Position numbers and translations under genes: made by a program. Below, piece after piece: positions 1-64,000 of a stretch of DNA of 64,000 nt; positions within the stretch are counted from its first letter, which is position 1, and each line of letters starts with the position of its first letter. The stretch comes from Chitinophagaceae bacterium 26-R-25 (lineage in GTDB: Bacteria > Bacteroidota > Bacteroidia > Chitinophagales > Chitinophagaceae): the NCBI GenBank assembly GCA_029906195.1, contig JARWSJ010000002.1:1-64000 (forward strand), given 5' to 3'. Under the pieces are notes generated by a model. It ran no database searches. It worked only from the letters and a program-made list of their open reading frames with translations, and was not told the origin of the DNA.

Positions 1-63
1 AGTTAAGCCCCTCATGGCCAATGGTACTGCACCTCAATGCGGGAGAGTAGGTAGCTGCCATAT
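1..63 (+). rRNA. rrf: 5S ribosomal RNA, 3' part
   Basis: The window opens inside a 5S rRNA gene. The segment runs from AGTTAAGCCC through GGTACTGC to GGGAGAGTAGG and CTGCCA, which is the conserved 3' half of bacterial 5S rRNA. The 5' part lies outside the window, so a ribosomal RNA operon probably sits just upstream. The exact 3' end is approximate. A strong intrinsic terminator follows immediately. Confidence 0.9.
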
Positions 64-71
64 TCTTTTAC

Positions 72-105
72 AAGGCCCAATCGACAACGATTGGGCCTTC
101 GTATT
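72..105 (+). terminator. rRNA operon terminator
   Basis: A perfect 12-bp stem (AAGGCCCAATCG at 72-83, CGATTGGGCCTT at 88-99) with a 4-nt ACAA loop, followed by a short T-rich tail. It sits directly after the 5S rRNA and fits an intrinsic terminator for the rRNA operon. Confidence 0.85.
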
Positions 106-212
106 TTAGGCCATCGATGAATCATCTTAATGGCTAATCATCCTTTCCTGTCGATGGGCCCGGATCGACGGTCTATCCATTCTATCGGTTTATTATTGAC
201 TCAAACATATTG

Positions 213-252
213 CCAAGAGAGGCCGCCAGTCTTTACTGGCGGCCTCTCTTGG
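213..252. other. 18-bp perfect hairpin downstream of 5S rRNA
   Basis: Arms at 213-230 and 235-252 are perfectly complementary over 18 bp around a CTTT loop. No clear T tract follows. It could be a second rRNA-operon terminator or an RNA-processing structure. Apart from this hairpin and the terminators at each end, 106-505 shows no credible gene. Confidence 0.6.
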
Positions 253-301
253 TTTACACCTGCATAGGGCCACGCAGGCCCCTGCCGCCGCCTACGTCCA
301 G

Positions 302-340
302 GCAAAAAAAAAGAGCATCACCGTGTGATGCCCCTTTTCT
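302..340 (-). terminator. Terminator for porP/sprF-like gene
   Basis: Stem GCATCAC (315-321) with GTGATGC (325-331). Read on the minus strand it is followed by a run of about nine T (complement of the A run at 304-312), so it is an intrinsic terminator for the minus-strand gene ending at 506. Confidence 0.75.
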
Positions 341-505
341 ATTATAATGCGATTTATTAGTAGTCGTTTCTTCTTCCGGAGAAGCTGCTTCTTAGCGTTA
401 AGTGGGTTGAGTTTTGTTTCGATCAATAGAATTACTGCAGTTCAAGTGTGCGACGCAACGATGCTTAATAGAAATCCCTCTCTCGACCCAATAAAAAGAT
501 TTGTT

Positions 506-1519
506 TTAGAATTTAGGACAAGGGATATTTTTCTTGCCGTCGCTTGCTTGCTTAATGTAGATCAGAGAAATTTCGATGCCGCCACGACTTTGGCTGGCTG
601 TTTTAAGGCTTGAAGTATTGACATCGTAAGTGGCCCCTAGTCTGAAATCCGAGAACTCGAAGCCTACGTACGGTATGATGGCATCTTTAAAACGATACCA
701 GCTCCCAACATAAAAGTTTGTGGGATGCTCTTCATCTCCGGTTGCATTTATAGCAACAGCTCCACCGATAACTGTTTCATAAGCGCCACTTTGGCGACTG
801 TGCAAGCCGCTGACGTGGAGCACAGCGTTGTCGGCAATGGGGAAATAGCCGCCAGCGTGAAATGTTACTCTTGGGTCAAGTACGTAATAACCGTTTGTGA
901 AGGATTCTTTTGGCCTGTTTATGTGATAAACTGAAAGTCCCGCGTAAAAGTTATTGTAACCTGTTGTTGAGCCACTATAAAGGAATCCTGCGTTGAAGTC
1001 GAAGTAGTTTACGTTAAGCTTTGTGTTTGCGAAAGATTCTCCGCTCGGATTTGACCAGTTTCCATCGAGGTCTAACTGATTTTCGAAGTGGAGTCTTGTT
1101 GCGTCCAGTCGTTTGTTAGAATATGCTCCCTGGAAGCCAATTCCGATTTGGTGCAGTCCATCTTCGTCTAGTCCTTTGTGATAGGAGGTGGAGATTGCAA
1201 GAAAGTTACTATTCAAAATACCATCTGCAGTTCTGTCGGTCATTGCCATTAAACCTAGTCCCCAGGTATCGGTGTAAGGAAGTTTCCCTGAAAGAATGGG
1301 AGCGTCAACAGAAACAGTTGAGGTAATAAATGCTTTGCTGATTGCAGGCCACTGGTTCCGGTAGTTGCCAGCCACGCGAACAACGCCATCAAATTTTCCT
1401 GTAAGTGCAGGGTTTAACGTAAGCGGCGAAGCGAAGAATTGAGAAAAATGAGGATCCTGACCAAATGACTTTGTGGCCAAAAGCAGTCCCATTGCACAAA
1501 AGCAGAGAATTTTTTTCAT
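506..1519 (-). CDS. PorP/SprF family type IX secretion membrane protein
   Basis: A 337-residue outer-membrane protein of the PorP/SprF family. Members anchor or help export type IX secretion cargo and adhesins in Bacteroidota. A signal peptide (MKKILCFCAMGLLLATKSFG) is followed by the family's typical mature start DPHFSQFFASPLTLNPALTG. The rest is a run of alternating aromatic/glycine-rich strands typical of a beta-barrel. I chose the ATG at 1519 rather than an in-frame GTG two codons upstream because it begins the signal peptide. The family's usual partner, a large gliding-motility adhesin gene, is not adjacent; upp lies upstream with a 104-nt gap and a terminator follows. The family assignment is firm; its cargo is unknown. 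Confidence 0.88.
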   Translation of the reverse strand: MKKILCFCAMGLLLATKSFGQDPHFSQFFASPLTLNPALTGKFDGVVRVAGNYRNQWPAISKAFITSTVSVDAPILSGKLPYTDTWGLGLMAMTDRTADGILNSNFLAISTSYHKGLDEDGLHQIGIGFQGAYSNKRLDATRLHFENQLDLDGNWSNPSGESFANTKLNVNYFDFNAGFLYSGSTTGYNNFYAGLSVYHINRPKESFTNGYYVLDPRVTFHAGGYFPIADNAVLHVSGLHSRQSGAYETVIGGAVAINATGDEEHPTNFYVGSWYRFKDAIIPYVGFEFSDFRLGATYDVNTSSLKTASQSRGGIEISLIYIKQASDGKKNIPCPKF

Positions 1520-1623
1520 CAGCACAATTAAAATTTAGGGAGCATTACTAAAATCAGGGAATCTCAGTAAAATTTTGGATTAATCTTTTTGCGATCTGCA
1601 CGGTAAGTTAGAAAAAAAATGGC

Positions 1624-2274
1624 TTACATCTGAACTTTATTTCCAAAAGCCAAATCACCTGCATCGCCCAAACCGGGAACGATATAGCCCTTGGCAGTTA
1701 ACTCGTCATCAATAGCTCCGCACCAGATCTTTGCCTTGGGTTCACTGCGAAGAACGTATTCAATTCCTACAGTGCATGCAATGGCGCAAACGACGTGAAT
1801 TTCTGCCGGATGTCCCTCGTCTCTTAAATATTGAATTGTCTTTACCAATGAGGCGCCGGTGGCGAGCATTGGGTCAGAGATGATCACTGTTCTGTCCTCA
1901 AGTTCAGGACATGAAACGTACTCGAGTCTTATTTCGAACGAGCCGTCTTTATTGTGTTTGCGATAAGCTGAAATGAAGGCATTGTCAGCCCTGTCAAAAT
2001 AGTTAAGCAAGCCCTGGTGCAAAGGAAGTCCTGCTCGTAAAATGGTTGCCAAAACGGGTTGCTTGCTCAGAAGATTGCAAACTGATATTCCAAGCGGAGT
2101 TTGAATGTCGGTAGGCGTATAGGCAAGGGTTTTGCTTATTTCTATGGCGGCCACTTCGCCAATCCTTTCCAGGTTGCGGCGGAATCTCATTCTGTCATTT
2201 TGGATATCGACATTGCGTAGCTCGGAAACCCAATCACTTAATAATGAATATTGTTTACTTAAGTTAACAACCAT
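1624..2274 (-). CDS. upp: Uracil phosphoribosyltransferase
   Basis: A 216-residue salvage enzyme converting uracil and PRPP to UMP and pyrophosphate in the cytoplasm. The type I phosphoribosyltransferase PRPP loop is intact (VIISDPMLATGAS, about 130-142), and the C-terminal uracil-binding segment GDAGDLAFG is present near residue 205. Length matches the family (about 208-217). The ATG at 2274 lies only 105 nt from the divergent anmK start, so both probably share a regulatory region. No frameshift or missing residue is visible. Confidence 0.95.
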   Translation of the reverse strand: MVVNLSKQYSLLSDWVSELRNVDIQNDRMRFRRNLERIGEVAAIEISKTLAYTPTDIQTPLGISVCNLLSKQPVLATILRAGLPLHQGLLNYFDRADNAFISAYRKHNKDGSFEIRLEYVSCPELEDRTVIISDPMLATGASLVKTIQYLRDEGHPAEIHVVCAIACTVGIEYVLRSEPKAKIWCGAIDDELTAKGYIVPGLGDAGDLAFGNKVQM

Positions 2275-2280
2275 TTAATT

Positions 2281-2311
2281 TTGACTTTTGAATGATTAAA
2301 TTTCAACTTTG
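2281..2311 (+). promoter_or_regulatory. Candidate anmK promoter
   Basis: TTG at 2281-2283, a 20-nt spacer, then CAACTTTG at 2304-2311, a 7/8 match to the Bacteroidota -7 element TAnnTTTG. It lies about 70 nt upstream of the anmK ATG. Assigned by consensus only. Confidence 0.4.
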
Positions 2312-2379
2312 CATCTCAAAACTATAATCTTTCGAGAGAATTATGGAGATTTCCATCAACAATGTAAATATTAATAAAA

Positions 2380-3477
2380 ATGGTTTATAAAGCAATCGGA
2401 ATAATGAGTGGCAGTTCGCTGGACGGATTGGATATTGCGTATGTGCACATGCAAGAAACGGCTGGTAAGTGGAGCTATGAAATTCAGCATGCTGCGATAT
2501 ACAGTTATACGTCAGAGTGGAGTAATGCGCTAAAGAATGCGGGAAAGCTTTCTGCGCTTGATTTACAGATATTTCATACGAAGTATGGCAGATTTATCGG
2601 AGAGCAAATTAACCAGTTTATTGATGATTTTAATTTGCATCATAAGGTGGACCTGATCGCATCTCACGGGCATACGGTTTTTCACGCACCTCAAAGCAGG
2701 ATGACCTTCCAGGTTGGGGATGGAGCCTCTATTGCAGGTGTTACGGAACTTCCGGTAGTAAGCGATCTCCGGTCGCTTGATGTTGCGATGGGAGGTCAGG
2801 GCGCTCCTATTGTACCGATTGGTGAAAAACTTTTATTGGGAGGGTATAATTTCTTTTTAAATCTCGGAGGGATTGCAAATATTTCATTCAATAATCCCCA
2901 GAAATATATTGCGTTTGATGTATGTCCTGCAAATGCTGTGTTGAATGCTTTCGCGAAGAAAGATGGAAAAGCGTATGATGAGGACGGTGCTTTGGCGGCA
3001 AAGGGAAAAGTGAATGTAAAGATCCTAAACGAGCTGGCTGGTTTGGAATATTACAGTTTGTCATATCCTAAATCCCTGTCAAATGATTTTGGAACAGACG
3101 TTATTTATCCGCTGATAAACAGTCATGGTCTATCTACGGAGGATGCACTGGCAACGGCGGTTGAGCACATTGCTTTGCAAACCAAAAAAGCGGCACAGCA
3201 AATCATCAAAGATTTTTCGCTGGCAGGAGATCAATATAAATTGTTGGTTTCTGGCGGTGGTGCTTTGAATGATTTCCTTGTGAGCAGATTACGAGATCAT
3301 TTAGGCCAACTAAATATTGTTGTAGAAATGCCGGACAGAACTTTGGTTGAATTTAAAGAGGCCATCATTATGGCCCTTATTGGCATATTGCGTTGGCGTG
3401 AAGAGTACAATGTGCTAGCAAGTGTTACAGGTGCAAAGCGCAACAGCGTTGGTGGTGCACTGTGGCTGGGGGCTTAG
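2380..3477 (+). CDS. anmK: Anhydro-N-acetylmuramic acid kinase
   Basis: A 365-residue cytoplasmic kinase that opens the 1,6-anhydro ring and phosphorylates anhMurNAc from wall turnover to give MurNAc-6-phosphate. The N-terminal phosphate-binding motif GIMSGSSLDGLD (7-18) is diagnostic. NLGGIANIS near 163 and the adenosine-loop GGGALND at about 291-297 match the ASKHA fold of AnmK. Length is normal (about 360-390). A GH19 gene follows 48 nt downstream and may be co-transcribed. Further along the window, AmgK-like and MurU-like genes supply later recycling steps. Confidence 0.95.
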   Translation: MVYKAIGIMSGSSLDGLDIAYVHMQETAGKWSYEIQHAAIYSYTSEWSNALKNAGKLSALDLQIFHTKYGRFIGEQINQFIDDFNLHHKVDLIASHGHTVFHAPQSRMTFQVGDGASIAGVTELPVVSDLRSLDVAMGGQGAPIVPIGEKLLLGGYNFFLNLGGIANISFNNPQKYIAFDVCPANAVLNAFAKKDGKAYDEDGALAAKGKVNVKILNELAGLEYYSLSYPKSLSNDFGTDVIYPLINSHGLSTEDALATAVEHIALQTKKAAQQIIKDFSLAGDQYKLLVSGGGALNDFLVSRLRDHLGQLNIVVEMPDRTLVEFKEAIIMALIGILRWREEYNVLASVTGAKRNSVGGALWLGA

Positions 3478-3525
3478 TAGCATTGAACAGACATTACTAT
3501 TGGATCGAACAAAAAACTTTGTAAC

Positions 3526-4323
3526 ATGAGGAAAATGCTTTTCGCATATTGTATACTGTTAGTATCGGCATTTGGAACAACGAACTCTAACAGTGTGGCA
3601 CATCTTATCAGTAAGAAGCAGTATGAGAAAATGTTTGCTCATCACAACGCTATATTTACCTATGAGGCTTTTACTGGGGCGTGTAAGGCTTTTCCGGCTT
3701 TTTGTGGTGAAGGTGATGATAAAACACGAAAGCGGGAGTTGGCTGCTTTTTTTGCAAATGCATCTCAGGAAACAACAGGCGGTTGGAAAGATGCGCCGGG
3801 TGGCAGAGAGGTTTGGGGCCTGGTGTATACAGAAGAGCAATCCTGCAAAGATGGGCATTGCACACAATACAATATTTCGGGTACCAGTGATTATAAACCT
3901 GCGCCAGGCAAGTCATATCATGGTAGAGGGCCTTTGCAAATATCTTACACTTACAACTACGGACTCGCGGGTGATGAGCTTCAACTTCCATTGCTTGATA
4001 AGCCTGAATTAGTGAGCACCAACGGTGTTATCTCATTTAAAACTGCGATTTGGTTTTGGATGAAAGCCCAGGGTGCTAAACCTTCATGTCATGATGTAAT
4101 GACAGGCAAATGGCAACCCAATGACAAAGACAAGGAGCAACACCGCGAACCTGGTTTTGGCATGACGATAAATATTATTAATGGCGGCGTTGAATGCAGT
4201 TCCGCTGATCCTGCGATTGTAGATAATAAACAGAACAGGATTGACTGTTATAAATTCTACGCAAAAGTTTTAGGCACCACGGTGGATGAGCATTGTGATT
4301 GTAAAGGGATGGGAACTTACTAG
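3526..4323 (+). CDS. Secreted GH19 chitinase/lysozyme-type glycosidase
   Basis: A 265-residue protein with an N-terminal signal peptide (about 1-20) and a glycoside hydrolase family 19 domain. The hallmark segment ASQETTGGW carries the expected general acid at Glu82, and a second acidic pair (YTEEQ, about 101-103) sits where the GH19 catalytic base is found. The chitinase-type motif SYHGRGPLQISYTYNYG follows. GH19 enzymes hydrolyse beta-1,4-GlcNAc chains in chitin, and some cleave peptidoglycan; the sequence alone does not settle the substrate. Several Cys residues suggest disulfides and export. The stop codon TAG is the first triplet of a downstream heptad repeat array. Confidence 0.88.
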   Translation: MRKMLFAYCILLVSAFGTTNSNSVAHLISKKQYEKMFAHHNAIFTYEAFTGACKAFPAFCGEGDDKTRKRELAAFFANASQETTGGWKDAPGGREVWGLVYTEEQSCKDGHCTQYNISGTSDYKPAPGKSYHGRGPLQISYTYNYGLAGDELQLPLLDKPELVSTNGVISFKTAIWFWMKAQGAKPSCHDVMTGKWQPNDKDKEQHREPGFGMTINIINGGVECSSADPAIVDNKQNRIDCYKFYAKVLGTTVDEHCDCKGMGTY

Positions 4324-4367
4324 GAGTTAGGAATTAGGAATTAGGAGTTAGGTGTTAGGTGTTGAGG
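4321..4367 (+). repeat. Heptad array (TTAGGAR-type), single-sided
   Basis: Six to seven tandem 7-nt words (TTAGGAG, TTAGGAA, TTAGGAA, TTAGGAG, TTAGGTG, TTAGGTG) begin at the GH19 stop codon. No facing complementary array is visible here, unlike most arrays in this window. A terminator follows. Confidence 0.85.
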
Positions 4368-4407
4368 AATGCGTTCAATCTTAGATAAAGGTTGAACGCA
4401 TTTTTAT
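4368..4407 (+). terminator. Terminator after GH19 gene
   Basis: Stem ATGCGTTCAA near 4369-4378 pairs with TTGAACGCAT at 4392-4401 and is followed by TTTTATTTG. Position and T tract fit an intrinsic terminator for anmK-GH19. Confidence 0.75.
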
Positions 4408-4416
4408 TTGAGTCAT

Positions 4417-4782
4417 TTATTGAGGTATATTGAAAAAGTTCCAGCCTTCTATAATTTGGCCGTCTTTGATTCGGGCCATGCACATTCCACCAAAATTTAC
4501 GGGTTCATTATTTGATATTTTAACGGCATCTACCACGCATCTTGCTACCTCGAGATCATCCTGGACAACGGTTTCTTCAATGCGAATTTTAATGTCGGTG
4601 AAGATTGTTCTAAAGTGCTGCGAAAACGCCCTGAAACGCGCCGGCCCTCCGAGATGGCCGTATGCTTCAAGCCCGTGACTTATTGCGTTTTTGTGCATCA
4701 GTTCATCAACTGCCTTGTCATCGGCGTTATTCCAGACATTGTGAAACCAACGATGGATCACTGTGGTTTGATCTACTGGCAT
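4417..4782 (-). CDS. SnoaL-like / NTF2-fold protein
   Basis: A small protein of about 121 residues from the chosen ATG at 4782. It resembles the SnoaL-like polyketide-cyclase/ester-cyclase group of the NTF2 fold: a start like VIHRWFHNVWN, a central GHLGGPARFRAF segment, and a C-terminal stretch of beta strands ending GQIIEGWNFFN. An upstream in-frame start would add 26 hydrophobic residues with no family counterpart, so I prefer the internal ATG. It is last in a minus-strand cluster after the LytTR regulator (84-nt gap). Substrate unknown; many such proteins are uncharacterised. Confidence 0.65.
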   Translation of the reverse strand: MPVDQTTVIHRWFHNVWNNADDKAVDELMHKNAISHGLEAYGHLGGPARFRAFSQHFRTIFTDIKIRIEETVVQDDLEVARCVVDAVKISNNEPVNFGGMCMARIKDGQIIEGWNFFNIPQ

Positions 4783-4866
4783 ATTAATAGCGTTTAGTGG
4801 TGAAAAAAGAGATTTGAAACTGAAGACACTAAAATTAAACAACCTCTTTTGTTTCCACAATAGCTA

Positions 4867-5616
4867 TTAAAGACCTAACACAGATTTCAATTTAGGGTAG
4901 CCTGTTTTACTCACGGATACTTTTGAACCATCGCGTAAAGTGGCTATGTAGCTGTCTTTTTCATACACATCGAGTTTGCTTATTTCGTTGATGTTTACGA
5001 TAAAAGAGCGATGAACCCGCACAAACACTTGCGGATTGAGGGTCTTTTCAAAAAATGACATCGTTTTGTTTTTTAGAAAAGCGCCTTCTTTGGTAACAAT
5101 TTTTACATAGTCATCTGCGGCTTCGAGATAATTGATTGTATCAACAGGAATGATTTTGATCTTACCGCTGTTTTTCACCACCACTCTGTTGTTTTGAGAA
5201 GGTGATTCGGCGGCACTTTCGAGCAATGCCTGTGTATTTGCTGCGCTGCTTTTTTTTGCACCGTTGTTATTGCTGGATAAGAATTTTTGAACGGCTTTAT
5301 CAAAGCGTTCTTTGCTGTAAGGCTTCAATAAGTAATCTATTGCATGGCTTTCAAATGCTTTGATCGCATATTCATCAAAGGCTGTGGTAAAGATTACTGC
5401 GGGAGGTTCTTCTATTAATTCGAGCATTTCAAAGCCATTTATCTTTGGCATTTGGATGTCAAGAAAAATCAGGTCAGGCTTGTGTTGCATGATAGCTTTC
5501 ACGCCTTCAAAACCATCGTTGCATTCCTGTACGATTTCTATATCAGGATATGTTTGAAGGTATTCTTTAACTATCATAATAGCCAATGGTTCGTCGTCTA
5601 TAATAACTGCTTTCAT
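4867..5616 (-). CDS. LytTR-family response regulator
   Basis: A 249-residue two-component response regulator. The N-terminal receiver domain begins MKAVIIDDEPLA with the acidic pair, has the phospho-acceptor Asp in LIFLDIQMPK, and ends near residue 120. A linker rich in Ser/Asn/Ala leads to a C-terminal LytTR DNA-binding domain (YLEAADDYVKIVTKEG to about 245). I chose the ATG at 5616, because the six extra codons upstream depend on a TTG. The cognate LytS-type kinase gene ends 34 nt upstream, so the two form an operon. LytTR regulators bind direct repeats upstream of targets, often envelope genes; its own targets cannot be read here. Confidence 0.92.
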   Translation of the reverse strand: MKAVIIDDEPLAIMIVKEYLQTYPDIEIVQECNDGFEGVKAIMQHKPDLIFLDIQMPKINGFEMLELIEEPPAVIFTTAFDEYAIKAFESHAIDYLLKPYSKERFDKAVQKFLSSNNNGAKKSSAANTQALLESAAESPSQNNRVVVKNSGKIKIIPVDTINYLEAADDYVKIVTKEGAFLKNKTMSFFEKTLNPQVFVRVHRSFIVNINEISKLDVYEKDSYIATLRDGSKVSVSKTGYPKLKSVLGL

Positions 5617-5650
5617 CTGTTCATATTTTGTCAACTCAAAAATTCTTAGC

Positions 5651-6721
5651 TCAAACCACCGGTTCGAATCCTTGCTTTTTGGGTTGAGGTATTTTAATGG
5701 TCGTTATAAATTGATGATCTGTTGAGTTTGTTGTAAGCAAATCATTTACGGAAAATAACAGAAACAATCTTCTTTGCACGGAGCTTAAACCAAAGCCTGT
5801 TCCTCTTTTGGGATGGGCCGTTTCTGGGTCGAAAGGATTTTGCACTGAAACGTTAAGGTAACCATTTTCGTCCTTGTTGGCGGTGATACTGATGGTCACT
5901 TGACCCATTGTGTCGTACAAGCCAAACTTAATGGCGTTTTCAACAATAGGTTGCAGAACCATGGGCGGAAGTTGAAGTTTGCCGGTGTTTTCGTCGCACG
6001 TTACAACAGTATTGAGACGATAACCGAAGCGCACTTTTTCAATATCGAGATATAGCTGCAAGTAATCTAGTTCCTCTGAAAGGGTTGTCCATTGCTGGTC
6101 TTCCTTTTTTATGCTGCCCCGCAAAAAATCAGATAGTTGCTCAATCATTGTGCGTGCTTGTTGAGGCTTAATGCCAATGAGGGCATTGATCGAGTTAAGA
6201 CTGTTGAACAAAAAATGCGGTTGCAGTTGTTGTCTCAACTTGAAGAGTTCTGCATCTTTTGCCAATTTTTCTATTTCATTTTTTCGATCATCTCTCAGCT
6301 TTTGCTCTTTCAACGTGTTTAAGAGAATTGTCAACAAAGACTGCCAGCCCAGCATGACGGCGATTATGCCCATTCTAACGGGAACAGAGGATTGAAAAAA
6401 TTCTCTGAAGCTTGCGTCGTTTCTAAAAATGGCCAATAGTATCAGGTAGTCAATTAGAACCAATATGCCTGTAAGTGCCGCGCAAAAAACGATGAGGTAC
6501 CAAAGTTTTTCTTTCTGCGGCAAATAATATTGGAAGGTGTTGTTGACGATCATGAAGCCACCGACAAGCAGCGTGTTGGTAATACAACTGTCTAAAATTC
6601 CGATCTTCAACGCGAAGCCCATCTTCTGTATGATGATCGCATGAAGGATTCCCCAAATGCACCAGCATACTGCAAGAATGCTGTGAAGAACTATGCGCGG
6701 AGATTTTGGTACTGTTGCCAA
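5651..6721 (-). CDS. LytS/YehU-type sensor histidine kinase
   Basis: A 356-residue membrane sensor kinase. Four hydrophobic segments occupy about residues 8-150, followed by a short coiled coil (TLKEQKLRDDRKNEIEKLAK). The His_kinase motif LQPHFLFNSLNSINAL near 166-181 contains the phospho-accepting His, and a C-terminal GHKL ATPase domain shows PMVLQPIVENAIKFG and GFGLSSVQRRL. The best start is a TTG at 6721, because the first downstream ATG would fall inside the membrane domain. The start lies 12 nt after the upstream DUF4288 stop. It should phosphorylate the LytTR regulator encoded just downstream. There is no separate extracellular sensing domain, so the signal may be sensed in or at the membrane. 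Confidence 0.92.
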   Translation of the reverse strand: MATVPKSPRIVLHSILAVCWCIWGILHAIIIQKMGFALKIGILDSCITNTLLVGGFMIVNNTFQYYLPQKEKLWYLIVFCAALTGILVLIDYLILLAIFRNDASFREFFQSSVPVRMGIIAVMLGWQSLLTILLNTLKEQKLRDDRKNEIEKLAKDAELFKLRQQLQPHFLFNSLNSINALIGIKPQQARTMIEQLSDFLRGSIKKEDQQWTTLSEELDYLQLYLDIEKVRFGYRLNTVVTCDENTGKLQLPPMVLQPIVENAIKFGLYDTMGQVTISITANKDENGYLNVSVQNPFDPETAHPKRGTGFGLSSVQRRLFLLFSVNDLLTTNSTDHQFITTIKIPQPKKQGFEPVV

Positions 6722-6733
6722 GGTGTTATTTGT

Positions 6734-7093
6734 TTAAACTGCTGGAAGTGCATGTGTTTCAAGAGTGCCTGTTAATTTGCCTGCTTTATCTTTTATCAGT
6801 TTCAGGTAGCCTGATTCATCACTGTATTCCTGTATCTGGGAAAATATTTCTGCTCCATCTGCGAGTTCTACAATTGGTAGCAGGCTGCATACATCAATGA
6901 ATTTCCATTGTACAATTTGCTGTTCATTGTTAAAAAAAGTTTCTGATTCTGTATTCCCGATATTCCTTGCTTTATCAAGTGCCTGCGCTGGATTGGCGGC
7001 TTTGATCAAACGAAGTTGTTCATCAAATTGAGGAGTATGATTGCCATCTCCACATATAATCTGGTACACCAGTTTAGTAAGATACCAATTCAT
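6734..7093 (-). CDS. DUF4288 domain protein
   Basis: A 119-residue protein matching the DUF4288 family by its start WYLTKLVYQIICGDGNHTPQ followed by FDEQLRLI. No signal peptide or membrane helix is visible, so it is probably cytoplasmic. The family has no established function. It lies 12 nt upstream of the histidine kinase gene and downstream of the LiaF-like gene, so it is likely part of the same envelope-response operon. The ATG at 7093 is followed upstream by a heptad repeat array. Confidence 0.75.
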   Translation of the reverse strand: MNWYLTKLVYQIICGDGNHTPQFDEQLRLIKAANPAQALDKARNIGNTESETFFNNEQQIVQWKFIDVCSLLPIVELADGAEIFSQIQEYSDESGYLKLIKDKAGKLTGTLETHALPAV

Positions 7094-7095
7094 AT

Positions 7096-7246
7096 AATTG
7101 AAAATTGAAAGTTGAAAGTTGAAAATGGATGAGCTAATTGAAAGTTGTTTTTTGAAATGATAGTGTTCAAATGATTTTTGGCGTAACTAAATCATACCCA
7201 TCATTTTCAATTTTCAACTTTCCCCGCCTGATGTCAGTCGGGCGGG
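7096..7246. repeat. Inverted heptad array (TTGAAAG) with REP-like hairpin
   Basis: Left array of TTGAAAA/TTGAAAG words at about 7096-7127 faces its reverse complement at 7202-7222 (CATTTTCAATTTTCAACTTT). Immediately after comes an 8-bp GC-rich stem (CCCGCCTG at 7223-7230 with CGGGCGGG at 7239-7246). It fills the gap between the LiaF-like and DUF4288 genes. Confidence 0.8.
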
Positions 7247-7259
7247 AATTCTCAATTGT

Positions 7260-7997
7260 TTAAAAGCTCGTGATTTCTATGCCGCCGAAGACTGCGTTTG
7301 CTTCGAGCAACAATATTTTATCGGAGGCGACCAGGTTTTCCGGACGTTTGTCTTCTACGCCGCCAAACACGCTATTGTTCTCCAGTTTGATTTGCCAGTG
7401 GGGCGGAACCAATAATCTAACGCTGCCAAACACGGCACTAACATCCATTCTTGCAACGGTTTCTATTTCGGCTTTCAACAGATTTATCTCTGAGCTGCCA
7501 AACACGGCATTTACGTCGCCACCGAGGAAATTTTTAGAGATTACACTCTTTCTTGTGCTGGCAAATACCGCATTTTCATCAATCATGTCTCCATCAACGG
7601 GAACTGCCGGAGTGCTATAATCGAACTTCTTGTGTTCTTTCCAGTAGCGATTGATATCTGTTTGCCTTCTTTTGTCTTTGAATATGAAGAAAAGACCAAA
7701 GCATATAATTCCGATCGGCCAGGTGTAGCGATACAAATTCATTTCAGGAAAAAAGTCGCTGACAAGAAAAAAGAGTCCCACTAAAATTGGCATCAGCCAT
7801 CCTATGCCGTTAAAGCGATGTTTAATTCCTATGAGAATACCTACCGCTATTGGTATCATTTGCCATGAAAGTATCCATGACGGAACATAGGCTCCCATTT
7901 CCCTTGCAATCAATAGTCCACCGACACCGAGCAGGATCAGGCCTACAAATACTCTTGGCGTTCTAACTTTTTCGCGGTAATATTTTTCGTTGTCCAT
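7260..7997 (-). CDS. LiaF-like membrane protein
   Basis: A 245-residue protein with four predicted membrane helices in the first 110 residues (for example VFVGLILLGVGGLLIAREMG) and a C-terminal domain with four repeats built on AVFGS/VFGG (near ENAVFASTRK, NAVFGSSEI, SAVFGSVRL, NSVFGGVED, NAVFGGIEI). This matches LiaF-type proteins with a DUF5668-like membrane part and a beta-helical cytoplasmic part. In Firmicutes LiaF restrains the LiaS kinase; here it sits at the head of a cluster ending in a LytS/LytTR pair, which suggests a comparable role (inference). ATG at 7997 preferred over a TTG at 8015. Confidence 0.85.
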   Translation of the reverse strand: MDNEKYYREKVRTPRVFVGLILLGVGGLLIAREMGAYVPSWILSWQMIPIAVGILIGIKHRFNGIGWLMPILVGLFFLVSDFFPEMNLYRYTWPIGIICFGLFFIFKDKRRQTDINRYWKEHKKFDYSTPAVPVDGDMIDENAVFASTRKSVISKNFLGGDVNAVFGSSEINLLKAEIETVARMDVSAVFGSVRLLVPPHWQIKLENNSVFGGVEDKRPENLVASDKILLLEANAVFGGIEITSF

Positions 7998-8205
7998 TGT
8001 GTAAATTTTATTCAAAACTATATCGTGAAAGATAGGTTAACAATTGCATTTAGGCAATTGCAGTTAAAACCTCGGTAAGCGACCTGAAATTGGCGGCGAA
8101 ATTTCACGCCCGCAAAAATGGGCTTCACATTATAATAATGCAGCGATGAAAACCTATCCGGCTTATGATTGTTTTTAGTTGTACTTAACGACAAAATTTT
8201 ACGTC

Positions 8206-8601
8206 ATGGAAAAACTATCAGCTAATACCAATGCGTTGAATTGGTTTGAAATTCCGGTTACCGATACCGCGAGAGCAAAAAAGTTTTACGAAACCATTTT
8301 CGACATCAAGATGGAAACAAATGAAATGATGGGAATGGAGATGACCTCTTTTCCTTTCACCATGGAGCCGAATGGTAAAGTATCGGGTGCTTTGGTAAAG
8401 GGGCCAATGCACAAACCGTCGATGGATGGGGCTGTGATTTATTTAAATGCCAATCCCTCTATTCAAACGGTGGTTGATAAAATTGAAGGTGCGGGCGGAA
8501 AAGTGATAATGCCTAAAACCCTTATCAACGACGATATCGGCTATATGGCGTTTTTTGTAGACACCGAAGGCAACAGGATGGGGCTGCATGCGGGTTCGTA
8601 A
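8206..8601 (+). CDS. VOC-family (glyoxalase-like) protein
   Basis: A 131-residue protein of the vicinal oxygen chelate superfamily: two beta-alpha-beta-beta-beta units, the first starting NWFEIPVTDTARAKKFYETI and the second near GAVIYLNANPSIQTVVDKIE, ending with FFVDTEGNRMGLH. Potential metal ligands are limited: a terminal His is present but the usual first His of glyoxalase I is replaced (NWFEI), so it may not be a metalloenzyme. ATG at 8206 begins the homologous part; an upstream start at 8179 adds nine unlikely residues. A REP palindrome begins 8 nt after its stop codon. Substrate unknown. Confidence 0.85.
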   Translation: MEKLSANTNALNWFEIPVTDTARAKKFYETIFDIKMETNEMMGMEMTSFPFTMEPNGKVSGALVKGPMHKPSMDGAVIYLNANPSIQTVVDKIEGAGGKVIMPKTLINDDIGYMAFFVDTEGNRMGLHAGS

Positions 8602-8608
8602 AATTCTC

Positions 8609-8736
8609 GTAGAGACGCATGAAAATGCGTCTCTTGCTGCGGCACGTTGTTATTTTAGGAGACGCATTTTCATGCGTCTCTACGGGGTGGCACGTTGTTA
8701 TTTCAGGAGACGCATTTTCATGCGTCTCTACGGGGT
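8609..8736. repeat. Cluster of three GTAG-type REP palindromes
   Basis: Plus-oriented copy at 8609-8634 (GTAG, then AGAGACGCAT, loop GAAA, ATGCGTCTCT) faces two minus-oriented copies at 8658-8683 and 8706-8731. The last two lie in a 48-bp direct duplication (8641-8688 and 8689-8736, one mismatch). The GTAG foot of the last copy supplies the ade stop codon. Confidence 0.85.
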
Positions 8737-10359
8737 GAAAAATGTAAAACTGTCGCCATCAAACAAACCTTTATCGCTGAGCTTGGCATGGGGAATTACC
8801 AGCAGCGCCATAAAAGACAGCGTCATAAAAGGAGCCGAAAGGGTGGAGCCAAGTGATTTGGCCGCTTTGTCGATGGCAGCGTATCGTTGTGCGATAGCGT
8901 AGCCATCTTCATTACTCATTAAACCAGCCACAGGAAGCCCGAGAACCATTTCAACGTCTTTGCCGACGCAGCTTACCCCGCCTTCTTTTTCTATTACAAG
9001 ATTTACAGCTTTGCACAGGCTTTCCTCATCCACGCCGACGGCAACGATATTGTGGCTGTCGTGTGCCACCGATGAGGCGATGGCTCCTTGCTTCAAACCA
9101 AAGTTTTTAATAAAGGCCTTCGCGATGGGAGCGGAGTTGTAGCGATTGACCACGACGATTTTTAATACGTCTGTTTGCGTATTGCTAACAATATTGCCAT
9201 TTTCGACGGTTGGCTGCAATAACAATTTATTAGTAATTAACTGGCCGTCTAGTGCCTCCATTACAACAATCTCCTTTTCTCCGTTCCACTTGGTTGAAAA
9301 GTCTTCCACTTTTTTTGTAGAACAATGAAAATTATTAATGATGGAAGCCGTTTTCGGAACAATCAGCGATTTGCCGTTTTCGGCCACCAGCTGTCCGTCG
9401 ATAAAAGTTTTAAGCACCTTAAAGTTGTCAAGATCTTCAACGGCGATGAAATCGGCTTTGTCTCCCTTGCGCAAAAAGCCGACATCCAGTTTGTAGTGGT
9501 CGATCGGATTGATACAGGCAGCCTGCAGGACTTTGAAAACATCAATTCCTTTTTTCACTGCTCTTGCGCAAAGTTCATTGATGTGTCCTTCAGCAAGACT
9601 GTCGGGGTGTTTGTCATCGCTGCAAAACATAATGTTGGCGCTATGCTCATGCAGTAAGTCGACCAATGCTTCAAAGTTTTTGGCGGCACTTCCTTCCCTG
9701 ATCAGGATTTTCATTCCATACATCAACTTATCAAGGGCTTCTTCAATAGTAAAACATTCGTGGTCGGTGCTTATGCCTGCGTCAATGTATTGTTTTGCCA
9801 GATTGCCTCTTAGCCCCGGTGCGTGGCCATCAACGGTCTTGCCTAAGCGCTTTGCGGCGGCAATTTTGGCCATCACATCTTTATCTTGATGGAGAACACC
9901 TGGAAAATTCATCATTTCCGTAAGGTATCTGATGTCATCGCTCGCAAGTAGTTCTTCAATATTGGCAACTGTAACTTCTGCGCCGGCAGTTTCGAAAATG
10001 GTGGCGGGCACGCAACTCGGCGCGCCAAAGTTGAACTTAAAAGGAACCGTTTTCCCGTTTTCGATCATGTATCGAACGCCCTCTACGCCGCAAACATTAG
10101 CGATTTCGTGCGGGTCGCTTATGGTAGAAACTGTGCCATGCACAACCGCCAGCTTTGCAAATTCGGAAGGCACTAGCATTGAGCTTTCCACATGCACGTG
10201 AGAGTCGATAAAACCAGGTAAGATGTAAAGCAAACCTTTCTCTGGTTCATTATGAATTATTTCTATTTCATATATCAGACCATCTTGTACAATTACTACT
10301 CCCTTATAAATCTTTCGATTTAAAATATCAACAACATTTCCAGTTATGGTAAAATTCAT
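8728..10359 (-). CDS. ade: Adenine deaminase
   Basis: A 543-residue amidohydrolase-superfamily enzyme converting adenine to hypoxanthine and ammonia in purine salvage. Metal-binding motifs typical of Ade are visible: DSHVHVESS (52-60), SDPHE (about 82-86), the DGHAPGL segment (about 177-183) and CSDDKHP (about 246-252). The C-terminal half has the family's conserved NRY and HDSHN segments. Length is close to the usual 550-600. The final codons (Thr-Pro-stop) come from a GTAG-type REP palindrome at 8706-8731, so the native C-terminus has probably been replaced or trimmed by the repeat. It is not clearly in an operon. Confidence 0.93.
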
Positions 10360-10429
10360 AAGTCTGTCAGTTTACAAATAAAAATCAGTGTATATCAGCC
10401 CAATCAGTGTCATCCGTGTGCCTCTCTTC

Positions 10430-11068
10430 TTAATTCAGGAACGGATTATTTCTCTTTTCAAATCCAATCGTAGTTGCATCACCGTGACCCGGGTAAACTT
10501 TAACGTTGTCGGGTAAGGTAAACAGTTTTTCCCTGATGCTGTTGATAAGCGTGTTGTAATCACCACCGGGAAGGTCAGTGCGGCCAATACTTAGTTTGAA
10601 AAGTACATCTCCTGCAATAATAAACGCCTGTTTTTCGCAATAGAAACAAATATGACCCGGCGCATGTCCCGGGGTAAAAAGAACCTTCAGTTCATCATCG
10701 CCAAGTTTAATTGTGTCACCTTCTGTCAAAAAATGCATGGGACCGCTATAATTATCGAAAGGAAGGTTGTAATATGTGCCTGAAACGGCAGCCCTTTCGA
10801 GCAAGGGGACTTCTTTTTCATTTAAATAAAGTGGTAATTGCCAGGTATCGTGCACGAACTTATTTCCAAAAACGTGATCCAGGTGGCAATGTGTATTTAG
10901 TAAATACTTCGGGCTTAATTTTTGTTGCTCAATAAAATCCTCTAACCTTTCTTTTTCGTTATTAAAATAACAGCCCGGATCGATGACGCAGCAATCCAAA
11001 TTCTCGTTATATAAAACATAGGTGTTTTCCTGAAGAGGATTGAACGCAAAAGTCTTAACTTGTAACAT
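10430..11068 (-). CDS. Metallo-beta-lactamase-fold hydrolase (GloB-like)
   Basis: A 212-residue MBL-fold hydrolase. The zinc motif is THCHLDH (59-65), with further ligands in TPGHAPGH (about 131-138), AGDVLF and YPGHGDATT (about 193-201). This set matches the short glyoxalase II-like hydrolases (YcbL type), which lack the longer C-terminal domain of true hydroxyacylglutathione hydrolases. The exact thioester or other substrate is uncertain. It is divergent from the large barrel gene at 11122 with only 53 nt between, so the two starts share a regulatory region. Confidence 0.88.
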   Translation of the reverse strand: MLQVKTFAFNPLQENTYVLYNENLDCCVIDPGCYFNNEKERLEDFIEQQKLSPKYLLNTHCHLDHVFGNKFVHDTWQLPLYLNEKEVPLLERAAVSGTYYNLPFDNYSGPMHFLTEGDTIKLGDDELKVLFTPGHAPGHICFYCEKQAFIIAGDVLFKLSIGRTDLPGGDYNTLINSIREKLFTLPDNVKVYPGHGDATTIGFEKRNNPFLN

Positions 11069-11121
11069 AGATATATTTAACAGTGATTAAGGCGAAAAAC
11101 CATAATTTTAATTAACAATTA

Positions 11122-14100
11122 ATGGCTATGCAATTTCCGAAGAATAATTTGTTAATGAACGGTTGTCGATATTTTACTTTTCTTGTTTTATCCGTATTGC
11201 TTGTTTACTCTTCCAATGATCTGTTTGCCCAGGTGAATACAGTTGAATTTGGAAAAAACAGGGTTCAGTACCGGAAATTTAAATGGGAATATTATCAAAC
11301 GAACAACTTCAATAGCTATTACAGTCAGGGCGGAGAGGGCCTGGCAAAATACGTGGCTCAAATGGCGGAAGAAGAGCTGGGAGGTCTTGAGAAATTTGCG
11401 GAGTACGCTTTACAAAGACGAGCCAACATTATTATTTATAACAGTTATGATGATATGCAGCAAACCAATATTGGTTTGGCCGGCGATTTTCAGGTCACCG
11501 GGGGAAATACCAAATTGGTCAACAACAAAATGGTCGTTTACTACAACAGCGATCACGCCAATCTTCGCATACAGGTAAGACAGGGAATTGCAAAAATATT
11601 ACTGGATAATGTTTTGTTTGGCGATGACCTCGGAGAGTTTGCCGCAAACAAAGCGCTTCTTGATCTTCCGCAATGGCTCATTGACGGCTATGTGTCTTAC
11701 GCCGGTGAAAACTGGAGTACAGAACTGGACGATCAATTGAAGTCCGTTTTGATGTCTGCTGATTACAAAAATTTTTACCAGTTTGCTTACGCAAAACCAC
11801 AACTTGCGGGGCATGCATTCTGGCACTACATCGCAGAAAATTACAAGCAGGAAAACGTTACTTATTTTTTATATCTCGCCCGCATTTACAGAAATCTGAA
11901 CACCGCATCGATGCGCATTTGCAAACAGAAGTTCAAAGATGTACTGCAGGAGTTCATGGATAAAGAATCTGAAAAGTATTACAAAGACATTCGGGGAAGA
12001 AGAAACAACCCCAAAGGAAATTTATCTGTAACAGAAGACATTAATCAGAACAAAGACTTTTTCAACTTTTCGCCTAACCCGGCACCCAAAAGCCAGACGT
12101 ATGCAGTGGTAGAATATAAAAGAGGAATAGAAAGAGTGGTGTTGTATGAAAACTACGTTGACAGAAAAGTGCTGTTGAAAAATGGCGTTATCAATCCGGA
12201 AAATAAACCGAACCCTAACTATCCGATGATGGCCTGGGATCCGAAGGGTACGAGGCTGGCGGTAATTTACAACTCCGAGGGGAAGATCAGGTTCTTTATT
12301 TATGACATGATCTCAAAACTGAAAAAGAACAAACAGACAATCGAGGGCTTTGATCAGATACAGGACATGAGTTTTATGCTAAACGCAAACACCTTGTTGT
12401 TTAGCGCAGTGAAAAAAGGTCAATCCGATATTTATACCTACGACATTGAAAAGAACGAAACGAAACAAATCACGAATGACATTTGGGATGACCTCGATCC
12501 ATCGTTCGTGGCATTTCCAGGTAAGACAGGGATCATTTACTCTTCTAACAGGCCATCAGGAAAAGCAGTATCTGCCGATACTGTGTTGCCTTCGCACAAC
12601 AGGTATAACATTTTCCTTGTAGACAACTGGAACCAGAGCGAGTTTAAGCAAATTTCCCAGTTAAGCAATATGCAATGGGGAAATGCCCGTTTCCCGGTTC
12701 AGTACAATAACACGCACTTCACATTTGTGAGCGACGAAAATGGTGTGGCAAACAGGTTTGCAGGGTTCTTCAGTACGAAGCGTGCAGGAGTGGATACGAT
12801 ATACAAAATAGGGGATGACATACTTAGAAATCCTGATTATAAAGAGGTAGACTCATTATTGCGTGCTTACAAAAAAGATGAGCCGGACACCATTTATACA
12901 TTCTCGGTAACACTGGATTCAGCTTATGTTTTCCCGATGACCAACTATCAAAGTGGCATTAAAGAAACAAAGGCTGCCGGTGAGCGCGGCGTGGTAAGTG
13001 AAACAAGGCAAGAAGGCGATTTGAAACTGCTGTACAGATTAAAGGTTGACGACAGTACTTTGCGAAGAAGAAATGTAAATCCTAAAACAACCGAATACAG
13101 AGCAAAGACGATAGCTGATGCGAGAATGAATTCTGCGGAGCTCTTGCAGACGCCAGGGGAGCAAAACAAAGCACAGAATAATATTTTTGAGAACGAGTTT
13201 GAAAACGAAAAACAGGACTCGACAAAAAATGCAAATCCGGAAAACGGTAATTTGAACGCTGCGCCGCCACCTCCAACGGTGTTGGATAAGGCAAAGCATT
13301 ACGATTACAGGTTGAAGTTTTCTGCGGATCAAATAACCACGTCTTTATTCAACAATGACGTTCTTGTTACAAGGTATGATCCGTTTACCGCGTCGCTGCC
13401 GGTAACGCTTAGCAGCAACAACGGATTCAATGGTATGTTCAGCGTGTCGGTGTATGATCTGTTTGAAGACCTGCGTTTCACAGGCATGATTCGAATTCCG
13501 TTAATCAACACCAACGGTGGTGGCGCTGCTGTGTCAGTTGGAGGCGGTGGCCAAACAGGAACAAGTTTGTTCATTCCCGGAACTGGTTCTTTGTTTAACT
13601 CAGGCGGTGAGCAATTGGCAAGATTTGATTATCTGAAAAAGAGAATCGACTACTCTGTAATTTACTATCGTAAGACTGATGTGGGTACTGACTATACTGG
13701 ACATATCCTGAAACAATACACGAATTTGTTTCAGGGTATTATGAAATATCCTTTCAACAGAATTAAGAGCGTACGCTTTTCATTTGGTGTAAGAAGCGAT
13801 AAGTATGTTTACAAAGGAATGTTTGAAGATCCATATTCTATTCTTATCCCTGATGTAAAACAACTGTATGGTTTGTTCCACCTGGAATATGTTCATGACA
13901 ACACCATTCAGAAAACAATGAACATCCTGAACGGCTTGCGTTACAAGGCATATGTTGATTTTAATACAAGACTGAACAAGCAGGAAAATATTAACCCAAC
14001 AGGGTTCAACATTGGTTTCGATGGCCGTTATTACAAACCTATATTCCAGAATTTCATCTGGGCGTTCAGGGCCGCAGGCGATGCATCTCTTGGCACACAG

Positions 14101-14598
14101 AAAATTGTGTACTACCTGGGTGGTGTAGATGGCTGGCTAGGACCTAAAGCGTATAGTCAACCAAGGCCGCCAGACAATACGGAGTATGCGTTCCAATCTT
14201 TGGCGGTAAATTTGAGAGGTTACAAACAAAATATCTGGAACGGAAACAATGCATTGGTATTGAACAGTGAGTTCAGATTCCCTGTATTTAGCACGTTGAT
14301 CAAAAAACCTATCAACAACGCATTTATACGCAATTTCCAGGTTACCCAGTTCATTGACCTTGGAACAGCATGGCGAGATGATATAGGTAATATTGCAAGA
14401 CCGGAGCAAATTTACGGACAGGGAGATCTTTTGGTGAAAATGAAAGCCGGTGGTGTAGGACCGTTTGTAGGTGGCTATGGCTTTGGTGCACGCAGCACAT
14501 TGCTTGGCTATTTTATCAGAATGGACACAGGCTGGCCGATGGGAAGATTCTTTGGTGGCAAACCTATTTTTTATTTCGCCATGGGAGTAGATTTCTAA
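11122..14598 (+). CDS. Outer-membrane barrel protein with degenerate gluzincin and PD40 propeller
   Basis: A 1158-residue exported protein. A signal peptide covers about 1-37 (core FTFLVLSVLLVY, cleavage near LFAQ). Residues 45-280 resemble the peptidase MA/gluzincin fold, but the HExxH helix reads RQGIAKILLDN and the downstream Glu motif reads PQWLIDG, so zinc ligands seem lost. Residues 310-520 contain TolB/PD40-like propeller blades (MAWDPKGTRLAVIYN, DDLDPSFV, GIIYSSNRPSG). After a low-complexity linker (about 690-720), residues 760-1158 look like an outer-membrane barrel ending in the aromatic FYFAMGVDF, as in BamA/surface-antigen barrels. Often annotated as TolB-like; the function is unknown. 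A small-molecule or lipid transfer or assembly role is a guess. Confidence 0.75.
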   Translation: MAMQFPKNNLLMNGCRYFTFLVLSVLLVYSSNDLFAQVNTVEFGKNRVQYRKFKWEYYQTNNFNSYYSQGGEGLAKYVAQMAEEELGGLEKFAEYALQRRANIIIYNSYDDMQQTNIGLAGDFQVTGGNTKLVNNKMVVYYNSDHANLRIQVRQGIAKILLDNVLFGDDLGEFAANKALLDLPQWLIDGYVSYAGENWSTELDDQLKSVLMSADYKNFYQFAYAKPQLAGHAFWHYIAENYKQENVTYFLYLARIYRNLNTASMRICKQKFKDVLQEFMDKESEKYYKDIRGRRNNPKGNLSVTEDINQNKDFFNFSPNPAPKSQTYAVVEYKRGIERVVLYENYVDRKVLLKNGVINPENKPNPNYPMMAWDPKGTRLAVIYNSEGKIRFFIYDMISKLKKNKQTIEGFDQIQDMSFMLNANTLLFSAVKKGQSDIYTYDIEKNETKQITNDIWDDLDPSFVAFPGKTGIIYSSNRPSGKAVSADTVLPSHNRYNIFLVDNWNQSEFKQISQLSNMQWGNARFPVQYNNTHFTFVSDENGVANRFAGFFSTKRAGVDTIYKIGDDILRNPDYKEVDSLLRAYKKDEPDTIYTFSVTLDSAYVFPMTNYQSGIKETKAAGERGVVSETRQEGDLKLLYRLKVDDSTLRRRNVNPKTTEYRAKTIADARMNSAELLQTPGEQNKAQNNIFENEFENEKQDSTKNANPENGNLNAAPPPPTVLDKAKHYDYRLKFSADQITTSLFNNDVLVTRYDPFTASLPVTLSSNNGFNGMFSVSVYDLFEDLRFTGMIRIPLINTNGGGAAVSVGGGGQTGTSLFIPGTGSLFNSGGEQLARFDYLKKRIDYSVIYYRKTDVGTDYTGHILKQYTNLFQGIMKYPFNRIKSVRFSFGVRSDKYVYKGMFEDPYSILIPDVKQLYGLFHLEYVHDNTIQKTMNILNGLRYKAYVDFNTRLNKQENINPTGFNIGFDGRYYKPIFQNFIWAFRAAGDASLGTQKIVYYLGGVDGWLGPKAYSQPRPPDNTEYAFQSLAVNLRGYKQNIWNGNNALVLNSEFRFPVFSTLIKKPINNAFIRNFQVTQFIDLGTAWRDDIGNIARPEQIYGQGDLLVKMKAGGVGPFVGGYGFGARSTLLGYFIRMDTGWPMGRFFGGKPIFYFAMGVDF

Positions 14599-14641
14599 AC
14601 AATATTTGAAATAGAAAAAAGCATAAAATAAAAACGGTTTC

Positions 14642-14747
14642 GCTCTGCAAGGCTTGTAGCCTTGCAGTTTTATTTTATTGCCTTTGGCAACCTAGTTATC
14701 GCTAAAGGCGATAGAACATGGCTAAAAGACTAGAAGCCTTTTAGAGC
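14642..14747. repeat. Paired 50-nt REP element, copy 1
   Basis: Two 50-nt units in inverted orientation: 14642-14691 (starts GCTCTGCAAGGCTTGTAGCC) and 14698-14747 (minus strand starts GCTCTAAAAGGCTTCTAG). Each unit has two hairpins. The stem sequences differ between units but remain self-complementary. A second pair lies at 28458-28568. Confidence 0.85.
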
Positions 14748-14789
14748 ACCAAGATCAACAATGTCTTAATGTTTTTTGTATAAAAAAGT

Positions 14790-15776
14790 ATGAAAAAAAA
14801 ATATAAATGGGGCATCTTAGGCGCCGGAAAAATTGCTGAAAAATTTGCAACGGCCATTGAATATACGGAGGGTGCAGAGCTATATGCAATTGCTTCACGC
14901 GATAAACGGAAGGGGCAGGATTTTGCTGTCAGGCATGGCGTATCTGTTGTTTTTAACGATTACGAAAGCCTTGCAATGGACGCAAATGTTGATGTTATTT
15001 ATGTCGCCACGCCACATGCTTTTCACTGTGAACATTCCATTTTGTGTTTGCAAAATAACAAAGCTGTTGTATGCGAAAAGCCCATGGCAATAAGCTATTC
15101 ACAAGTGGTGAAAATGATAGGGGCGGCCCGCGAGCACAATGTGTTTTTTATGGAAGGCATGTGGAGCAGATTTATGCCTTCGATTCACAAAGCTCTTGAG
15201 TTGATTAAGCAGGACGTTATTGGAGAAGTGCAGTACGCAAGGGCCGATTTTGGATTCAATGCTCCGGCAGATGAAAACAACCGCTTGTATAACTTGAAGC
15301 TTGGTGGAGGATCGCTATTGGACGTAGGCATTTATCCCTTGTTCTTGGCAACTTTGTTATTTGGAGAACCTGGTGCCATACACACTGCCTCGAAGCTAAC
15401 CAAAACAGGCGCTGACGAATACTGTAATGCAATTTTGAAATATAGCGGCGACAGGTCGGCTTCTATTTTTTCTTCCATCACCATGAACTCAGAAAAGAAT
15501 GCTGAGATAATAGGAACCAAAGGAAAAATCATTTTACAATCGCCATGGTACAAAGCAACGGACATGCTCGTTGTACTTAACGACGGCGACAAGCAATCAT
15601 TTTCCATGCCACACGGAAGCAATGGTTTTGAACATGAAATAATACACGTAATGGATTGCCTTGATAAGGGTTACAAAGAATCTCCGCTCATGCCACATGA
15701 CTTTACGTTAACCATGAGCCGCACGATGGATATTATTTTGCATCAGATGGGAGTGGTTTATGAAATTGAAAGTTGA
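14790..15776 (+). CDS. Gfo/Idh/MocA-family oxidoreductase
   Basis: A 328-residue NAD(P)-dependent dehydrogenase-like protein. The N-terminal Rossmann fold has GILGAGKIAEKF (8-19), and the family's EKP motif is at about 97-101 (CEKPMA). The catalytic domain follows with GGGSLLDVGIYPL near 173-185, where the Asp and the Lys of EKP are the usual catalytic residues. It resembles the dihydrodiol-dehydrogenase/xylose-dehydrogenase branch; the sugar substrate is not known. The last four codons and the TGA stop are part of a TTGAAAG heptad array, so the C-terminus (EIES) has been set by the repeat. It stands alone between the barrel gene and the convergent GH18-CE4-GT2 gene. Confidence 0.9.
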   Translation: MKKKYKWGILGAGKIAEKFATAIEYTEGAELYAIASRDKRKGQDFAVRHGVSVVFNDYESLAMDANVDVIYVATPHAFHCEHSILCLQNNKAVVCEKPMAISYSQVVKMIGAAREHNVFFMEGMWSRFMPSIHKALELIKQDVIGEVQYARADFGFNAPADENNRLYNLKLGGGSLLDVGIYPLFLATLLFGEPGAIHTASKLTKTGADEYCNAILKYSGDRSASIFSSITMNSEKNAEIIGTKGKIILQSPWYKATDMLVVLNDGDKQSFSMPHGSNGFEHEIIHVMDCLDKGYKESPLMPHDFTLTMSRTMDIILHQMGVVYEIES

Positions 15777-15946
15777 AAGTTGAAAGTTGAAAATGCTTTG
15801 GTTGCAAAAAGCCTTTTTATTTTTTAGCAGTGTGTATATTCATGTTTGTAATGGTTGAATCAATATAAAAGCCGCGTTACTCACGCGGCTTCGTTTTTTT
15901 AAAAAGGGCGAATGCGATTCGTCCCTACCATTTTCAATTTTCAATT
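15764..15946. repeat. Inverted heptad array (TTGAAAG) around a terminator
   Basis: Left array 15764-15794 (four TTGAAAG/A words, overlapping the oxidoreductase stop) faces CATTTTCAATTTTCAATT at 15929-15946. Between them lie a terminator (15869-15900) and a palindrome GGGCGAAT/ATTCGTCCC at 15905-15927 whose minus-strand foot reads GTAG. Confidence 0.8.
15869..15900 (+). terminator. Terminator after Gfo/Idh/MocA gene
   Basis: Perfect 9-bp stem AAGCCGCGT (15869-15877) and ACGCGGCTT (15883-15891) followed by CGTTTTTTT: a textbook intrinsic terminator between convergent genes. Confidence 0.88.
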
Positions 15947-15952
15947 GATAAA

Positions 15953-18900
15953 TCAATTCGCTCCTACCGCAATGTCTTTAACATTACCCGTTCTCTTCAA
16001 AACGCCCCAATGTTGAAGCTCTCCTTTGATCGCCTTGCGGAATGACTTGAACAGTATGTAATACATCAGCCAGCGGTAAATCAATCGCTGAGGGAATAGC
16101 CACCACAACTTGCCATACTTTTCTTTTTCGAAACTGAAAGCAAGAATAGATACTGCGCCATCTACCAACATAAAGATGAAGTAGTAGGAGAGTATTTTAG
16201 CAGCATTTCCGGTTAATATGCCGATAATCATAAACACATCAGCCAATGGTGCAATTGCCGGTATCATAAACTGGAAGATGAGAATGTTTGGCAGCGCCAG
16301 CCAACCGAGCCATTTATATTTCCAGTTGAACAATGCATCGCGATTTTTCCAGAAAGTTTGCATAACGCCAAAGCTCCAGCGAAAACGTTGTTTCAAAAAC
16401 ATCTTCAGCGTTTCCGGTGCTTCTGTCATAGCGATCGCCTTGTTCTCGTTTTTAACGGTGTAGCCACAACGTAAGATGCGAATCGTTAAATCGCAATCTT
16501 CAGCCAGTGTATCGGTTGTAAAACCTCCCGCGTCTTCAATGGCTTTTTTGCGGAAAGCACCGATGGCGCCGGGAACCACCGTAACAGCGTTAACTGCTGC
16601 AAACGCCTTGCGATCGAAATTCTGACTCGTGATGTATTCTATAGATTGCCATTTCGTAAGCATGTTGACTTCGTTACCCACTTTTACATTTCCTGCAATG
16701 GCGCCTATTTCATCTGCTCCCGGCAACGTTGTAAGAAACTGTTGCATTAGTTTGGAGATGGCGTCAGGCAACAATTTGGTGTCAGCATCAATACAAACCA
16801 CATATTCAGCCTTGCTTTGTAAAATGCCATAGTTTAATGCAGAAGCCTTTCCACCATTTGGTTTGGTAAATACTTTCACTTTTGAATTACCCGCAAAGAA
16901 GTTGCTCACTTTGTCGAAGGTGGAGTCTTTACTACCATCATCGATAAACAGCACTTCGAAATTTGAATAATCTGTTTTAAGCAAATTACTAAGTGAACTT
17001 ACTGCATTCACTTCTTCGTTGTAAGCCGGAACAATGATCGACACAAGTGGAAAGTCTTTTACAACCGGTGCAATGGTCAATTGCCTGTCCTTTTTGTTCT
17101 GTCGCGATGCGAGAACTGCCATCAGCAATATCCGGGCAAGTGACAAGAAAATAAACACAATGAACAAAGAGAACAATATTCGCCCTCCCCAGTAGCCAAA
17201 CTCAGCAAGGTAATAGTTAAACTGCATCAATGTATAACCACTGCCCTTAGGAACAGGTGGCATAAGCTCGTCTTTCTTTTTATGCAATAGTTCAGAAAGC
17301 GTGATGAAGGTATATCCGTTGTCTTTAAAATATTTAATGATCCTTGGAAGTGCTTTTACCGTTTGAGTTCTGTTGTCGCCACCTGCATCGTGCAGTAGGA
17401 TAATGCCACCCATCGTATCGAGCTCTGCCTTGCGATTAATTATTCTTTGCACAATAGAATCCGCAGTCACACCCGGCTCCCAATCTTCCGGATCGATGGA
17501 CTCGCCCACATCCAGATAATTCTTTTGACGCGCCAAGGCCACAGGTACCAGTTCTTCCATTGTTTCAGGCATCGCATCCGCGTTGTACGGTGCGCGGAAA
17601 AGAATGGTAGAATGGCCCGTTATTGCTTCTATGAGCAGGCGTGTAGATTCAAATTCAATATTGGCCCTTCGCTTACTTACCGTAGCCACATTGGGATGCG
17701 AGAAAGTGTGGTTGCCTATTTCGTGCCCTTCGTTATAAATTCGTTTTACTAGAGGAATATTGTTTTCTGCATTTATTCCCAAAAGGAAGAAGGCTGCCGG
17801 TACATGTTCCTGACCAAGAATATCCAGAATTTGCGGCGTGTAAATTGGATCAGGGCCATCATCAAATGTGAGGAGAACCTGTTTCGGACTCACCTTGCCA
17901 TATTTTTTTACAACAAACATAGAAGGCAAGCTCAGGTAGTGTTCCTCCGCAATGAGCATCTGTGCAGAATCTAGCTCAGTCGTGATTTGTCCGTTTGTTG
18001 GAGTAGACAATACATCCAGTATTTCACCATCACCAATGTAGTCCACATCATTGCTTGATTCAACACTGGCGAAATCTCCAAAGTCAAAATGCTGCAGCGC
18101 CGCAACGCCCATGTCCTTATCATAAAAGTCCCACAGGCGACTATCCTCAGAACCAAGGCGCCATAGAGCAACACCACTCAAACCATATTCTGTTGCAAAA
18201 CGCATGGTGTTGAAATTGGTAGCGGCATCAGTAAAGTAAACTTCATGCGGGTGATCGTTATCGTCGAAGTAAGAAAAACGGAGATTGTATGTGTCGTTGT
18301 TGAAATCAATTTTACCATCACTTTCCCTGGCCGTTGTCAATGCTTCCTGGTAAGTTACGTTAGACGCCTGGCCGTCTTTGGGCCAGTCGTAACCATAGCC
18401 GGCAAGACAAAGAATGATTTTTTCAGAAGGAATATTTTTAGCCGCTTCGTCTACAGCCGCTTCGATCCATTTCTGTGAACTGACGGGCCCGGGAGATGAC
18501 ATGTCGTAAAACTGATCATATGCCATCAGGAAAATATAGTCATTACATTTCGCAAGTTCTGTGTAGTTGTAGTCGTCATTGAAAGGCATTACATCCTGTG
18601 AAACGAGGTAACCTTTTTCATGAAGGCGGGCATACAGTTCTTTCTGGAACGCTATGATCGGCTCATCCTTTTTCTCAACCAGATCCTCAAGGTCAACGTT
18701 GATGCCGGCGAAATTTCCTTTTGAAAGCACCCTCAGAATATCCTGGATCAAACGTTCTTTCTTCTTTGGATCGTTAATGATGCGATGCACTGCCGCACCG
18801 TTAAATGTTCCCTGGAAGTTGTTTGAAAGGATCGGCATGACCTTTACTTTCGATTCTTTCATTAACTGATAAGCACGGTCATCAATATTCGTGTATAAAC

Positions 18901-19411
18901 TATCGCCTTTAGGATCGATGAACATCCATTCAGGGATTACCAGGTTAAGTTTGGAAATATTTCTCCTTAAAGAAAAATAAGACTGTGGATCCCAGGCTAC
19001 GTAAAATGCGGCACGAATACCACAATTGAAAGGGTAAAATGGTCGTCCTTCTGCTCCGGTAAAAGGATTGAGTTTATCAACGTCTACCGGGTTTTGGGAA
19101 TACCTGTTAATATAGCAACCAAGCTGCTGGTTCTTGTCAATTTTCGTATCTATAAATGAACGGAAGCCTGCATATTGCTTGTTTATCTTATTGTCGCGGA
19201 AAAAAGCCTGGTTGGTTTGAAGGATCTTTTTATAGACATCATTCTTTTCTTTCAGTTGGGGAATGCTTGGTTTGTAATCACGCACCAACGTAATGGTGAT
19301 GATTAAAACGCCTAAAACTGCCAGAAACAATAAAATACGACTGGTCCATTTGAAACGTTGCCAGCGGGTGGCCGAATTCGTTTGAAAGACCTGTGTAGTA
19401 GAAGGGTTCAT
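15953..19411 (-). CDS. GH18 - polysaccharide deacetylase - GT2 fusion protein
   Basis: A 1152-residue membrane protein with three catalytic-looking parts. After a membrane helix (about 26-46), residues 95-440 form a GH18-type domain with GINVDLED near 236-243, keeping the Asp-x-Glu pair. Residues about 505-700 are a CE4/NodB deacetylase with TFDDGPD, HTFSHP, RAPY and LLHD motifs. A second helix (about 735-765) leads to a processive GT2 domain (about 785-1025) with VSIIVPAYNEE, DDGS, DADT, AEDCD and QRFRW, then further membrane helices. The set parallels PgaB plus PgaC, which make and de-N-acetylate poly-GlcNAc, here in one chain. The product polymer is inferred, not shown. No c-di-GMP PilZ domain is visible. 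Confidence 0.9.
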   Translation of the reverse strand: MNPSTTQVFQTNSATRWQRFKWTSRILLFLAVLGVLIITITLVRDYKPSIPQLKEKNDVYKKILQTNQAFFRDNKINKQYAGFRSFIDTKIDKNQQLGCYINRYSQNPVDVDKLNPFTGAEGRPFYPFNCGIRAAFYVAWDPQSYFSLRRNISKLNLVIPEWMFIDPKGDSLYTNIDDRAYQLMKESKVKVMPILSNNFQGTFNGAAVHRIINDPKKKERLIQDILRVLSKGNFAGINVDLEDLVEKKDEPIIAFQKELYARLHEKGYLVSQDVMPFNDDYNYTELAKCNDYIFLMAYDQFYDMSSPGPVSSQKWIEAAVDEAAKNIPSEKIILCLAGYGYDWPKDGQASNVTYQEALTTARESDGKIDFNNDTYNLRFSYFDDNDHPHEVYFTDAATNFNTMRFATEYGLSGVALWRLGSEDSRLWDFYDKDMGVAALQHFDFGDFASVESSNDVDYIGDGEILDVLSTPTNGQITTELDSAQMLIAEEHYLSLPSMFVVKKYGKVSPKQVLLTFDDGPDPIYTPQILDILGQEHVPAAFFLLGINAENNIPLVKRIYNEGHEIGNHTFSHPNVATVSKRRANIEFESTRLLIEAITGHSTILFRAPYNADAMPETMEELVPVALARQKNYLDVGESIDPEDWEPGVTADSIVQRIINRKAELDTMGGIILLHDAGGDNRTQTVKALPRIIKYFKDNGYTFITLSELLHKKKDELMPPVPKGSGYTLMQFNYYLAEFGYWGGRILFSLFIVFIFLSLARILLMAVLASRQNKKDRQLTIAPVVKDFPLVSIIVPAYNEEVNAVSSLSNLLKTDYSNFEVLFIDDGSKDSTFDKVSNFFAGNSKVKVFTKPNGGKASALNYGILQSKAEYVVCIDADTKLLPDAISKLMQQFLTTLPGADEIGAIAGNVKVGNEVNMLTKWQSIEYITSQNFDRKAFAAVNAVTVVPGAIGAFRKKAIEDAGGFTTDTLAEDCDLTIRILRCGYTVKNENKAIAMTEAPETLKMFLKQRFRWSFGVMQTFWKNRDALFNWKYKWLGWLALPNILIFQFMIPAIAPLADVFMIIGILTGNAAKILSYYFIFMLVDGAVSILAFSFEKEKYGKLWWLFPQRLIYRWLMYYILFKSFRKAIKGELQHWGVLKRTGNVKDIAVGAN

Positions 19412-19504
19412 AAATGAAATGATATGAATTGCAAAGTTCTAAAGGAAAAAACAAAGAACCACCTTAATTAACTACCAGTTAACCGTGGAAAAGTACTTTT
19501 AACA

Positions 19505-19678
19505 ATAATAACTGAATAACTGAGTAACTAAATAAACGAATGGTTGAATGTCGTATTTACCGATTGATCTTCAATCGTTCGTGATTTTTAATGATCGAAT
19601 AACTGAGTGATAGCACACAGTGGGCTGCATCACCTCCAAACATTCAGTTATTCAGTTAATCAGTTATTCAGTCATTCG
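19505..19678. repeat. Inverted octad array (AACTGAAT)
   Basis: Left array of AACTGAAT/AACTGAGT words at 19505-19535, a further piece at 19597-19612, and the complementary array CATTCAGTTATTCAGTTAAT... at 19641-19678. The right arm ends one base before the dnaX stop codon. Confidence 0.82.
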
Positions 19679-21508
19679 CTACAGATCCAACTCCAGCCTC
19701 AACCTGTCCCTCAACTCCTTCACCGCCGGGTATTCTTCCGCGATTTTTTGGAACTGTTCCTTGGAAGTAAGCGGCATTTCTACCTTGGGAATAAGATCCT
19801 CGTTTAGCTCAACTATTACATTGTAAGTAAGTCTGCGGTTGCAAAATTTTTCCTGTAGATATTCAGACAGGTGAACACGTTCACCTTCAATGAATTTCTG
19901 CTGTAAGTTATTGGGCGTAACGATTTCAAAACTTGAATCTGATTTGATGCGCAAAACCGCGAGATCAAAGCTTTGTGCCGCGGGGTTTCTCCCTTCTTTA
20001 AGCAATACCGAAAAATTCCGCCACACTTCTTCCAAAACACTTTGAGTAAGAGGAATGATTTGTTGCATCGCGCTATTGCCTTCACTGCCCGAGAACTGTT
20101 GGCGCAACTTTGACAGGGAACCAAGTTTACCCCCACCGGACTGCGGGGCCGCGGCAGGCTTAACCGCCGGAGCAGGCATTGCTGCCGGTTGTTGTGGTTG
20201 TGTCGGTTGCGGAGCTGGAGCTTTATATTGAACCTGCGGTTCTTCTATAATTAATTTCGCTCCCCCCTGCGCAGCTGGAGGCATTTGAGGGGCACTTTCA
20301 ACACCAGAAGCTGTTTTAAGCTCAACAATCTTCAGGTTTTTGAATGCTACAGGTCGCGTAGATTCAGCTATTTTTTTTTTGCTAATCCCGTCTCCGGAAC
20401 TAGCCAACTCCAACGCTTGTTGTAAATAGCAGAGTTTGATCAACAAAAGCTCAACATGCAGACGTTTATTTCTCGCCGCTTTATAATTGATCTCAGCCTC
20501 ATTAAGAGCGTTTAAGGCGCTGATGATATAAGGAATGGAGACTTTTTGCGCAGTAGCCGTATAACGGTCTCTGAAGCTTTGAACAACTTCCAGCAACCCG
20601 GCAACTTTCGCATCTTTACACACCAGCAGGTTGCGAAGGAACTCCGCAAAACCATTCAACACCAGGTCTCCTTCAAAACCCTTGCGATTGATATCGTCAT
20701 ACAGCAGCATTGCTCCGGCAAGATCCTGTTCCAGCATACAGTCAACCAGCTTGAAGTAGTAGTCCGCATCAAGTATATTCAGGTGCTCAAGTGTATTTTG
20801 ATAAGTAAGTTCACCATTCGTAAAGCTTACTATTTTATCAAGAATACTCAAAGAGTCGCGCATACAGCCTTCACTCTTTTGGGCAATTACCTGCAAGGCT
20901 GCTTTATCGGCATTGATGTCTTCTTTCTCGCAAATCTCTGCAAGGTGATCAACCGTATCGTTGATGGTAATTCTTTTGAAATCGAATATTTGACAGCGAC
21001 TTAAAATGGTCGGAAGGATTTTATGTTTTTCCGTAGTCGCCAGAATAAAAATGGCGTAGGGTGGCGGCTCTTCCAATGTTTTAAGAAAAGCGTTGAAGGC
21101 ACTTGCACTCAGCATGTGTACCTCATCCACAATGTACACCTTGTATTTGCCAGCCTGTGGAGCAAAACGAACCTGCTCTACCAGTGCCCGGATATCGTCT
21201 ACCGAGTTGTTGCTCGCAGCATCCAGCTCGTGAATATTTAAAGAAGTTCCCTCATTAAAAGAAACGCAGGAATGACATTCATTGCAAGCCTCACCATCCG
21301 GCGTCGGATTTTCGCAGTTGATTGTTTTGGCAAGAATACGTGCGCAGGTTGTTTTACCGACACCACGCGGACCGCAAAATAAGAATGCATGCGCCAGCTG
21401 CTGGTTCTTAATAGCATTTTTAAGGGTAGTGGTAATATGCGCCTGCCCCACAACAGTAGAGAAATTCTGAGGGCGGTATTTTCTTGCCGAAACGATGAAC
21501 TTGTCCAT
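19679..21508 (-). CDS. dnaX: DNA polymerase III subunit gamma/tau
   Basis: A 609-residue clamp-loader ATPase of the replicative polymerase. Domain order is normal: Walker A GPRGVGKT (about 46-53), a zinc module with four Cys around CNECHSC, the DEVH Walker B motif, the sensor-1 region LATTEKHKILPTILSRC, then the collar domain to about 370. A Pro/Ala/Gln-rich linker (about 415-470) leads to a tau-like C-terminal domain. At codons 376-380 the mRNA has AGC followed by ten A and then TAG: losing one A gives an immediate TAG, and gaining one gives AAT-AGC-TGA. Slippage would therefore yield a gamma-sized product of 379 or 381 residues. Confidence 0.96.
   Translation of the reverse strand: MDKFIVSARKYRPQNFSTVVGQAHITTTLKNAIKNQQLAHAFLFCGPRGVGKTTCARILAKTINCENPTPDGEACNECHSCVSFNEGTSLNIHELDAASNNSVDDIRALVEQVRFAPQAGKYKVYIVDEVHMLSASAFNAFLKTLEEPPPYAIFILATTEKHKILPTILSRCQIFDFKRITINDTVDHLAEICEKEDINADKAALQVIAQKSEGCMRDSLSILDKIVSFTNGELTYQNTLEHLNILDADYYFKLVDCMLEQDLAGAMLLYDDINRKGFEGDLVLNGFAEFLRNLLVCKDAKVAGLLEVVQSFRDRYTATAQKVSIPYIISALNALNEAEINYKAARNKRLHVELLLIKLCYLQQALELASSGDGISKKKIAESTRPVAFKNLKIVELKTASGVESAPQMPPAAQGGAKLIIEEPQVQYKAPAPQPTQPQQPAAMPAPAVKPAAAPQSGGGKLGSLSKLRQQFSGSEGNSAMQQIIPLTQSVLEEVWRNFSVLLKEGRNPAAQSFDLAVLRIKSDSSFEIVTPNNLQQKFIEGERVHLSEYLQEKFCNRRLTYNVIVELNEDLIPKVEMPLTSKEQFQKIAEEYPAVKELRDRLRLELDL
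20371..20380 (-). promoter_or_regulatory. A10 slippery run in dnaX (candidate programmed slippage)
   Basis: Ten T on the plus strand, read as A10 in the dnaX mRNA, at the end of the collar domain. Both neighbouring frames stop within three codons, so either slippage direction makes a truncated gamma form. Thermus thermophilus dnaX uses transcriptional slippage on an A9 run for the same purpose. Confidence 0.7.
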
Positions 21509-21540
21509 GGAAGCGAAGGTAGTTAATTTGAAAATGTGAT

Positions 21541-21736
21541 CGAGAGAGAACGCTGATTTTTAAGATTGTCATGATTTTCATGATCTTTTTAAAAGATCCA
21601 GTTTCATCATAACACTTTTCTAATCTCGGTTCTTTCAAATTATTTGGAAAAAGAACAAAAATTTTGAGGCCATCAAGATTTGATCAGACAAAAAAATCAT
21701 CATTAATCATGACAATCTTGAAAATCTGCGTTCCTC
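21541..21736. repeat. Dispersed inverted repeat (GCAGATTTTCATGATTGTCATGA family), copy 1
   Basis: Left arm 21541-21583 (GAGAACGCTGATTTTTAAGA, then TTGTCATGATT) faces right arm 21703-21736 (AATCATGACAATCTTGAAAA, then TCTGCGTTC). The same family occurs at 32171-32255 with perfect arms. It fills the dnaX upstream gap. Confidence 0.75.
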
Positions 21737-21737
21737 T

Positions 21738-22898
21738 CTACAAAATCGGGTGACGTTTGAATTCCTTAGTCTGGTCAAACATGTACCTGTACGTTGTTAA
21801 AATCCTGCTGCGGGTCGGCGTGAGGTTTTCGGCAACGGCGATCATTTTAGGATTGAAATCACCTATCCATTGCATTTCGTAGTCCTCGTAATCCAGTTTT
21901 GTCCGGAAATCGGTAGAGGCCTCCTCAATAATGTAGCTATCGATACCCTTTGCCTGCCATTCCGGAACCACACCAAAAACCAAACCCACACAACGCTTGT
22001 TTTTCGACATTTTCTTGAGCCATAAAAACTTCAATTTATGCAGCAAATTGAAATTACCGTTCAGGTGTTTGAACCATTGGTTCAGGTCGGGCAGGTTAAT
22101 GAAAATGGCAATCGGCTCGTCTTTATGGTAAGCGAACCACACAATTTTTTCATCCATCACCATCTTCATTTGCTGGAACATTTTAATACATTGCTCCTTG
22201 CTTAACTGCTTGTTACCGCCATGCCCTGCCCAGGCTTTATTATAAACAATACAGAAATCTTCAGCGTATTTTTTCAAATCCGATTTTACAAGGTGCCTGC
22301 AGGAAAATTCAGGATCTTTTGCAATGGCTGCATGACGATCCTTGAACTTTTTCGAAAGCATATCCTTCGTATGCATGCCAAAGCACACCTGGTCGAAGAA
22401 TTTTTTGAAGCCATAATTTTCAAATAGCTCTTTATAGTAAGGCGCATTGAAATTCATTTTAAATAAAGGTTCCTGGAAGCCGTGCACCACAAGGCCCCAC
22501 CAGGCATCCCGCTCGCCAAAATTGATCGGGCCATCCATTGCTTCCATGCCTTTTTTCAGAAGCCAGTGTTTGGCCACGTCAAACAGCATGTCTGCTGCCT
22601 GCTGATTATTAATGCAATCAAAAAAGCCAATGCCACCAACCGGGCCATCATCGCCCTTATTCTTGTACTTTTTATTGATAAATGCTGCGATGCGACCAAT
22701 TAATTCCCCATTTTCACCCCTTAATATCCAGCGAATACATTCGCCATGGCGAAACGCTTTGTTTTTTTTCTTATCAAAAACGCCATTCACATCGTTGTCG
22801 ATGGGGCGGATATAATTTGGAACCGATTTGTTGATAATAACGTTCACCCTGATAAACTCCGTGGCCGTACTTACGTCATTTACTTCGATTAATTGCAT
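21738..22898 (-). CDS. GNAT/acyltransferase-like protein, uncharacterised
   Basis: A 386-residue cytoplasmic protein with no signal peptide or membrane helix. It resembles large bacterial proteins annotated as YghO-like or N-acetyltransferase-like: an N-terminal acyltransferase-like part (GRIAAFINKKYKNKG, then GGIGFFDCINNQQAADMLFD) with the common motif MDGPINFGERDAWWG near 133-147, and a C-terminal GNAT-like part (VVPEWQAKGIDSYIIEEA). The substrate is unknown; a role in lipid or amino-acid conjugation is only a family guess. It is probably transcribed alone or ahead of dnaX, which lies 229 nt downstream across a repeat. Confidence 0.6.
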   Translation of the reverse strand: MQLIEVNDVSTATEFIRVNVIINKSVPNYIRPIDNDVNGVFDKKKNKAFRHGECIRWILRGENGELIGRIAAFINKKYKNKGDDGPVGGIGFFDCINNQQAADMLFDVAKHWLLKKGMEAMDGPINFGERDAWWGLVVHGFQEPLFKMNFNAPYYKELFENYGFKKFFDQVCFGMHTKDMLSKKFKDRHAAIAKDPEFSCRHLVKSDLKKYAEDFCIVYNKAWAGHGGNKQLSKEQCIKMFQQMKMVMDEKIVWFAYHKDEPIAIFINLPDLNQWFKHLNGNFNLLHKLKFLWLKKMSKNKRCVGLVFGVVPEWQAKGIDSYIIEEASTDFRTKLDYEDYEMQWIGDFNPKMIAVAENLTPTRSRILTTYRYMFDQTKEFKRHPIL

Positions 22899-23009
22899 AG
22901 TAAGTTTTGAGTAATATATTCTTGCAAGTTAGGGTTTCGCAGCTATTTTCAGCTTATCGGTACAACTTTTAGCCTCGTGATGTGTTGGAATAAGATTTGA
23001 ATTAACACA

Positions 23010-23096
23010 TAAAAGTTTTAACTTTTAAGTTGTAAGTTTTAAATTATGAAAGAAGCTAAAAACCTATAACTTACAAGTCAAAACTTATTACTTAAT
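23010..23096. repeat. Inverted heptad array (AGTTTTA-type)
   Basis: Words AGTTTTA, ACTTTTA, AGTTGTA, AGTTTTA at about 23010-23044 face CTTACAAGTCAAAACTTATT-type sequence at 23064-23096, between the divergent acyltransferase-like gene and the ytxH operon. Confidence 0.65.
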
Positions 23097-23131
23097 AAAT
23101 TCTTATTGATAATTTTAGAAAAACTTATTTT

Positions 23132-23377
23132 ATGAGTAGTACTAAATTTCTTGCAGGAGTAATTGTTGGCGCTGCCGCCGGAGTAGCATTGGCCATGTTC
23201 ATGAACAGTGATAAGGGCCAGGAACTTATTTCAGACCTTAAATCTGCCGCCGGAAAAGCAGGTGATAATTTGAAAAATAAATTCAACGACCTGAAAGATC
23301 AGGTAGCCGACACCGTGCAAAAAGGAAAAAAATATGCACAAGATATGAGCGACGATGCACAGAACTATACAGCCTAA
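23132..23377 (+). CDS. YtxH-domain protein
   Basis: An 81-residue protein with an N-terminal glycine/alanine membrane segment (FLAGVIVGAAAGVALAMFM) and a charged, helical C-terminal part (LKNKFNDLKDQVADTVQKG). This is the YtxH-domain pattern: a membrane-anchored helix often linked to general stress. It heads a three-gene plus-strand cluster with a holin-like protein (17-nt gap) and a hypothetical protein. Such clusters resemble the enterobacterial YqjCDE stress genes, although direct homology of the third gene is not visible. Confidence 0.82.
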   Translation: MSSTKFLAGVIVGAAAGVALAMFMNSDKGQELISDLKSAAGKAGDNLKNKFNDLKDQVADTVQKGKKYAQDMSDDAQNYTA

Positions 23378-23393
23378 TGTTTAATCAGTAAGA

Positions 23394-23768
23394 ATGGACG
23401 AACAACAACCCGGCTTTTTTGAGAATGTTCAAAATTTAACCGAAGACTATATACAGGACCGGCTATTACTTTTAAAGCTAAGGGCGGCCGATAAATCGGC
23501 CCGCCTGGCTGGCTTATTGGTGTCCTTTCTTATAATTGCCTTGCTTGCTTTTTTTGTGCTTTTTTTCATAAGTATTCTTGTAGGGTACTTTTTTGTTTGG
23601 GTAACGCAAAGCTTATTTTGGGGATTTGGTATTGTAGCAGGGTTTTACACACTGCTATTGATATTGGTATTCGCATTTAGAAAAAAATATATAGAAAGGC
23701 TTATCGCAAATATTGTGATAAAAGTATTTTTCGATAGAACCGCAGACGATGATGAAAAAGAAAATTGA
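23394..23768 (+). CDS. Phage-holin-superfamily/YqjE-like membrane protein
   Basis: A 124-residue protein with two strong membrane helices (about 38-68, SFLIIALLAFFVLFFISILV, and 72-98, WGFGIVAGFYTLLLILVFAF), flanked by charged ends. This fits the Phage_holin_3_6/YqjE family of small inner-membrane proteins found beside YtxH/ElaB-like genes; despite the name it is not evidence for a prophage. The stop overlaps the next gene's start by 20 nt, showing tight coupling. Confidence 0.72.
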   Translation: MDEQQPGFFENVQNLTEDYIQDRLLLLKLRAADKSARLAGLLVSFLIIALLAFFVLFFISILVGYFFVWVTQSLFWGFGIVAGFYTLLLILVFAFRKKYIERLIANIVIKVFFDRTADDDEKEN

Positions 23769-24090
23769 CCTCTCCCATATCAATTCGCTTGAAGATCTTG
23801 CAAAAGAACAGCATGCCGTAAAAGCACGCATTCGCATGCGTGAGGATGAATTGAAAACCCACTTCAAACAAATACCCAAAGAAGCATTGAAGTTTGGTGC
23901 AGCCGCTATTGTGCCGACAGTGCTTCAAAGCAAAGCCGCTTCTTCCGCATTCGCAGTAGGAAAAAATGTCCTTGGAGGCTTGTTTGCCAAAAAAGGAGAG
24001 AAGGGAGAAGCAATATGGACCGCCATTCGACAAGCAGGCTTGTATGTGGTGATAAAGCATGCACTGAAAATATTCGCGAAGAAATTTTAG
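23749..24090 (+). CDS. Hypothetical protein of the ytxH operon
   Basis: A 113-residue protein I do not recognise as a named family. The N-terminus is charged and helical (KIDLSHINSLEDLAKEQHAV, then RIRMREDELKTHF); the C-terminal half is rich in Ala/Gly/Lys with weakly hydrophobic stretches (FGAAAIVPTVLQSKAASSA, AIRQAGLYVVIKHALKIF) that could associate with the membrane. Two ATG codons in tandem (23749, 23752) are possible starts and both overlap the previous gene. Position suggests a role alongside the YtxH and YqjE-like proteins in envelope stress. Confidence 0.7.
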   Translation: MMKKKIDLSHINSLEDLAKEQHAVKARIRMREDELKTHFKQIPKEALKFGAAAIVPTVLQSKAASSAFAVGKNVLGGLFAKKGEKGEAIWTAIRQAGLYVVIKHALKIFAKKF

Positions 24091-24093
24091 TTT

Positions 24094-24180
24094 AGTTGAA
24101 AGTTGAAAGTTGAAAGTTGAAAATGAAAGGCAGTTTCGCCTTAGTACTCATTTTCAACTTTCAACTTTCAATTTTCAATT
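24094..24180. repeat. Inverted heptad array (TTGAAAG), convergent gene junction
   Basis: Left array 24094-24125 (AGTTGAAAGTTGAAAGTTGA, then AAGTTGAAAATGA) and right array 24149-24180 (complement) fill the whole gap between two convergent genes; the right arm overlaps the stop codon of the L,D-transpeptidase. The loop is only about 23 nt. Confidence 0.9.
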
Positions 24181-25789
24181 ACTTAAACATCATCTTGCTC
24201 ATCTTCGCATCATGCCCGTAAACATCATCCCTGAAGTTTAGTTGTCCCTTTCGATCCACAAATGCGGTGAAATAGCCGATGTAAACAGGGATAGGATTTT
24301 TTAACGTTACATACTGTTCTTTGCCGCTGTTCATGGCTTTCTGGATTTTTTCGTCCGTCCACGAAGAATCTTTGCGTAAAAGGAACTGCGCCAGTTTTGT
24401 TGGTTCGCCCAGCCTTATACAGCCATGACTAAAAGCCCGGCTGTCCTCATTGAACAAGCTCTTTGCCGGCGTATCATGCAGGTAAATATTGTAACTGTTG
24501 GGAAAAAGAAATTTCACCCGGCCAAGCGAGTTTTTAGGCCCCGGTTTTTGCCTCACAATCGGAAGGCTTCCGCTATATCCCGTGATCTCCATATTGTGGC
24601 CTGCAATGTAATTTTTATTTCTCCTCATGCCCGGCAGTACTTCATTTTTCACAATACTGGTAGGAACGTTCCAGTAGGGACTGAAAACAACATATTTCAA
24701 ATTGCCCGTAAAGATTACAGTGTTATGCCCTTCTTTTCCCACCACTACATTCATGTTGAAATCAAGATTGCCATTCTCATAAACATACAATTTGTAAGCA
24801 GGAATATTTACCAGCAGGTAGTCTGTTTTCGGCTCTTCAGGCACCCAACGCATGCGCTCCATATTGATCAGGATCTGACGGATGCGAAACTGAACAGACT
24901 GGTTCATCTCGCGCAATGTAGCGCCGCCCACCACACCATCTTCCTTCATTCCATAGCGATTCTGAAAGTTTTTAACTGCCATCTGCAGTGAATCGGTAAA
25001 TAGCGTTGAGGTATCTGTTAACGTAAAGTCTCCCGTAAGAAAAAGTCGCTTCTTGATTGCAGTAACAGCAGGAGAACGGTCGCCCTTTACAAACTTCTTT
25101 TGATCCGGCGCGATAGCTTCCCATGCACTGTCTTTTTCTATTCTGGAATACTTAACAAGGTAATCCCTTAGCAATTTGTACTGCCTGTTTAACGGTTCAT
25201 ACTCGCCTGTATTTTTTCCTTTATTGGTAACCACTGAATCCAGCAGCGAAACCATATTTATTTTCTTCCTTGGAATGAACCACTGAAGATCGCTCGGATC
25301 CAACTCTCTCGAGCCTACGTAAGCACGCGACGCATATCTGAAGAATTGACGCGTAAAAAGCAATTCAGCATGCAGGCGGCTGGAGTCAGGCAAAACAATA
25401 CTATCGTTTTTGGCGGAGGCAGTATCAACAAGATTTTGAAGAAAGCCATTGTACAGGGTGCTGTCGCCGCTATAGCCTATATAGTCACTCTGCATGTTCC
25501 ACAGACTGTGGGTTTGCTCAGCCAATCCATTTTGAAAAAACCACGCAAATTGATAGTTCCGACCATTATAAAAGCTTCTGAATTGATCAGCTAAAGTATC
25601 AGGGATCTGCTCCTTCTGGATAAAACTTTCAAGTGCAGTGCTGTCAAAAAAAAGATCTGAAAACGAGTTCATTTTCTTGATCGTTGTATCTCTTTTTTCA
25701 ACCTTAAACTTATGAGATGTGGACTGATTACATGCTACAATCATGGTGCATGCAATTGCTATAAAAAAGACAGTATTCTTCAATTTCAT
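24179..25789 (-). CDS. L,D-transpeptidase lipoprotein (YcbB/LdtD-like)
   Basis: A 536-residue exported protein. The signal peptide ends in a lipobox (MIVAC at about 16-20), so it is probably membrane-anchored. A helical scaffold is followed by a peptidoglycan-binding region (about 235-300, FQNRYGMKEDGVVGGATLREM type) and a YkuD catalytic domain with the motif SHGCIRLGEP near 455-464, where Cys is the nucleophile and His its partner. The long YcbB-type arrangement suggests 3-3 crosslinking of peptidoglycan or attachment of outer-membrane proteins. It is convergent with the ytxH operon. Confidence 0.93.
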   Translation of the reverse strand: MKLKNTVFFIAIACTMIVACNQSTSHKFKVEKRDTTIKKMNSFSDLFFDSTALESFIQKEQIPDTLADQFRSFYNGRNYQFAWFFQNGLAEQTHSLWNMQSDYIGYSGDSTLYNGFLQNLVDTASAKNDSIVLPDSSRLHAELLFTRQFFRYASRAYVGSRELDPSDLQWFIPRKKINMVSLLDSVVTNKGKNTGEYEPLNRQYKLLRDYLVKYSRIEKDSAWEAIAPDQKKFVKGDRSPAVTAIKKRLFLTGDFTLTDTSTLFTDSLQMAVKNFQNRYGMKEDGVVGGATLREMNQSVQFRIRQILINMERMRWVPEEPKTDYLLVNIPAYKLYVYENGNLDFNMNVVVGKEGHNTVIFTGNLKYVVFSPYWNVPTSIVKNEVLPGMRRNKNYIAGHNMEITGYSGSLPIVRQKPGPKNSLGRVKFLFPNSYNIYLHDTPAKSLFNEDSRAFSHGCIRLGEPTKLAQFLLRKDSSWTDEKIQKAMNSGKEQYVTLKNPIPVYIGYFTAFVDRKGQLNFRDDVYGHDAKMSKMMFK

Positions 25790-25848
25790 ATTTAAGAATT
25801 ACACATAACGAAATTATAAGGAAGTCCTGTAACATAAAACAATAAAAA

Positions 25849-25873
25849 AGGTTCCCGCTATCGTCAGGAACCT
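25849..25873 (-). terminator. Terminator after csbD-like gene
   Basis: Stem AGGTTCC (25849-25855) with GGAACCT (25867-25873); on the minus strand it is followed by TTTTTTATT. It terminates the csbD-like gene ending at 25901. Confidence 0.8.
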
Positions 25874-25900
25874 CTTTTACAAACTATTTGGAAGAAACTA

Positions 25901-26089
25901 TCAGCCAAGAGACTTTAACCATGTGATCAGGTCTTCTCTTGTTTTGCCTGTTTTTTGTTGCATTTTGCCCAGCCATTCGTCGTCCTTGCCTTCCTCGTAT
26001 TTCAGATCATCGTCGTTAAGTTCTGCGTAGGCTTGTTTAAGTTTGCCCTTCCATTCATTAAGTTTTCCTTTAATTTCCAGCTTGTCCAT
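25901..26089 (-). CDS. CsbD-family stress protein
   Basis: A 62-residue hydrophilic, lysine- and glutamate-rich protein matching CsbD: starts [20 protein letters not shown] and continues [20 protein letters not shown]. CsbD proteins are small general-stress proteins of unknown mechanism. It is monocistronic, with its own terminator. Confidence 0.9.
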
Positions 26090-26318
26090 AATCTTCGATT
26101 TTGGTAAATAAAAGTCAATACTGCTGTTAGTGTTAGTGTTTCTTTTTTATGGTTAAATAAAATGGGACAAACAATATTGACAGGGTTACCGATTCAAAAA
26201 CTATTCCCCGCTGGAAATATGTTGCAAAAGATGCATTTGATAGGCCAAATGGTTGCACATTACTCAATCAAAATCAATAATATGTGGCCCGAATTTGAAA
26301 TTTTTCAATTTCATTTGA

Positions 26319-27893
<1,575 letters not shown>

Positions 27894-28058
27894 TTTGAAA
27901 ATGTGGTGATTTGAAAATTTGAAAATGGCGAAAGCCATTTCTTATGTTCAGATCATAATCTATAAAATCAGTTCTAAGAAATAATTTGAAGATTAATTTG
28001 GAAATGCTTTGTGCAAATGAGGCATTTTCAAATTTTCAAATTTTCAAATTTTCAAATT
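27894..28058. repeat. Inverted octad array (TTTGAAAA) between atpD and atpC
   Basis: Left words at 27894-27927 (TTTGAAAATG, ATTTGAAAATTTGAAAATGG) begin right after the atpD stop; right array at 28022-28058 repeats TTTTCAAA four to five times and ends 6 nt before the atpC ATG. It could form a long hairpin inside the operon. Confidence 0.88.
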
Positions 28059-28064
28059 GTACAA

Positions 28065-28334
28065 ATGACACTCGAAATATTAACACCTGAAAGAAAGCTC
28101 TATGGCGGCCAGGTTTACGGTGTACAGCTACCCGGAATAGATGGTTTGTTTGAGGTCCTTGACAGACACGCTCCAATGGTTTCTGCTTTGAAAAAAGGCA
28201 ACCTGAAAGTATTGGTGGATAAAGGTCAAGGCAACACGATCAACTATTCAATAGAAAGCGGTTTCGTTGAAATATTACACAACAAAGTAACAGTGCTTGT
28301 TGAAGGCGCTAACCTGGTTGATAAATCACACTAA
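28065..28334 (+). CDS. atpC: F1F0 ATP synthase subunit epsilon
   Basis: An 89-residue epsilon subunit consisting of the N-terminal beta-sandwich only: MTLEILTPERKLYGGQVYGV, then LPGIDGLFEVLDRHAPMVSALKKG. The C-terminal helical domain that regulates ATP hydrolysis in longer homologues (about 130 residues) is absent, which is common in Bacteroidota. The ATG at 28065 is preferred; a longer frame starting at 28011 would be translated repeat sequence. Transcription must cross the inverted array after atpD, unless an unseen promoter exists. Confidence 0.93.
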   Translation: MTLEILTPERKLYGGQVYGVQLPGIDGLFEVLDRHAPMVSALKKGNLKVLVDKGQGNTINYSIESGFVEILHNKVTVLVEGANLVDKSH

Positions 28335-28389
28335 GCGAATTTTGAATTTTAGATACGAGTCGTCTCCAAAAGAGGCGACTTTTTTTTGC

Positions 28390-28655
28390 CAATAACTGAA
28401 TAACTGAATGACTGAATAACTGAAAGGCCGAAAGTCGTAGTGCAAAATCGAAAATCAGCTCTGCAAGGCTTGTAGCCTTGCAGTTTCATTTTGTTGCCTC
28501 TGGCAGCATGAGTTGAATATTGCCTGAGGCAATAGAATAAAACCGCGAAGCTATAAGCTTCGCAGAGCACAGACTGAATAACTGAAAGGCCGAAAGTCGT
28601 AGTGCAAAATCGAAAATCAACTACTCAGTTATTCAGTTAATCAGTTATTCAGTTA
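28390..28655. repeat. Inverted octad array (AACTGAAT) split by an inserted REP pair
   Basis: Left array 28390-28424 and complementary right array 28622-28655 flank a 48-bp perfect direct repeat (28410-28457 and 28572-28619) with a 50-nt-unit REP pair between the copies. Removing one repeat copy and the insert restores a hairpin like the one at 46552-46652. It fills the 321-nt gap between convergent atpC and the reductase gene. Confidence 0.85.
28458..28568. repeat. Paired 50-nt REP element, copy 2
   Basis: Units at 28458-28507 (GCTCTGCAAGGCTTGTAGCC...) and, inverted, 28519-28568 (minus strand GCTCTGCGAAGCTTATAGCT...). Both match the two units at 14642-14747 in length (50 nt) and hairpin plan, with stems that vary while keeping pairing. 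Confidence 0.87.
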
Positions 28656-29696
28656 TTAAAATTTCAAGATCACATCTCCACCCACCGGATACCCCACACA
28701 CGTCAACACCCGGCCTTTCGCTATTTCATCGTCCATTAAAACTTCGTTGTAACTCATCCATACTTTGCCGCTAACACAGGTGGCAGAACAGGTGCCGCAG
28801 CGCCCGGCTTCGCAGCTATAAGGCAGTGTGATGTCGGCTTTTTTGGCGGCTTGCAATATGGTTTGCGGGTACTGCGAAACAAGATCATACACATTGCCGT
28901 TCGCCTCAATGGTGATCATGTGAGGAAGCGTGTCCGGTGGCAGCTCCTTTGTTTCCACCTTAAATGTTGTAAAGTTCTCCTTGTGAATATTTGGCGCGGG
29001 AACACCTTCTGCCAATAGCTGAATAGTGGCCATACGCATGTAATCGAAAGGCCCGCACAGAAAGAATAATGTTTCGTTGTACGGGCAAGTGCTATATTCC
29101 TTTAGCAGAACATTCAACAGCCATTTGCTTAACCTCGCTCTTCCAAGATTTTGTGCATCGCTAAAAAGGAACTCAATGGTTAACTTATCCGGAAATTTCG
29201 CTGCAAGCTCTTGTAAGGCTTTATAGAAAATGGTATCGGCAACACTGCGGTTACTGTATATCAAAACAATTTTCAAATCCGCATTACTGTGCAGCAGTGT
29301 TTTTATTAAAGGTAAAACGGGAGTAATGCCACTACCTGCAGCAAAGAAAAATATTTGCCTGAAAGAAGGAATGTTATCTGGCAATGTGAAAAAACCAGTC
29401 GACCCAATGGTTACCAATTCATCTCCTACAGCTGTGTTGTCAATCAGTTTGCGCGAGTATTCCCCATTATCCAGTCGTTTCACAGTAATCGCTAAAGGCT
29501 CGTTTAGAAGGGGTGTTGAGGAAATAGAAAAACTACGTCGTTCCTCCATGTCATGCTTTGAAAAAACAAAGGTCAAAAACTGGCCTGCTTTGTAGTTGAT
29601 CTGTTTTTCAGCCAAAGGAGCAAGCACGAATGTTTTGCTTTGGCTCGTCTCTTCGATAATATCCGTGATTTTCAAATGGATATAAGGTGTTGTCAT
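28656..29696 (-). CDS. FAD/2Fe-2S ferredoxin reductase (PaaE-like)
   Basis: A 346-residue electron-transfer flavoprotein. An FAD-binding beta-barrel (RRSFSISSTPL near 53-63) and an NAD(P)-binding domain (FFAAGSGITPVLPLIKTLL near 117-135) are followed by a C-terminal plant-type ferredoxin domain with PYSCEAGRCGTCSATCVSGK, i.e. Cys-x4-Cys-x2-Cys plus a later Cys (about 335) for the 2Fe-2S cluster. This order (reductase then ferredoxin) is that of PaaE/HmpB-like oxygenase reductases. No oxygenase gene is adjacent, so the partner is unknown. ATG at 29696 is chosen over an upstream TTG. Confidence 0.9.
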   Translation of the reverse strand: MTTPYIHLKITDIIEETSQSKTFVLAPLAEKQINYKAGQFLTFVFSKHDMEERRSFSISSTPLLNEPLAITVKRLDNGEYSRKLIDNTAVGDELVTIGSTGFFTLPDNIPSFRQIFFFAAGSGITPVLPLIKTLLHSNADLKIVLIYSNRSVADTIFYKALQELAAKFPDKLTIEFLFSDAQNLGRARLSKWLLNVLLKEYSTCPYNETLFFLCGPFDYMRMATIQLLAEGVPAPNIHKENFTTFKVETKELPPDTLPHMITIEANGNVYDLVSQYPQTILQAAKKADITLPYSCEAGRCGTCSATCVSGKVWMSYNEVLMDDEIAKGRVLTCVGYPVGGDVILKF

Positions 29697-29706
29697 TAGC
29701 AAATAG

Positions 29707-29853
29707 AATTAGGAATTAAAAATTAAGAATTAAGAATTCATTAGGTTGATGTTTTGTTACCAAATGCCATCGCTTCGAAGGTGCTGGGATTTATTAATTT
29801 TCAGCGTGTTAAACGGAAACAATTCATAATTTTTAATTCCTAATTCTTAATTG
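29707..29853. repeat. Inverted heptad array (AATTAAG/AATTAGG)
   Basis: Left array 29707-29739 (AATTAGGAATTAAAAATTAA, then GAATTAAGAATTC) faces 29821-29853 (complement) in the divergent gap between the reductase and the AmgK-RapZ gene. Confidence 0.75.
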
Positions 29854-29914
29854 ATTAAAATTCCATCTTTTTTCCCATCCTCTGCATTTTTAAATTATTT
29901 TTACCGACACTCAT

Positions 29915-31360
29915 ATGCAAAAAGTAATTGAAGAAATAAAGGCTCTAGCGGAGACAGCTTTTGGTGTCTCCGGGGTAGAAGTGGAGGTCCTGCCGCAATC
30001 AGGATCAGACCGCAGATATTTTCGCGTGTTCGTGAACGGCAAATCTTACATTGCCTGTTACGGCCCCAATGTGCAGGAAAATAAGACGTTCATCTCGTTC
30101 ACCAATCAGTTCAGGAAGCACAGCGTTCCTGTGCCTGAAATCCATGCTATCAATGATCGTTCGGATATTTACATACTGGAAGATTTTGGAACTGTTTCTT
30201 TGCTGGACGAATTGGAAAAGAACAAATACAATTCTTATGTGTACGATCTTTTCAAAAAGAGTTTGCGCTCGCTGGCTCGGCTGCAGGTCGTTGCAGGCGA
30301 AGGTATAGATTACAACATGTGTCTTACGGCAAAAGAATTTGGCAAGCAGGCAATACTGTCCGATCTCCTGTATTTCAAATACTATTTCCTGGATACGCTG
30401 AAATATCCATACGATAAGCAAGCGCTGTTAAATGATTTCGAGTCGTTGACAGAATATCTTACCCGGCAGATCGACCAGCATTTTATGTTCCGTGATTTTC
30501 AAAGCAGGAACATCATGATAAAAGATGGCGAAGTTTATTTTATAGATTACCAGGGCGGCATGAAAGGCGCTTTGCAGTACGATGTTGCGTCGTTGTTGTG
30601 GCAGGCAAAAGCAGAGCTTCCTGAAGATTGGAAAAACGAGCTGCTCGATTATTATATTGATGAAGTGAACCAGCTGTTGACGGAATCCATCAATAAGGAA
30701 AAGTTCGTTTACCAGTACAACGGTTATGTGTTGATACGTTTGTTGCAAGTACTCGGAGCTTATGGTTTCAGAGGATTGTTTGAACGTAAAGCACATTTCC
30801 TTTCCAGCATTCCACAGGCGATCAATAACCTCAAGTGGTTCTTGGACAACAAGCAAATGGGAATCGTTTTGCCGGAGTTGGAGAAATGCTTGCGCCATTG
30901 TGTAAGCGATGAAGTATTGAAGCGTTTTGAACCCATTCGTGCATCAGAAGATGCTGCGCTTGTTGTTAAAATAAGCAGCTTCTCCTTTAAGCAAGGCATT
31001 CCGGGCGATGAGACTGAAAACGGTGGTGGCTTTGTGTTTGATTGTCGCGGAATTTTGAATCCTGGTCGTTTCCAGGAGTACAAAACGCTTACCGGACGGG
31101 ATAAACCGGTAAAGGATTTTCTTGAACAGCAAACAATGATGCCCGAATTTTTGAACAGTGTTTATAACATCGTGGACATCAGCGTAACCGATTATTTAAA
31201 GCGTGATTTTGAGAGCCTGATGGTTAGTTTTGGCTGTACAGGCGGCCAGCACAGAAGCGTGTACGCTGCGGACGCCTTGGCCCGCCATTTAAAAAATAAA
31301 TTCAACGTTAAAGTAGAAGTGGTCCATCACGTGCAGGACGCAAAGAATTGGATCAATTAA
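29915..31360 (+). CDS. AmgK-like sugar kinase fused to RapZ C-terminal domain
   Basis: A 481-residue cytoplasmic fusion. Residues 1-330 are an aminoglycoside-phosphotransferase-type kinase; the catalytic loop reads FRDFQSRNIMI (Asp and Asn kept) and the metal motif is YFIDYQGG. This resembles AmgK, the N-acetylmuramate/N-acetylglucosamine anomeric kinase. Residues about 350-481 match the C-terminal domain of RapZ: SFSFKQGIP, FDCRGILNP, LTGRDKPV and the signature GCTGGQHRSVYAADAL near 438-453. In E. coli this RapZ part binds glucosamine-6-phosphate and contacts RNA and RNase E. murU follows 90 nt downstream, which supports the AmgK assignment. The role of the RapZ domain here is inferred. Confidence 0.85.
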   Translation: MQKVIEEIKALAETAFGVSGVEVEVLPQSGSDRRYFRVFVNGKSYIACYGPNVQENKTFISFTNQFRKHSVPVPEIHAINDRSDIYILEDFGTVSLLDELEKNKYNSYVYDLFKKSLRSLARLQVVAGEGIDYNMCLTAKEFGKQAILSDLLYFKYYFLDTLKYPYDKQALLNDFESLTEYLTRQIDQHFMFRDFQSRNIMIKDGEVYFIDYQGGMKGALQYDVASLLWQAKAELPEDWKNELLDYYIDEVNQLLTESINKEKFVYQYNGYVLIRLLQVLGAYGFRGLFERKAHFLSSIPQAINNLKWFLDNKQMGIVLPELEKCLRHCVSDEVLKRFEPIRASEDAALVVKISSFSFKQGIPGDETENGGGFVFDCRGILNPGRFQEYKTLTGRDKPVKDFLEQQTMMPEFLNSVYNIVDISVTDYLKRDFESLMVSFGCTGGQHRSVYAADALARHLKNKFNVKVEVVHHVQDAKNWIN

Positions 31361-31450
31361 GTAGAAAGTGGAGAGTTGAGAATGGAGAGTTATTAACGCC
31401 CATTCTCAACTCACACTCTCAATTCTCCACTCTCAACTCTCAACTCTCTC
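31361..31450. repeat. Inverted heptad array (GAGAGTT), abuts murU start
   Basis: Left array 31361-31391 starts just after the AmgK-RapZ stop; right array 31401-31450 (CTCTCAA, CTCTCAA words) ends at the base before the murU ATG. No promoter or ribosome-binding consensus is visible in the remaining DNA. Confidence 0.88.
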
Positions 31451-32167
31451 ATGAAGGCAATGATATTCTCCGCGGGTTTAGGCACTCGCTTCAAACCCTG
31501 GACAGACAAGCACCCCAAAGCACTTGCCGTTATTAATGGCAAGAGTTTGTTGCAACGCAACATTGAGTACCTGCAGCAATTTGGCATAACAGATGTGGTG
31601 GTAAATGTGCATCATTTTGCTGATCAGATCATGGACGCGATTTTAAGAAACAAAGGGTGGGGCAGCAACGTGATCATTAGCGATGAACAAGATATAGTGC
31701 TGGAAACCGGAGGTGGTTTGGTTAAGGCAAAGGCATTATTGGAAGGAGATGATCCATTCCTCACGGTAAATGTTGACATCCTTACAAACCTTGATATCAG
31801 TGCATTTCTTGAGTTTCATAAAAAAGAAAAAGCGCTCATTTCAATAGCTGTTTTGCAAAGAAAAACTTCCCGTTATTTCTTGTTGGGCGAAGACAGTCAT
31901 TTATGTGGCTGGATCAACACCCAAACCGGCGAAGAAAAGATGGTGCATAGAAAAGAAAATCTTCAACAAAAAGCCTACAGTGGCATAGCTATTTTTCAAC
32001 CAGATGTATTTTCATATTTGCCAAAAGAAGGAAAGTTTTCTTTGGCAACTTCTTACTTAGAATTAGCTGCAACACACACCATAGCTGCGTATGACCATAC
32101 GGGTGATAAATGGGTAGACGTTGGAAAGCCCGAGTCAGTGGCGATTGCCGAAGCAATGTTTTCTTAG
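31451..32167 (+). CDS. murU: MurU-like nucleotidyltransferase
   Basis: A 238-residue nucleotidyltransferase of the NTP_transferase fold: GLGTRFKPWTDKHPKAL near 9-25 is the nucleotide-binding signature (GxGTRxxPxT...PK), and VNVDIL near 105-110 is the metal-binding Asp region. It matches MurU, which makes UDP-MurNAc from UTP and MurNAc-1-phosphate, the product of AmgK. Its place directly after an AmgK-like gene supports this. A mannose-1-phosphate guanylyltransferase-like activity is the main alternative. Its ATG directly abuts a heptad array. Confidence 0.85.
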   Translation: MKAMIFSAGLGTRFKPWTDKHPKALAVINGKSLLQRNIEYLQQFGITDVVVNVHHFADQIMDAILRNKGWGSNVIISDEQDIVLETGGGLVKAKALLEGDDPFLTVNVDILTNLDISAFLEFHKKEKALISIAVLQRKTSRYFLLGEDSHLCGWINTQTGEEKMVHRKENLQQKAYSGIAIFQPDVFSYLPKEGKFSLATSYLELAATHTIAAYDHTGDKWVDVGKPESVAIAEAMFS

Positions 32168-32170
32168 TGA

Positions 32171-32255
32171 GAACGCAGATTTTCATGATTGTCATGATTT
32201 GTAATGATTTAAATAAAAATCTTGATTATCATGACAATCATGAAAATCTGCGTTC
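32171..32255. repeat. Dispersed inverted repeat (GAACGCAGATTTTCATGATT family), copy 2
   Basis: Perfect 27-bp arms, 32171-32197 and 32229-32255, around a 31-nt AT-rich loop, between the convergent murU and LOG-family genes. Related to the copy at 21541-21736. Confidence 0.88.
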
Positions 32256-32263
32256 CATTCTCT

Positions 32264-33010
32264 CTAAGCAGCTTGCTTGCCTTCAAACAGCCACCATTTT
32301 CTCTTGCGTATCTTGATGGTGTAATTGGTTTTGATATATTTTTCGATATGCGCCATTGCTTCATCAATGCTATCTGTAAGCAAAACAAGGTTTAGATCTT
32401 CCGGCGAAATCGTTTTCTCTTCCGCCATTTTATTCATGTATTCAAACAATGTTTTGTGATACTCTTTTCCAAATAAAACAATGGGAAAGTTGATGATCGT
32501 TTTTGTTTGTACCAATGTAAGCGTTTCGAAAAACTCATCCATGGTGCCGAAGCCGCCGGGCATAATGATGAATGCGTAGGAATATTTTACCAGCAAGACC
32601 TTCCTCACAAAAAAGTGTTCGAAGGTTATCGACTTCTGCACATAAGGATTTGGTTTTTGTTCAAATGGCAACTGGATGTTACAACCTATGGAATAGCCAT
32701 TGTTTTCAAATGCACCTCTGTTAGCAGCTTCCATAATGCCGGGGCCGCCGCCGGTAAGGGTTGTAAAACTCATATCGGCAATGCGTTTGCCAAAAGCCCT
32801 CGCTGCTTCGTAGTAAGGATGGTCTTCCTTGAATCTTGCAGAGCCGAACACCGTAATACATGGTCCCACAAAATGAAGTGTTCTGAAGCCTTTCATGAAT
32901 TGCCAGAAAACTCTAAGCGCGAACCTGAACTCGTATCCGCGGCTGCGTGGCCCTTCCAGGTAAATTTGTTTCTTAGCGCGAACTACTTTCTTTTCTTTTT
33001 CCGGGGTCAT
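32264..33010 (-). CDS. LOG-family protein (TIGR00730, cytokinin riboside phosphoribohydrolase-like)
   Basis: A 248-residue Rossmann-fold protein. The LOG-family signatures GGGPGIMEAANRGAF and PGGFGTMDEFFETLTL are both intact, in the order expected for nucleoside-monophosphate phosphoribohydrolases. It may cleave nucleoside 5'-monophosphates to free base and ribose-5-phosphate; the physiological substrate is unclear in bacteria that do not make cytokinins. The gene is divergent from xth; the gap holds an inverted heptad array. Confidence 0.9.
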   Translation of the reverse strand: MTPEKEKKVVRAKKQIYLEGPRSRGYEFRFALRVFWQFMKGFRTLHFVGPCITVFGSARFKEDHPYYEAARAFGKRIADMSFTTLTGGGPGIMEAANRGAFENNGYSIGCNIQLPFEQKPNPYVQKSITFEHFFVRKVLLVKYSYAFIIMPGGFGTMDEFFETLTLVQTKTIINFPIVLFGKEYHKTLFEYMNKMAEEKTISPEDLNLVLLTDSIDEAMAHIEKYIKTNYTIKIRKRKWWLFEGKQAA

Positions 33011-33059
33011 TGCTGTTGATCTTTAGTGAAACAATAGAGAGGCAATTCAAATGTAATTA

Positions 33060-33145
33060 AAAAGTAAAAAGTAAAAATTCAAAAGTAAAAAGGGTACGAA
33101 AGCTTGCACAGTTTTGGCTTATTTTTGACTTTTGACTTTTTAATT
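33060..33145. repeat. Inverted heptad array (GTAAAAA/GTCAAAA)
   Basis: Left array 33060-33091 and right array 33122-33145 (TTTTTGACTTTTGACTTTTT) in the divergent LOG/xth gap, where promoters for both genes would be expected. Confidence 0.75.
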
Positions 33146-33156
33146 AAACTTTCTCT

Positions 33157-33924
33157 ATGCGCATTATCAGCTACAACGTAAACGGCATACGTGCCGCCAT
33201 GAATAAAGGTTTTATAGATTGGTTGAAGACAGATCCCGCAGATATTATTTGTGTACAGGAAACAAAAGCACATCGCGATAATGTAAACCATAAGGAGTTT
33301 ACTGATCTTGGATTTCATGACTACTGGTATTCTGCAGAAAAGAAGGGATACAGCGGCGTGGCAATCTTTAGTAAGATAAAACCAGACAATGTCCAGCTGG
33401 GTAATGGCTACATGCAGAGTGATGCCGAAGGACGCGTAATACGTGCCGATTTTGGCGATGTAACGGTGATCAACGCATATTTCCCTTCCGGAACCAGCGG
33501 AGACGAAAGACAGGGCTATAAATACGTTTGGCTGAAAGAATTTGTAGAATACCTTGACATCCTCAAAAAGACCAGACCAAAAGTGATTGTTTGTGGTGAT
33601 TACAACATTGCGCACAAGGAAATAGATATTCACGATCCGAAAGGAAATAAAAAGTCGTCCGGTTTTTTGCCAGAAGAAAGGGAGTGGATGGACACTTTTT
33701 TTGTAAGCGGATTTACAGACTCGTTCCGCCACGTCAACGCAGACCCGCATCATTACAGCTGGTGGAGCCAGCGCTTTCCAACGGTGCGTCTGCAAAACAA
33801 GGGCTGGCGCATAGATTACATAAGCGTTACACAAAACCTGACGGCTTATATCGCTGATGCAAAAATTTATCCCGATGTAAAGCACAGCGACCATTGCCCC
33901 GTGTACCTGGAATTGAAATTTTAG
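33157..33924 (+). CDS. xth: Exodeoxyribonuclease III
   Basis: A 255-residue AP endonuclease/3'-5' exonuclease of the EEP superfamily acting in base-excision repair. Motifs in order: ISYNVNGIRAA (4-14), ICVQETKAH (Glu metal ligand, about 34), the DYNIAH catalytic segment and a C-terminal SDHCPV with the catalytic Asp-His. Length matches the family. A long opposite-strand frame over the same region is only its shadow. Confidence 0.94.
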   Translation: MRIISYNVNGIRAAMNKGFIDWLKTDPADIICVQETKAHRDNVNHKEFTDLGFHDYWYSAEKKGYSGVAIFSKIKPDNVQLGNGYMQSDAEGRVIRADFGDVTVINAYFPSGTSGDERQGYKYVWLKEFVEYLDILKKTRPKVIVCGDYNIAHKEIDIHDPKGNKKSSGFLPEEREWMDTFFVSGFTDSFRHVNADPHHYSWWSQRFPTVRLQNKGWRIDYISVTQNLTAYIADAKIYPDVKHSDHCPVYLELKF

Positions 33925-33926
33925 AA

Positions 33927-34031
33927 CAAGTCAAAAGTTAAAAGTCAAAATTCAAAAGGCTTCGGTTCAATCATACATCATGAGCATAAACCATTTTTTA
34001 CTTTTGAATTTTTACTTTTGATTTTTTTAAT
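33927..34031. repeat. Inverted heptad array (GTCAAAA/GTTAAAA)
   Basis: Left words 33927-33957 (AAGTCAAAAGTTAAAAGTCA, then AAATTCAAAAG) face 33996-34028 (TTACTTTTGAATTTTTACTT, then TTGATTTTTTTAA) between xth and the DUF4286 gene. Confidence 0.75.
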
Positions 34032-34051
34032 GACTTCTCAAAAAGATAACA

Positions 34052-34369
34052 ATGGACAACATTAGTTTTATATACAACGTAACCTCCATGGTAAGCTGGC
34101 CCATTCATGAAGCCTGGCTGGAGTGGATGCGCACCGTACATGCGCCGGAAGTACTGGCCACAGAGTGTTTTACCTCCTTCAGGATATTGAGGCTCCACGA
34201 AATTGAAGAGACCGAAGGGCCAACCTATGCGGTGCAATATTTCGCAGAATCAAAAGCCCTTTACAACCGCTACATCACCCGGTTTTCTTCCGATATGAGG
34301 CAAAAGGGATATGATAAATGGGGCGACGGATTTGTGTCATTTCACTCTGTAATGGAGGTTGTGCACTAA
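34052..34369 (+). CDS. DUF4286 family protein
   Basis: A 105-residue protein typical of DUF4286: starts ISFIYNVTSMVSWPIHEAWL with EWMRTVHAPEVLATECF, ending in FHSVMEVVH. These are small ferredoxin-like-fold proteins of unknown function, common in Bacteroidota. No signal peptide or helix. A perfect 14-bp inverted repeat lies downstream and may terminate it. Confidence 0.85.
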   Translation: MDNISFIYNVTSMVSWPIHEAWLEWMRTVHAPEVLATECFTSFRILRLHEIEETEGPTYAVQYFAESKALYNRYITRFSSDMRQKGYDKWGDGFVSFHSVMEVVH

Positions 34370-34433
34370 TTGTGGATAATAATATTAAGTTTTTAGGCAC
34401 TATTGGAAAGAAATCGTAAATTCTTTTGAAAGT

Positions 34434-34485
34434 CAATACTGGCAAGGTTTTGGCCCTTTATGGCTTGAAATCCTTGCCAGTATTG
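34434..34485. other. 14-bp inverted repeat downstream of DUF4286 gene
   Basis: Perfect arms CAATACTGGCAAGG (34434-34447) and CCTTGCCAGTATTG (34472-34485) with a 24-nt loop that is itself rich in G and T, followed by CGTTTTGGGCG. Possible terminator or 3'-end structure. Confidence 0.6.
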
Positions 34486-34605
34486 CGTTTTGGGCGATTG
34501 CGTATATCTACGCGCCGTTATCACATATTACTGTTTTTCTCTATAATGCTTGTCACGTGCGGGTTTCTGACAAGTTTTGGCAGCATATAAAAGTTGCAAA
34601 AAAAT

Positions 34606-34635
34606 TTTGTTGGAAACAAAAAGCGTATAAATTTG
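34606..34635 (+). promoter_or_regulatory. HU gene promoter
   Basis: TTTG (34606-34609), an 18-nt spacer and TAAATTTG (34628-34635), an exact -7 match. The predicted start is about 25 nt before the HU ATG at 34665, making the upstream in-frame extension from 34557 untranslated. Confidence 0.75.
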
Positions 34636-34664
34636 TCTTGCTTAAAAAATTTAAATTTCACACT

Positions 34665-34934
34665 ATGAACAAAGCTGAATTAATCGCAAAACTCGCCGAC
34701 GATGCAGGCGTTACAAAAACACAAGCTAACGCTGCTTTGGATTCTTTCACAGAAGCAGTTACTAAAACTTTAAAAGGTGGTGGTAAAGTTACCTTGGTTG
34801 GATTTGGTACATTCTCTGTTTCTAAAAGAGCAGCACGTAATGGCCGTAACCCTCAGACTGGCGCAGTTATTAAAATTAAAGCTAAAAAAGTGGCTAAATT
34901 TAAAGCAGGTAAAGAATTGTCTGCTAAATTATAA
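34665..34934 (+). CDS. hup: HU-family DNA-binding protein
   Basis: An 89-residue nucleoid protein. It starts MNKAELIAKLADDAGVTKTQ and carries the family signature GFGTFSVSKRAARNGRNPQT, with the DNA-arm residues Arg-Asn-Pro conserved. HU bends and packages DNA as a dimer. The 36-codon upstream extension is excluded because it overlaps the promoter. Strong codon bias and its own promoter and terminator fit an abundant protein. Confidence 0.95.
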   Translation: MNKAELIAKLADDAGVTKTQANAALDSFTEAVTKTLKGGGKVTLVGFGTFSVSKRAARNGRNPQTGAVIKIKAKKVAKFKAGKELSAKL

Positions 34935-34957
34935 TGCTGCCTCAAATTGCATTTAGA

Positions 34958-34980
34958 CCTCGCTCATGCGGGGTTTTTTT
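34958..34980 (+). terminator. Terminator after hup
   Basis: Six-base-pair stem (CCTCGC at 34958-34963, GCGGGG at 34968-34973, one G-T pair) with a TCAT loop, followed by T7. Confidence 0.85.
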
Positions 34981-34992
34981 ATGCCCGTACAG

Positions 34993-35169
34993 TTTCACGC
35001 GGCGATCGCAACGGAGCAGCGACGCAGCGGCAATCTGTAGGGTTAACACGATTGGGGGGTGGAATGCATGAATGTATTAAGGATTATTTCTGCTTTCAGC
35101 TTCTTCGACACGCCTCTGCCGTAGATGCAATTTGCTGCGTCGCTGCTGCGTTGCGTTTGCTGCGTGAAA
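34993..35169. repeat. Imperfect 43-bp inverted repeat
   Basis: Left arm 34993-35035 (TTTCACGC..GC....GCAACG, then GAGCAGCGACGCAGC) and right arm 35127-35169 share a 14-nt core AGCAGCGACGCAGC and the TTTCACGC ends. The 90-nt interior is A+T richer and shows no gene. GC content of the arms is above the surroundings. Confidence 0.6.
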
Positions 35170-35272
35170 GAAGTGTAGGTCCGTGCCTGTTAAAAATGTG
35201 GGTGCAATGCAGGAAAAACGACATTTTTTGTGCATTTTTGCAGTTCAGTTAAAACTAAAAAAAATTTAGATC

Positions 35273-35395
35273 ATGGGTAGAGGTGATAAAAAAACCAAAA
35301 AAGGCAAGATCTTCAAAGGATCTTTTGGCAAAAGCAGAGTTGCTAGACCATTACAAGCCAAAAAAGCAGCAGCAAAAAAAGCTAGTGCTCAATAA
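35273..35395 (+). CDS. 30S ribosomal protein THX
   Basis: A 40-residue, very basic protein. The sequence begins MGRGDKKTKKGKIFKGSFGK and ends in a Lys/Ala-rich tail; it was read directly because it is shorter than common gene-finding limits. It matches the THX (bTHX/S31e-like) small-subunit protein of Thermus and Bacteroidota, which sits in the head of the 30S subunit. A strong bidirectional terminator follows. Confidence 0.92.
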   Translation: MGRGDKKTKKGKIFKGSFGKSRVARPLQAKKAAAKKASAQ

Positions 35396-35433
35396 TAAAA
35401 AAGGAGTTGAATTTTGATCAACTCCTTTTTTAT
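35396..35433. terminator. Bidirectional terminator between THX and BI-1 genes
   Basis: Stem AAAAAGGAGTTGA with TCAACTCCTTTTTT and a short TTTTGA-type loop; the A and T runs make it effective in both directions between convergent genes. Confidence 0.85.
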
Positions 35434-35436
35434 TAA

Positions 35437-35528
35437 GTAAAAATTTAAAATTAAAAATTCAAAAAGTGACTTCAATTGGACGGCTTCCCATTTTTGAATT
35501 TTGAATTTTGATTTTTGACTTTTTAATT
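35437..35528. repeat. Inverted heptad array (AAAATTC/AAAATTA)
   Basis: Left array 35437-35467 and right array 35490-35528 (TTTTTGAATTTTGAATTTTG, then ATTTTTGAC) lie between THX and the BI-1 gene; the right arm overlaps the BI-1 stop codon. Confidence 0.75.
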
Positions 35529-36290
35529 TTTATTGCTTGCAAATCTTGACAGCAAGCGCAGTATTTCAAGATACAACCAAACGATTGTAACCATCAATCC
35601 AAACGCACCGTACCACTCCATATACTTTGGTGCACCTTGTTTAGCAAGGCTATCGATTCTATCGAAGTCAAGCAATAGGTTCAACGCGGCAATTCCAACT
35701 ACAAATAATGAGATTCCAATGCCGAGCATGCTACCTCTGTTTGCGTCGCTTACCATCATAATATCGATATTGAAGAAACGCAGTACCATTGCGATCAGAT
35801 AGAAGATTGCGATTCCGGCAGTAGCCATCACAATTATAGATTTCAGTTGTTCTGTAACCTTAATAACATTGAATTTGTACAATACAAACATCGCTATCAC
35901 TACTCCAAAAGTCAAACCTACGGCCTGGGTAACAATGCCAGGTGCAACTTTCGCGAACACATTATTATAAATGGCAGAAATGCTTCCCAGAAATACACCT
36001 TCCAGCAATGCATAGATCGGTGCAAGGAAACTGCCCCAAACTGGTTTAAAAGTAAGAACCAATGCAACTACCAGGCCTAGCAGCACAGAACCGAGCATCC
36101 AGGGCATAATGTTTACTCCCTGATAAAATGCGTTCCATGTAAATACAGCTGAAGAAATAAGCAGCAATGACATTAGAAAGAATTTATTCATTGTGCCAGA
36201 TTGCGTCATTACCTGACCATCATTAAAACCAACGTTTTCTTGAAATCGTTTTTCACTTAAAACTGGATTTCCGGATCTAAAAATTGACAT
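35523..36290 (-). CDS. Bax inhibitor-1/YccA-family membrane protein
   Basis: A 255-residue inner-membrane protein with seven predicted helices. It fits the BI-1/YccA/TMBIM family: charged N-terminus (about 1-45) then a helix-rich body with VVGIAALNLLLDFDRIDSLA and a terminal LYLEILRLLSRFAS. Family members form pH-sensitive calcium leaks or modulate FtsH; that role is not shown here. Bacteroidota homologues are often annotated as Bax inhibitor-1/YccA family. Flanked by repeats on both sides. Confidence 0.9.
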   Translation of the reverse strand: MSIFRSGNPVLSEKRFQENVGFNDGQVMTQSGTMNKFFLMSLLLISSAVFTWNAFYQGVNIMPWMLGSVLLGLVVALVLTFKPVWGSFLAPIYALLEGVFLGSISAIYNNVFAKVAPGIVTQAVGLTFGVVIAMFVLYKFNVIKVTEQLKSIIVMATAGIAIFYLIAMVLRFFNIDIMMVSDANRGSMLGIGISLFVVGIAALNLLLDFDRIDSLAKQGAPKYMEWYGAFGLMVTIVWLYLEILRLLSRFASNKN

Positions 36291-36328
36291 AATAGAAAAT
36301 TTGAAAGACTAAGGTAGGGAAAAAACAG

Positions 36329-36402
36329 TTGTTAGGTGATGGTTGTTAGTTGTTAGGAATCGACACATAAAAAGACTAACAACTTTTAACTAACAACTAA
36401 CA
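36329..36402. repeat. Inverted heptad array (GTTGTTA)
   Basis: Words GTTGTTA, GTGATGG, TTGTTAG, TTGTTAG at 36329-36354 face AACTTTTAACTAACAACTAA, then CAACT at 36375-36402. A second, different array follows at once. Confidence 0.75.
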
Positions 36403-36417
36403 ACTGCTGCTGCAAAT

Positions 36418-36494
36418 GGCTGAATAACTGAGTAACTGGAAACCCGATGCTCCTAAAACTTTCAGTTATTCAGTTACTCAGTTATTCAATCATT
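36418..36494. repeat. Inverted octad array (AACTGAGT)
   Basis: Left GCTGAATAACTGAGTAACTG (36419-36438) and right CAGTTATTCAGTTACTCAGTTATTCA (36463-36489) with a loop of about 25 nt. Two unrelated arrays stand side by side in this one gap. Confidence 0.82.
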
Positions 36495-36527
36495 AAAAAA
36501 GGGAACCACTTTCGCGATTCCCTTTCA
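36495..36527 (-). terminator. Terminator after typA
   Basis: Stem AAGGGAA... with ...TTCCCTT around CGCGAAAG, followed on the minus strand by T6. It is 20 nt downstream of the typA stop. Confidence 0.8.
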
Positions 36528-36547
36528 AAATTTATAACTCAAAACTA

Positions 36548-38356
36548 TTAAGCTTCTACTTTCATAGATTTTTGTTGTTTTTTTCTTTCTTCTTCATCCA
36601 AAATGGCTTTACGCATACGGATGAAGTTTGGAGTAACCTCGATACACTCATCGAACTGGATGTATTCCATGCACTCTTCCAAAGTCATAAGGCGTTTAGG
36701 AGCGATGTTGGTTGCAGCATCGCTACCGCTTGCACGCATGTTGGTAAGCTTTTTACCTTCATTACTGTTGATCACAAGATCACCAGGTTTGTTGTTTTCA
36801 CCAACGATCATGCCTTTGTATACTTCCTCACCTGGATCTACGAAGAAGAAACCTCTGTCTTGTAGTTTATCCAAAGAGTAACCAGTTGTTGTACCTGCGT
36901 CTTTAGAGATCAACACACCGTTGTTACGGCCAGGGATTGGGCCTTTCCAAGGTTTGTACTCGCTGAAGCGGTGCGCCATTACAGCTTCACCTGTAGTTGC
37001 AGTCAGCATTTGCGTACGCAAACCGATCAAACCACGTGAAGGAATATCGAACTCAAGGTGTTGCATTTCACCTTTTGTTTCCATGATCAGCATTTCACCT
37101 TTACGGCGTGTAACAAGGTCGATAACTTTAGAAGCAAACTCTTGTGGAACGTCTACTACCAAAGTCTCATATGGTTCAGATTTCTTACCATCAATTTGTT
37201 TTACGATTACCTGCGGTTGACCAACAGTTAACTCGTAACCTTCACGACGCATTGTTTCGATCAATACACCTAAGTGAAGGATACCACGACCGTAAACAAG
37301 GAAGCTATCACCACTATCTGTATCCATTACTCTCAATGCAAGGTTCTTTTCAGTCTCTTTCATCAAGCGGTCACGCAAGTGACGTGATGTAACGAATTTA
37401 CCGTCCTTACCAAAGAAAGGAGAGTTGTTGATGCTGAACGTCATGTTCATTGTTGGTTCGTCAACGCTGATAACAGGAAGTGCTTCAGGATTTTCAAAAT
37501 CAGCGATGGTATCACCAATGTTGAAGTCTTCCAGACCCACTACTGCGCAAAGGTCACCAGACAATACTTCTGTAGTTTTTTTCTTGCCCATTCCTTCGAA
37601 AACATACAATTCTCTTACTCTTGATTTTTTGATGCTGCCATCAGCCTGTACAAGAGCAATTGGTTGGTTTTCTTTGATAGAACCGCGTGTAACTTTACCT
37701 ACTGCGATACGACCAAGGAATGAAGAGTAGTCAAGAGAAGTGATCTGCAATTGCAGTGTACCTTCTGATACTTTAGGAGCAGGAACATATTTCAAAATAC
37801 CGTCCAGCAATGGATCGATATTGTCGATTTGAGTCAATGAATCGTTGAACCAGCCATTTTTACCACTACCGTAGTATGTAGGGAAGTTCAATTGTTCTTC
37901 GGTAGCATCAAGGTTAAAGAAAAGTTCGAAAACCGCATCATGCACCTCATCAGGGCGACAGTTAGGTTTATCTACTTTATTGATAACTACGATTGGTTTC
38001 AGGTTCAGTTGTAATGCTTTTTGCAACACGAAACGTGTTTGAGGCATTGGGCCTTCGTAAGCATCCACCAGGAGGATTACGCCATCCGCCATTTTCAACA
38101 CACGTTCTACTTCACCACCAAAGTCGGCGTGACCCGGAGTATCGATTACGTTAATTTTAACGCCTTTATATGTTACAGCTGCATTTTTACTGAAGATAGT
38201 GATACCACGTTCCCTTTCCAGGTCATTGCTATCCATTATCAAATCACCTGTTTCCTGGTTTTCGCGGAAAACGTGAGTGGTGTGTAAAATTTTATCTACC
38301 AGGGTTGTTTTACCGTGGTCAACGTGAGCAATAATTGCTATATTTCTGATTTCCAT
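36548..38356 (-). CDS. typA: Translational GTPase TypA/BipA
   Basis: A 602-residue ribosome-associated GTPase. G1 is AHVDHGKTTL, followed by the RERGIT switch region, DTPGHADFGGEV (G3) and NKVDKPNCR (G4); then beta-barrel and EF-G-like domains and the specific C-terminal domain. It assists 50S assembly and stress or low-temperature adaptation. Length matches the family (about 600). A perfect Bacteroidota promoter lies upstream and a terminator follows, so it is monocistronic. Confidence 0.97.
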   Translation of the reverse strand: MEIRNIAIIAHVDHGKTTLVDKILHTTHVFRENQETGDLIMDSNDLERERGITIFSKNAAVTYKGVKINVIDTPGHADFGGEVERVLKMADGVILLVDAYEGPMPQTRFVLQKALQLNLKPIVVINKVDKPNCRPDEVHDAVFELFFNLDATEEQLNFPTYYGSGKNGWFNDSLTQIDNIDPLLDGILKYVPAPKVSEGTLQLQITSLDYSSFLGRIAVGKVTRGSIKENQPIALVQADGSIKKSRVRELYVFEGMGKKKTTEVLSGDLCAVVGLEDFNIGDTIADFENPEALPVISVDEPTMNMTFSINNSPFFGKDGKFVTSRHLRDRLMKETEKNLALRVMDTDSGDSFLVYGRGILHLGVLIETMRREGYELTVGQPQVIVKQIDGKKSEPYETLVVDVPQEFASKVIDLVTRRKGEMLIMETKGEMQHLEFDIPSRGLIGLRTQMLTATTGEAVMAHRFSEYKPWKGPIPGRNNGVLISKDAGTTTGYSLDKLQDRGFFFVDPGEEVYKGMIVGENNKPGDLVINSNEGKKLTNMRASGSDAATNIAPKRLMTLEECMEYIQFDECIEVTPNFIRMRKAILDEEERKKQQKSMKVEA

Positions 38357-38430
38357 ATTCTTATTTAAGTTACTAAAGAGACTTTAGTTCAGTTTAACAG
38401 GGTATAAATACCCGAAATTTAAACAAGGCG

Positions 38431-38462
38431 CAAAGGTACAAGGATTATACGGGCTAACCAAA
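38431..38462 (-). promoter_or_regulatory. typA promoter
   Basis: On the minus strand TTTG (38462-38459), a 20-nt spacer, then TACCTTTG (38438-38431), exact matches to both Bacteroidota elements. Predicted start about 65-70 nt before the typA ATG. The remainder of 38357-38702 shows no gene. Confidence 0.8.
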
Positions 38463-38702
38463 GAAAGTATAGTGTTTAAGAATTACATAAAGTAGCCGCA
38501 TCGGATTTTAAACAGGGGCCAGAAATTGTGCCATATAATCTTTCAATGAAAATTTTTAATTTGTTATGATAAGTGGTTGAATTGTAATAAGTTCACTTTG
38601 AGAAAACTTGAGGTATGAGGATCAGGCAAAACTACTGATGACTGACGTGTAAGGATATTTCGACACCTATACTTTAATCCACTCACCTTAATTTAACTTT
38701 TT

Positions 38703-39707
38703 ATGAAAAGATGGATGCTTGTACTGGGTTTAATTCTACTTGCTTTGGTAATAATATATGCTTTGGGGCCTGCGCCATCCAAACCTGTATATAGTAACAA
38801 TCTGCCGGTAGTGCCTTCCAACCCGGACAGTTTGAAAAATTACATAGCCAGTCATGAGGCTGAGCATAGAGTGAAGCCCGATAATGAGGCCAGGATTATC
38901 TGGGCGAACGATTCCATGAAAAATGTAACTGAATATGCCATTGTTTACCTGCATGGGTTCTCCGCTTCACAAGCTGAGGGGGCGCCAACGCACACAGACA
39001 TTGCGAAGAAATTCGGATGCAATTTGTATCTCTCAAGGCTGGCTGAACATGGCATTGATACTACAGAAGCCATGATTAATCTAACGCCTGATGAATATTG
39101 GGAGAGTGCAAAAGAAGCATTGGAAATAGGAAAGAGGATTGGCAAAAAGGTGATCCTCATGGGTACGTCTACCGGCGGTACACAAGCACTGCAATTGGCC
39201 GCAACATTTCCCGATCAAATTGCCGGATTGATCTTGTATTCTCCAAACATTGCTATCAACGATCCGAATGCGTGGGTGCTAAACAATCACTGGGGTTTGC
39301 AGGTAGCGAGAAAAGTGATGGGAAGTGATTACAGAGTATCTGATGATACAAGGCCTGTGTACAAGCAATACTGGGATTATAAATACAGACTGGAAGCTGC
39401 AGTCGCCCTGCAGGAAATGCTTGAAACCACGATGAACAAAGAAACTTTTGAAAAAGTAAAACAACCTGTGCTGCTATTATATTACTACAAAGATGAACAA
39501 CACCAGGACCCGGTGGTAAAGGTTTCTGCGATGAAAGAGATGTTTGGTCAATTAGGAACACCTGCTAATCTCAAGAGAGAAAAAGCAATGCCAAACACCG
39601 GCAACCACGTAATAGGTTCCTACATAAAATCCGGCGACGTAGAAGGCGTGAAGAGAGAAACCGAGAGCTTCATGAAGGAGGTGTTGGGCATGCAGGCAGC
39701 TAACTAG
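38703..39707 (+). CDS. Alpha/beta hydrolase, membrane-anchored or exported
   Basis: A 334-residue hydrolase with an N-terminal hydrophobic segment (about 5-20, MLVLGLILLALVIIYALG) that is a signal anchor or signal peptide. The fold is shown by VYLHGFSASQAEG (oxyanion strand), the nucleophile elbow GTSTGG near 154-159 (Ser156), and a late His in NTGNHVIG near 301. The substrate is unknown; carboxylesterase or lipase-like activity is likely. Standing alone; the upstream gap holds only the typA promoter. Confidence 0.88.
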   Translation: MKRWMLVLGLILLALVIIYALGPAPSKPVYSNNLPVVPSNPDSLKNYIASHEAEHRVKPDNEARIIWANDSMKNVTEYAIVYLHGFSASQAEGAPTHTDIAKKFGCNLYLSRLAEHGIDTTEAMINLTPDEYWESAKEALEIGKRIGKKVILMGTSTGGTQALQLAATFPDQIAGLILYSPNIAINDPNAWVLNNHWGLQVARKVMGSDYRVSDDTRPVYKQYWDYKYRLEAAVALQEMLETTMNKETFEKVKQPVLLLYYYKDEQHQDPVVKVSAMKEMFGQLGTPANLKREKAMPNTGNHVIGSYIKSGDVEGVKRETESFMKEVLGMQAAN

Positions 39708-39716
39708 TGCCCTGTG

Positions 39717-39886
39717 TCACGCAAAGGCGCAAAGGAGCAAGGGCGCAGAGGGAAACAAGAGTATAAGTCATCTTTAAACTTTGGTTGAGCTTTAGTTGCG
39801 CCGCGAAGAAGTAATGCTAACTTCCGTAAAATAATTTTTCAAAGAAACGTTCCTTCGCGCCCTTGCTCCTTTGCGCCTTTGCGTGA
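39717..39886. repeat. 30-bp perfect inverted repeat (heptad-like GCAAAGG words)
   Basis: TCACGCAAAGGCGCAAAGGA, then GCAAGGGCGC at 39717-39746, is perfectly complementary to 39857-39886. The words GCAAAGG/GAGCAAG repeat with a 7-8 nt period. It lies between convergent hydrolase and radical SAM genes with a 110-nt loop. Confidence 0.85.
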
Positions 39887-39916
39887 AATATTGGCCTGGA
39901 GCGTATGGTCGTACAA

Positions 39917-41017
39917 TTAAAACAGCTTCATCTGTTCGCCGGGTCTTCGGAATTGTGTTGTGTCGAGTTCCCAGCGCTCTGCATTCAGGCCGTAGAGTTT
40001 TCCATATTTTTTGTACTGCATGTTTACCATTGTGGCGATGGGTCCCTCGCCTCGCATGCGCACACCAAAGCGACTGTCATTTACTTGCCCATCGTGGCTC
40101 TGCTCGATCATATGCCACACTTTGTCTGCACGGTCAGGGAAGTTTTTGTAGAGCCAGTCGTGAAATAAAAACTTGATTGCACCATTCAATCGTATAAAAG
40201 TATAGGCACTAAATGTTGCGCCGTTTTCTGCGGCCGTTTTCATGATGCGTTGCATTTCATGCTCGTTCAATCCTGGGATCATCGGTCCCAGCATAACTCC
40301 GGCTCTTACGCCCAAGTCGCTTAATTCTTTGATCACTCTTATTCTTTGCTTCCCCGTTGTTGTTCTTGGCTCCATTGCGCGGCGCAGGTCTTCATCAAAT
40401 GATGTGATGGAAACGAGGATGGATACTAATTTTTTCTTTGCCATTTCCTGCAGCAGATCTTTATCCCGAAGCATTCCTGCATTCTTCGTGATCATGCCAA
40501 CGGGCTGATTGAATTCGTTGCATACCTCGAGCAATTGACGCGTGATGGCAAACTTTTTTTCGGCGGGTTGATAACAATCGGTGTTGCCGCTAATGCTGAT
40601 GGGCACGCATTCCCATTTGGGATTCATTAAAAATTTTCGAAGCAGTTCGGGCGCATTTTTTTTAACAATGATCTTGCTTTCAAAATCTAGTCCGGCGCTA
40701 TAACCCCAGTATTCAAAAGAGTTTCGGGCATAGCAATAAATGCATCCATGTTCGCAACCCTGGTATGGATTCATGCTGTAGAACATGCCCACATCCGGAC
40801 TGTCAACTTTATTTACGATTGATTTTGCCTCTGTAATGATGTATTGAGTAGCTACGTTTTCTTCGGTCCAATCATCAATTCCTTCTACGTGCTCGCGGAC
40901 GCGTTCGTCTTTTTGGAACTTGTTTTTTGTATTGTATTGTGCGCCTCTGCCTTTATGGTAAGCATTTACATTTTCATTCGGATCCACATAATCGGGGTCC
41001 ATGTTATCACTATTCAT
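39917..41017 (-). CDS. Radical SAM protein, PA0069 family
   Basis: A 366-residue radical SAM enzyme. The 4Fe-4S motif is unusual in spacing, CEHGCIYC (Cys-x3-Cys-x2-Cys), within YQGCEHGCIYCYARN, the hallmark of the PA0069/Rv2578c family related to spore photoproduct lyase. Family members often sit near DNA-damage genes, but function is not established. ATG at 41017 begins the homologous part; a GTG two codons upstream is less likely. The downstream gap to the 2'-5' RNA ligase gene is only 28 nt, so they form an operon read leftwards. Confidence 0.9.
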   Translation of the reverse strand: MNSDNMDPDYVDPNENVNAYHKGRGAQYNTKNKFQKDERVREHVEGIDDWTEENVATQYIITEAKSIVNKVDSPDVGMFYSMNPYQGCEHGCIYCYARNSFEYWGYSAGLDFESKIIVKKNAPELLRKFLMNPKWECVPISISGNTDCYQPAEKKFAITRQLLEVCNEFNQPVGMITKNAGMLRDKDLLQEMAKKKLVSILVSITSFDEDLRRAMEPRTTTGKQRIRVIKELSDLGVRAGVMLGPMIPGLNEHEMQRIMKTAAENGATFSAYTFIRLNGAIKFLFHDWLYKNFPDRADKVWHMIEQSHDGQVNDSRFGVRMRGEGPIATMVNMQYKKYGKLYGLNAERWELDTTQFRRPGEQMKLF

Positions 41018-41045
41018 GTTCACAGTTTTTCTCTCCTTCTATTTT

Positions 41046-41675
41046 TTATTCGAACAACATTCCTTGTCTTGTGTTCACCGGAAGATTTTGAAATTCGAAA
41101 CGATGTAAGATCTGGTAAGCTTTTTCTCCAACGGGTCTTTTCAACAGCAACATGCTGTCTGCAATAAAACGTCCGGTAAATTCTCTGTGAGAATATTCGA
41201 GCCAGCCTTTCTCAAACTGCCATGGCTGCAGCTTTCGGGCAATTGTTACATGTGGCTCATCGATGAAATGTGGCTTGTTATCTTTATCAAGTTTCATTAG
41301 CAATTGTGCAGCGGTCTTAATTTCCTTCACCAGGTTTTTTATCGGCATCTTCGTGGTAACGTTGATAAAAATGGTGTGCGAAGGAAATGATGCATAATCT
41401 TTCAGTTCCACTTTAATAGGATGATAGCCCATAGCCACCGGTTTGATCCTGTTGATAATCCTTTCTTCGATCATGCCCCTTTGTGTAAACTTTGCCAGGG
41501 TTATATGCGGCTTGCCACCCAGTGCGCTGGGGGCTTGGTACGAGTTATAAAATTCCTGTTTTACTTTTTTGATTTTGTTTCTTAATTCTTCATGCGGATT
41601 CAATACCAGCAAGTATTCGTTCAAAGGATAACTGGGAATTAATGAAACAATCCTTTTTGTAGTAATTGAGCTCAT
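41046..41675 (-). CDS. 2'-5' RNA ligase-family protein
   Basis: A 209-residue protein of the LigT/2H phosphoesterase family. The two HxT-type motifs are PHITLAKF and PHVTIARK, the catalytic dyads for 2',5' or cyclic phosphate chemistry. Its in vivo substrate is unknown. It precedes the radical SAM gene in the same transcript. Directly upstream of its ATG, on the promoter side, is a palindromic TTAGTA/TACTAA array that looks like an operator. Confidence 0.82.
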   Translation of the reverse strand: MSSITTKRIVSLIPSYPLNEYLLVLNPHEELRNKIKKVKQEFYNSYQAPSALGGKPHITLAKFTQRGMIEERIINRIKPVAMGYHPIKVELKDYASFPSHTIFINVTTKMPIKNLVKEIKTAAQLLMKLDKDNKPHFIDEPHVTIARKLQPWQFEKGWLEYSHREFTGRFIADSMLLLKRPVGEKAYQILHRFEFQNLPVNTRQGMLFE

Positions 41676-41685
41676 GACAAAATAT

Positions 41686-41714
41686 TTAGTATAAATTTAC
41701 TAATATATTTAGTA
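41686..41714. promoter_or_regulatory. Candidate operator, TTAGTA/TACTAA half-sites
   Basis: Three half-sites: TTAGTA (41686-41691), TACTAA (41698-41703) and TTAGTA (41709-41714). Spacers are 6 and 5 nt. It sits 11-39 nt upstream of the RNA-ligase ATG at 41675. The symmetry suggests a dimeric repressor. Confidence 0.5.
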
Positions 41715-41762
41715 TTATAGAAATATTTTGAACATTGTTTTTTTATGGTCATGTATCATGTC

Positions 41763-41880
41763 GTTTCCTAAGACTATTTAATAGCATTGTTTCTGTTTGA
41801 ACGAGGCTTCGACAAGCTCAGCCTGACAGCGTGAACGGAGTGTCAGGCTGAGCTTGTCGAAGCCTTCTCGCTTAGGAAAC
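41763..41880. repeat. Nested inverted repeat (GGCTTCGACAAGCTCAGCC family)
   Basis: Inner arms of 25 bp, perfect: 41804-41828 and 41841-41865, loop 12 nt (GCGTGAACGGAG). Outer 10-bp arms GTTTCCTAAG (41763-41772) and CTTAGGAAAC (41871-41880) also pair. Part of the 377-nt gap before the cytochrome gene; no gene seen in it. Confidence 0.85.
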
Positions 41881-41978
41881 TACATTAAATCGTGAAAGGG
41901 GACTGGTGAAACGCGAATGGATTGAAATTCGACGAGGCGTTATATTTTCTAAATGATTGAATTTGATAAAGACCGGGC

Positions 41979-42015
41979 AAAAAAGATCGGGAACCATATT
42001 TAATGATTCCCGATT
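41979..42015 (-). terminator. Terminator after cytochrome gene
   Basis: Imperfect stem around ATCGGGAA...TTCCCGAT followed on the minus strand by CTTTTTT, about 40 nt after the stop. Confidence 0.65.
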
Positions 42016-42052
42016 AACTATTTCGAAATTTATAGTGCTATTTAATTCACGA

Positions 42053-42520
42053 CTATTTCCCTGCAGGGGCTGGTGTTGTTGTAGGAGCAGGCATAGGCGG
42101 AGGTGGTGGCATTGGCGCGCCTAAAGTTTCTTTCGGATGTGGACTGCCGTGGTGACAAGTCTTGCAGCTTATTGCCATTGCTGTATCCAATAAATTAGGA
42201 GTGCTTGCTTCAAAGAATTTTTTGTTGATCTTCAACGTCATTCTCATCATATCGCGAGCCTGGTTTTTTTCCGGTTTAGAATCACTTGCGAAATCCAGTT
42301 TTTTAGGATCAGTTGCAGAAGCAGCGTGGCAAAAATTACATCTTACTCCTAATGCATTGTTAAAACCACGCATAACCTTTTCGAGGTCGTCATGGCTAAT
42401 GTCTTTTGGAAGGACTTTTAAGTTGTTCTTTTTTTCTTCATTGGGAGATGTTGCAGCAAGGCTGATTGCAACGGTACCAACTAATGCAGCGATCACGAAA
42501 AATTTCTTAGATATCTTCAT
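42053..42520 (-). CDS. Small diheme c-type cytochrome
   Basis: A 155-residue exported protein with a signal peptide (about 1-22) and two CxxCH haem-attachment sites, CNFCH near 61-65 and CKTCH near 120-124, so two covalent haems in the periplasm. The layout resembles the short cytochromes related to the photosynthetic-reaction-centre cytochrome subunit annotated in Bacteroidota. The C-terminus is a proline-rich tail (GAPMPPPPPMPAPTTTPAPA) that is likely disordered. Its electron-transfer partners are unknown. Confidence 0.85.
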   Translation of the reverse strand: MKISKKFFVIAALVGTVAISLAATSPNEEKKNNLKVLPKDISHDDLEKVMRGFNNALGVRCNFCHAASATDPKKLDFASDSKPEKNQARDMMRMTLKINKKFFEASTPNLLDTAMAISCKTCHHGSPHPKETLGAPMPPPPPMPAPTTTPAPAGK

Positions 42521-42666
42521 AAATGACGTTGTTTAAACTTTAGAGTGATAAAATAAAGGCATTCACCTGACAAAACCATGACAAAAGAATAAAATCTTAT
42601 GAACGGTAATTGAAAATTATTGAGGAAATTTGCAAAAATCGTTAGCCGTCTAAATATTATATACTC

Positions 42667-43704
42667 ATGTCTACTATCGAAATAGATCCTAAACCCCTAC
42701 TCACAGCAAAGGATTTTGCTACTGATCAGGAAGTAAGATGGTGCCCGGGTTGTGGGGATTACTCCATTTTGGCCCAGGTTCAAAAGGTTATGCCGGGTTT
42801 GGGAATTCCCCGGGAAAATATTGTTATCATATCAGGAATTGGTTGCAGCAGCCGTTTTCCTTACTACATGAACACATATGGCATGCACTCGATCCACGGG
42901 CGTGCAACTGCTATTGCATCTGGATTGAAAGCCACCAGGCCGGAACTAAGTGTTTGGATTGTTACGGGTGACGGTGATAGCCTTAGCATTGGCGGAAACC
43001 ACACCATTCATTTACTCCGCAGAAATTTTGACGTAAATATTCTTTTGTTCAACAACCAGATTTATGGTTTGACAAAGGGACAATATTCACCTACGTCGGA
43101 AGAAAGTAAAGTAACAAAGAGTACACCATACGGAAGTATTGACCATCCATTCAACCCGCTGGCGCTTGCAATGGGAGCAGATGCTTCATTTGTTGCCCGC
43201 AGCATGGACCGTGATCCAAAGCATTTGCAGGAAATGCTGGTTCGCAGCCACGCCCACAGAGGCGCGTCTTTCCTGGAGATCTATCAAAACTGTAACATCT
43301 TCAATGATGGTGCATTTGAAATTTTCACTGAAAAATCCAGCAAGCCAACAGAGGCGATCTTCCTTCAGCAAGGCAAGCCGCTGATCTTTGGAGCTGAGCA
43401 AAATAAAGGTATCAAGCTGGAAGGCTTTAAACCAGTTGTGGTGGAGTTGGGCAATGGCGTGAATGCCGACGATCTTTGGATTCACGACGAAAAAGATTTT
43501 TACAAAGCACAGATATTGGTTCGTATGTTTGATGATCCTCGCATTGAGGGCCACTTACCGCGTCCGTTCGGCGTTTTCTACGAAAATGACAGAGCTTGTT
43601 ATGAAGATGTATTGAACCTCCAAATTGAAGAAGTGATCGCAACGAAAGGCAAAGGAGATCTGGATAAGATGTTGAGAGGAAATGAGGTGTGGACGATTAG
43701 CTAG
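42667..43704 (+). CDS. korB: 2-oxoacid:ferredoxin oxidoreductase, beta subunit
   Basis: A 345-residue thiamine-diphosphate-binding beta subunit. The Fe-S Cys pair is in WCPGCGDYS, and TPP/Mg binding is GDGDSLSIGGNHTIHL (about 101-116). It should pair with an alpha subunit (KorA) to make the 2-oxoglutarate:ferredoxin oxidoreductase. In most Bacteroidota the alpha gene lies directly upstream, but here the upstream neighbour is a minus-strand cytochrome and no alpha gene is in the window. So the subunits are encoded apart, or another alpha is used. Confidence 0.92.
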   Translation: MSTIEIDPKPLLTAKDFATDQEVRWCPGCGDYSILAQVQKVMPGLGIPRENIVIISGIGCSSRFPYYMNTYGMHSIHGRATAIASGLKATRPELSVWIVTGDGDSLSIGGNHTIHLLRRNFDVNILLFNNQIYGLTKGQYSPTSEESKVTKSTPYGSIDHPFNPLALAMGADASFVARSMDRDPKHLQEMLVRSHAHRGASFLEIYQNCNIFNDGAFEIFTEKSSKPTEAIFLQQGKPLIFGAEQNKGIKLEGFKPVVVELGNGVNADDLWIHDEKDFYKAQILVRMFDDPRIEGHLPRPFGVFYENDRACYEDVLNLQIEEVIATKGKGDLDKMLRGNEVWTIS

Positions 43705-43705
43705 A

Positions 43706-43790
43706 CAATTAGGAATTAGGAATTAGGAGTTAGGAGTTAAGAATTGGCTGCGAGAGTGGTGAATTAATAATTAATAATTAAGAATTAATA
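43706..43790 (+). repeat. Heptad arrays (AATTAGG then AATTAAT)
   Basis: AATTAGG, AATTAGG, AGTTAGG, AGTTAAG words at 43706-43743, then AATTAATAATTAATAATTAA at 43763-43790. They begin just after the korB stop codon. The first has no facing arm. Confidence 0.75.
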
Positions 43791-43794
43791 AGTG

Positions 43795-43825
43795 AGAGCG
43801 TGAGTTTTACTTGCGCTCTTTTTTA
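43795..43825 (+). terminator. Terminator after korB
   Basis: Stem AGAGCG (43795-43800) with CGCTCT (43814-43819), followed by TTTTTTA. Confidence 0.75.
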
Positions 43826-43831
43826 TTTGGG

Positions 43832-43922
43832 GTTGTTAGTTGATAGTTGTTGGTTGTTAGCCTTTCATTTTGAATAGTCCTCATTGAGGGCTAACAACGA
43901 ACAACTATCAACTAACAACTTA
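43832..43922. repeat. Inverted heptad array (GTTGTTA/GTTGATA)
   Basis: Left array 43832-43860 (GTTGTTAGTTGATAGTTGTT, then GGTTGTTAG) and right array 43891-43920 (its complement) with a loop of about 30 nt containing a small palindrome. Confidence 0.85.
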
Positions 43923-43935
43923 CTGCGAGTTCATC

Positions 43936-44110
43936 CAAAAAAATAGCCAGCGATTGAAATCGCCGGCCTGTGCTTACCTCTGAAACCACAAAAAGAAAGA
44001 GGTGAGTGTATCTGGTTTATCAATAATAATAATTTGGAATAACCGTAGCCTTACCAATGGTAAATCGGAAAATAGTTAACGAGGGAGCCGGGTTATTCGG
44101 GGAAAAAGGT
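43936..44110 (-). ncRNA. Candidate structured small RNA, about 175 nt
   Basis: On the minus strand a perfect -7 box TACATTTG (44123-44116) is followed by a 175-nt region ending in a strong terminator: stem GCCGGCGAT/ATCGCTGGC around TTCA (43946-43967), then T7. Inside are a perfect 8-bp stem GAATAACC (44098-44091) with GGTTATTC (44044-44037), enclosing a TTACC-ATT-GGTAA hairpin, and a 6-bp stem ACCTCT/AGAGGT. No open frame of note. The size range resembles 6S-type RNAs, but I cannot confirm a family. The -33 box is weak. Confidence 0.45.
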
Positions 44111-44373
44111 CAGATCAAATGTATTTTGGTAAATACAGGAATGGATTCGAATATCTCAAATTGCGGATAAGGTATTTATCTGTTACGGAAATTGGAGCAG
44201 TTGTGCATGGGATTGGAGGTGTTCCGAAATGGAGATTGGATAGAACTGTTAGCATCACACGGAACGACTCAGCTATAAATTGCTAGGCTTTAAAATTAAA
44301 GACTGTTTAAATAATATGCAAGATTTTTTCCAGTAAAAAAATGTTCTTTTTTTAACACGAATTGCACAATTTG

Positions 44374-44402
44374 GGTATGTGCGGTAAAAAACCGCACATA
44401 CC
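44374..44402. other. 12-bp perfect hairpin at the cupin/JmjC gene 3' end
   Basis: GGTATGTGCGGT (44374-44385), AAAAA loop, ACCGCACATACC (44391-44402), starting 6 nt beyond the stop of the minus-strand gene. No T tract follows, so it may stabilise the mRNA rather than terminate. The remainder of 44124-44373 shows no gene. Confidence 0.65.
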
Positions 44403-44408
44403 TGTTCG

Positions 44409-45281
44409 TTATGAAGCATTTGCAAATTCAAAAGTTTTTTCCTTTTTGTAGTTGTACCACCACTCCGGGGCGGTCTTTTTCATGAGCGTATCGATGTTTC
44501 TCATGCCAAAAAGGTTCCATGCGCCCTTTAATTTTCCCACCACAGACGATTGTAAAGCCCTAAGGCTCATAGCAAAACCACTGTCGATGTATTCCATATG
44601 ATGCCAGTAACCGGCGGGCATAAAAAGTGTGTCCCCGTGTTCCAGGATAATCTCGTAACCCCTGGCTTTTGCCACTTCCGGGAATTTGTCAAGGTCGAGT
44701 TTGCTTTTTTGGGGATCGAAATAGTTTTCAAAGTTGGCAAAACTTAATACTTCCCATGGTTTGCGGTAAAGTTTATGCTGTTCTTCAAAGGGGAAAAGCA
44801 GCACTCTTTTTCTGCCGGTGAACTGTGTATGCAGAATATGTGAAAGGTCAATGTCAAAATGCATATGTGTGACAGAGCCGGCGCCGCCCACAAACAGCAT
44901 TGGGAATTTCTTTACGAAGCCCCGCATCAGGTCTTCGGGCCAGTCAAAATCATTCACCAGATCCGGCGCATGCTGAAATAAATTGAAAAGGAAAATGCGA
45001 AGTTCCACCGGGCCTTTTTTTACGAGGTCAAGATATTGGCCAAATTTCATGTAGTCATCTGCCTTATTGATCGGAGTAAAGGCATCGCTTTTTACATTGT
45101 TATAAACTCCTACTTCCACTTCGCCTACTGCTTGCTTAAAATAATCCCAGTTCCATTTTTCATATGCGGGCCATTGCTTTGCAAGCTGTGTAATCACTAT
45201 TGGCTTCATTCCATTGTAAAACTCATTCTTAAATTCTTCCGGTGTAATGCTAGCAACTTTAATTACAGGTTTCAGTTCCAT
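44409..45281 (-). CDS. Cupin-like JmjC-domain oxygenase
   Basis: A 290-residue protein of the cupin_8/JmjC hydroxylase family. The likely iron ligands are His and Asp in THMHFDIDLS (His-x-Asp) and a distal His in PAGYWHHMEY. The N-terminal start PVIKVASITPEEFKNEFYNG and the GKRVLLFPFEEQ-like strand are typical. Such enzymes hydroxylate proteins or RNA with 2-oxoglutarate and oxygen. The substrate is unknown. Confidence 0.88.
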   Translation of the reverse strand: MELKPVIKVASITPEEFKNEFYNGMKPIVITQLAKQWPAYEKWNWDYFKQAVGEVEVGVYNNVKSDAFTPINKADDYMKFGQYLDLVKKGPVELRIFLFNLFQHAPDLVNDFDWPEDLMRGFVKKFPMLFVGGAGSVTHMHFDIDLSHILHTQFTGRKRVLLFPFEEQHKLYRKPWEVLSFANFENYFDPQKSKLDLDKFPEVAKARGYEIILEHGDTLFMPAGYWHHMEYIDSGFAMSLRALQSSVVGKLKGAWNLFGMRNIDTLMKKTAPEWWYNYKKEKTFEFANAS

Positions 45282-45392
45282 AGCGAGAATTTTTAACTAC
45301 CTAAATTTAATATTAATTCATTGTTAAGTTTAGTAAGTGCGGGTGGTTTTTAAGGATAGGAATGCAAAACTAAATTTAAGTAATTTAGTGAC

Positions 45393-46004
45393 ATGCTTTT
45401 ACACCTCCATCCGGAAAATCCACAACCCAGGAATATAAAAACTATTGTTGAATGTCTTAACGATGGGGGGACGATTATTTACCCAACTGATACAATTTAT
45501 GGTTTGGGCTGTGATATATTTCAGCACGACGCCATCGAAAAGGTATGCCGGATAAAGAACATACAGCCTGCAAAGGCTCAGCTTTCGTTTATTTGCTATG
45601 ATCTTAGTGATCTAAGTAATTATACAAAAAGCATTTCGACCCCTTTGTATAGAATGCTGAAGACTTATTTACCCGGTCCTTACACTTTTATTTTGCCTGC
45701 CAGCAAGCAGGTGCCTAAAATTTTAAAGAGTAAAAAAGATACAATTGGTCTTCGTGTGCCGGATAACATTATCGCCCAGACAATGATCAAAGAGCTTGGC
45801 CACCCGATATTGAGTACCTCTCTTCCGGGAGAAATGGTGGAGGAATACACCGATCCGGAACTGATGTACGAGAACTTTAAAAACATAGTAGACATTGTTG
45901 TTGATGGCGGTATCGGCGGCATTACGCCATCTACAATTGTGGATTGTACACAAGACGAGCCGGTATTGATAAGGAAAGGTTTGGGCGAATGGGTGGAAGT
46001 ATAA
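45393..46004 (+). CDS. Sua5/YciO/YrdC-family protein
   Basis: A 203-residue protein with the YrdC fold: NDGGTIIYPTDTIYGLGCDI with KRLKN-type positions near RIKNIQPAKAQLSF, PGPYTFILPAS and TIGLRVPDN. The family makes threonylcarbamoyl-AMP for tRNA t6A37. The closest resemblance is to the YciO branch (no C-terminal SUA5 domain), whose activity is weaker or different, so enzymatic role is likely but not proven. Confidence 0.88.
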   Translation: MLLHLHPENPQPRNIKTIVECLNDGGTIIYPTDTIYGLGCDIFQHDAIEKVCRIKNIQPAKAQLSFICYDLSDLSNYTKSISTPLYRMLKTYLPGPYTFILPASKQVPKILKSKKDTIGLRVPDNIIAQTMIKELGHPILSTSLPGEMVEEYTDPELMYENFKNIVDIVVDGGIGGITPSTIVDCTQDEPVLIRKGLGEWVEV

Positions 46005-46098
46005 ATTCCCGAAATTATTTTTGACCTGTACTCCGTTTCTTTCGGAGATGTTATGTATTTTAAGAATCCATTTTTTCGCGTGCGAATGCGATTGATGA

Positions 46099-46117
46099 GG
46101 GCGAATGCAATTCGCCC
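46099..46117. repeat. Palindrome GGGCGAAT...ATTCGCCC
   Basis: Perfect 8-bp arms around GCA, followed by GTAC. The relative at 15905-15927 has the same plan. Such GCGAAT palindromes are dispersed in many bacterial intergenic regions. Confidence 0.7.
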
Positions 46118-46158
46118 GTACAGGGAATAATATTTTATCACTCTATTAAAAGTGAAAA

Positions 46159-46551
46159 ATGGATTTAACACTTAAAGCCAAAGAATATATTGCCGCCATT
46201 GAAAGCGGAAAAACAGGAACTGACCTTTCCTCTTTTTTTGAAAATGATGTGGTGCAAATAGAATATCCCAACCGCCTGTCGGTAAAAGGGACAAGGCGTG
46301 ACATTGGTGCTATTTTAGATTCTGCAGAGAAAGTAAAAAAGATAATTGCGCGGCAGCAATTCTTTATTCGCAATGCGTTTGTGATCAACAAAACGGTCAT
46401 CATGGAAATAGACTGGTCCGGAAAACTGGCTGTGGCTCTCGGCCATTTAAAAGCAGGCGAACTGCTGAACGCTCACTTTGCCATGTTTCTAGATTATGTA
46501 AACGACAAGATAGTGGGAGTGAGGAGTTATGATTGTTTTGAGTCGTTCTAG
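46159..46551 (+). CDS. NTF2-like / SnoaL-family protein
   Basis: A 130-residue protein of the NTF2-like superfamily: an N-terminal helix (AKEYIAAIESGKTGTDLSSF), QIEYPNRLS strand, and C-terminal strands VALGHLKAGELLNAHFAMF and IVGVRSYDCFESF. It resembles small SnoaL-like proteins, many of unknown substrate. The stop codon TAG is followed at once by a perfect inverted octad array. Confidence 0.75.
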   Translation: MDLTLKAKEYIAAIESGKTGTDLSSFFENDVVQIEYPNRLSVKGTRRDIGAILDSAEKVKKIIARQQFFIRNAFVINKTVIMEIDWSGKLAVALGHLKAGELLNAHFAMFLDYVNDKIVGVRSYDCFESF

Positions 46552-46652
46552 TAACTGAATAACTGATTAACTGAATAACTGAGTGGTTGAAATTCAATTA
46601 GTGTCTATTACGTTCAACCTCTCAGTTATTCAGTTAATCAGTTATTCAGTTA
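46552..46652. repeat. Inverted octad array (AACTGAAT), perfect 32-bp arms
   Basis: TAACTGAATAACTGATTAAC, then TGAATAACTGAG (46552-46583) is perfectly complementary over 32 bp to 46621-46652. A further GGTTGAA/TTCAACC pair extends the stem to about 40 bp. Left arm abuts the stop of the upstream gene; the right arm contains the stop TAA of the convergent flippase. Confidence 0.95.
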
Positions 46653-48146
46653 TTGCTTAAATCCCAGCCTCTTCTTCAACGTCTGCCACACGGGCAAAAC
46701 ATCCGGTGAAAGATTGAAGTAAACAGTAGCGGCACCAAACAATGCAAAGTACACGCCACTTGTTAAAAACAGCGATAGCCAGGAATGCATGTTGTGAAAA
46801 AGAAAATAGCATATTAAATAGCAAACAACCGCGATTGCAAGTGTGTAAACCGTCTTAATAGTGAAAGGCTGCAGATTGAATTTCTTCCACAGAAAAACGA
46901 TCCTGATCGCATTGTAAATAGTGTAAGCAATAAGATTAGAATATCCCGCACCTACGATGCCAAAATGTTTTACCAACAGGATGTTCAGGGGCGCAATCAT
47001 TGACAAGAGAATTACGCCGCAAATAAATTCGAATTTCCAATAAGTAGACGTAGCAATGATTTGAGCGTTTACACCGGTGCCCATATCTACAATAAATTTA
47101 AAGCCCAATAGTAATACAACCATTTTGCCTTCCCTGTAGGCAGGATTAAGTGGTAAGATGTCCATCGCAGTATCGTAGTTGAGCCAGATAAGTGTGAACA
47201 GGAAAATAGAAATTAACAAGAGATTGATGCTGCTGCGTGAATAAATGCGCTGAATAGTCGCCATGTCCTTGGTTCTCCATGCTTCTGCCAAATAAGAAAT
47301 GCTGATGGCAACAACACTTTTTTGCGGAACGCTAATGATGCTTGACATGTAGTTACTAACATCGTAAATCGCCACAAAGCCAATACCCGCATAGCTTGCG
47401 ATGGTAAAAGTGTCTAAGCTGGCAGACATTGTTGTAATAATTAAACCAGCATAGATAAATCCCATAAGCACGGCCATTTTTTTCCAATACCTTCTTGTAA
47501 CCTTGCTTATCTTAAACGTGAAGTGCAATTTTCCTACTTTCATTAAATAGAAAAACAATCCGATAAAGCTAATGCCCCAAAGGCAGCAAAAGATTTTGAT
47601 AAACAAGCTGAAATTAAACCCGCCAACAATAAACAAAACGATAAGAATGGTAACGGAAATGCGATTGCCGGCTTCGCGCATAAAGTTTGAGATGACCGTT
47701 TCTTTTACGCTCCAGGCATAGGCCTCCAGTATGTTAAAAAAGAGATAGAAGAAGAGGTATGGAAAGACTAAGAAATAATATTGAACAAATAGTGCTGACT
47801 TGTCCGAAAACTTTTTAACGACCAACGGCTCAAAAACAATACCTGCAAGCGTTGTCACCACAAATCCCACAAATGCCAGTACCAGTGCTACCGATAACAG
47901 GTCATTGTCTTTATCCTTAAGGTTGCCTTTGTAATAAGGTGCAAACTTGTAAATAACTCCCGGTAAGGCAAGGCACGCAAAGCTGTTGAATAAATTTCCT
48001 GCAATGATGATTACTCTCGTTAAGCCAAACTGGTCGGTGGTGAAAATGTTGTTCCGGGCAAACAGGTAAGTATTGATTGCGCCAAATGCAAAGCCTACAT
48101 AAATTAATACGGAAGAAATAATACTTTGGCGCCTTATGTTACTCAT
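46650..48146 (-). CDS. Polysaccharide flippase (Wzx/MATE-like)
   Basis: A 498-residue membrane protein with about 12-14 predicted helices. It is a polysaccharide biosynthesis/O-antigen flippase-like transporter of the MOP superfamily. The first ATG-started homologous region is at 48146 (MSNIRRQSIISSVLIYVGFA); the upstream TTG frame adds 11 unlikely residues. No wzy or glycosyltransferase gene is adjacent, so the exported glycan cannot be assigned. Confidence 0.88.
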   Translation of the reverse strand: MSNIRRQSIISSVLIYVGFAFGAINTYLFARNNIFTTDQFGLTRVIIIAGNLFNSFACLALPGVIYKFAPYYKGNLKDKDNDLLSVALVLAFVGFVVTTLAGIVFEPLVVKKFSDKSALFVQYYFLVFPYLFFYLFFNILEAYAWSVKETVISNFMREAGNRISVTILIVLFIVGGFNFSLFIKIFCCLWGISFIGLFFYLMKVGKLHFTFKISKVTRRYWKKMAVLMGFIYAGLIITTMSASLDTFTIASYAGIGFVAIYDVSNYMSSIISVPQKSVVAISISYLAEAWRTKDMATIQRIYSRSSINLLLISIFLFTLIWLNYDTAMDILPLNPAYREGKMVVLLLGFKFIVDMGTGVNAQIIATSTYWKFEFICGVILLSMIAPLNILLVKHFGIVGAGYSNLIAYTIYNAIRIVFLWKKFNLQPFTIKTVYTLAIAVVCYLICYFLFHNMHSWLSLFLTSGVYFALFGAATVYFNLSPDVLPVWQTLKKRLGFKQ

Positions 48147-48185
48147 GTAAACCGGTTGATTTGTAAATTTTGATTGCAAAGATGG

Positions 48186-48345
48186 GGAAATTAGGAATTA
48201 GAAGCTAGGAATTAGGAACTAGAGGAAGCTGAGCGGGCAGGTTATATAAATGAGTGAAACCGAAGGACAGTTGGGCACCTTCAACTATTTTAGAATCTAA
48301 CCAGTTTGCATGTCCTAATTTCTAATTCCTAGATCCTAATTTCTT
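48186..48345. repeat. Inverted heptad array (AATTAGG/AACTAGG)
   Basis: Left words 48186-48222 (AAATTAGGAATTAGAAGCTA, then GGAATTAGG) face 48313-48345 (CCTAATTTCTAATTCCTAGA, then TCCTAATTTC) in the divergent gap between the flippase and the dnaJ-like gene. Confidence 0.78.
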
Positions 48346-48356
48346 AAATTTATAAT

Positions 48357-49301
48357 ATGAACGTAAAGGATTATTATAAAATTTTAGGCGTTGACAAGAC
48401 GGCAACGGCAGACCAGATAAAGAAGGCTTACCGGAAGCTGGCTGTGAAATATCACCCTGACAAGAATCCTAATGACAAGGCGGCGGAAGAAAAATTCAAG
48501 GAAATTTCTGAAGCAAATGAGGTGCTGGGTGACCCTGAAAAAAGAAAAAAGTACGACCAGTTTGGAGAAAACTGGAAGCAGTATGAGCAACATGGCGGCA
48601 ATGCAGAGAATTTCGACTGGAGCCAATGGCAGAACAATGGCGGGGGCAATCAGTACTACAGCGGCGACATGAATGACTTTTTTGGCGGCGGAGAAGGGGA
48701 GCATGATTTTTCAAGCTTTTTTGAAACGCTTTTCGGACAATCTGGTGGCCGCAGGCAAAGAAGCACGCGACCAGCGAGGGGCAGGGATGTGCAGGCAACC
48801 ATGCAGGTAAGTTTGCAGGAAGCGTACACTGGCGGAAGCCGGCATATTGAGGTAAACGGCGCAAAATTGAATTTAAAGCTGAAACATGGTCTTTACGATG
48901 GACAAATAATAAGACTTAAAGGAAAAGGTAATCCTGGAATAAATGGCGGCGAGCACGGCGACTTGTTAATTTCCATACAAATAACGCCAACGCCCAATTT
49001 CGAATTAAAAGGAAAAGATCTTTACACTGATGCTCCGCTTGACTTATACACGGCCGTATTGGGCGGTAAAACGAATGTCACGCTGCTTTCCGGCAATGCC
49101 ATCAGCATGAACGTTCCCGCCGGTACAGACACCGGTAAGGTCTTCAGGCTGAAGGGCAAAGGAATGCCCGAATATAACCATGCCGACATGGCCGGAGATT
49201 TGTATGTAAAAATGGTGGTGCACATACCCACTAATCTTTCAGAAAAGGAAAGAGAACTTTTTATGCAATTAGCTCAACTAAAAACGACTACTAATGCTTA
49301 A
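48357..49301 (+). CDS. DnaJ-family co-chaperone (CbpA-like)
   Basis: A 314-residue J-protein. An N-terminal J domain carries HPD ([10 protein letters not shown] near 30-39) and [12 protein letters not shown] near 57-68. A Gly/Phe-rich middle (about 70-135) and two C-terminal beta domains ([27 protein letters not shown]) follow, without the Cys-rich zinc module, i.e. the DnaJ class II/CbpA plan. It should stimulate DnaK. Its stop overlaps the ATG of the next gene by 8 nt, so the two are translationally coupled. Confidence 0.93.
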
Positions 49302-49647
49302 AATTTATGACTACCTCGACGAAGAATTGCACACGGAAGAATTGATCCCTGAGAAAAGCCCCGAGCTTTCATACTCGATACACGAAGTAATGGATCAATT
49401 GGGATACAAGGAAGAAGCGTCTTATTCCGAACCGCTCGAAAGGACGCTGAAAGCCTGCATGGCTTTGGGCATTCCCATAAAGGAAAATTTCAGGAAAGTA
49501 TATTGCTTTGCAAATGGCAAAATGGAGCTCGACCTGCGTTTGTCTGCCATTGCCTGCTATTTGTTTATGATCAATTGCAATCCAAACAATCCGCTTGTGG
49601 CCAAAGCCCAGTTGCTTTTCATGCTAAAGACCAATTTTAGAATTTGA
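49294..49647 (+). CDS. DinD-like small protein coupled to DnaJ
   Basis: A 117-residue protein. It aligns along its length with the DinD/BRO-type 'DNA-damage-inducible D' proteins: [20 protein letters not shown], then [20 protein letters not shown] near 80-99 and [12 protein letters not shown], compare the DinD pattern LSRYACYLI..NGDP..A.AQ.YFA. DinD in E. coli is SOS-induced and inhibits RecA-DNA filament pairing. Here the gene occupies the place where cbpM follows cbpA, overlapping it by 8 nt. A CbpM-like role is the alternative; sequence points to DinD. No signal peptide. Confidence 0.65.
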
Positions 49648-49649
49648 AA

Positions 49650-49792
49650 ATTTGAGAATTTGAAAATTTGAAAATGCTTTCTGTGCAATTTTCTCGTTTG
49701 CAACTTAACTCTTCAAATATCAGAGAGTAGCTAATTAGCAAGAGAACACACCTAAAGAATTTTCAAATTTTCAAATTCCCAAATTTTCAAAT
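49650..49792. repeat. Inverted octad array (TTTGAAAA)
   Basis: Left array 49643-49674 (TTGAAAATTTGAGAATTTGA, then AAATTTGAAAATG) faces 49757-49792 (AATTTTCAAATTTTCAAATT, then CCCAAATTTTCAAATA). The 289-nt gap also holds a candidate promoter, no gene. Confidence 0.82.
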
Positions 49793-49891
49793 AAAGCACA
49801 ATCTTGAAATCCCAAAATCAAGAAAACGCCTCCGAAAATAGGGCACCTAAATATTTCCACTTATTTTTTTCTAAAAATTCGCACGGATAGA

Positions 49892-49899
49892 TATCTTTG
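49892..49899 (+). promoter_or_regulatory. -7 box upstream of CE4 lipoprotein gene
   Basis: TATCTTTG, an exact -7 match, 38 nt before the GTG start at 49937. No convincing -33 TTTG at the proper distance, so moderate support only. Confidence 0.4.
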
Positions 49900-49936
49900 A
49901 TAAGTAACGTCCAATATTTATCAAAAACTTAAACCA

Positions 49937-51001
49937 GTGCGTAGATTCATACTGACCACATTCATGCCTCTTAGTTTGTTGGCATGCAAAAACAACGAGA
50001 CATCTTCCAAGGCAAATACCAGTACTTCCGCCGACACAACGGTCGCAGTTACCAAAACTGATACAACAGCTACCAGGAAAAATCTGGCCAATGCAGACTT
50101 CAAAAGTTGCGGACTGCCGTACAATGAATTGGGCAGGATCATGGTACTGGAATATCACCTCATCGGCGATTCTGAAGACAGATGGAAACGCACGCCGGAA
50201 AACTTCCGTAAAGACTTGCAAATGCTGTACGATAGCGGCTACTATCCGGTATCTGTACACGATATTGCAACGGGCCACATAGATATTCCGGCGGGTACAA
50301 CGCCATTTGCACTTACGTTCGACGATTCCAGCCAGGGTCAGTTCCGTATGTTGAATGAAAACGGTAAAACGGTGATCGATCCAAAATGCGCTGTTGGCGT
50401 AATGGAAGATTTTAAGAAAGCACATCCGGGTTGGCCGCTTACGGCAACTTTCTATGTGCTGCCTGCCATCAAACCTACACTTCGTTTATTTGCGCAGCCT
50501 GAGTACAAGAAAGAAAAACTTGAATGGCTGGTGAAAAATGGCTACGAAATTGGCAGCCACAGCTGGTACCACGAGCCTCTTGGGAAATTGAGCGATGCAG
50601 ATGTGCAAAAGCATTTAACAATGTTTGTGAAAGAAATAAAAGCTTATCTGCCAGACTATGAAGTGCATAGCATAGCCTTACCGTTAGGGGTACACGCAAA
50701 AAATCGTGCGCTGGAAGAAACAGGTTCATTTGAAGGAACTACTTACAAACATGAATCGGTTTTGCTGGTAGGTTCTTCAGATAACGTTTCGCCATACAAT
50801 AAAAACTTCAGTCGTCTTGGTATTGAAAGAATCCAGGAAGGCGATCAATATTATGGTCCCGGTGCGTTCATAAAAAGTCAAACGAAACACAAAACAAGAT
50901 TTGTAAGCGACGGAGATCCTAAAACAATTACCGCACCTGCTGCAATGAAAGAACAACTGAATGCAGCGTTGGAAAAAGAATACAAAGTGATTTGGAATTA
51001 A
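49937..51001 (+). CDS. Polysaccharide deacetylase-family lipoprotein
   Basis: A 354-residue exported protein. A GTG start gives a lipoprotein signal (MPLSLLAC, Cys18). After a Thr/Ser-rich linker (about 22-50), a CE4-like domain shows MVLEYHLIGD, TFDDSS with the catalytic/metal Asp pair, and HSWYHEP for the His ligands. The position of later motifs differs from classical NodB, so activity on chitin, peptidoglycan or another glycan is uncertain. A second deacetylase in the window is fused in the large GH18-CE4-GT2 protein. Confidence 0.85.
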   Translation: MRRFILTTFMPLSLLACKNNETSSKANTSTSADTTVAVTKTDTTATRKNLANADFKSCGLPYNELGRIMVLEYHLIGDSEDRWKRTPENFRKDLQMLYDSGYYPVSVHDIATGHIDIPAGTTPFALTFDDSSQGQFRMLNENGKTVIDPKCAVGVMEDFKKAHPGWPLTATFYVLPAIKPTLRLFAQPEYKKEKLEWLVKNGYEIGSHSWYHEPLGKLSDADVQKHLTMFVKEIKAYLPDYEVHSIALPLGVHAKNRALEETGSFEGTTYKHESVLLVGSSDNVSPYNKNFSRLGIERIQEGDQYYGPGAFIKSQTKHKTRFVSDGDPKTITAPAAMKEQLNAALEKEYKVIWN

Positions 51002-51045
51002 GGTCACGAAGATTATCACTAAGATACTAATAGGTACACAAGATA

Positions 51046-51147
51046 TTAGAGACGCATAACAATGCATCTCTTTTTTAATTTCGACGGTACGCGTAAAAAT
51101 GCAACAACCCCATAATGTAAAAGAGACGCATTGTTATGCGTCTCTAC
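51046..51147. repeat. Inverted pair of GTAG-type REPs
   Basis: Degenerate plus copy 51046-51071 (TTAG, AGAGACGCAT, AACA, ATGCATCTCT) faces minus copy 51122-51147 (minus strand GTAG, AGACGCATAACAATGCGTCT). Same stem family as 8609-8736. Confidence 0.82.
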
Positions 51148-51189
51148 AGGAGGTTCGACATTATTTGTTACATACATTTCGCTCTCATC

Positions 51190-51735
51190 TTAAAACCCTT
51201 TCTCCAATTTACCAGCGTTGATCAGCGCATCCAGTTGCGCGTTGTTTTGTTCTGTAACGGTATAGTGTTTCACGTCATTGATCAGTGTTTCGTCAATCGC
51301 ATCCACCATGTTTTTGTAGCTGGCGTTTGCAGTGGGAGTGATGATGAACACAAGTCCTTCAGAAGATCCTTTTTTATTTTTTTCAAGTAACGCTTTTTTT
51401 TCACGTATCAATTCTCCAATGCCCGTTTGTTCACTATACGAAGTAAACCCCGAAGCGGCGCTATTTATTGCATCATTCAAATCGCCGTGATAATAAAACA
51501 CTTTGTTGTTGGCGCCGGGAATTATGGTGAGCGTTTTAGATTTTGCTGCATTGGTTGCATCGCCATCTGCAGGTGTATAGAATCTCATCGCTTTTACCTG
51601 CGTCCACGTTGTTGTAAGAATAAAAAATGTGATTAATAAAAAACCGAGATCAACCATTGGGGTAAGGTCAACCCTAGTAGATAATTTCTTTCTTCCATGT
51701 TTAGAAGTGCCGGAGGTTAATTGTACGTCTGCCAT
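51190..51735 (-). CDS. ExbD/TolR-family biopolymer transport protein
   Basis: A 181-residue inner-membrane protein. It has one N-terminal helix preceded by RVDLTPMVDLGFLLITFFIL, which carries the functional Asp of ExbD/TolR, and a periplasmic domain to the C-terminus. ExbD uses proton-motive force with ExbB to energise TonB. No exbB/tolQ gene is adjacent, unlike the usual arrangement. ATG at 51735 begins the homologous part (MADVQLTSGTSK); the upstream frame is unlikely. Confidence 0.88.
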   Translation of the reverse strand: MADVQLTSGTSKHGRKKLSTRVDLTPMVDLGFLLITFFILTTTWTQVKAMRFYTPADGDATNAAKSKTLTIIPGANNKVFYYHGDLNDAINSAASGFTSYSEQTGIGELIREKKALLEKNKKGSSEGLVFIITPTANASYKNMVDAIDETLINDVKHYTVTEQNNAQLDALINAGKLEKGF

Positions 51736-51796
51736 AACGAGTAGTTTAGAACTAAGATGCAGGAGCAGGAATTTTCCACACGGGGGCATTCATTCG

Positions 51797-51870
51797 GTAG
51801 AGACAAGGCAGTGCCTTTTCTCTGTAACACCCGAAATGTGCAGCAAGACAAGGCAGTGCCTTGTCTCTAC
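51797..51870. repeat. Inverted pair of GTAG-type REPs (AGACAAGGCA stem)
   Basis: Plus copy 51797-51823 (GTAG, AGACAAGGCA...) and minus copy 51846-51870 (AGACAAGGCAGTGCCTTGTC, then TCTAC). The CTAC foot of the second provides the GT39 stop codon TAG. Confidence 0.85.
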
Positions 51871-53438
51871 TGTAAATTTTCTTTTGCTCCCTTGCATCTG
51901 TATACCAAAAAATATCGCACGAGCTTGCCGCTTTTGTAAGAAGGGATTTTTACTGGTTCGTCTATGCTTTCAAATTTGTCTTTGTAGATTGGTAGGGGAT
52001 CATTGAAAAAATTAGTGGTCGTTATATAGTAAGCGTCATTGCCCTTTTGCAACGCCGGCTTCGTTTGATTGATGAAATAAAACTGGTGGATATCATGCAC
52101 TTCGCCAATCGCAAGAAAGTTATAATGATTGGGTCTTACTACATATAAATCAAGATGTGAAGCAGGAAACCATTTGTTGCTTATTACGGTAACAGGGCCG
52201 TTTGTAGTATGTGTTGAACTGTCGTTTTGCACTAGTTGTTTAAAGGCTTTTCCAAATTTTTTCCAGCCCATCATATCGAGTGTAAAATCATTTTCACCCA
52301 ATTTTTTTTCATCCTTGTTACCTAGATTAACCGGCGCAAAATTTATGAGAATGAAAGCCGCAATCAATCCAACAATCACCAGCGCATTTGCTGCCATCAC
52401 ACTTTTAGGAATAAAGAAATGGTTGTTCAATAATTTATCTGTCAAATAGATGGCGGTTAAAATGATCAGTGCACAAAAGCCCGGGCCGCTCCAATGTGGT
52501 AATGTATCCATGAAGAGCGACAGTCCCAGGAAAAGCGCTATAACCGGAAGGCTCATGCATAAGAGAAATATTTTTTTTCGTCGATTCAGCCGTATGCCAC
52601 CGCGCATGCAAGCCACCACTGCTATAACATACAACACATAGTTGATGGGGTTTTGATAAGCAAAGCCGCCAAATATTTCTCTCAGGAAGCTGTCAGTTTG
52701 CAAATGGAAGCCATGTTCTGATACTCTGCCTCCATGATATTGAAAAGTCATGAAATGGTTCGCAATGTTCCAACCAATGATAGGAGCAAGAAAGATCAGC
52801 GAAAGGAGAAATGAGACATAGATCAATTTCACCCGTAGCCATCTTCTGTCGAAAAACAAAATGTAGAAACCAAGGCAGCCCCAAATTAAAAGGCCATGAA
52901 TTTTGCTGAGCATACACAGCCCGATGCTAAGACTTAAAAGGAAGAAGTTTTTTTTAGGAATCGCATATCCCTTTTCTGAAGCAAAAATTTTCACTGCATA
53001 ATAGAGTGACAATAACCAGAAGAAAAGCATTGGCGTATCAGGAAGGATCAGCAGGCCTGTTATCACATTCGCATAAATCGAGCTATTGTACAAAAGCGCG
53101 GCGAGATAACCGGCGTTCTTATTTTTTAAAAGCGCGGTGGTTTTAAAGATCAGGTACATGTTTGCCAGTGAAAAAATAAGTCCGGACAAACGGATGAACC
53201 ACTCCTGTTTCAGCAGTAAGCCCAAAGTGGAAAATCGTATGCAAAGCCCAACTAAAGGTGGATGATCAAAATAGTTCCAGTCGGGATAGAAAGCATATTG
53301 AACATAATAGACTTCATCGTTGGATAATTCCGTGCCGCAAGCAACTATGCTTTTAACGATCCATGTAAAAAGAATGATGGCCCACACCCATTTTGCTGAC
53401 AATGTTTTTTTGTGCGGCTGTAAAGTAAGAGAGGTCAT
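51867..53438 (-). CDS. GT39-family (ArnT/PMT-like) glycosyltransferase
   Basis: A 523-residue polytopic inner-membrane protein (10-12 helices). The PMT_2/ArnT signature is the acidic pair in LSNDEVYYVQYAFYPDWNYF followed by HPPLVG, where Asp-Glu contact the lipid-linked sugar. It transfers a sugar from a polyprenyl-phosphate donor to lipid A, protein or another acceptor. The PAP2 phosphatase gene lies 9 nt upstream, so the two are an operon and may handle lipid-linked donors. The stop codon is supplied by a GTAG-type REP. Confidence 0.9.
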   Translation of the reverse strand: MTSLTLQPHKKTLSAKWVWAIILFTWIVKSIVACGTELSNDEVYYVQYAFYPDWNYFDHPPLVGLCIRFSTLGLLLKQEWFIRLSGLIFSLANMYLIFKTTALLKNKNAGYLAALLYNSSIYANVITGLLILPDTPMLFFWLLSLYYAVKIFASEKGYAIPKKNFFLLSLSIGLCMLSKIHGLLIWGCLGFYILFFDRRWLRVKLIYVSFLLSLIFLAPIIGWNIANHFMTFQYHGGRVSEHGFHLQTDSFLREIFGGFAYQNPINYVLYVIAVVACMRGGIRLNRRKKIFLLCMSLPVIALFLGLSLFMDTLPHWSGPGFCALIILTAIYLTDKLLNNHFFIPKSVMAANALVIVGLIAAFILINFAPVNLGNKDEKKLGENDFTLDMMGWKKFGKAFKQLVQNDSSTHTTNGPVTVISNKWFPASHLDLYVVRPNHYNFLAIGEVHDIHQFYFINQTKPALQKGNDAYYITTTNFFNDPLPIYKDKFESIDEPVKIPSYKSGKLVRYFLVYRCKGAKENLQ

Positions 53439-53447
53439 TTTTTAAAA

Positions 53448-54167
53448 TTAAACGAATCTTTCAACCAATGGCCAGTTGGCCAAAAAAGATTTCTTTACAA
53501 ATTGGCGACAGGCGATTTTGAATCTGCGCCACATGATTGTGTTATTATGCAAGTTGTAACAAACAACAGCAGTAAATGTTCCAACAAACGAGCCCGCACA
53601 AACATCTGCCGGAAAATGCTGCCCAAGATAAACGCGGGAGTAGCCGATCAGCCACGCTATAAAAAAGAATAGATATGTCTGCCATTTATGTCTGGCAGCA
53701 AGCGCCAACAAACCAAGTAATGCAAAAGCGGTGATGGTATGGCCAGAAGGAAAACTATTTGAACCATGTACCACTACACCGGGAACACTTCTTACAAGGC
53801 CCTCTGTGCCAAAATAAGAATGTGGTCGTGGTGAATGGAAAAATGTTTTAAAAATACAGGACAATAAACCAGATACGAGAAAGCTGATTAATAAACTGCC
53901 TGCAAGTCTTTTTCTGTTGATGGTAGCTAAAAACATTACCAGGATGATTGCGCTTATTCCATCACCCAGGAAAGTAAGTGCTTTAAAAAAAATATCGAAG
54001 AAGGCAGTGTGCGCATGATTGATTATTACAAAGCCTTGCGTTTTAGTAAACACAGTTAGATATATGAGGCACACAATAAAGGGGAGCCAGTATGCAAAAA
54101 TGCACGGATATTTTCTCAATGGTTCCAAAGAGTACCGGTTTAAGAGGTTCGGTTGATTGCTGTTCAT
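53448..54167 (-). CDS. PAP2-superfamily phosphatase
   Basis: A 239-residue membrane phosphatase. The three PAP2 motifs are present: KTFFHSPRPHS (KxxxxxxRP), FPSGHTITAF (PSGH), and SRVYLGQHFPADV (SRxxxxxHxxxD). They form a lipid phosphate/pyrophosphate phosphatase active site in the periplasmic leaflet. Pairing with the GT39 gene suggests undecaprenyl-pyrophosphate or lipid A phosphate as substrate (inference). Confidence 0.9.
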   Translation of the reverse strand: MNSNQPNLLNRYSLEPLRKYPCIFAYWLPFIVCLIYLTVFTKTQGFVIINHAHTAFFDIFFKALTFLGDGISAIILVMFLATINRKRLAGSLLISFLVSGLLSCIFKTFFHSPRPHSYFGTEGLVRSVPGVVVHGSNSFPSGHTITAFALLGLLALAARHKWQTYLFFFIAWLIGYSRVYLGQHFPADVCAGSFVGTFTAVVCYNLHNNTIMWRRFKIACRQFVKKSFLANWPLVERFV

Positions 54168-54350
54168 AAGAGATGTATTATTACAAAAATGTTCGCTTTG
54201 TTATTGTTTCAACTTTGATTAAAAGTCGTGTCTGACAAGGCTTTTGTCGGGTATTTATTTGTAATAAAGGAGTAAAAGTAAAGGTCGTGTATTACGAAAT
54301 GCTTAAGTGAAGGTTAACGATTGATTACGAATTGTGAATGATGTGTTATT

Positions 54351-54377
54351 GTAGAGACAAGGCATTGCCTTGTCTGT
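54351..54377 (+). repeat. GTAG-type REP (AGACAAGGCA stem)
   Basis: GTAG followed by the palindrome AGACAAGGCATTGCCTTGTC and T. Single copy in the 270-nt gap between the asnS and PAP2 genes, about 185 nt before the PAP2 start. Confidence 0.85.
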
Positions 54378-54384
54378 ATCGCCA

Positions 54385-54413
54385 ATAAAAAAGCCCCCGC
54401 AATGGCGGGGGCT
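54385..54413 (-). terminator. Terminator after asnS
   Basis: Perfect 9-bp stem AGCCCCCGC (54392-54400), loop AATG, GCGGGGGCT (54405-54413), with T6 on the minus strand side. It lies 25 nt after the asnS stop. Confidence 0.92.
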
Positions 54414-54437
54414 GTATGCAAAATGAAATATTTATTA

Positions 54438-55877
54438 TTAAAATTCTGCGGTTTTCGGGGTTCTTGGAAATGCGATTACGTCGCGGATATTTGTCATACC
54501 TGTAACGAACAGCACCATGCGCTCAAAACCTAAACCGAATCCTGCATGCGGCACGGTTCCAAAGCGACGCGTATCAAGGTACCACCAGAGTTCTTCGGCA
54601 GGAACATGCATTTCTTTCATTCTTGCTTCGAGGTTTTCCAACCTTTCTTCTCTTTGCGAACCGCCTACGATCTCGCCGATGCCGGGAGCCAGAATATCCA
54701 TCGCCGCTACAGTTTTACCATCTTCATTCAGGCGCATGTAAAATGCTTTGATGTCTTTAGGATAGTTTGTAACGATCACCGGTTTCTTGAAATGTTTTTC
54801 TACCAGGTAACGCTCATGCTCACTCTGCATATCAATGCCCCATTTTACCTCGTACTGGAATTTTTTCTTTTTATATGCAGGAGATTGCAACAAAATATCG
54901 ATCGCTTCAGTATAAGTAATGCGTTCGAAGTTGTTGTTCAAGACAAATTCCAGTTTTTCGATCAATCCCATTTCGCTGCGTTCAGCCTGGGGCTTTTGTT
55001 TTTCTTCTTCAACAAGACGCTGTGCAAGAAACTCAAGGTCCTCGCGGTTGTTGTCCATCGCATGCTGAATGATGTATTTGATAAATTCTTCAGCAAGGTT
55101 CATGTTGTCTTCCAGGTCACTGAATGCCATTTCCGGCTCGATCATCCAAAATTCTGCAAGGTGGCGGGCCGTATTTGAATTTTCCGCACGAAACGTTGGC
55201 CCAAACGTATAAATTTCGCCGAAGGCAGTAGCGCCCAGTTCTCCTTCCAATTGTCCACTCACCGTAAGGTTGGTTGACTTTCCGAAGAAATCTTCTTTAA
55301 AGTTCACAGAACCATCTTCGTTACGTGGCGTGCCGTCAAAAGGCAAAGAAGTTACACGGAACATCTCACCCGCACCTTCTGCATCACTTGCTGTGATGAT
55401 GGGCGTATGCAAATACACAAAGCCTTTTTCGTTGAAAAATTTATGGATAGCGAAAGCCAGCGAGTGACGCACACGGAAAACCGAACCAAAAGTGTTGGTA
55501 CGGAAACGCATGTGTGCAATTTCACGCAGGTATTCCAGGCTTGGACGGTTCTTTAGCTGAAGAGGATATTTTTCCGCATCGCTGTCGCCCAATATTTCCA
55601 GTGTTTTCGCTTTTACTTCAATTTTCTGGCCCTTGCCCATAGACGGAACTACTTCTCCCGTTACTTTAACGGACGCGCTGGTAGTAAGTCTTTTCAGTAA
55701 AGCATCATCAAATTGACCCAATTCTAAAACGATCTGTATATTATTATTAGTGCTGCCGTCATTAACCGCTAAAAACTGGTTGTTACGGAATGTGCGTACC
55801 CAACCCATTACCGTTACTTCATGGCCCGTTTGCTCCGAGGCCAGCAATTGCTTCACTTTAATTCTTTTGTTGAACAT
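54438..55877 (-). CDS. asnS: Asparaginyl-tRNA synthetase
   Basis: A 479-residue class II aminoacyl-tRNA synthetase. The N-terminal OB-fold anticodon domain ([20 protein letters not shown], about 20-110) precedes the catalytic core with motif 2 ([20 protein letters not shown]) and motif 3 ([10 protein letters not shown]). The start at 55877 ([12 protein letters not shown]) matches the family; an upstream frame to 56027 would translate a heptad repeat array. A -7 box lies just upstream. Confidence 0.97.
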
Positions 55878-55899
55878 ATACAGATTTTTAAAAGGAGAG

Positions 55900-55907
55900 C
55901 AAATATA
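55900..55907 (-). promoter_or_regulatory. asnS -7 box
   Basis: TATATTTG on the minus strand (55907-55900), an exact -7 match, 23 nt upstream of the asnS ATG at 55877. The -33 element (TTTC) is imperfect. Confidence 0.5.
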
Positions 55908-55919
55908 AACAATGTCGGG

Positions 55920-56165
55920 TGAAACGTGAATGGTGAATGGTGAATGGTGAATGGCACGCCGGTTACCGCTCAAATAACCTCCGAAGCCGTATTCACGGTT
56001 CACGGTTCTCGATTCACGTTTCACCATTCACGCCCTGCTGATTCTGGTTTGTCCCGTATTTCTGCCAGTTGGGATCGGGCTGTACCGGAAACGTCCAGCA
56101 TTGAAGGCAACTTAGGCATAGAGCCGCTTATTCGCGTTTCACCATTCAATATTCACGATTTACCT
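55920..56165. repeat. Inverted heptad array (GTGAATG)
   Basis: Left array 55920-55954 (GTGAATGGTGAATGGTGAAT, then GGTGAATGG) faces ATTCACGGTTCACGGTTCTC, then GATTCACGTTTCACCATTCAC at 55990-56031, and a second complementary piece at 56137-56162. Together with the asnS promoter it fills the 355-nt gap; no gene seen. Confidence 0.8.
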
Positions 56166-56232
56166 CCCGCCACAAATTGTTTAATAAATAAATGACTATT
56201 AGTAGTTTTAGCGGCTTAAAACTTGACTAAAC

Positions 56233-57546
56233 ATGAATAGAAAGAAATTGATGCTTATTGCCACGGCAGCACTCATGAGTGCCGGTGCGATGGCTCAACA
56301 GGTGAAATTTGTTGAATACGATCTCGACAACGGATTACACGTCGTTCTGCACCAGGATAAAAAAGCTCCGGTGGTGGCAGTTACCGTTATGTATCACGTT
56401 GGATCAAAAAATGAACAAGTGGGCCGCACAGGATTTGCCCATTTCTTTGAACACTTGTTGTTTGAAGGTTCTGACAACATCAAACGTGGCGAATTCATGA
56501 AGATCGTTTCCAGCAATGGGGGCCAGAACAACGCCAATACAACGCAGGACAGAACTTTTTACTACGAAGTATTTCCTTCCAACCAACTGGAGCTTGGCCT
56601 GTGGCTGGAAAGCGAAAGAATGCTTCACCCAGTGATAAATGAAGTAGGCGTGAAAACGCAGAATGAAGTGGTGAAAGAAGAAAAAAGAATGCGTATAGAT
56701 AACCAGCCTTATGCAAGATTTAATGAAGAGATCTTCAAACGCTTGTTCACAAATCATCCTTACCACTGGCAAACAATCGGTTCTATGGAAGACCTGGATG
56801 CTGCGAAACTGGAAGAGTTCCAGGCTTTCTTCAAAAAATTCTATGTTCCCAACAACGCAGTGCTGACAATAGCAGGAGATATCGATGTTGACAAAACAAA
56901 ACAATTGGTGGCGTCTTATTTTGCCGACGTACCTAAAGGTGCACCGGTAACTCAACCGAACATCAAAGAAGCACAAATCACCAAAGAGATGGTTGATACG
57001 GCTTATGATGCAAACATTCAAATTCCTGCTGTATTTGCGGCTTACAGAACGCCGGGCAGTACGACAAGAGACGCGCAGGTGCTTGGATTAATAAGCAAAG
57101 TGCTATCTGGTGGGGCAAGCTCACGTTTGTATAAAAAAATGGTGGACGATAAGAAGAATGCATTGCAGGTTGCAGCATTCAATTATTCTTTGGAAGATTA
57201 TGGTGCGTACATTACACTTGCATTGCCAAACGGCAACGCGAAGCTGGAAGATCTTTTGAAGGATATGGACGATGAAGTTGCAAAATTGCAAACAGATCTG
57301 ATCAGCGAATCTGACTATCAAAAATTACAGAACCAGTTTGAGAACGACTATGTGAGCGGCAATACTAAAATGGTAGGTGTGGCTGAAAATCTTGCTGATG
57401 GATACACTTTCAATAAAAATACAAACGAAGTAAACGAGGAGTTAAAAAAAGTTCGTTCGATTACCCGTGAAGAAATTCGCGATGTAGCGAAGAAATACCT
57501 GAACAAGAACCAGCGCCTTGTACTTTATTATTTACCCAAGAAATAG
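56233..57546 (+). CDS. M16 zinc metallopeptidase (active form)
   Basis: A 437-residue exported peptidase. A signal peptide (about 1-21, LMLIATAALMSAGAMA) is followed by an M16 pitrilysin-type domain with the inverted zinc motif HFFEHLLFEGS (HxxEH) near 74-84 and a distal Glu in NEVVKEEKRMR. The catalytic zinc site is complete. The gene downstream encodes an M16 protein without this motif, an arrangement seen in two-subunit M16B peptidases, where both halves are needed. 114-nt gap to it. Confidence 0.93.
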   Translation: MNRKKLMLIATAALMSAGAMAQQVKFVEYDLDNGLHVVLHQDKKAPVVAVTVMYHVGSKNEQVGRTGFAHFFEHLLFEGSDNIKRGEFMKIVSSNGGQNNANTTQDRTFYYEVFPSNQLELGLWLESERMLHPVINEVGVKTQNEVVKEEKRMRIDNQPYARFNEEIFKRLFTNHPYHWQTIGSMEDLDAAKLEEFQAFFKKFYVPNNAVLTIAGDIDVDKTKQLVASYFADVPKGAPVTQPNIKEAQITKEMVDTAYDANIQIPAVFAAYRTPGSTTRDAQVLGLISKVLSGGASSRLYKKMVDDKKNALQVAAFNYSLEDYGAYITLALPNGNAKLEDLLKDMDDEVAKLQTDLISESDYQKLQNQFENDYVSGNTKMVGVAENLADGYTFNKNTNEVNEELKKVRSITREEIRDVAKKYLNKNQRLVLYYLPKK

Positions 57547-57576
57547 AAGAAATTAGGAATTAGGAATTAGGAATTA
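57546..57576 (+). repeat. Heptad array (AATTAGG), single-sided
   Basis: AATTAGG, AATTAGG, AATTAGG, AATTAAG words directly after the first M16 stop codon; no facing arm. Confidence 0.85.
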
Positions 57577-57660
57577 AGGATGGCCGGGGGACAGAAATTG
57601 TAACGAAAGACAACCATCTTAATATTTTAGTTCGATTTCATCAATAAGAAAAAATAATTA

Positions 57661-59736
57661 ATGAAAAAGATATTCATCATAGCCTCCGCTGCATTGGTCT
57701 TCCATGCATCAATGGCACAAAAAATAGATCGCTCTCAAAAACCAAAAGCAGGGCCTGCTCCGGTAATCACCATTACAGATCCTGTAAAGTATACGTTGCC
57801 AAATGGCATTACCGTATTGGTTGTAGAAAACCACACATTGCCAAAAGTATCTGCAAGCTATTTCATTGATGCAGGTCCTGTAAAAGAAGGCAGCAAAGCA
57901 GGCGTTCTTGGATTAATGGGACAAATGCTCAGCGAGGGAACCACCAAAAGATCAAAAGCCGATTTTGACGAAGCGGTAGATCAAATGGGTGCTGACGTGA
58001 ACCTGGGTGCAGGAAGCGCATCTGCATCTGCATTGACACGCTATTTCGACAAAGCATTTATGCTAATGGCAGAAGGCATGCGTAATCCAGCTTTTTTACA
58101 ATCATCATTTGATAAATTAAAGTCACAGTCTCTAACCGGCCTGAAAGCCAGCGAGCGTAGCGCAAAAGCTATTTCTGGAAGAGTAGTAGGTGCGTTGACC
58201 TACGGCAAGGATAGTCCTTTTGGCGAATTTGAAACAGAAGAAAGCATCAATTCAATTACACTTGCAGACATTAAAGCTGCTTACAGCAAAAATGTAACGC
58301 CTTCAAGAGGTTACCTCACGTTTATAGGAGATATTAAACCTGAAGCGGCGAAAGCCTTGGCAATAAAAGCTTTTGGCGATTGGAAAGGTACTAAACTGAC
58401 CCTGCCAACTATAGCCAACGTGAACAATCCAGCGCAAACAGAAGTAAATCTTGTAGACGTTCCTAATGCAGTACAATCAGAAATCACTGTAACCAACCTT
58501 GTGAACCTGCCTATGAGCAACCCTGATTACTTCGCGGTATTGCTGGCAAATAACATTCTTGGCGGTGGTTCTGAGTCACGCTTGTTTATGAACCTTCGCG
58601 AGAAGCATGCCTTTACTTATGGTGCATACTCTGGCATTACTGCTGGTCGCTATCAAACAACCTTCGATGCAACTGCTTCTGTAAGAAATGAAAAAGCAGA
58701 CAGTGCTGTCGGTGAAATTTTGAGTGAGATCAAAAGAATGAGAGACACGAAAGTTACTGACGAAGAACTGAAAAATGCGAAAGCGCTGTACAACGGAACA
58801 TTTGCTTTGGGCATGGAAAACACCGGCCGCATTGCAACGTTTGCGACAAATATTTTACTGCACAATCTTCCTAAAGATTTCTACCGTACCTACTTGCAAA
58901 AAATCAATGCGGTGACTGCAGAGGACATTCAACGTGTTGCACAGAAATATTTCAACTACAGCAATACACGTGTTGTTATTGTAGGAAAAGCGGAACAAGT
59001 ACAACCGGGATTGAAAAACCTGGGTTATGCAGTCAATCAATATGACAAATACGCAAATCCTGTTACAGCAACGGCAGCAAAGACAACCAGCATCTCTGCT
59101 ATGGCTGTAGTGGATAATTACATCAAAGCAGTGGGTGGAGAAGCGGCGATAAGAAAGGTTAATACTGTAATGATGAACATGGACATGAGTGTTCAGGGAA
59201 TGACAATGGATGCAGTTCAAAAGTCAATGAGTCCGAACAAAGAAGTGATGGAAGTGCGCATGAACGGCAATGTGGTAATGAAGGATATGTTTGACGGCGA
59301 AAAAGGATATCAAATGCAAGGCCCTAACAAAAGGGACATGGATGCTAAAGATATCGCTGATAAAAAGGCTAAGAAAAACATGGTTGACCAACTGGACTAC
59401 AAGGAGCCAGGTTATAAACTGGAAATGAAGGGCATTGAAAAAGTAAATGGCAAAGACGCGTATAAGATAATCATCACAAGTCCTTCCGGTAAAGCGAAAA
59501 CTGAATATTACGATGTTAACACCGCGTTTCTTTTAAAACAGGAAACTTCAAGTGTTGCATCAGGAATGGATCTTTCACAAACTGTACAGTTTGACAACTA
59601 CACTAAAGTGAATGACGTGCTTTTCCCGTTTGCAATGACATTAACTGTAGAAGCTGGTGGCAATTCAACCGACATCGCTTTCAAAGTAAAAAGTGTTAAG
59701 ATAAACGAAGGAGTAACTGCCGACGACTTTAAATAG
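57661..59736 (+). CDS. M16-like peptidase subunit lacking zinc site, with C-terminal lipoprotein-carrier-like domain
   Basis: A 691-residue exported protein. After a signal peptide (about 1-19), residues 40-460 form two M16 halves: VENHTLPKVSASYFIDAG, but the HxxEH segment reads LGLMGQMLSEG, so zinc ligands are absent. The Arg/Tyr motif GGGSESRLFMNLREKHAFTY of non-catalytic subunits is present. Residues about 475-691 are an added domain with beta strands like LolA/outer-membrane-lipoprotein sorting or DUF4292-type proteins (MEVRMNGNVVMKDMFDGEKG). The likely partner is the active M16 gene upstream. Confidence 0.88.
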   Translation: MKKIFIIASAALVFHASMAQKIDRSQKPKAGPAPVITITDPVKYTLPNGITVLVVENHTLPKVSASYFIDAGPVKEGSKAGVLGLMGQMLSEGTTKRSKADFDEAVDQMGADVNLGAGSASASALTRYFDKAFMLMAEGMRNPAFLQSSFDKLKSQSLTGLKASERSAKAISGRVVGALTYGKDSPFGEFETEESINSITLADIKAAYSKNVTPSRGYLTFIGDIKPEAAKALAIKAFGDWKGTKLTLPTIANVNNPAQTEVNLVDVPNAVQSEITVTNLVNLPMSNPDYFAVLLANNILGGGSESRLFMNLREKHAFTYGAYSGITAGRYQTTFDATASVRNEKADSAVGEILSEIKRMRDTKVTDEELKNAKALYNGTFALGMENTGRIATFATNILLHNLPKDFYRTYLQKINAVTAEDIQRVAQKYFNYSNTRVVIVGKAEQVQPGLKNLGYAVNQYDKYANPVTATAAKTTSISAMAVVDNYIKAVGGEAAIRKVNTVMMNMDMSVQGMTMDAVQKSMSPNKEVMEVRMNGNVVMKDMFDGEKGYQMQGPNKRDMDAKDIADKKAKKNMVDQLDYKEPGYKLEMKGIEKVNGKDAYKIIITSPSGKAKTEYYDVNTAFLLKQETSSVASGMDLSQTVQFDNYTKVNDVLFPFAMTLTVEAGGNSTDIAFKVKSVKINEGVTADDFK

Positions 59737-59786
59737 GTTCTTGCCACATCGTAGGATGTGTGATTGATATATTACATTGTTCTGAG

Positions 59787-59879
59787 GGCTGACTAAAAGT
59801 GCACACTTCGGTGTGAACGAAGATGACAAAGCTGCTTGTGCGGTTTGATTCTTCACTTACTTTTAGTCAGCCTTTTTCT
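59787..59879 (+). terminator. Large stem-loop terminator with UUCG hairpin
   Basis: Perfect 14-bp stem GGCTGACTAAAAGT (59787-59800) and ACTTTTAGTCAGCC (59859-59872), followed by TTTTTCT. The loop starts with a CACAC-TTCG-GTGTG hairpin, a stable UUCG tetraloop. Serves as terminator for the M16 pair. Confidence 0.8.
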
Positions 59880-60007
59880 ATTGCAGGATATTTGCCGATG
59901 AGAGATGCTCCGTTTCCGTTATAGAAGATTTTATTACTTTATGCTATCTTTAAAACCTTTAATAGATATTGTTCAGGCTTTACTTTATCCCTAAACATCC
60001 GGTGTAA

Positions 60008-61672
60008 ATGAAAATAGTTGTCAGATTGTACAAATGCAGGATTTTAGATTTTATTTTTTTCTTCTGGATGATTTCCATCCTGCCTCTGCTATCTATTTTT
60101 CTCACCAGGTTTATGGTTTTGCATCATTACAAGAGGAGCATTTGTTATTCCGTTTTTTTTGCTTTTCTGCTATATATCGTTTCTTTAAATTTTGGTAAAA
60201 GAGTACGCTTACTTCTTTTTGGTGTAACTTATATAGTTGCGTTTGTTCCTGCGTTGATCGTGCTTTCTCATCTGCTTATTGCATCTGTTTATTTACGCGA
60301 TGACAAATTTATTCCTGTGTTTTTAACAAATGTGCGCGAGGCATCTGATTTTGTGAATGCGTTCATGAGTTTGAAAATTGTACTTTGTTTATTTGCATAC
60401 TTTATACCTCCTCTTGTCTATTTGATCTGGCAGATGAAAAGAGGCGCCAGGGAAAGGGACATTTTGGACGGCGTTAAACAACGCTACCGTATATTTTTCA
60501 TGACAGCAAGTGTAAGCATGATGATTTGGTTTGCTTATGAAAACGTCAGGTCTGTTTACGTGCTGGACTTTTATAGCGCTTATGTCAACTATAGAACCGA
60601 ATTGAGAAATTTTGGAAAGCTGGCGCAGGAACGTCAACACAGGACGGAGTACAAAGTTACTGCGACAAGTCCTACGGGTGATCCCAAAGTATTTGTGATC
60701 GTTATTGGTGAATCTTTAAGTAGGCACCATATGTCGTTATATGGGTATTCGAGAGAAACAAATCCTCTGCTAAAGGCACAAGAAAAAGATCTTTTGATTT
60801 TTAAAAATGTTGTTTCCGGAAATGTAACTACGAATACAGCGTTGCCAATGGTTTTAACCTTTGCGGACAATAAGCATCCAGATGATTTTTTTACAAAACC
60901 GTCCATAATAGACCTATTCAGAAATGCGGGATTTACTACCTATTGGATAACAGCCCAAACATTTATTAATGGCGCGTCAGAAAGTTTATATGGCACGATA
61001 GCAAAAACAGTAGACTCTCTGAAAGACTGCTCGTTCGAATGGGACTACAAAAAGGACGAGGGCGTTTTAAATCCGCTTGGGCAGACGTTAGACAATTTTG
61101 CAAAAAGAAACATTGTAATATTTGTACACCTGCAAGGAAGCCATTTGACGTACAATGAAACGTATCCGCTGGATTTCAATTATTTTGACGACTCATTTCC
61201 TTTCCAGACATCTCTTCAGCAGTTGTCACCAGATGAAAAACAAGTCATAAATGAATATGATAATTCGGTACGCTATAATGATTATGTAGTTTCTTCAATC
61301 ATTAACATAGTAAAGCAGCGATCACTGTTTTCTTATGTGCTTTATTTTTCGGATCATGGCGAGGAAGTATTTGATTTCAGGGAGGTGATGTTTCATGATC
61401 CTAACATTAAGTCACGATACATGTGCGACATCCCCTTTATACTTTGGCGCTCCGACAATTATAAAAAGAGTGTGAAAATTGATGAAGACGTCAGCCGGCC
61501 ATATAGCACTGAAGATGTCATCTATAGTATATCACAGCTCTCCGGCCTTTCCTATAAGGCTTATGATTCCACTAAGAGTGTGTTTTCGCCGGCATTCAAA
61601 CTTAAAGAGCGATTGGTTGGCGGGATTCCTTATGATTCCTTAGTTCCTCTTCAGCAGTATTCAAGTCACTAG
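60008..61672 (+). CDS. Phosphoethanolamine transferase-like sulfatase-fold protein
   Basis: A 554-residue inner-membrane enzyme. Five N-terminal helices (about 15-170) precede a periplasmic sulfatase-fold domain with VFVIVIGESLSRHHMSLYGY, a nucleophile Thr in GNVTTNTALPM (Thr near 279) and YFSDHGEEVFD for zinc binding. This matches EptA/CptA-type enzymes that add phosphoethanolamine to lipid A or core sugars and can confer polymyxin resistance. The helix count and motifs fit; the acceptor is not determined. Confidence 0.9.
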   Translation: MKIVVRLYKCRILDFIFFFWMISILPLLSIFLTRFMVLHHYKRSICYSVFFAFLLYIVSLNFGKRVRLLLFGVTYIVAFVPALIVLSHLLIASVYLRDDKFIPVFLTNVREASDFVNAFMSLKIVLCLFAYFIPPLVYLIWQMKRGARERDILDGVKQRYRIFFMTASVSMMIWFAYENVRSVYVLDFYSAYVNYRTELRNFGKLAQERQHRTEYKVTATSPTGDPKVFVIVIGESLSRHHMSLYGYSRETNPLLKAQEKDLLIFKNVVSGNVTTNTALPMVLTFADNKHPDDFFTKPSIIDLFRNAGFTTYWITAQTFINGASESLYGTIAKTVDSLKDCSFEWDYKKDEGVLNPLGQTLDNFAKRNIVIFVHLQGSHLTYNETYPLDFNYFDDSFPFQTSLQQLSPDEKQVINEYDNSVRYNDYVVSSIINIVKQRSLFSYVLYFSDHGEEVFDFREVMFHDPNIKSRYMCDIPFILWRSDNYKKSVKIDEDVSRPYSTEDVIYSISQLSGLSYKAYDSTKSVFSPAFKLKERLVGGIPYDSLVPLQQYSSH

Positions 61673-61785
61673 GGATGAGGCTCCCGAGATGCTTGTTTAC
61701 ATTGCCGTAATGTTGGGTAACAATTTGTTCATTTTCGGTTAACGAATCGATAACGTCCGTTAATCGCTTGTTAACAATGCGCGGA

Positions 61786-61793
61786 TACTTTTG
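61786..61793 (+). promoter_or_regulatory. -7 box of the TonB-dependent receptor gene
   Basis: TACTTTTG, an exact -7 match, 29 nt before the GTG start at 61822. It overlaps the frame of an earlier ATG (61777), so that ATG is unlikely to be used. Confidence 0.5.
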
Positions 61794-61821
61794 CAGCATT
61801 CTTAACACAAAGCAAGTATTC

Positions 61822-64000
61822 GTGAACAAGCAGATAACCCTATTAACAATCTCTCTATTACTAACGTGCTTAAGCTGGGCCCAACAGACCACAAAGGTTT
61901 CCGGTAAAGTGCTGGACGGAGAGACATCATCTCCACTCGTTGGTGCTTCTATTACGGTAGAGGGCATTAAGAAAGGCTACCTCACAGATGTGGAAGGTCG
62001 TTTCTTTATTGCTCTTGAAAACGGAAAAACATACAATATTACCATTACCAATGTTGGCTATCTCCCTAAAAAGATAGCAGCCATGCAGGTAAGCGCCGAT
62101 AACAATACCATAGATGTTGTCTTACAACGCAACAGCAAATCACAATTGCAGGAAGTGGTCGTAAAAGGAAGCGCAAAAAAAGAAACCATTGCCTCTATAT
62201 ATAGCGTGCAAAAAAACAGCGCCTCTATCTCTGATGGTATTTCTGCGGAGATCATTAAAAAGTCTCCTGATCGCAATACAGGTGAAGTGCTGAAACGTGT
62301 GAGTGGCGCATCGGTTCAGGACAACAAATTCGTAGTTATCCGCGGGTTGAACGAAAGATACAATGTTGCAATGCTTAACAACAGCATCCTGCCAAGTACA
62401 GAACCAGACAAAAGAGCCTTTACATTCGACATCATTCCGTCGTCATTAATTGATAATCTGGTCATTTATAAATCTTCCACTCCGGATCTGCCCGGTGATT
62501 TTTCTGGCGGCGCCATAAAAATTTCAACGAAAGATTATCCTTCAAAACCGCTTAGCGAACTTTCTGTGTCTATAGGTTATAACTCCTTAACAACCTTCAA
62601 AAATTTCTACACAGGATTTCCAAAAGGTAAATATGATGCGCTTGGATTCTTCGATGACTCAAGATTGATTCCTGCACCATATTATAACAGAGGCGGATCC
62701 TTTATTAATGAGGAGCCCGAGTTTAAAAGAGAAGTGACTAAAATGTTCTCTAATACTTTTGGTTACGAACCGGCTAACAAAAGCCTGCCAAACATAAGTG
62801 TATCTTATACAGGAGGCAACACAAAAATCATTGGTGATAACAAAAAGCTGGGCTACATCTACTCGATCGGTTATGGCAATGGCAGAAGGGTTTCTGAAAG
62901 AGATCGGGATGATTACTCTGTAGATAAAATAGGCCTGTACAGCTACAATACTAATAACTACGATGCGAGAAATAATCTTTCAGCATTATTGAACCTTACC
63001 TATTCTTACGGTAAAAGCAAGATATCTTTCAAAAATCTCTTCAACAATGATTTCTCCAACGTAAGCGCATTGCGCTCTGGTAGAAACGATGTGAACACTG
63101 ACTTCTTTTACATTAAGAGTGTAAACACAGAAGCGCAAAACAACGGCATCTACAACTCGGTGTTGGAAGGTGTTCATAAGTTGAATGGTGGCTGGACGCT
63201 TGATTGGAACGCTTCCTATGGGTTGACTTACAGGAACCAGCCGGACCAGAAAATTTTGACCTATCGCTCAGCAGACAATGCCAACGAAAACTATTACATC
63301 AAGTTCAATTACGAGAACTCTCCTGAGATAAGAAACGCAGGTCGTGTGTATTCTTTCCTGCATGAAAATATAGTTGGTGCCAATGTCAACCTCACTAAAG
63401 AGTTTCGCCTTTGGAACCAGGCTCAGAAGTTTAAAATAGGAACAACCAACTACTACCGTAACAGAAGCTCCGAAGCAAACGCACTTGGGTATGCAACACT
63501 TGAGCAATTGGGAATTACTATTTATGAAGGGAAAACAACTTCTTTCAACAATATTTTTAGCCCGGAAAACATTGATACATATAATCTGACAGTGGCGAAT
63601 ATCGGCACCAATACCGTTAAGTACACAGGTGAGGCAATGTTAAACAGCGGTTATGTGATGCTTGACAATAAGTTTGACGAGAAGCTCCGTTTAACATGGG
63701 GCGCAAGAGTAGAAAACTACGACCAAACTATTTCTTCTAAAAATAAAGAAGACATTAACTTAAGTAACCTGGATGTTTTGCCATCTTTCATTTTAACTTA
63801 TGCGCTCAACAATAAAACAAACTTAAGGCTTGCAGGGTCACAAGCTATTAACAGACCAGAGTTTCGCGAGCTTGCTACATACAGCGTTTATGACTATGAC
63901 AACAACCTGAATGTTATCGGTAACAACAAACTGGTTCGCTCAAAAAACACTAACGCAGATTTGCGTTATGAATGGTTCCCGGCAGCAGGAGAGATTATTT
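61822..64000 (+). CDS. TonB-dependent receptor (partial)
   Basis: The first about 726 residues of a SusC/CirA-like outer-membrane receptor; the gene continues beyond the window. A GTG start gives a signal peptide (NKQITLLTISLLLTCLSWAQ). A carboxypeptidase-regulatory-like domain follows (GKVLDGETSSPLVGASITVE), then the plug with LKRVSGASVQDNKFVVIRGL and PGDFSGGAIKISTKDYP, then barrel strands. The ligand is unknown; no SusD-like gene is in view. The start codon choice rests on the signal peptide and the promoter position. Confidence 0.92.
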   Translation, partial: MNKQITLLTISLLLTCLSWAQQTTKVSGKVLDGETSSPLVGASITVEGIKKGYLTDVEGRFFIALENGKTYNITITNVGYLPKKIAAMQVSADNNTIDVVLQRNSKSQLQEVVVKGSAKKETIASIYSVQKNSASISDGISAEIIKKSPDRNTGEVLKRVSGASVQDNKFVVIRGLNERYNVAMLNNSILPSTEPDKRAFTFDIIPSSLIDNLVIYKSSTPDLPGDFSGGAIKISTKDYPSKPLSELSVSIGYNSLTTFKNFYTGFPKGKYDALGFFDDSRLIPAPYYNRGGSFINEEPEFKREVTKMFSNTFGYEPANKSLPNISVSYTGGNTKIIGDNKKLGYIYSIGYGNGRRVSERDRDDYSVDKIGLYSYNTNNYDARNNLSALLNLTYSYGKSKISFKNLFNNDFSNVSALRSGRNDVNTDFFYIKSVNTEAQNNGIYNSVLEGVHKLNGGWTLDWNASYGLTYRNQPDQKILTYRSADNANENYYIKFNYENSPEIRNAGRVYSFLHENIVGANVNLTKEFRLWNQAQKFKIGTTNYYRNRSSEANALGYATLEQLGITIYEGKTTSFNNIFSPENIDTYNLTVANIGTNTVKYTGEAMLNSGYVMLDNKFDEKLRLTWGARVENYDQTISSKNKEDINLSNLDVLPSFILTYALNNKTNLRLAGSQAINRPEFRELATYSVYDYDNNLNVIGNNKLVRSKNTNADLRYEWFPAAGEII

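Follow-up and report, generated by a model that had tools for sequence, protein, structure and literature searches.

Paired inverted arrays of short words in the intergenic regions of a Pinibacter genome

Paired word arrays in the window

The analysed window is a stretch of 64,000 nucleotides from a soil bacterium of the genus Pinibacter, and its intergenic regions hold tandem arrays of a 7-, 8- or 9-nt word followed, after a loop, by the reverse complement of the array. Genes and elements were called using our own simple scripts, and 21 paired elements were detected in the window, with loops of 18-201 nt (10-150 nt in an earlier sequence-only reading). The orthologous gaps of two related species, here named G001 and G002, were used for comparison.

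The word TTGAAAG (period 7) forms the pairs at 7107-7222 (loop of 74 nt), whose left arm at 7096-7127 exactly matches a repeated 32-nt arm described below, at 15780-15944 (loop of 133 nt, left array from 15766) and at 24096-24178, which fills a convergent gap. The loop at 15780-15944 contains, by eye, a terminator-like hairpin with a T tract, and the corresponding G001 gap has a AACTGAAT element; in the convergent gap, the loop is inverted in G002 and the word is TTGAGAG in G001. Pairs of the word AACTGAAT (period 8) are located at 19507-19676, at 28391-28657, where a palindromic insertion in the loop is missing in G002 (by eye), and at 46552-46652, where the loop is inverted in G001. The word TTTGAAAA (period 8) is found at 27892-28058, immediately 3' of atpD, and at 49642-49792 (loop inverted in G002), and the period-8 words AACTGAGT and GCAAAGGC at 36421-36488 and 39717-39886, respectively. 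The former adjoins a GTTGTTA pair (period 7) at 36342-36404; another GTTGTTA pair, at 43832-43919, is missing in G002 as judged by eye. Two pairs have period 9, one at 21558-21723 (ATGATTGTC), a gap in which both G001 and G002 have TTTGAAAA, and one of ACGCAGATTTTCATGATT type at 32172-32254. The remaining period-7 pairs have the words AAGTTTT (23013-23086), AAGAATT (29705-29847; by eye, a ACGCAGATG-type inverted element in the G001 and G002 gaps), GAGAGTT (31363-31449; occupying all of the tandem gap between a stop and a start codon, and GTTGTTA-like in G002 by eye), AAAAAGT (33054-33146), AAAAGTT (33933-34026; loop inverted in G001), AAAAATT (35435-35521) and GTGAATG (55918-56025).

The detector recovered 14 of the 15 gaps that the sequence-only reading had listed; the fifteenth (48186-48345) holds an AATTAGG pair at 48187-48341, which was seen by eye, lies under the detector threshold in the window and is called in its G001 ortholog. 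The same reading had stated that the arms always match, which does not hold for the arrays without a called partner at 4321-4363 (AATTAGG type), 43707-43739 (AATTAGG), 43762-43788 (AATTAAT) and 57551-57576 (AATTAGG; the G002 gap has an AAAAGTA pair by eye).

The paired arrays are real and far above chance. In 304 kb of the Pinibacter genome, 64 pairs with periods of 7 to 9 were detected, about one element per 5 kb and mostly of 90-150 bp, whereas three dinucleotide shuffles of the same 304 kb, a check already suggested with the sequence-only reading, gave none. Periods 7, 8 and 9 accounted for 109, 35 and 15 arrays, respectively, and each of the other periods from 5 to 13 for just 2-6; a complementary stretch lies within 300 nt of 122 of the 159 period-7/8/9 arrays.

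Arm architecture and position beside genes

The elements of the window species, G001 and G002 were pooled, and since they are partly orthologous, counts over the resulting 176 elements are not independent. Four whole units were found in 165 of the 328 period-7/8 arms, and five or more in 21. The peak is at four in every period-7 or -8 group with at least ten elements, and at five in the TTGAGAG group with its six elements. Among unpaired arrays the four-unit peak is less clear, with 20 at three units and 17 at four (n = 61). The lengths of the two arms, measured independently, are only weakly correlated (rho 0.19, p 0.016; 169 of the 176 elements); whether they change together had been proposed as a check in the sequence-only reading.

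A strand polarity was also identified, with G exceeding C in the 5' arm of 154 of the 176 elements (16 ties, 6 reversed), compared with 45:42 and 19 ties among 106 intergenic inverted repeats from the same DNA that lack a periodic structure. Unlike the G excess, a purine excess in the 5' arm is shared by these control repeats (69 to 22, 15 ties). In 65 intergenic arrays classed as unpaired, some of which are outer arms of nested pairs, the G-richer strand points outward from the gene in 52, inward in 5 and is tied in 8. In the 5' arm, the maximum length of a G run is 0-1 in 109 elements, 2 in 61 and 3 in 6 (n = 176); most elements thus lack the runs of at least three G that are expected for quadruplexes, and two-G quadruplexes would be conceivable for words with GG. 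A stop-codon cassette was considered as well, given that stops in all three frames occur in 39 of 64 5' arms versus 14 of 64 3' arms, yet the G-over-C rule is preferred because the words GCAAAGGC and ACGGTGT carry no stops (by eye).

With regard to position, among gaps of 60 nt or more, an element occupies 37 of the 76 convergent ones, 69 of the 191 tandem ones and 15 of the 88 divergent ones (three partly orthologous species), which contradicts the earlier impression that the three kinds of gap are used alike. The element starts at a median of 2 nt from the stop codon in convergent gaps (n = 74) and 8 nt in tandem gaps (n = 69), and the median distance to the next start codon is 36 nt. Such elements, abutting stop codons and scarce between divergent genes, could have a function at transcript 3' ends, as bidirectional terminators, RNase III sites or mRNA stabilisers, and would then be under selection, their words drifting while the arms keep pairing. 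When folded as single-stranded DNA, ten window elements form stable hairpins (z of -3.4 to -14.8), as this explanation would predict. However, canonical terminators are equally common in convergent gaps with elements (22/45) and without them (26/53), so the elements are no substitute for terminators. Moreover, the arms are mostly A+T-rich and the loops reach 200 nt or more, which differs from the compact GC-rich hairpin and T tract of an intrinsic terminator. The arms do lack T tracts, as had been reported for the elements as a whole, but T-tract terminators lie in the loops of 13 of the 45 element-bearing convergent gaps. No Rfam 15 RNA family matched the 64-kb window at gathering score. As for inner motifs, CTTTnTGTG, which was chosen after viewing the loops, is enriched (5 of 95, shuffle mean 0.12), and plain GCTTT is not (9, with a shuffle mean of 4.9 and maximum of 12).

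Dispersed copies and changes between species

Each locus had been thought to have its own word. Nevertheless, the genome contains 190 occurrences of the 32-nt TTGAAAG arm AATTGAAAATTGAAAGTTGAAARTTGAAAATG, in which one position may be A or G, and 33 of the 36-nt TTTGAAAA arm, in which two positions were left free; the reversed control gave none in either case. The AACTGAAT element is a repeat of about 100 bp with at least 39 copies in the genome, including that at 46552-46652, and at least 87 BLAST matches over both strands, with scores for 40 of the 269 candidates. In an alignment of 39 places, of which 16 are convergent, 2 divergent and 6 without resolved orientation, conservation drops sharply beyond the element ends. 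Homologous loops among many copies were observed for this family alone, and so was the MITE-like combination of terminal inverted repeats with copies of one length (35 BLAST spans between 85 and 114 bp long, with a median of 99, picked from matches covering most of the query).

The recurring arms and the sharp boundaries of the AACTGAAT copies, together with the four-unit peak, the G-over-C polarity and the placement at stop codons, suggest that the elements are probably dispersed non-coding REP/MITE-like repeats, in which template switching across the hairpin homogenises the arms and inverts the loops. Their shared blueprint would consist of a 5' arm in which a 7- or 8-nt word is repeated about four times and G exceeds C, followed by a loop and the complementary arm, the families differing by word; copies would have spread through the genome, and selection would presumably let them persist mainly in the gene-free gaps beside stop codons, where they are observed, away from divergent promoters. 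Several results count against this reading. The TTTGAAAA loop at 49676-49757 has no second match in the genome, the loops of the 64 elements gave only 8 match rows, and terminators inside some loops fit a compact moving unit poorly. Additionally, the comparison revealed neither a clean empty site nor a target duplication nor a mobilising gene, and orthologous gaps without the element look, by eye, like replacements rather than sites of clean insertion. Of 12 inverted pairs of same-word arrays that lie 300-4000 nt from each other and might represent autonomous long versions, most join neighbouring short elements (by eye).

An origin in place is also conceivable, with slippage at the edge of a gene lengthening a short array and fold-back copying then producing the second arm. 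The 65 arrays classed as unpaired agree with this, and among long repeats heptanucleotides are reported to be the commonest in most genomes (MacGregor 2015, PMC4679880). Slippage, which the sequence-only reading had proposed, does not readily account for arms that peak at four units and seldom exceed them, nor for whole arms recurring (in two tested families) at up to 190 places with sharp family boundaries, and we consider this origin quite unlikely. Local copying between neighbouring gaps was not supported, since adjacent elements share words in 7 of 66, 4 of 32 and 5 of 30 cases (shuffle means 8.7, 3.7 and 3.9).

The elements are inverted doublets of repeated extragenic sequence, as are REPINs, and REP-associated tyrosine transposases (RAYTs) encoded in the genome could move them. 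One period-9 element does lie 77 nt from the stop codon of the PF01797 gene that is intact, and a second one at the opposite end of the same 3.2-kb locus. Nevertheless, there are just two PF01797 loci, one with internal stops, for about ten word families, and no 7/8-nt arms lie within about 1.5 kb of either, which makes RAYT mobilisation very improbable and counts against the preferred dispersed-repeat reading as well.

Comparison of the three species shows occasional replacement of words, joint changes in the two arms and frequent inversion of short loops. Elements in gaps above 700 nt or near sequence ends were dropped before counting, and 38 comparisons were then lost for want of usable anchors or synteny and 2 because of several elements. 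In 48 locus pairs, 28 arm columns differ in both arms (7.2 expected), and pairing is preserved in 20 of them. This preservation also agrees with selected 3'-end structures; pairing alone, on the other hand, does not require one arm sequence at many loci, as seen in the two tested families, and such structures are in our opinion an unlikely explanation. The loop is inverted in 13 of 83 ortholog pairs, 35 of which could not be scored; among scorable pairs, inversion was observed in 9 of 14 with loops of up to 60 nt and 4 of 34 with longer ones (Fisher p 5e-4, the pairs not being all independent).

Concerted arm columns and loop-length-dependent inversion point to template switching between inverted repeats, which is reported to homogenise arms and invert spacers (PMC8604942). 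By analogy with this published mechanism, the inverted arms would enable the replication machinery to change templates from one side of the hairpin to the other, so that the arms may stay alike, short loops flip and a changed word pass from arm to arm. Hairpin templating, offered in the sequence-only reading as a possible origin, thus finds support as a means of maintenance. Similarly, in plastid hairpin-associated small inversions, loops between short inverted repeats flip among relatives, although the relevant text of PMC5492656 describes a dozen scattered sites and no repeat family. With word turnover, matched arms and loop inversion, Pinibacter is a natural setting in which to study hairpin-driven template switching in bacteria. 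Loss of the SbcCD hairpin nuclease was also considered: SbcD exceeds the cut-off in none of the three Pinibacter genomes, but neither does it do so in 28 of the 36 other relatives (which may overlap one another), so its loss is not specific to Pinibacter.

Comparison with known repeats

Heptameric tandem arrays are known from cyanobacteria as STRR repeats. A plan such as that of the Pinibacter elements had been taken as undescribed; however, Rehm et al. 2015 describe a counterpart in Xanthomonas, where, in the sections on these repeats, GGGAATC heptamers, mostly in four units, are dispersed between genes, with 70 and 75 inverted pairs in two genomes (PMC4692102). They lie in sense up to 50 bp after stop codons or in antisense up to 50 bp before start codons, few are found between divergent ORFs, and an association with mobile elements is generally not seen; for the GGGGA(C/T)T repeats of Nostoc/Anabaena, the same sections give few inverted pairs in Nostoc (PMC4692102). 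The Pinibacter elements are similar in being intergenic tandem words with a four-unit peak, inverted pairs and rules of strand and position. What is new is the variant: whereas Rehm and co-workers studied one G-rich, quadruplex-forming word per genome, and explained the four units and the polarity of the strands by quadruplexes, a single Pinibacter genome holds about ten words, 7, 8 or 9 nt long, that keep the same rules mostly without three-G runs (no G run above two in 170 of 176 elements, partly orthologous). Searches of an open-access literature collection listed no description of such repeats in Chitinophagaceae.

Since the same rules hold for words mostly without G runs, their cause may lie elsewhere than in quadruplexes. 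We tentatively raise the possibility that dispersed hairpin repeats form a class extending across phyla. Its rules (arms of about four words of 7-8 nt, an outward G-over-C bias, position against gene ends) would be independent of the word, and the arms would be copied by some machinery. Words rewritten jointly in both arms would allow the families to diversify while the blueprint stays, and the quadruplex explanation of the Xanthomonas repeats would then be incidental.

The word of the AACTGAAT family is nearly identical to TAACTGA, of which MacGregor 2015 describes intergenic, dispersed direct repeats in Beggiatoaceae, Cyanobacteria and five Bacteroidetes (PMC4679880). In the parts of that paper on their position, these 7-nt repeats lie mostly just 5' of start codons in the main genome, with one inverted case, whereas the words of the AACTGAAT family are 8 nt long, form inverted pairs and lie mostly close to stop codons. 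REPINs are likewise hairpin-forming inverted doublets, but REPs adjoin RAYT genes according to the relevant text of PMC3116915, whereas Pinibacter arms are word arrays whose 7/8-nt families have no visible RAYT link. Finally, as far as can be compared with the text of PMC2700814, Geobacter metallireducens has elements with other words, also located within genes, namely four tandem heptanucleotides (GGGACCG) at 49 sites and a second class of 16 sequences, 15 of which have five heptanucleotides and which are drawn folded back.

Occurrence and architecture of the paired arrays

The window belongs to a Pinibacter genome (Chitinophagaceae, Bacteroidota) of 6.5 Mb; a 1152-aa protein encoded in the window is 97% identical in P. 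aurantiacus and 96% in P. soli. Synteny with the window extends to two further genomes of this genus, G001 and G002, whose blocks show 79-92% DNA identity to it. In 304 kb of the window species (the window and twelve 20-kb samples), 109, 35 and 15 arrays of period 7, 8 and 9 were detected, with 2-6 arrays for each other period from 5 to 13. For 122 of the 159 arrays of period 7-9, a complementary stretch lies at most 300 nt away. After merging, 64 paired elements were obtained (one per 4.75 kb), 21 of them inside the window, versus no pairs in three dinucleotide shuffles (4 arrays of periods 7, 8 and 9 in total per shuffle), which places the paired arrays noticed by the sequence-only reading far above chance. 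By extrapolation, the whole genome would hold about 1,370 elements if the sample is typical. When folded as single-stranded DNA, ten window elements were stabler than their own shuffles (z -3.4 to -14.8); one of them was matched in stability by 1 of 200 shuffles.

The arms show a four-unit peak and a G polarity. Family arm alignments have sharp limits, and in the three partly orthologous Pinibacter species four whole units are present in 165 of 328 period-7/8 arms, the others having three (77), two (58), one (7), or five or more units (21). The peak is less clear in 61 unpaired arrays (three units in 20, four in 17, five or more in 12, two in 12) and in 54 arms from other members of the order (four in 18, three in 16). 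In the 5' arm, G exceeds C in 154 of 176 elements, with 16 ties and 6 showing the reverse, as compared with 45 to 42 (19 ties) in non-periodic intergenic inverted repeats of the same DNA; a purine excess is common to these control repeats too (69 to 22, 15 ties). Outside Pinibacter, 69 loci yielded 31 elements of period 7-9, and the G excess was found there too (28 to 3). The 65 arrays for which no partner was called, some of them outer arms of nested pairs, also follow the G rule when oriented by the closest gene edge: 52 point outward and 5 inward, with 8 ties.

Relatives were scored for periods 6-12. Within the family, 25 other genomes (27 stretches of up to 20 kb) gave 8 stretches with 11 paired elements in total, and in the order's other families 3 more were detected in 2 of 13 stretches; the named Niastella loci have pairs with other words (e.g. 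AAGTAGG, GGGCAGA type). Across 248 genomes of the order, 17 (the present one among them) contain the TTTGAAAA word in tandem, and none contains its reversed control. Since pairs are sparse in relatives, Pinibacter is unusually rich in a pattern that is thin in surrounding taxa.

Relation to known repeats

It had been suggested that no described element has this plan; the GGGAATC repeats of Xanthomonas contradict that. Rehm et al. 2015 (PMC4692102) report 186 and 183 arrays in two genomes, most of them four units long, and count 70 and 75 inverted pairs; the arrays lie mostly within 50 bp after stops (sense) or before starts (antisense), 8 and 7% of them between divergent ORFs, and the rules are interpreted there as quadruplex biology. 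The Pinibacter arms obey the same rules but mostly without G tracts, which is what is new here: in the 5' arm, 109 of the 176 elements have no G run longer than 1, while 61 reach 2 and only 6 reach 3. Because the rules are shared and three-G runs are this rare, the elements are best classed as a variant of the known repeats, not as members of a quadruplex class, although two-G quadruplexes may form with the GG words. The TAACTGA repeats of MacGregor 2015 (PMC4679880) have nearly the same word as one Pinibacter family, and 49 elements of Geobacter metallireducens likewise have four heptanucleotides each (PMC2700814).

Membership in REPINs (inverted doublets of REP repeats) is unsupported, as no 7/8-nt arms lie near either of two PF01797 (RAYT-like transposase) loci. 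These loci, on stretches L064 and L065 of the same genome, lie among GC-rich palindromes (by eye, e.g. AGCCCCAGCGGGGC), apparently a separate repeat system; one has stops inside.

Genomic placement and sharing of arms

Contrary to the proposal that convergent, tandem and divergent gaps are used alike, elements occupy 37/76 and 69/191 of the first two versus 15/88 divergent gaps (gaps of at least 60 nt, three species). The median distance from stop codon to element start is 2 nt (convergent) or 8 nt (tandem), and that from element end to the next start 36 nt; placement would be driven by tolerance. Canonical terminators are found in 22/45 convergent gaps with elements (inside the loop in 13 of the 22) and 26/53 without, and in 15/92 and 36/166 tandem gaps, respectively; elements neither replace nor require them.

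Nor does each locus have its own word. In the genome of the window species, a TTGAAAG arm of 32 nt, with A or G allowed at one position, has 90 copies in one orientation and 100 in the opposite one, and a 36-nt TTTGAAAA arm (two free positions) has 15 and 18, with no occurrence of either reversed pattern. The AACTGAAT element at 46552-46652 has at least 87 matches on both strands (40 of 269 candidates scored); in an alignment of 39 places (35 drawn from the matches and 4 others) the repeat spans about 100 bp, conservation drops outside, and 16 copies lie between convergent, 15 between tandem and 2 between divergent genes, with 6 unresolved. The TTTGAAAA loop at 49676-49757 has no second match in the genome, and comparing the 64 loops with each other gave only 8 hit rows. 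CTTTnTGTG, a motif chosen after loop inspection, lies just inside the arms in 5 of 95 elements of this genome (shuffle mean 0.12), or in 6 when the count extends into the arm's final 8 nt; these six represent three words (TTTGAAAA, TTGAAAG and AAGAATT types) and both periods. Given the arm copies at many loci and this motif across words, the arms behave as repeated modules, in some cases with different words on the same core. The elements would have spread through the genome by some mechanism.

Two AACTGAAT elements on contig C2 (108765-108868 and 109589-109686), about 0.7 kb apart, have near-identical loops in the window species, which suggests exchange between neighbours. On another stretch, L056, nested elements lie at 2138-2372 and 15744-15913, with TTGAAAG-type arms outside and a period-9 (ACGCAGAT) element within.

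Change at orthologous loci

Among element-bearing gaps of the window species whose synteny could be used, a pair was called at the orthologous position in 27/32 cases in G001 and 26/40 in G002, several gaps scored as lacking one showing a pair by eye; over all species pairs, 38 comparisons without a usable anchor or synteny were dropped. Among 83 one-to-one pairs the word is the same in 35 and differs by one letter in 29, two in 7 and three in 6, and the period differs in 6. Words are replaced at 15780 (TTGAAAG vs AACTGAAT) and, by eye, at 31363 (GAGAGTT vs GTTGTTA).

The arms change in concert and the loops flip. In the 48 pairs that have equal periods and homologous loops, both arms changed at 28 of 1115 arm columns free of gaps, against 7.2 expected; pairing is kept in 20 of the 28. 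The sequence-only reading had asked whether arm lengths vary together; a correlation is present but weak (rho 0.19). Loops of the 83 pairs are collinear in 35, inverted in 13 and unclear in 35, with 9 inverted and 5 collinear up to 60 nt versus 4 and 30 among longer ones (Fisher p 5e-4, with some loci recurring across species pairs). Inverted repeats are described as undergoing template switching that homogenises arms and inverts spacers (PMC8604942), and this may be the agent of both changes; hairpin loops of plastid genomes flip likewise (PMC5492656).

At 28391-28657 and in the orthologous G001 gap, a palindromic insertion lies within a AACTGAAT loop (by eye), bordered by a duplicated loop segment of about 40 nt; in G002 the loop is uninterrupted (by eye). 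The window also contains a 481-aa protein (29915-31360) with AmgK-like (residues 6-307) and RapZ-like (333-468) parts, both below curated cut-offs, a phosphoethanolamine transferase nearest to CptA models, below curated cut-offs (60008-61672), and a direct repeat of about two copies of a 48-nt unit (8625-8737; 90-97% matches).
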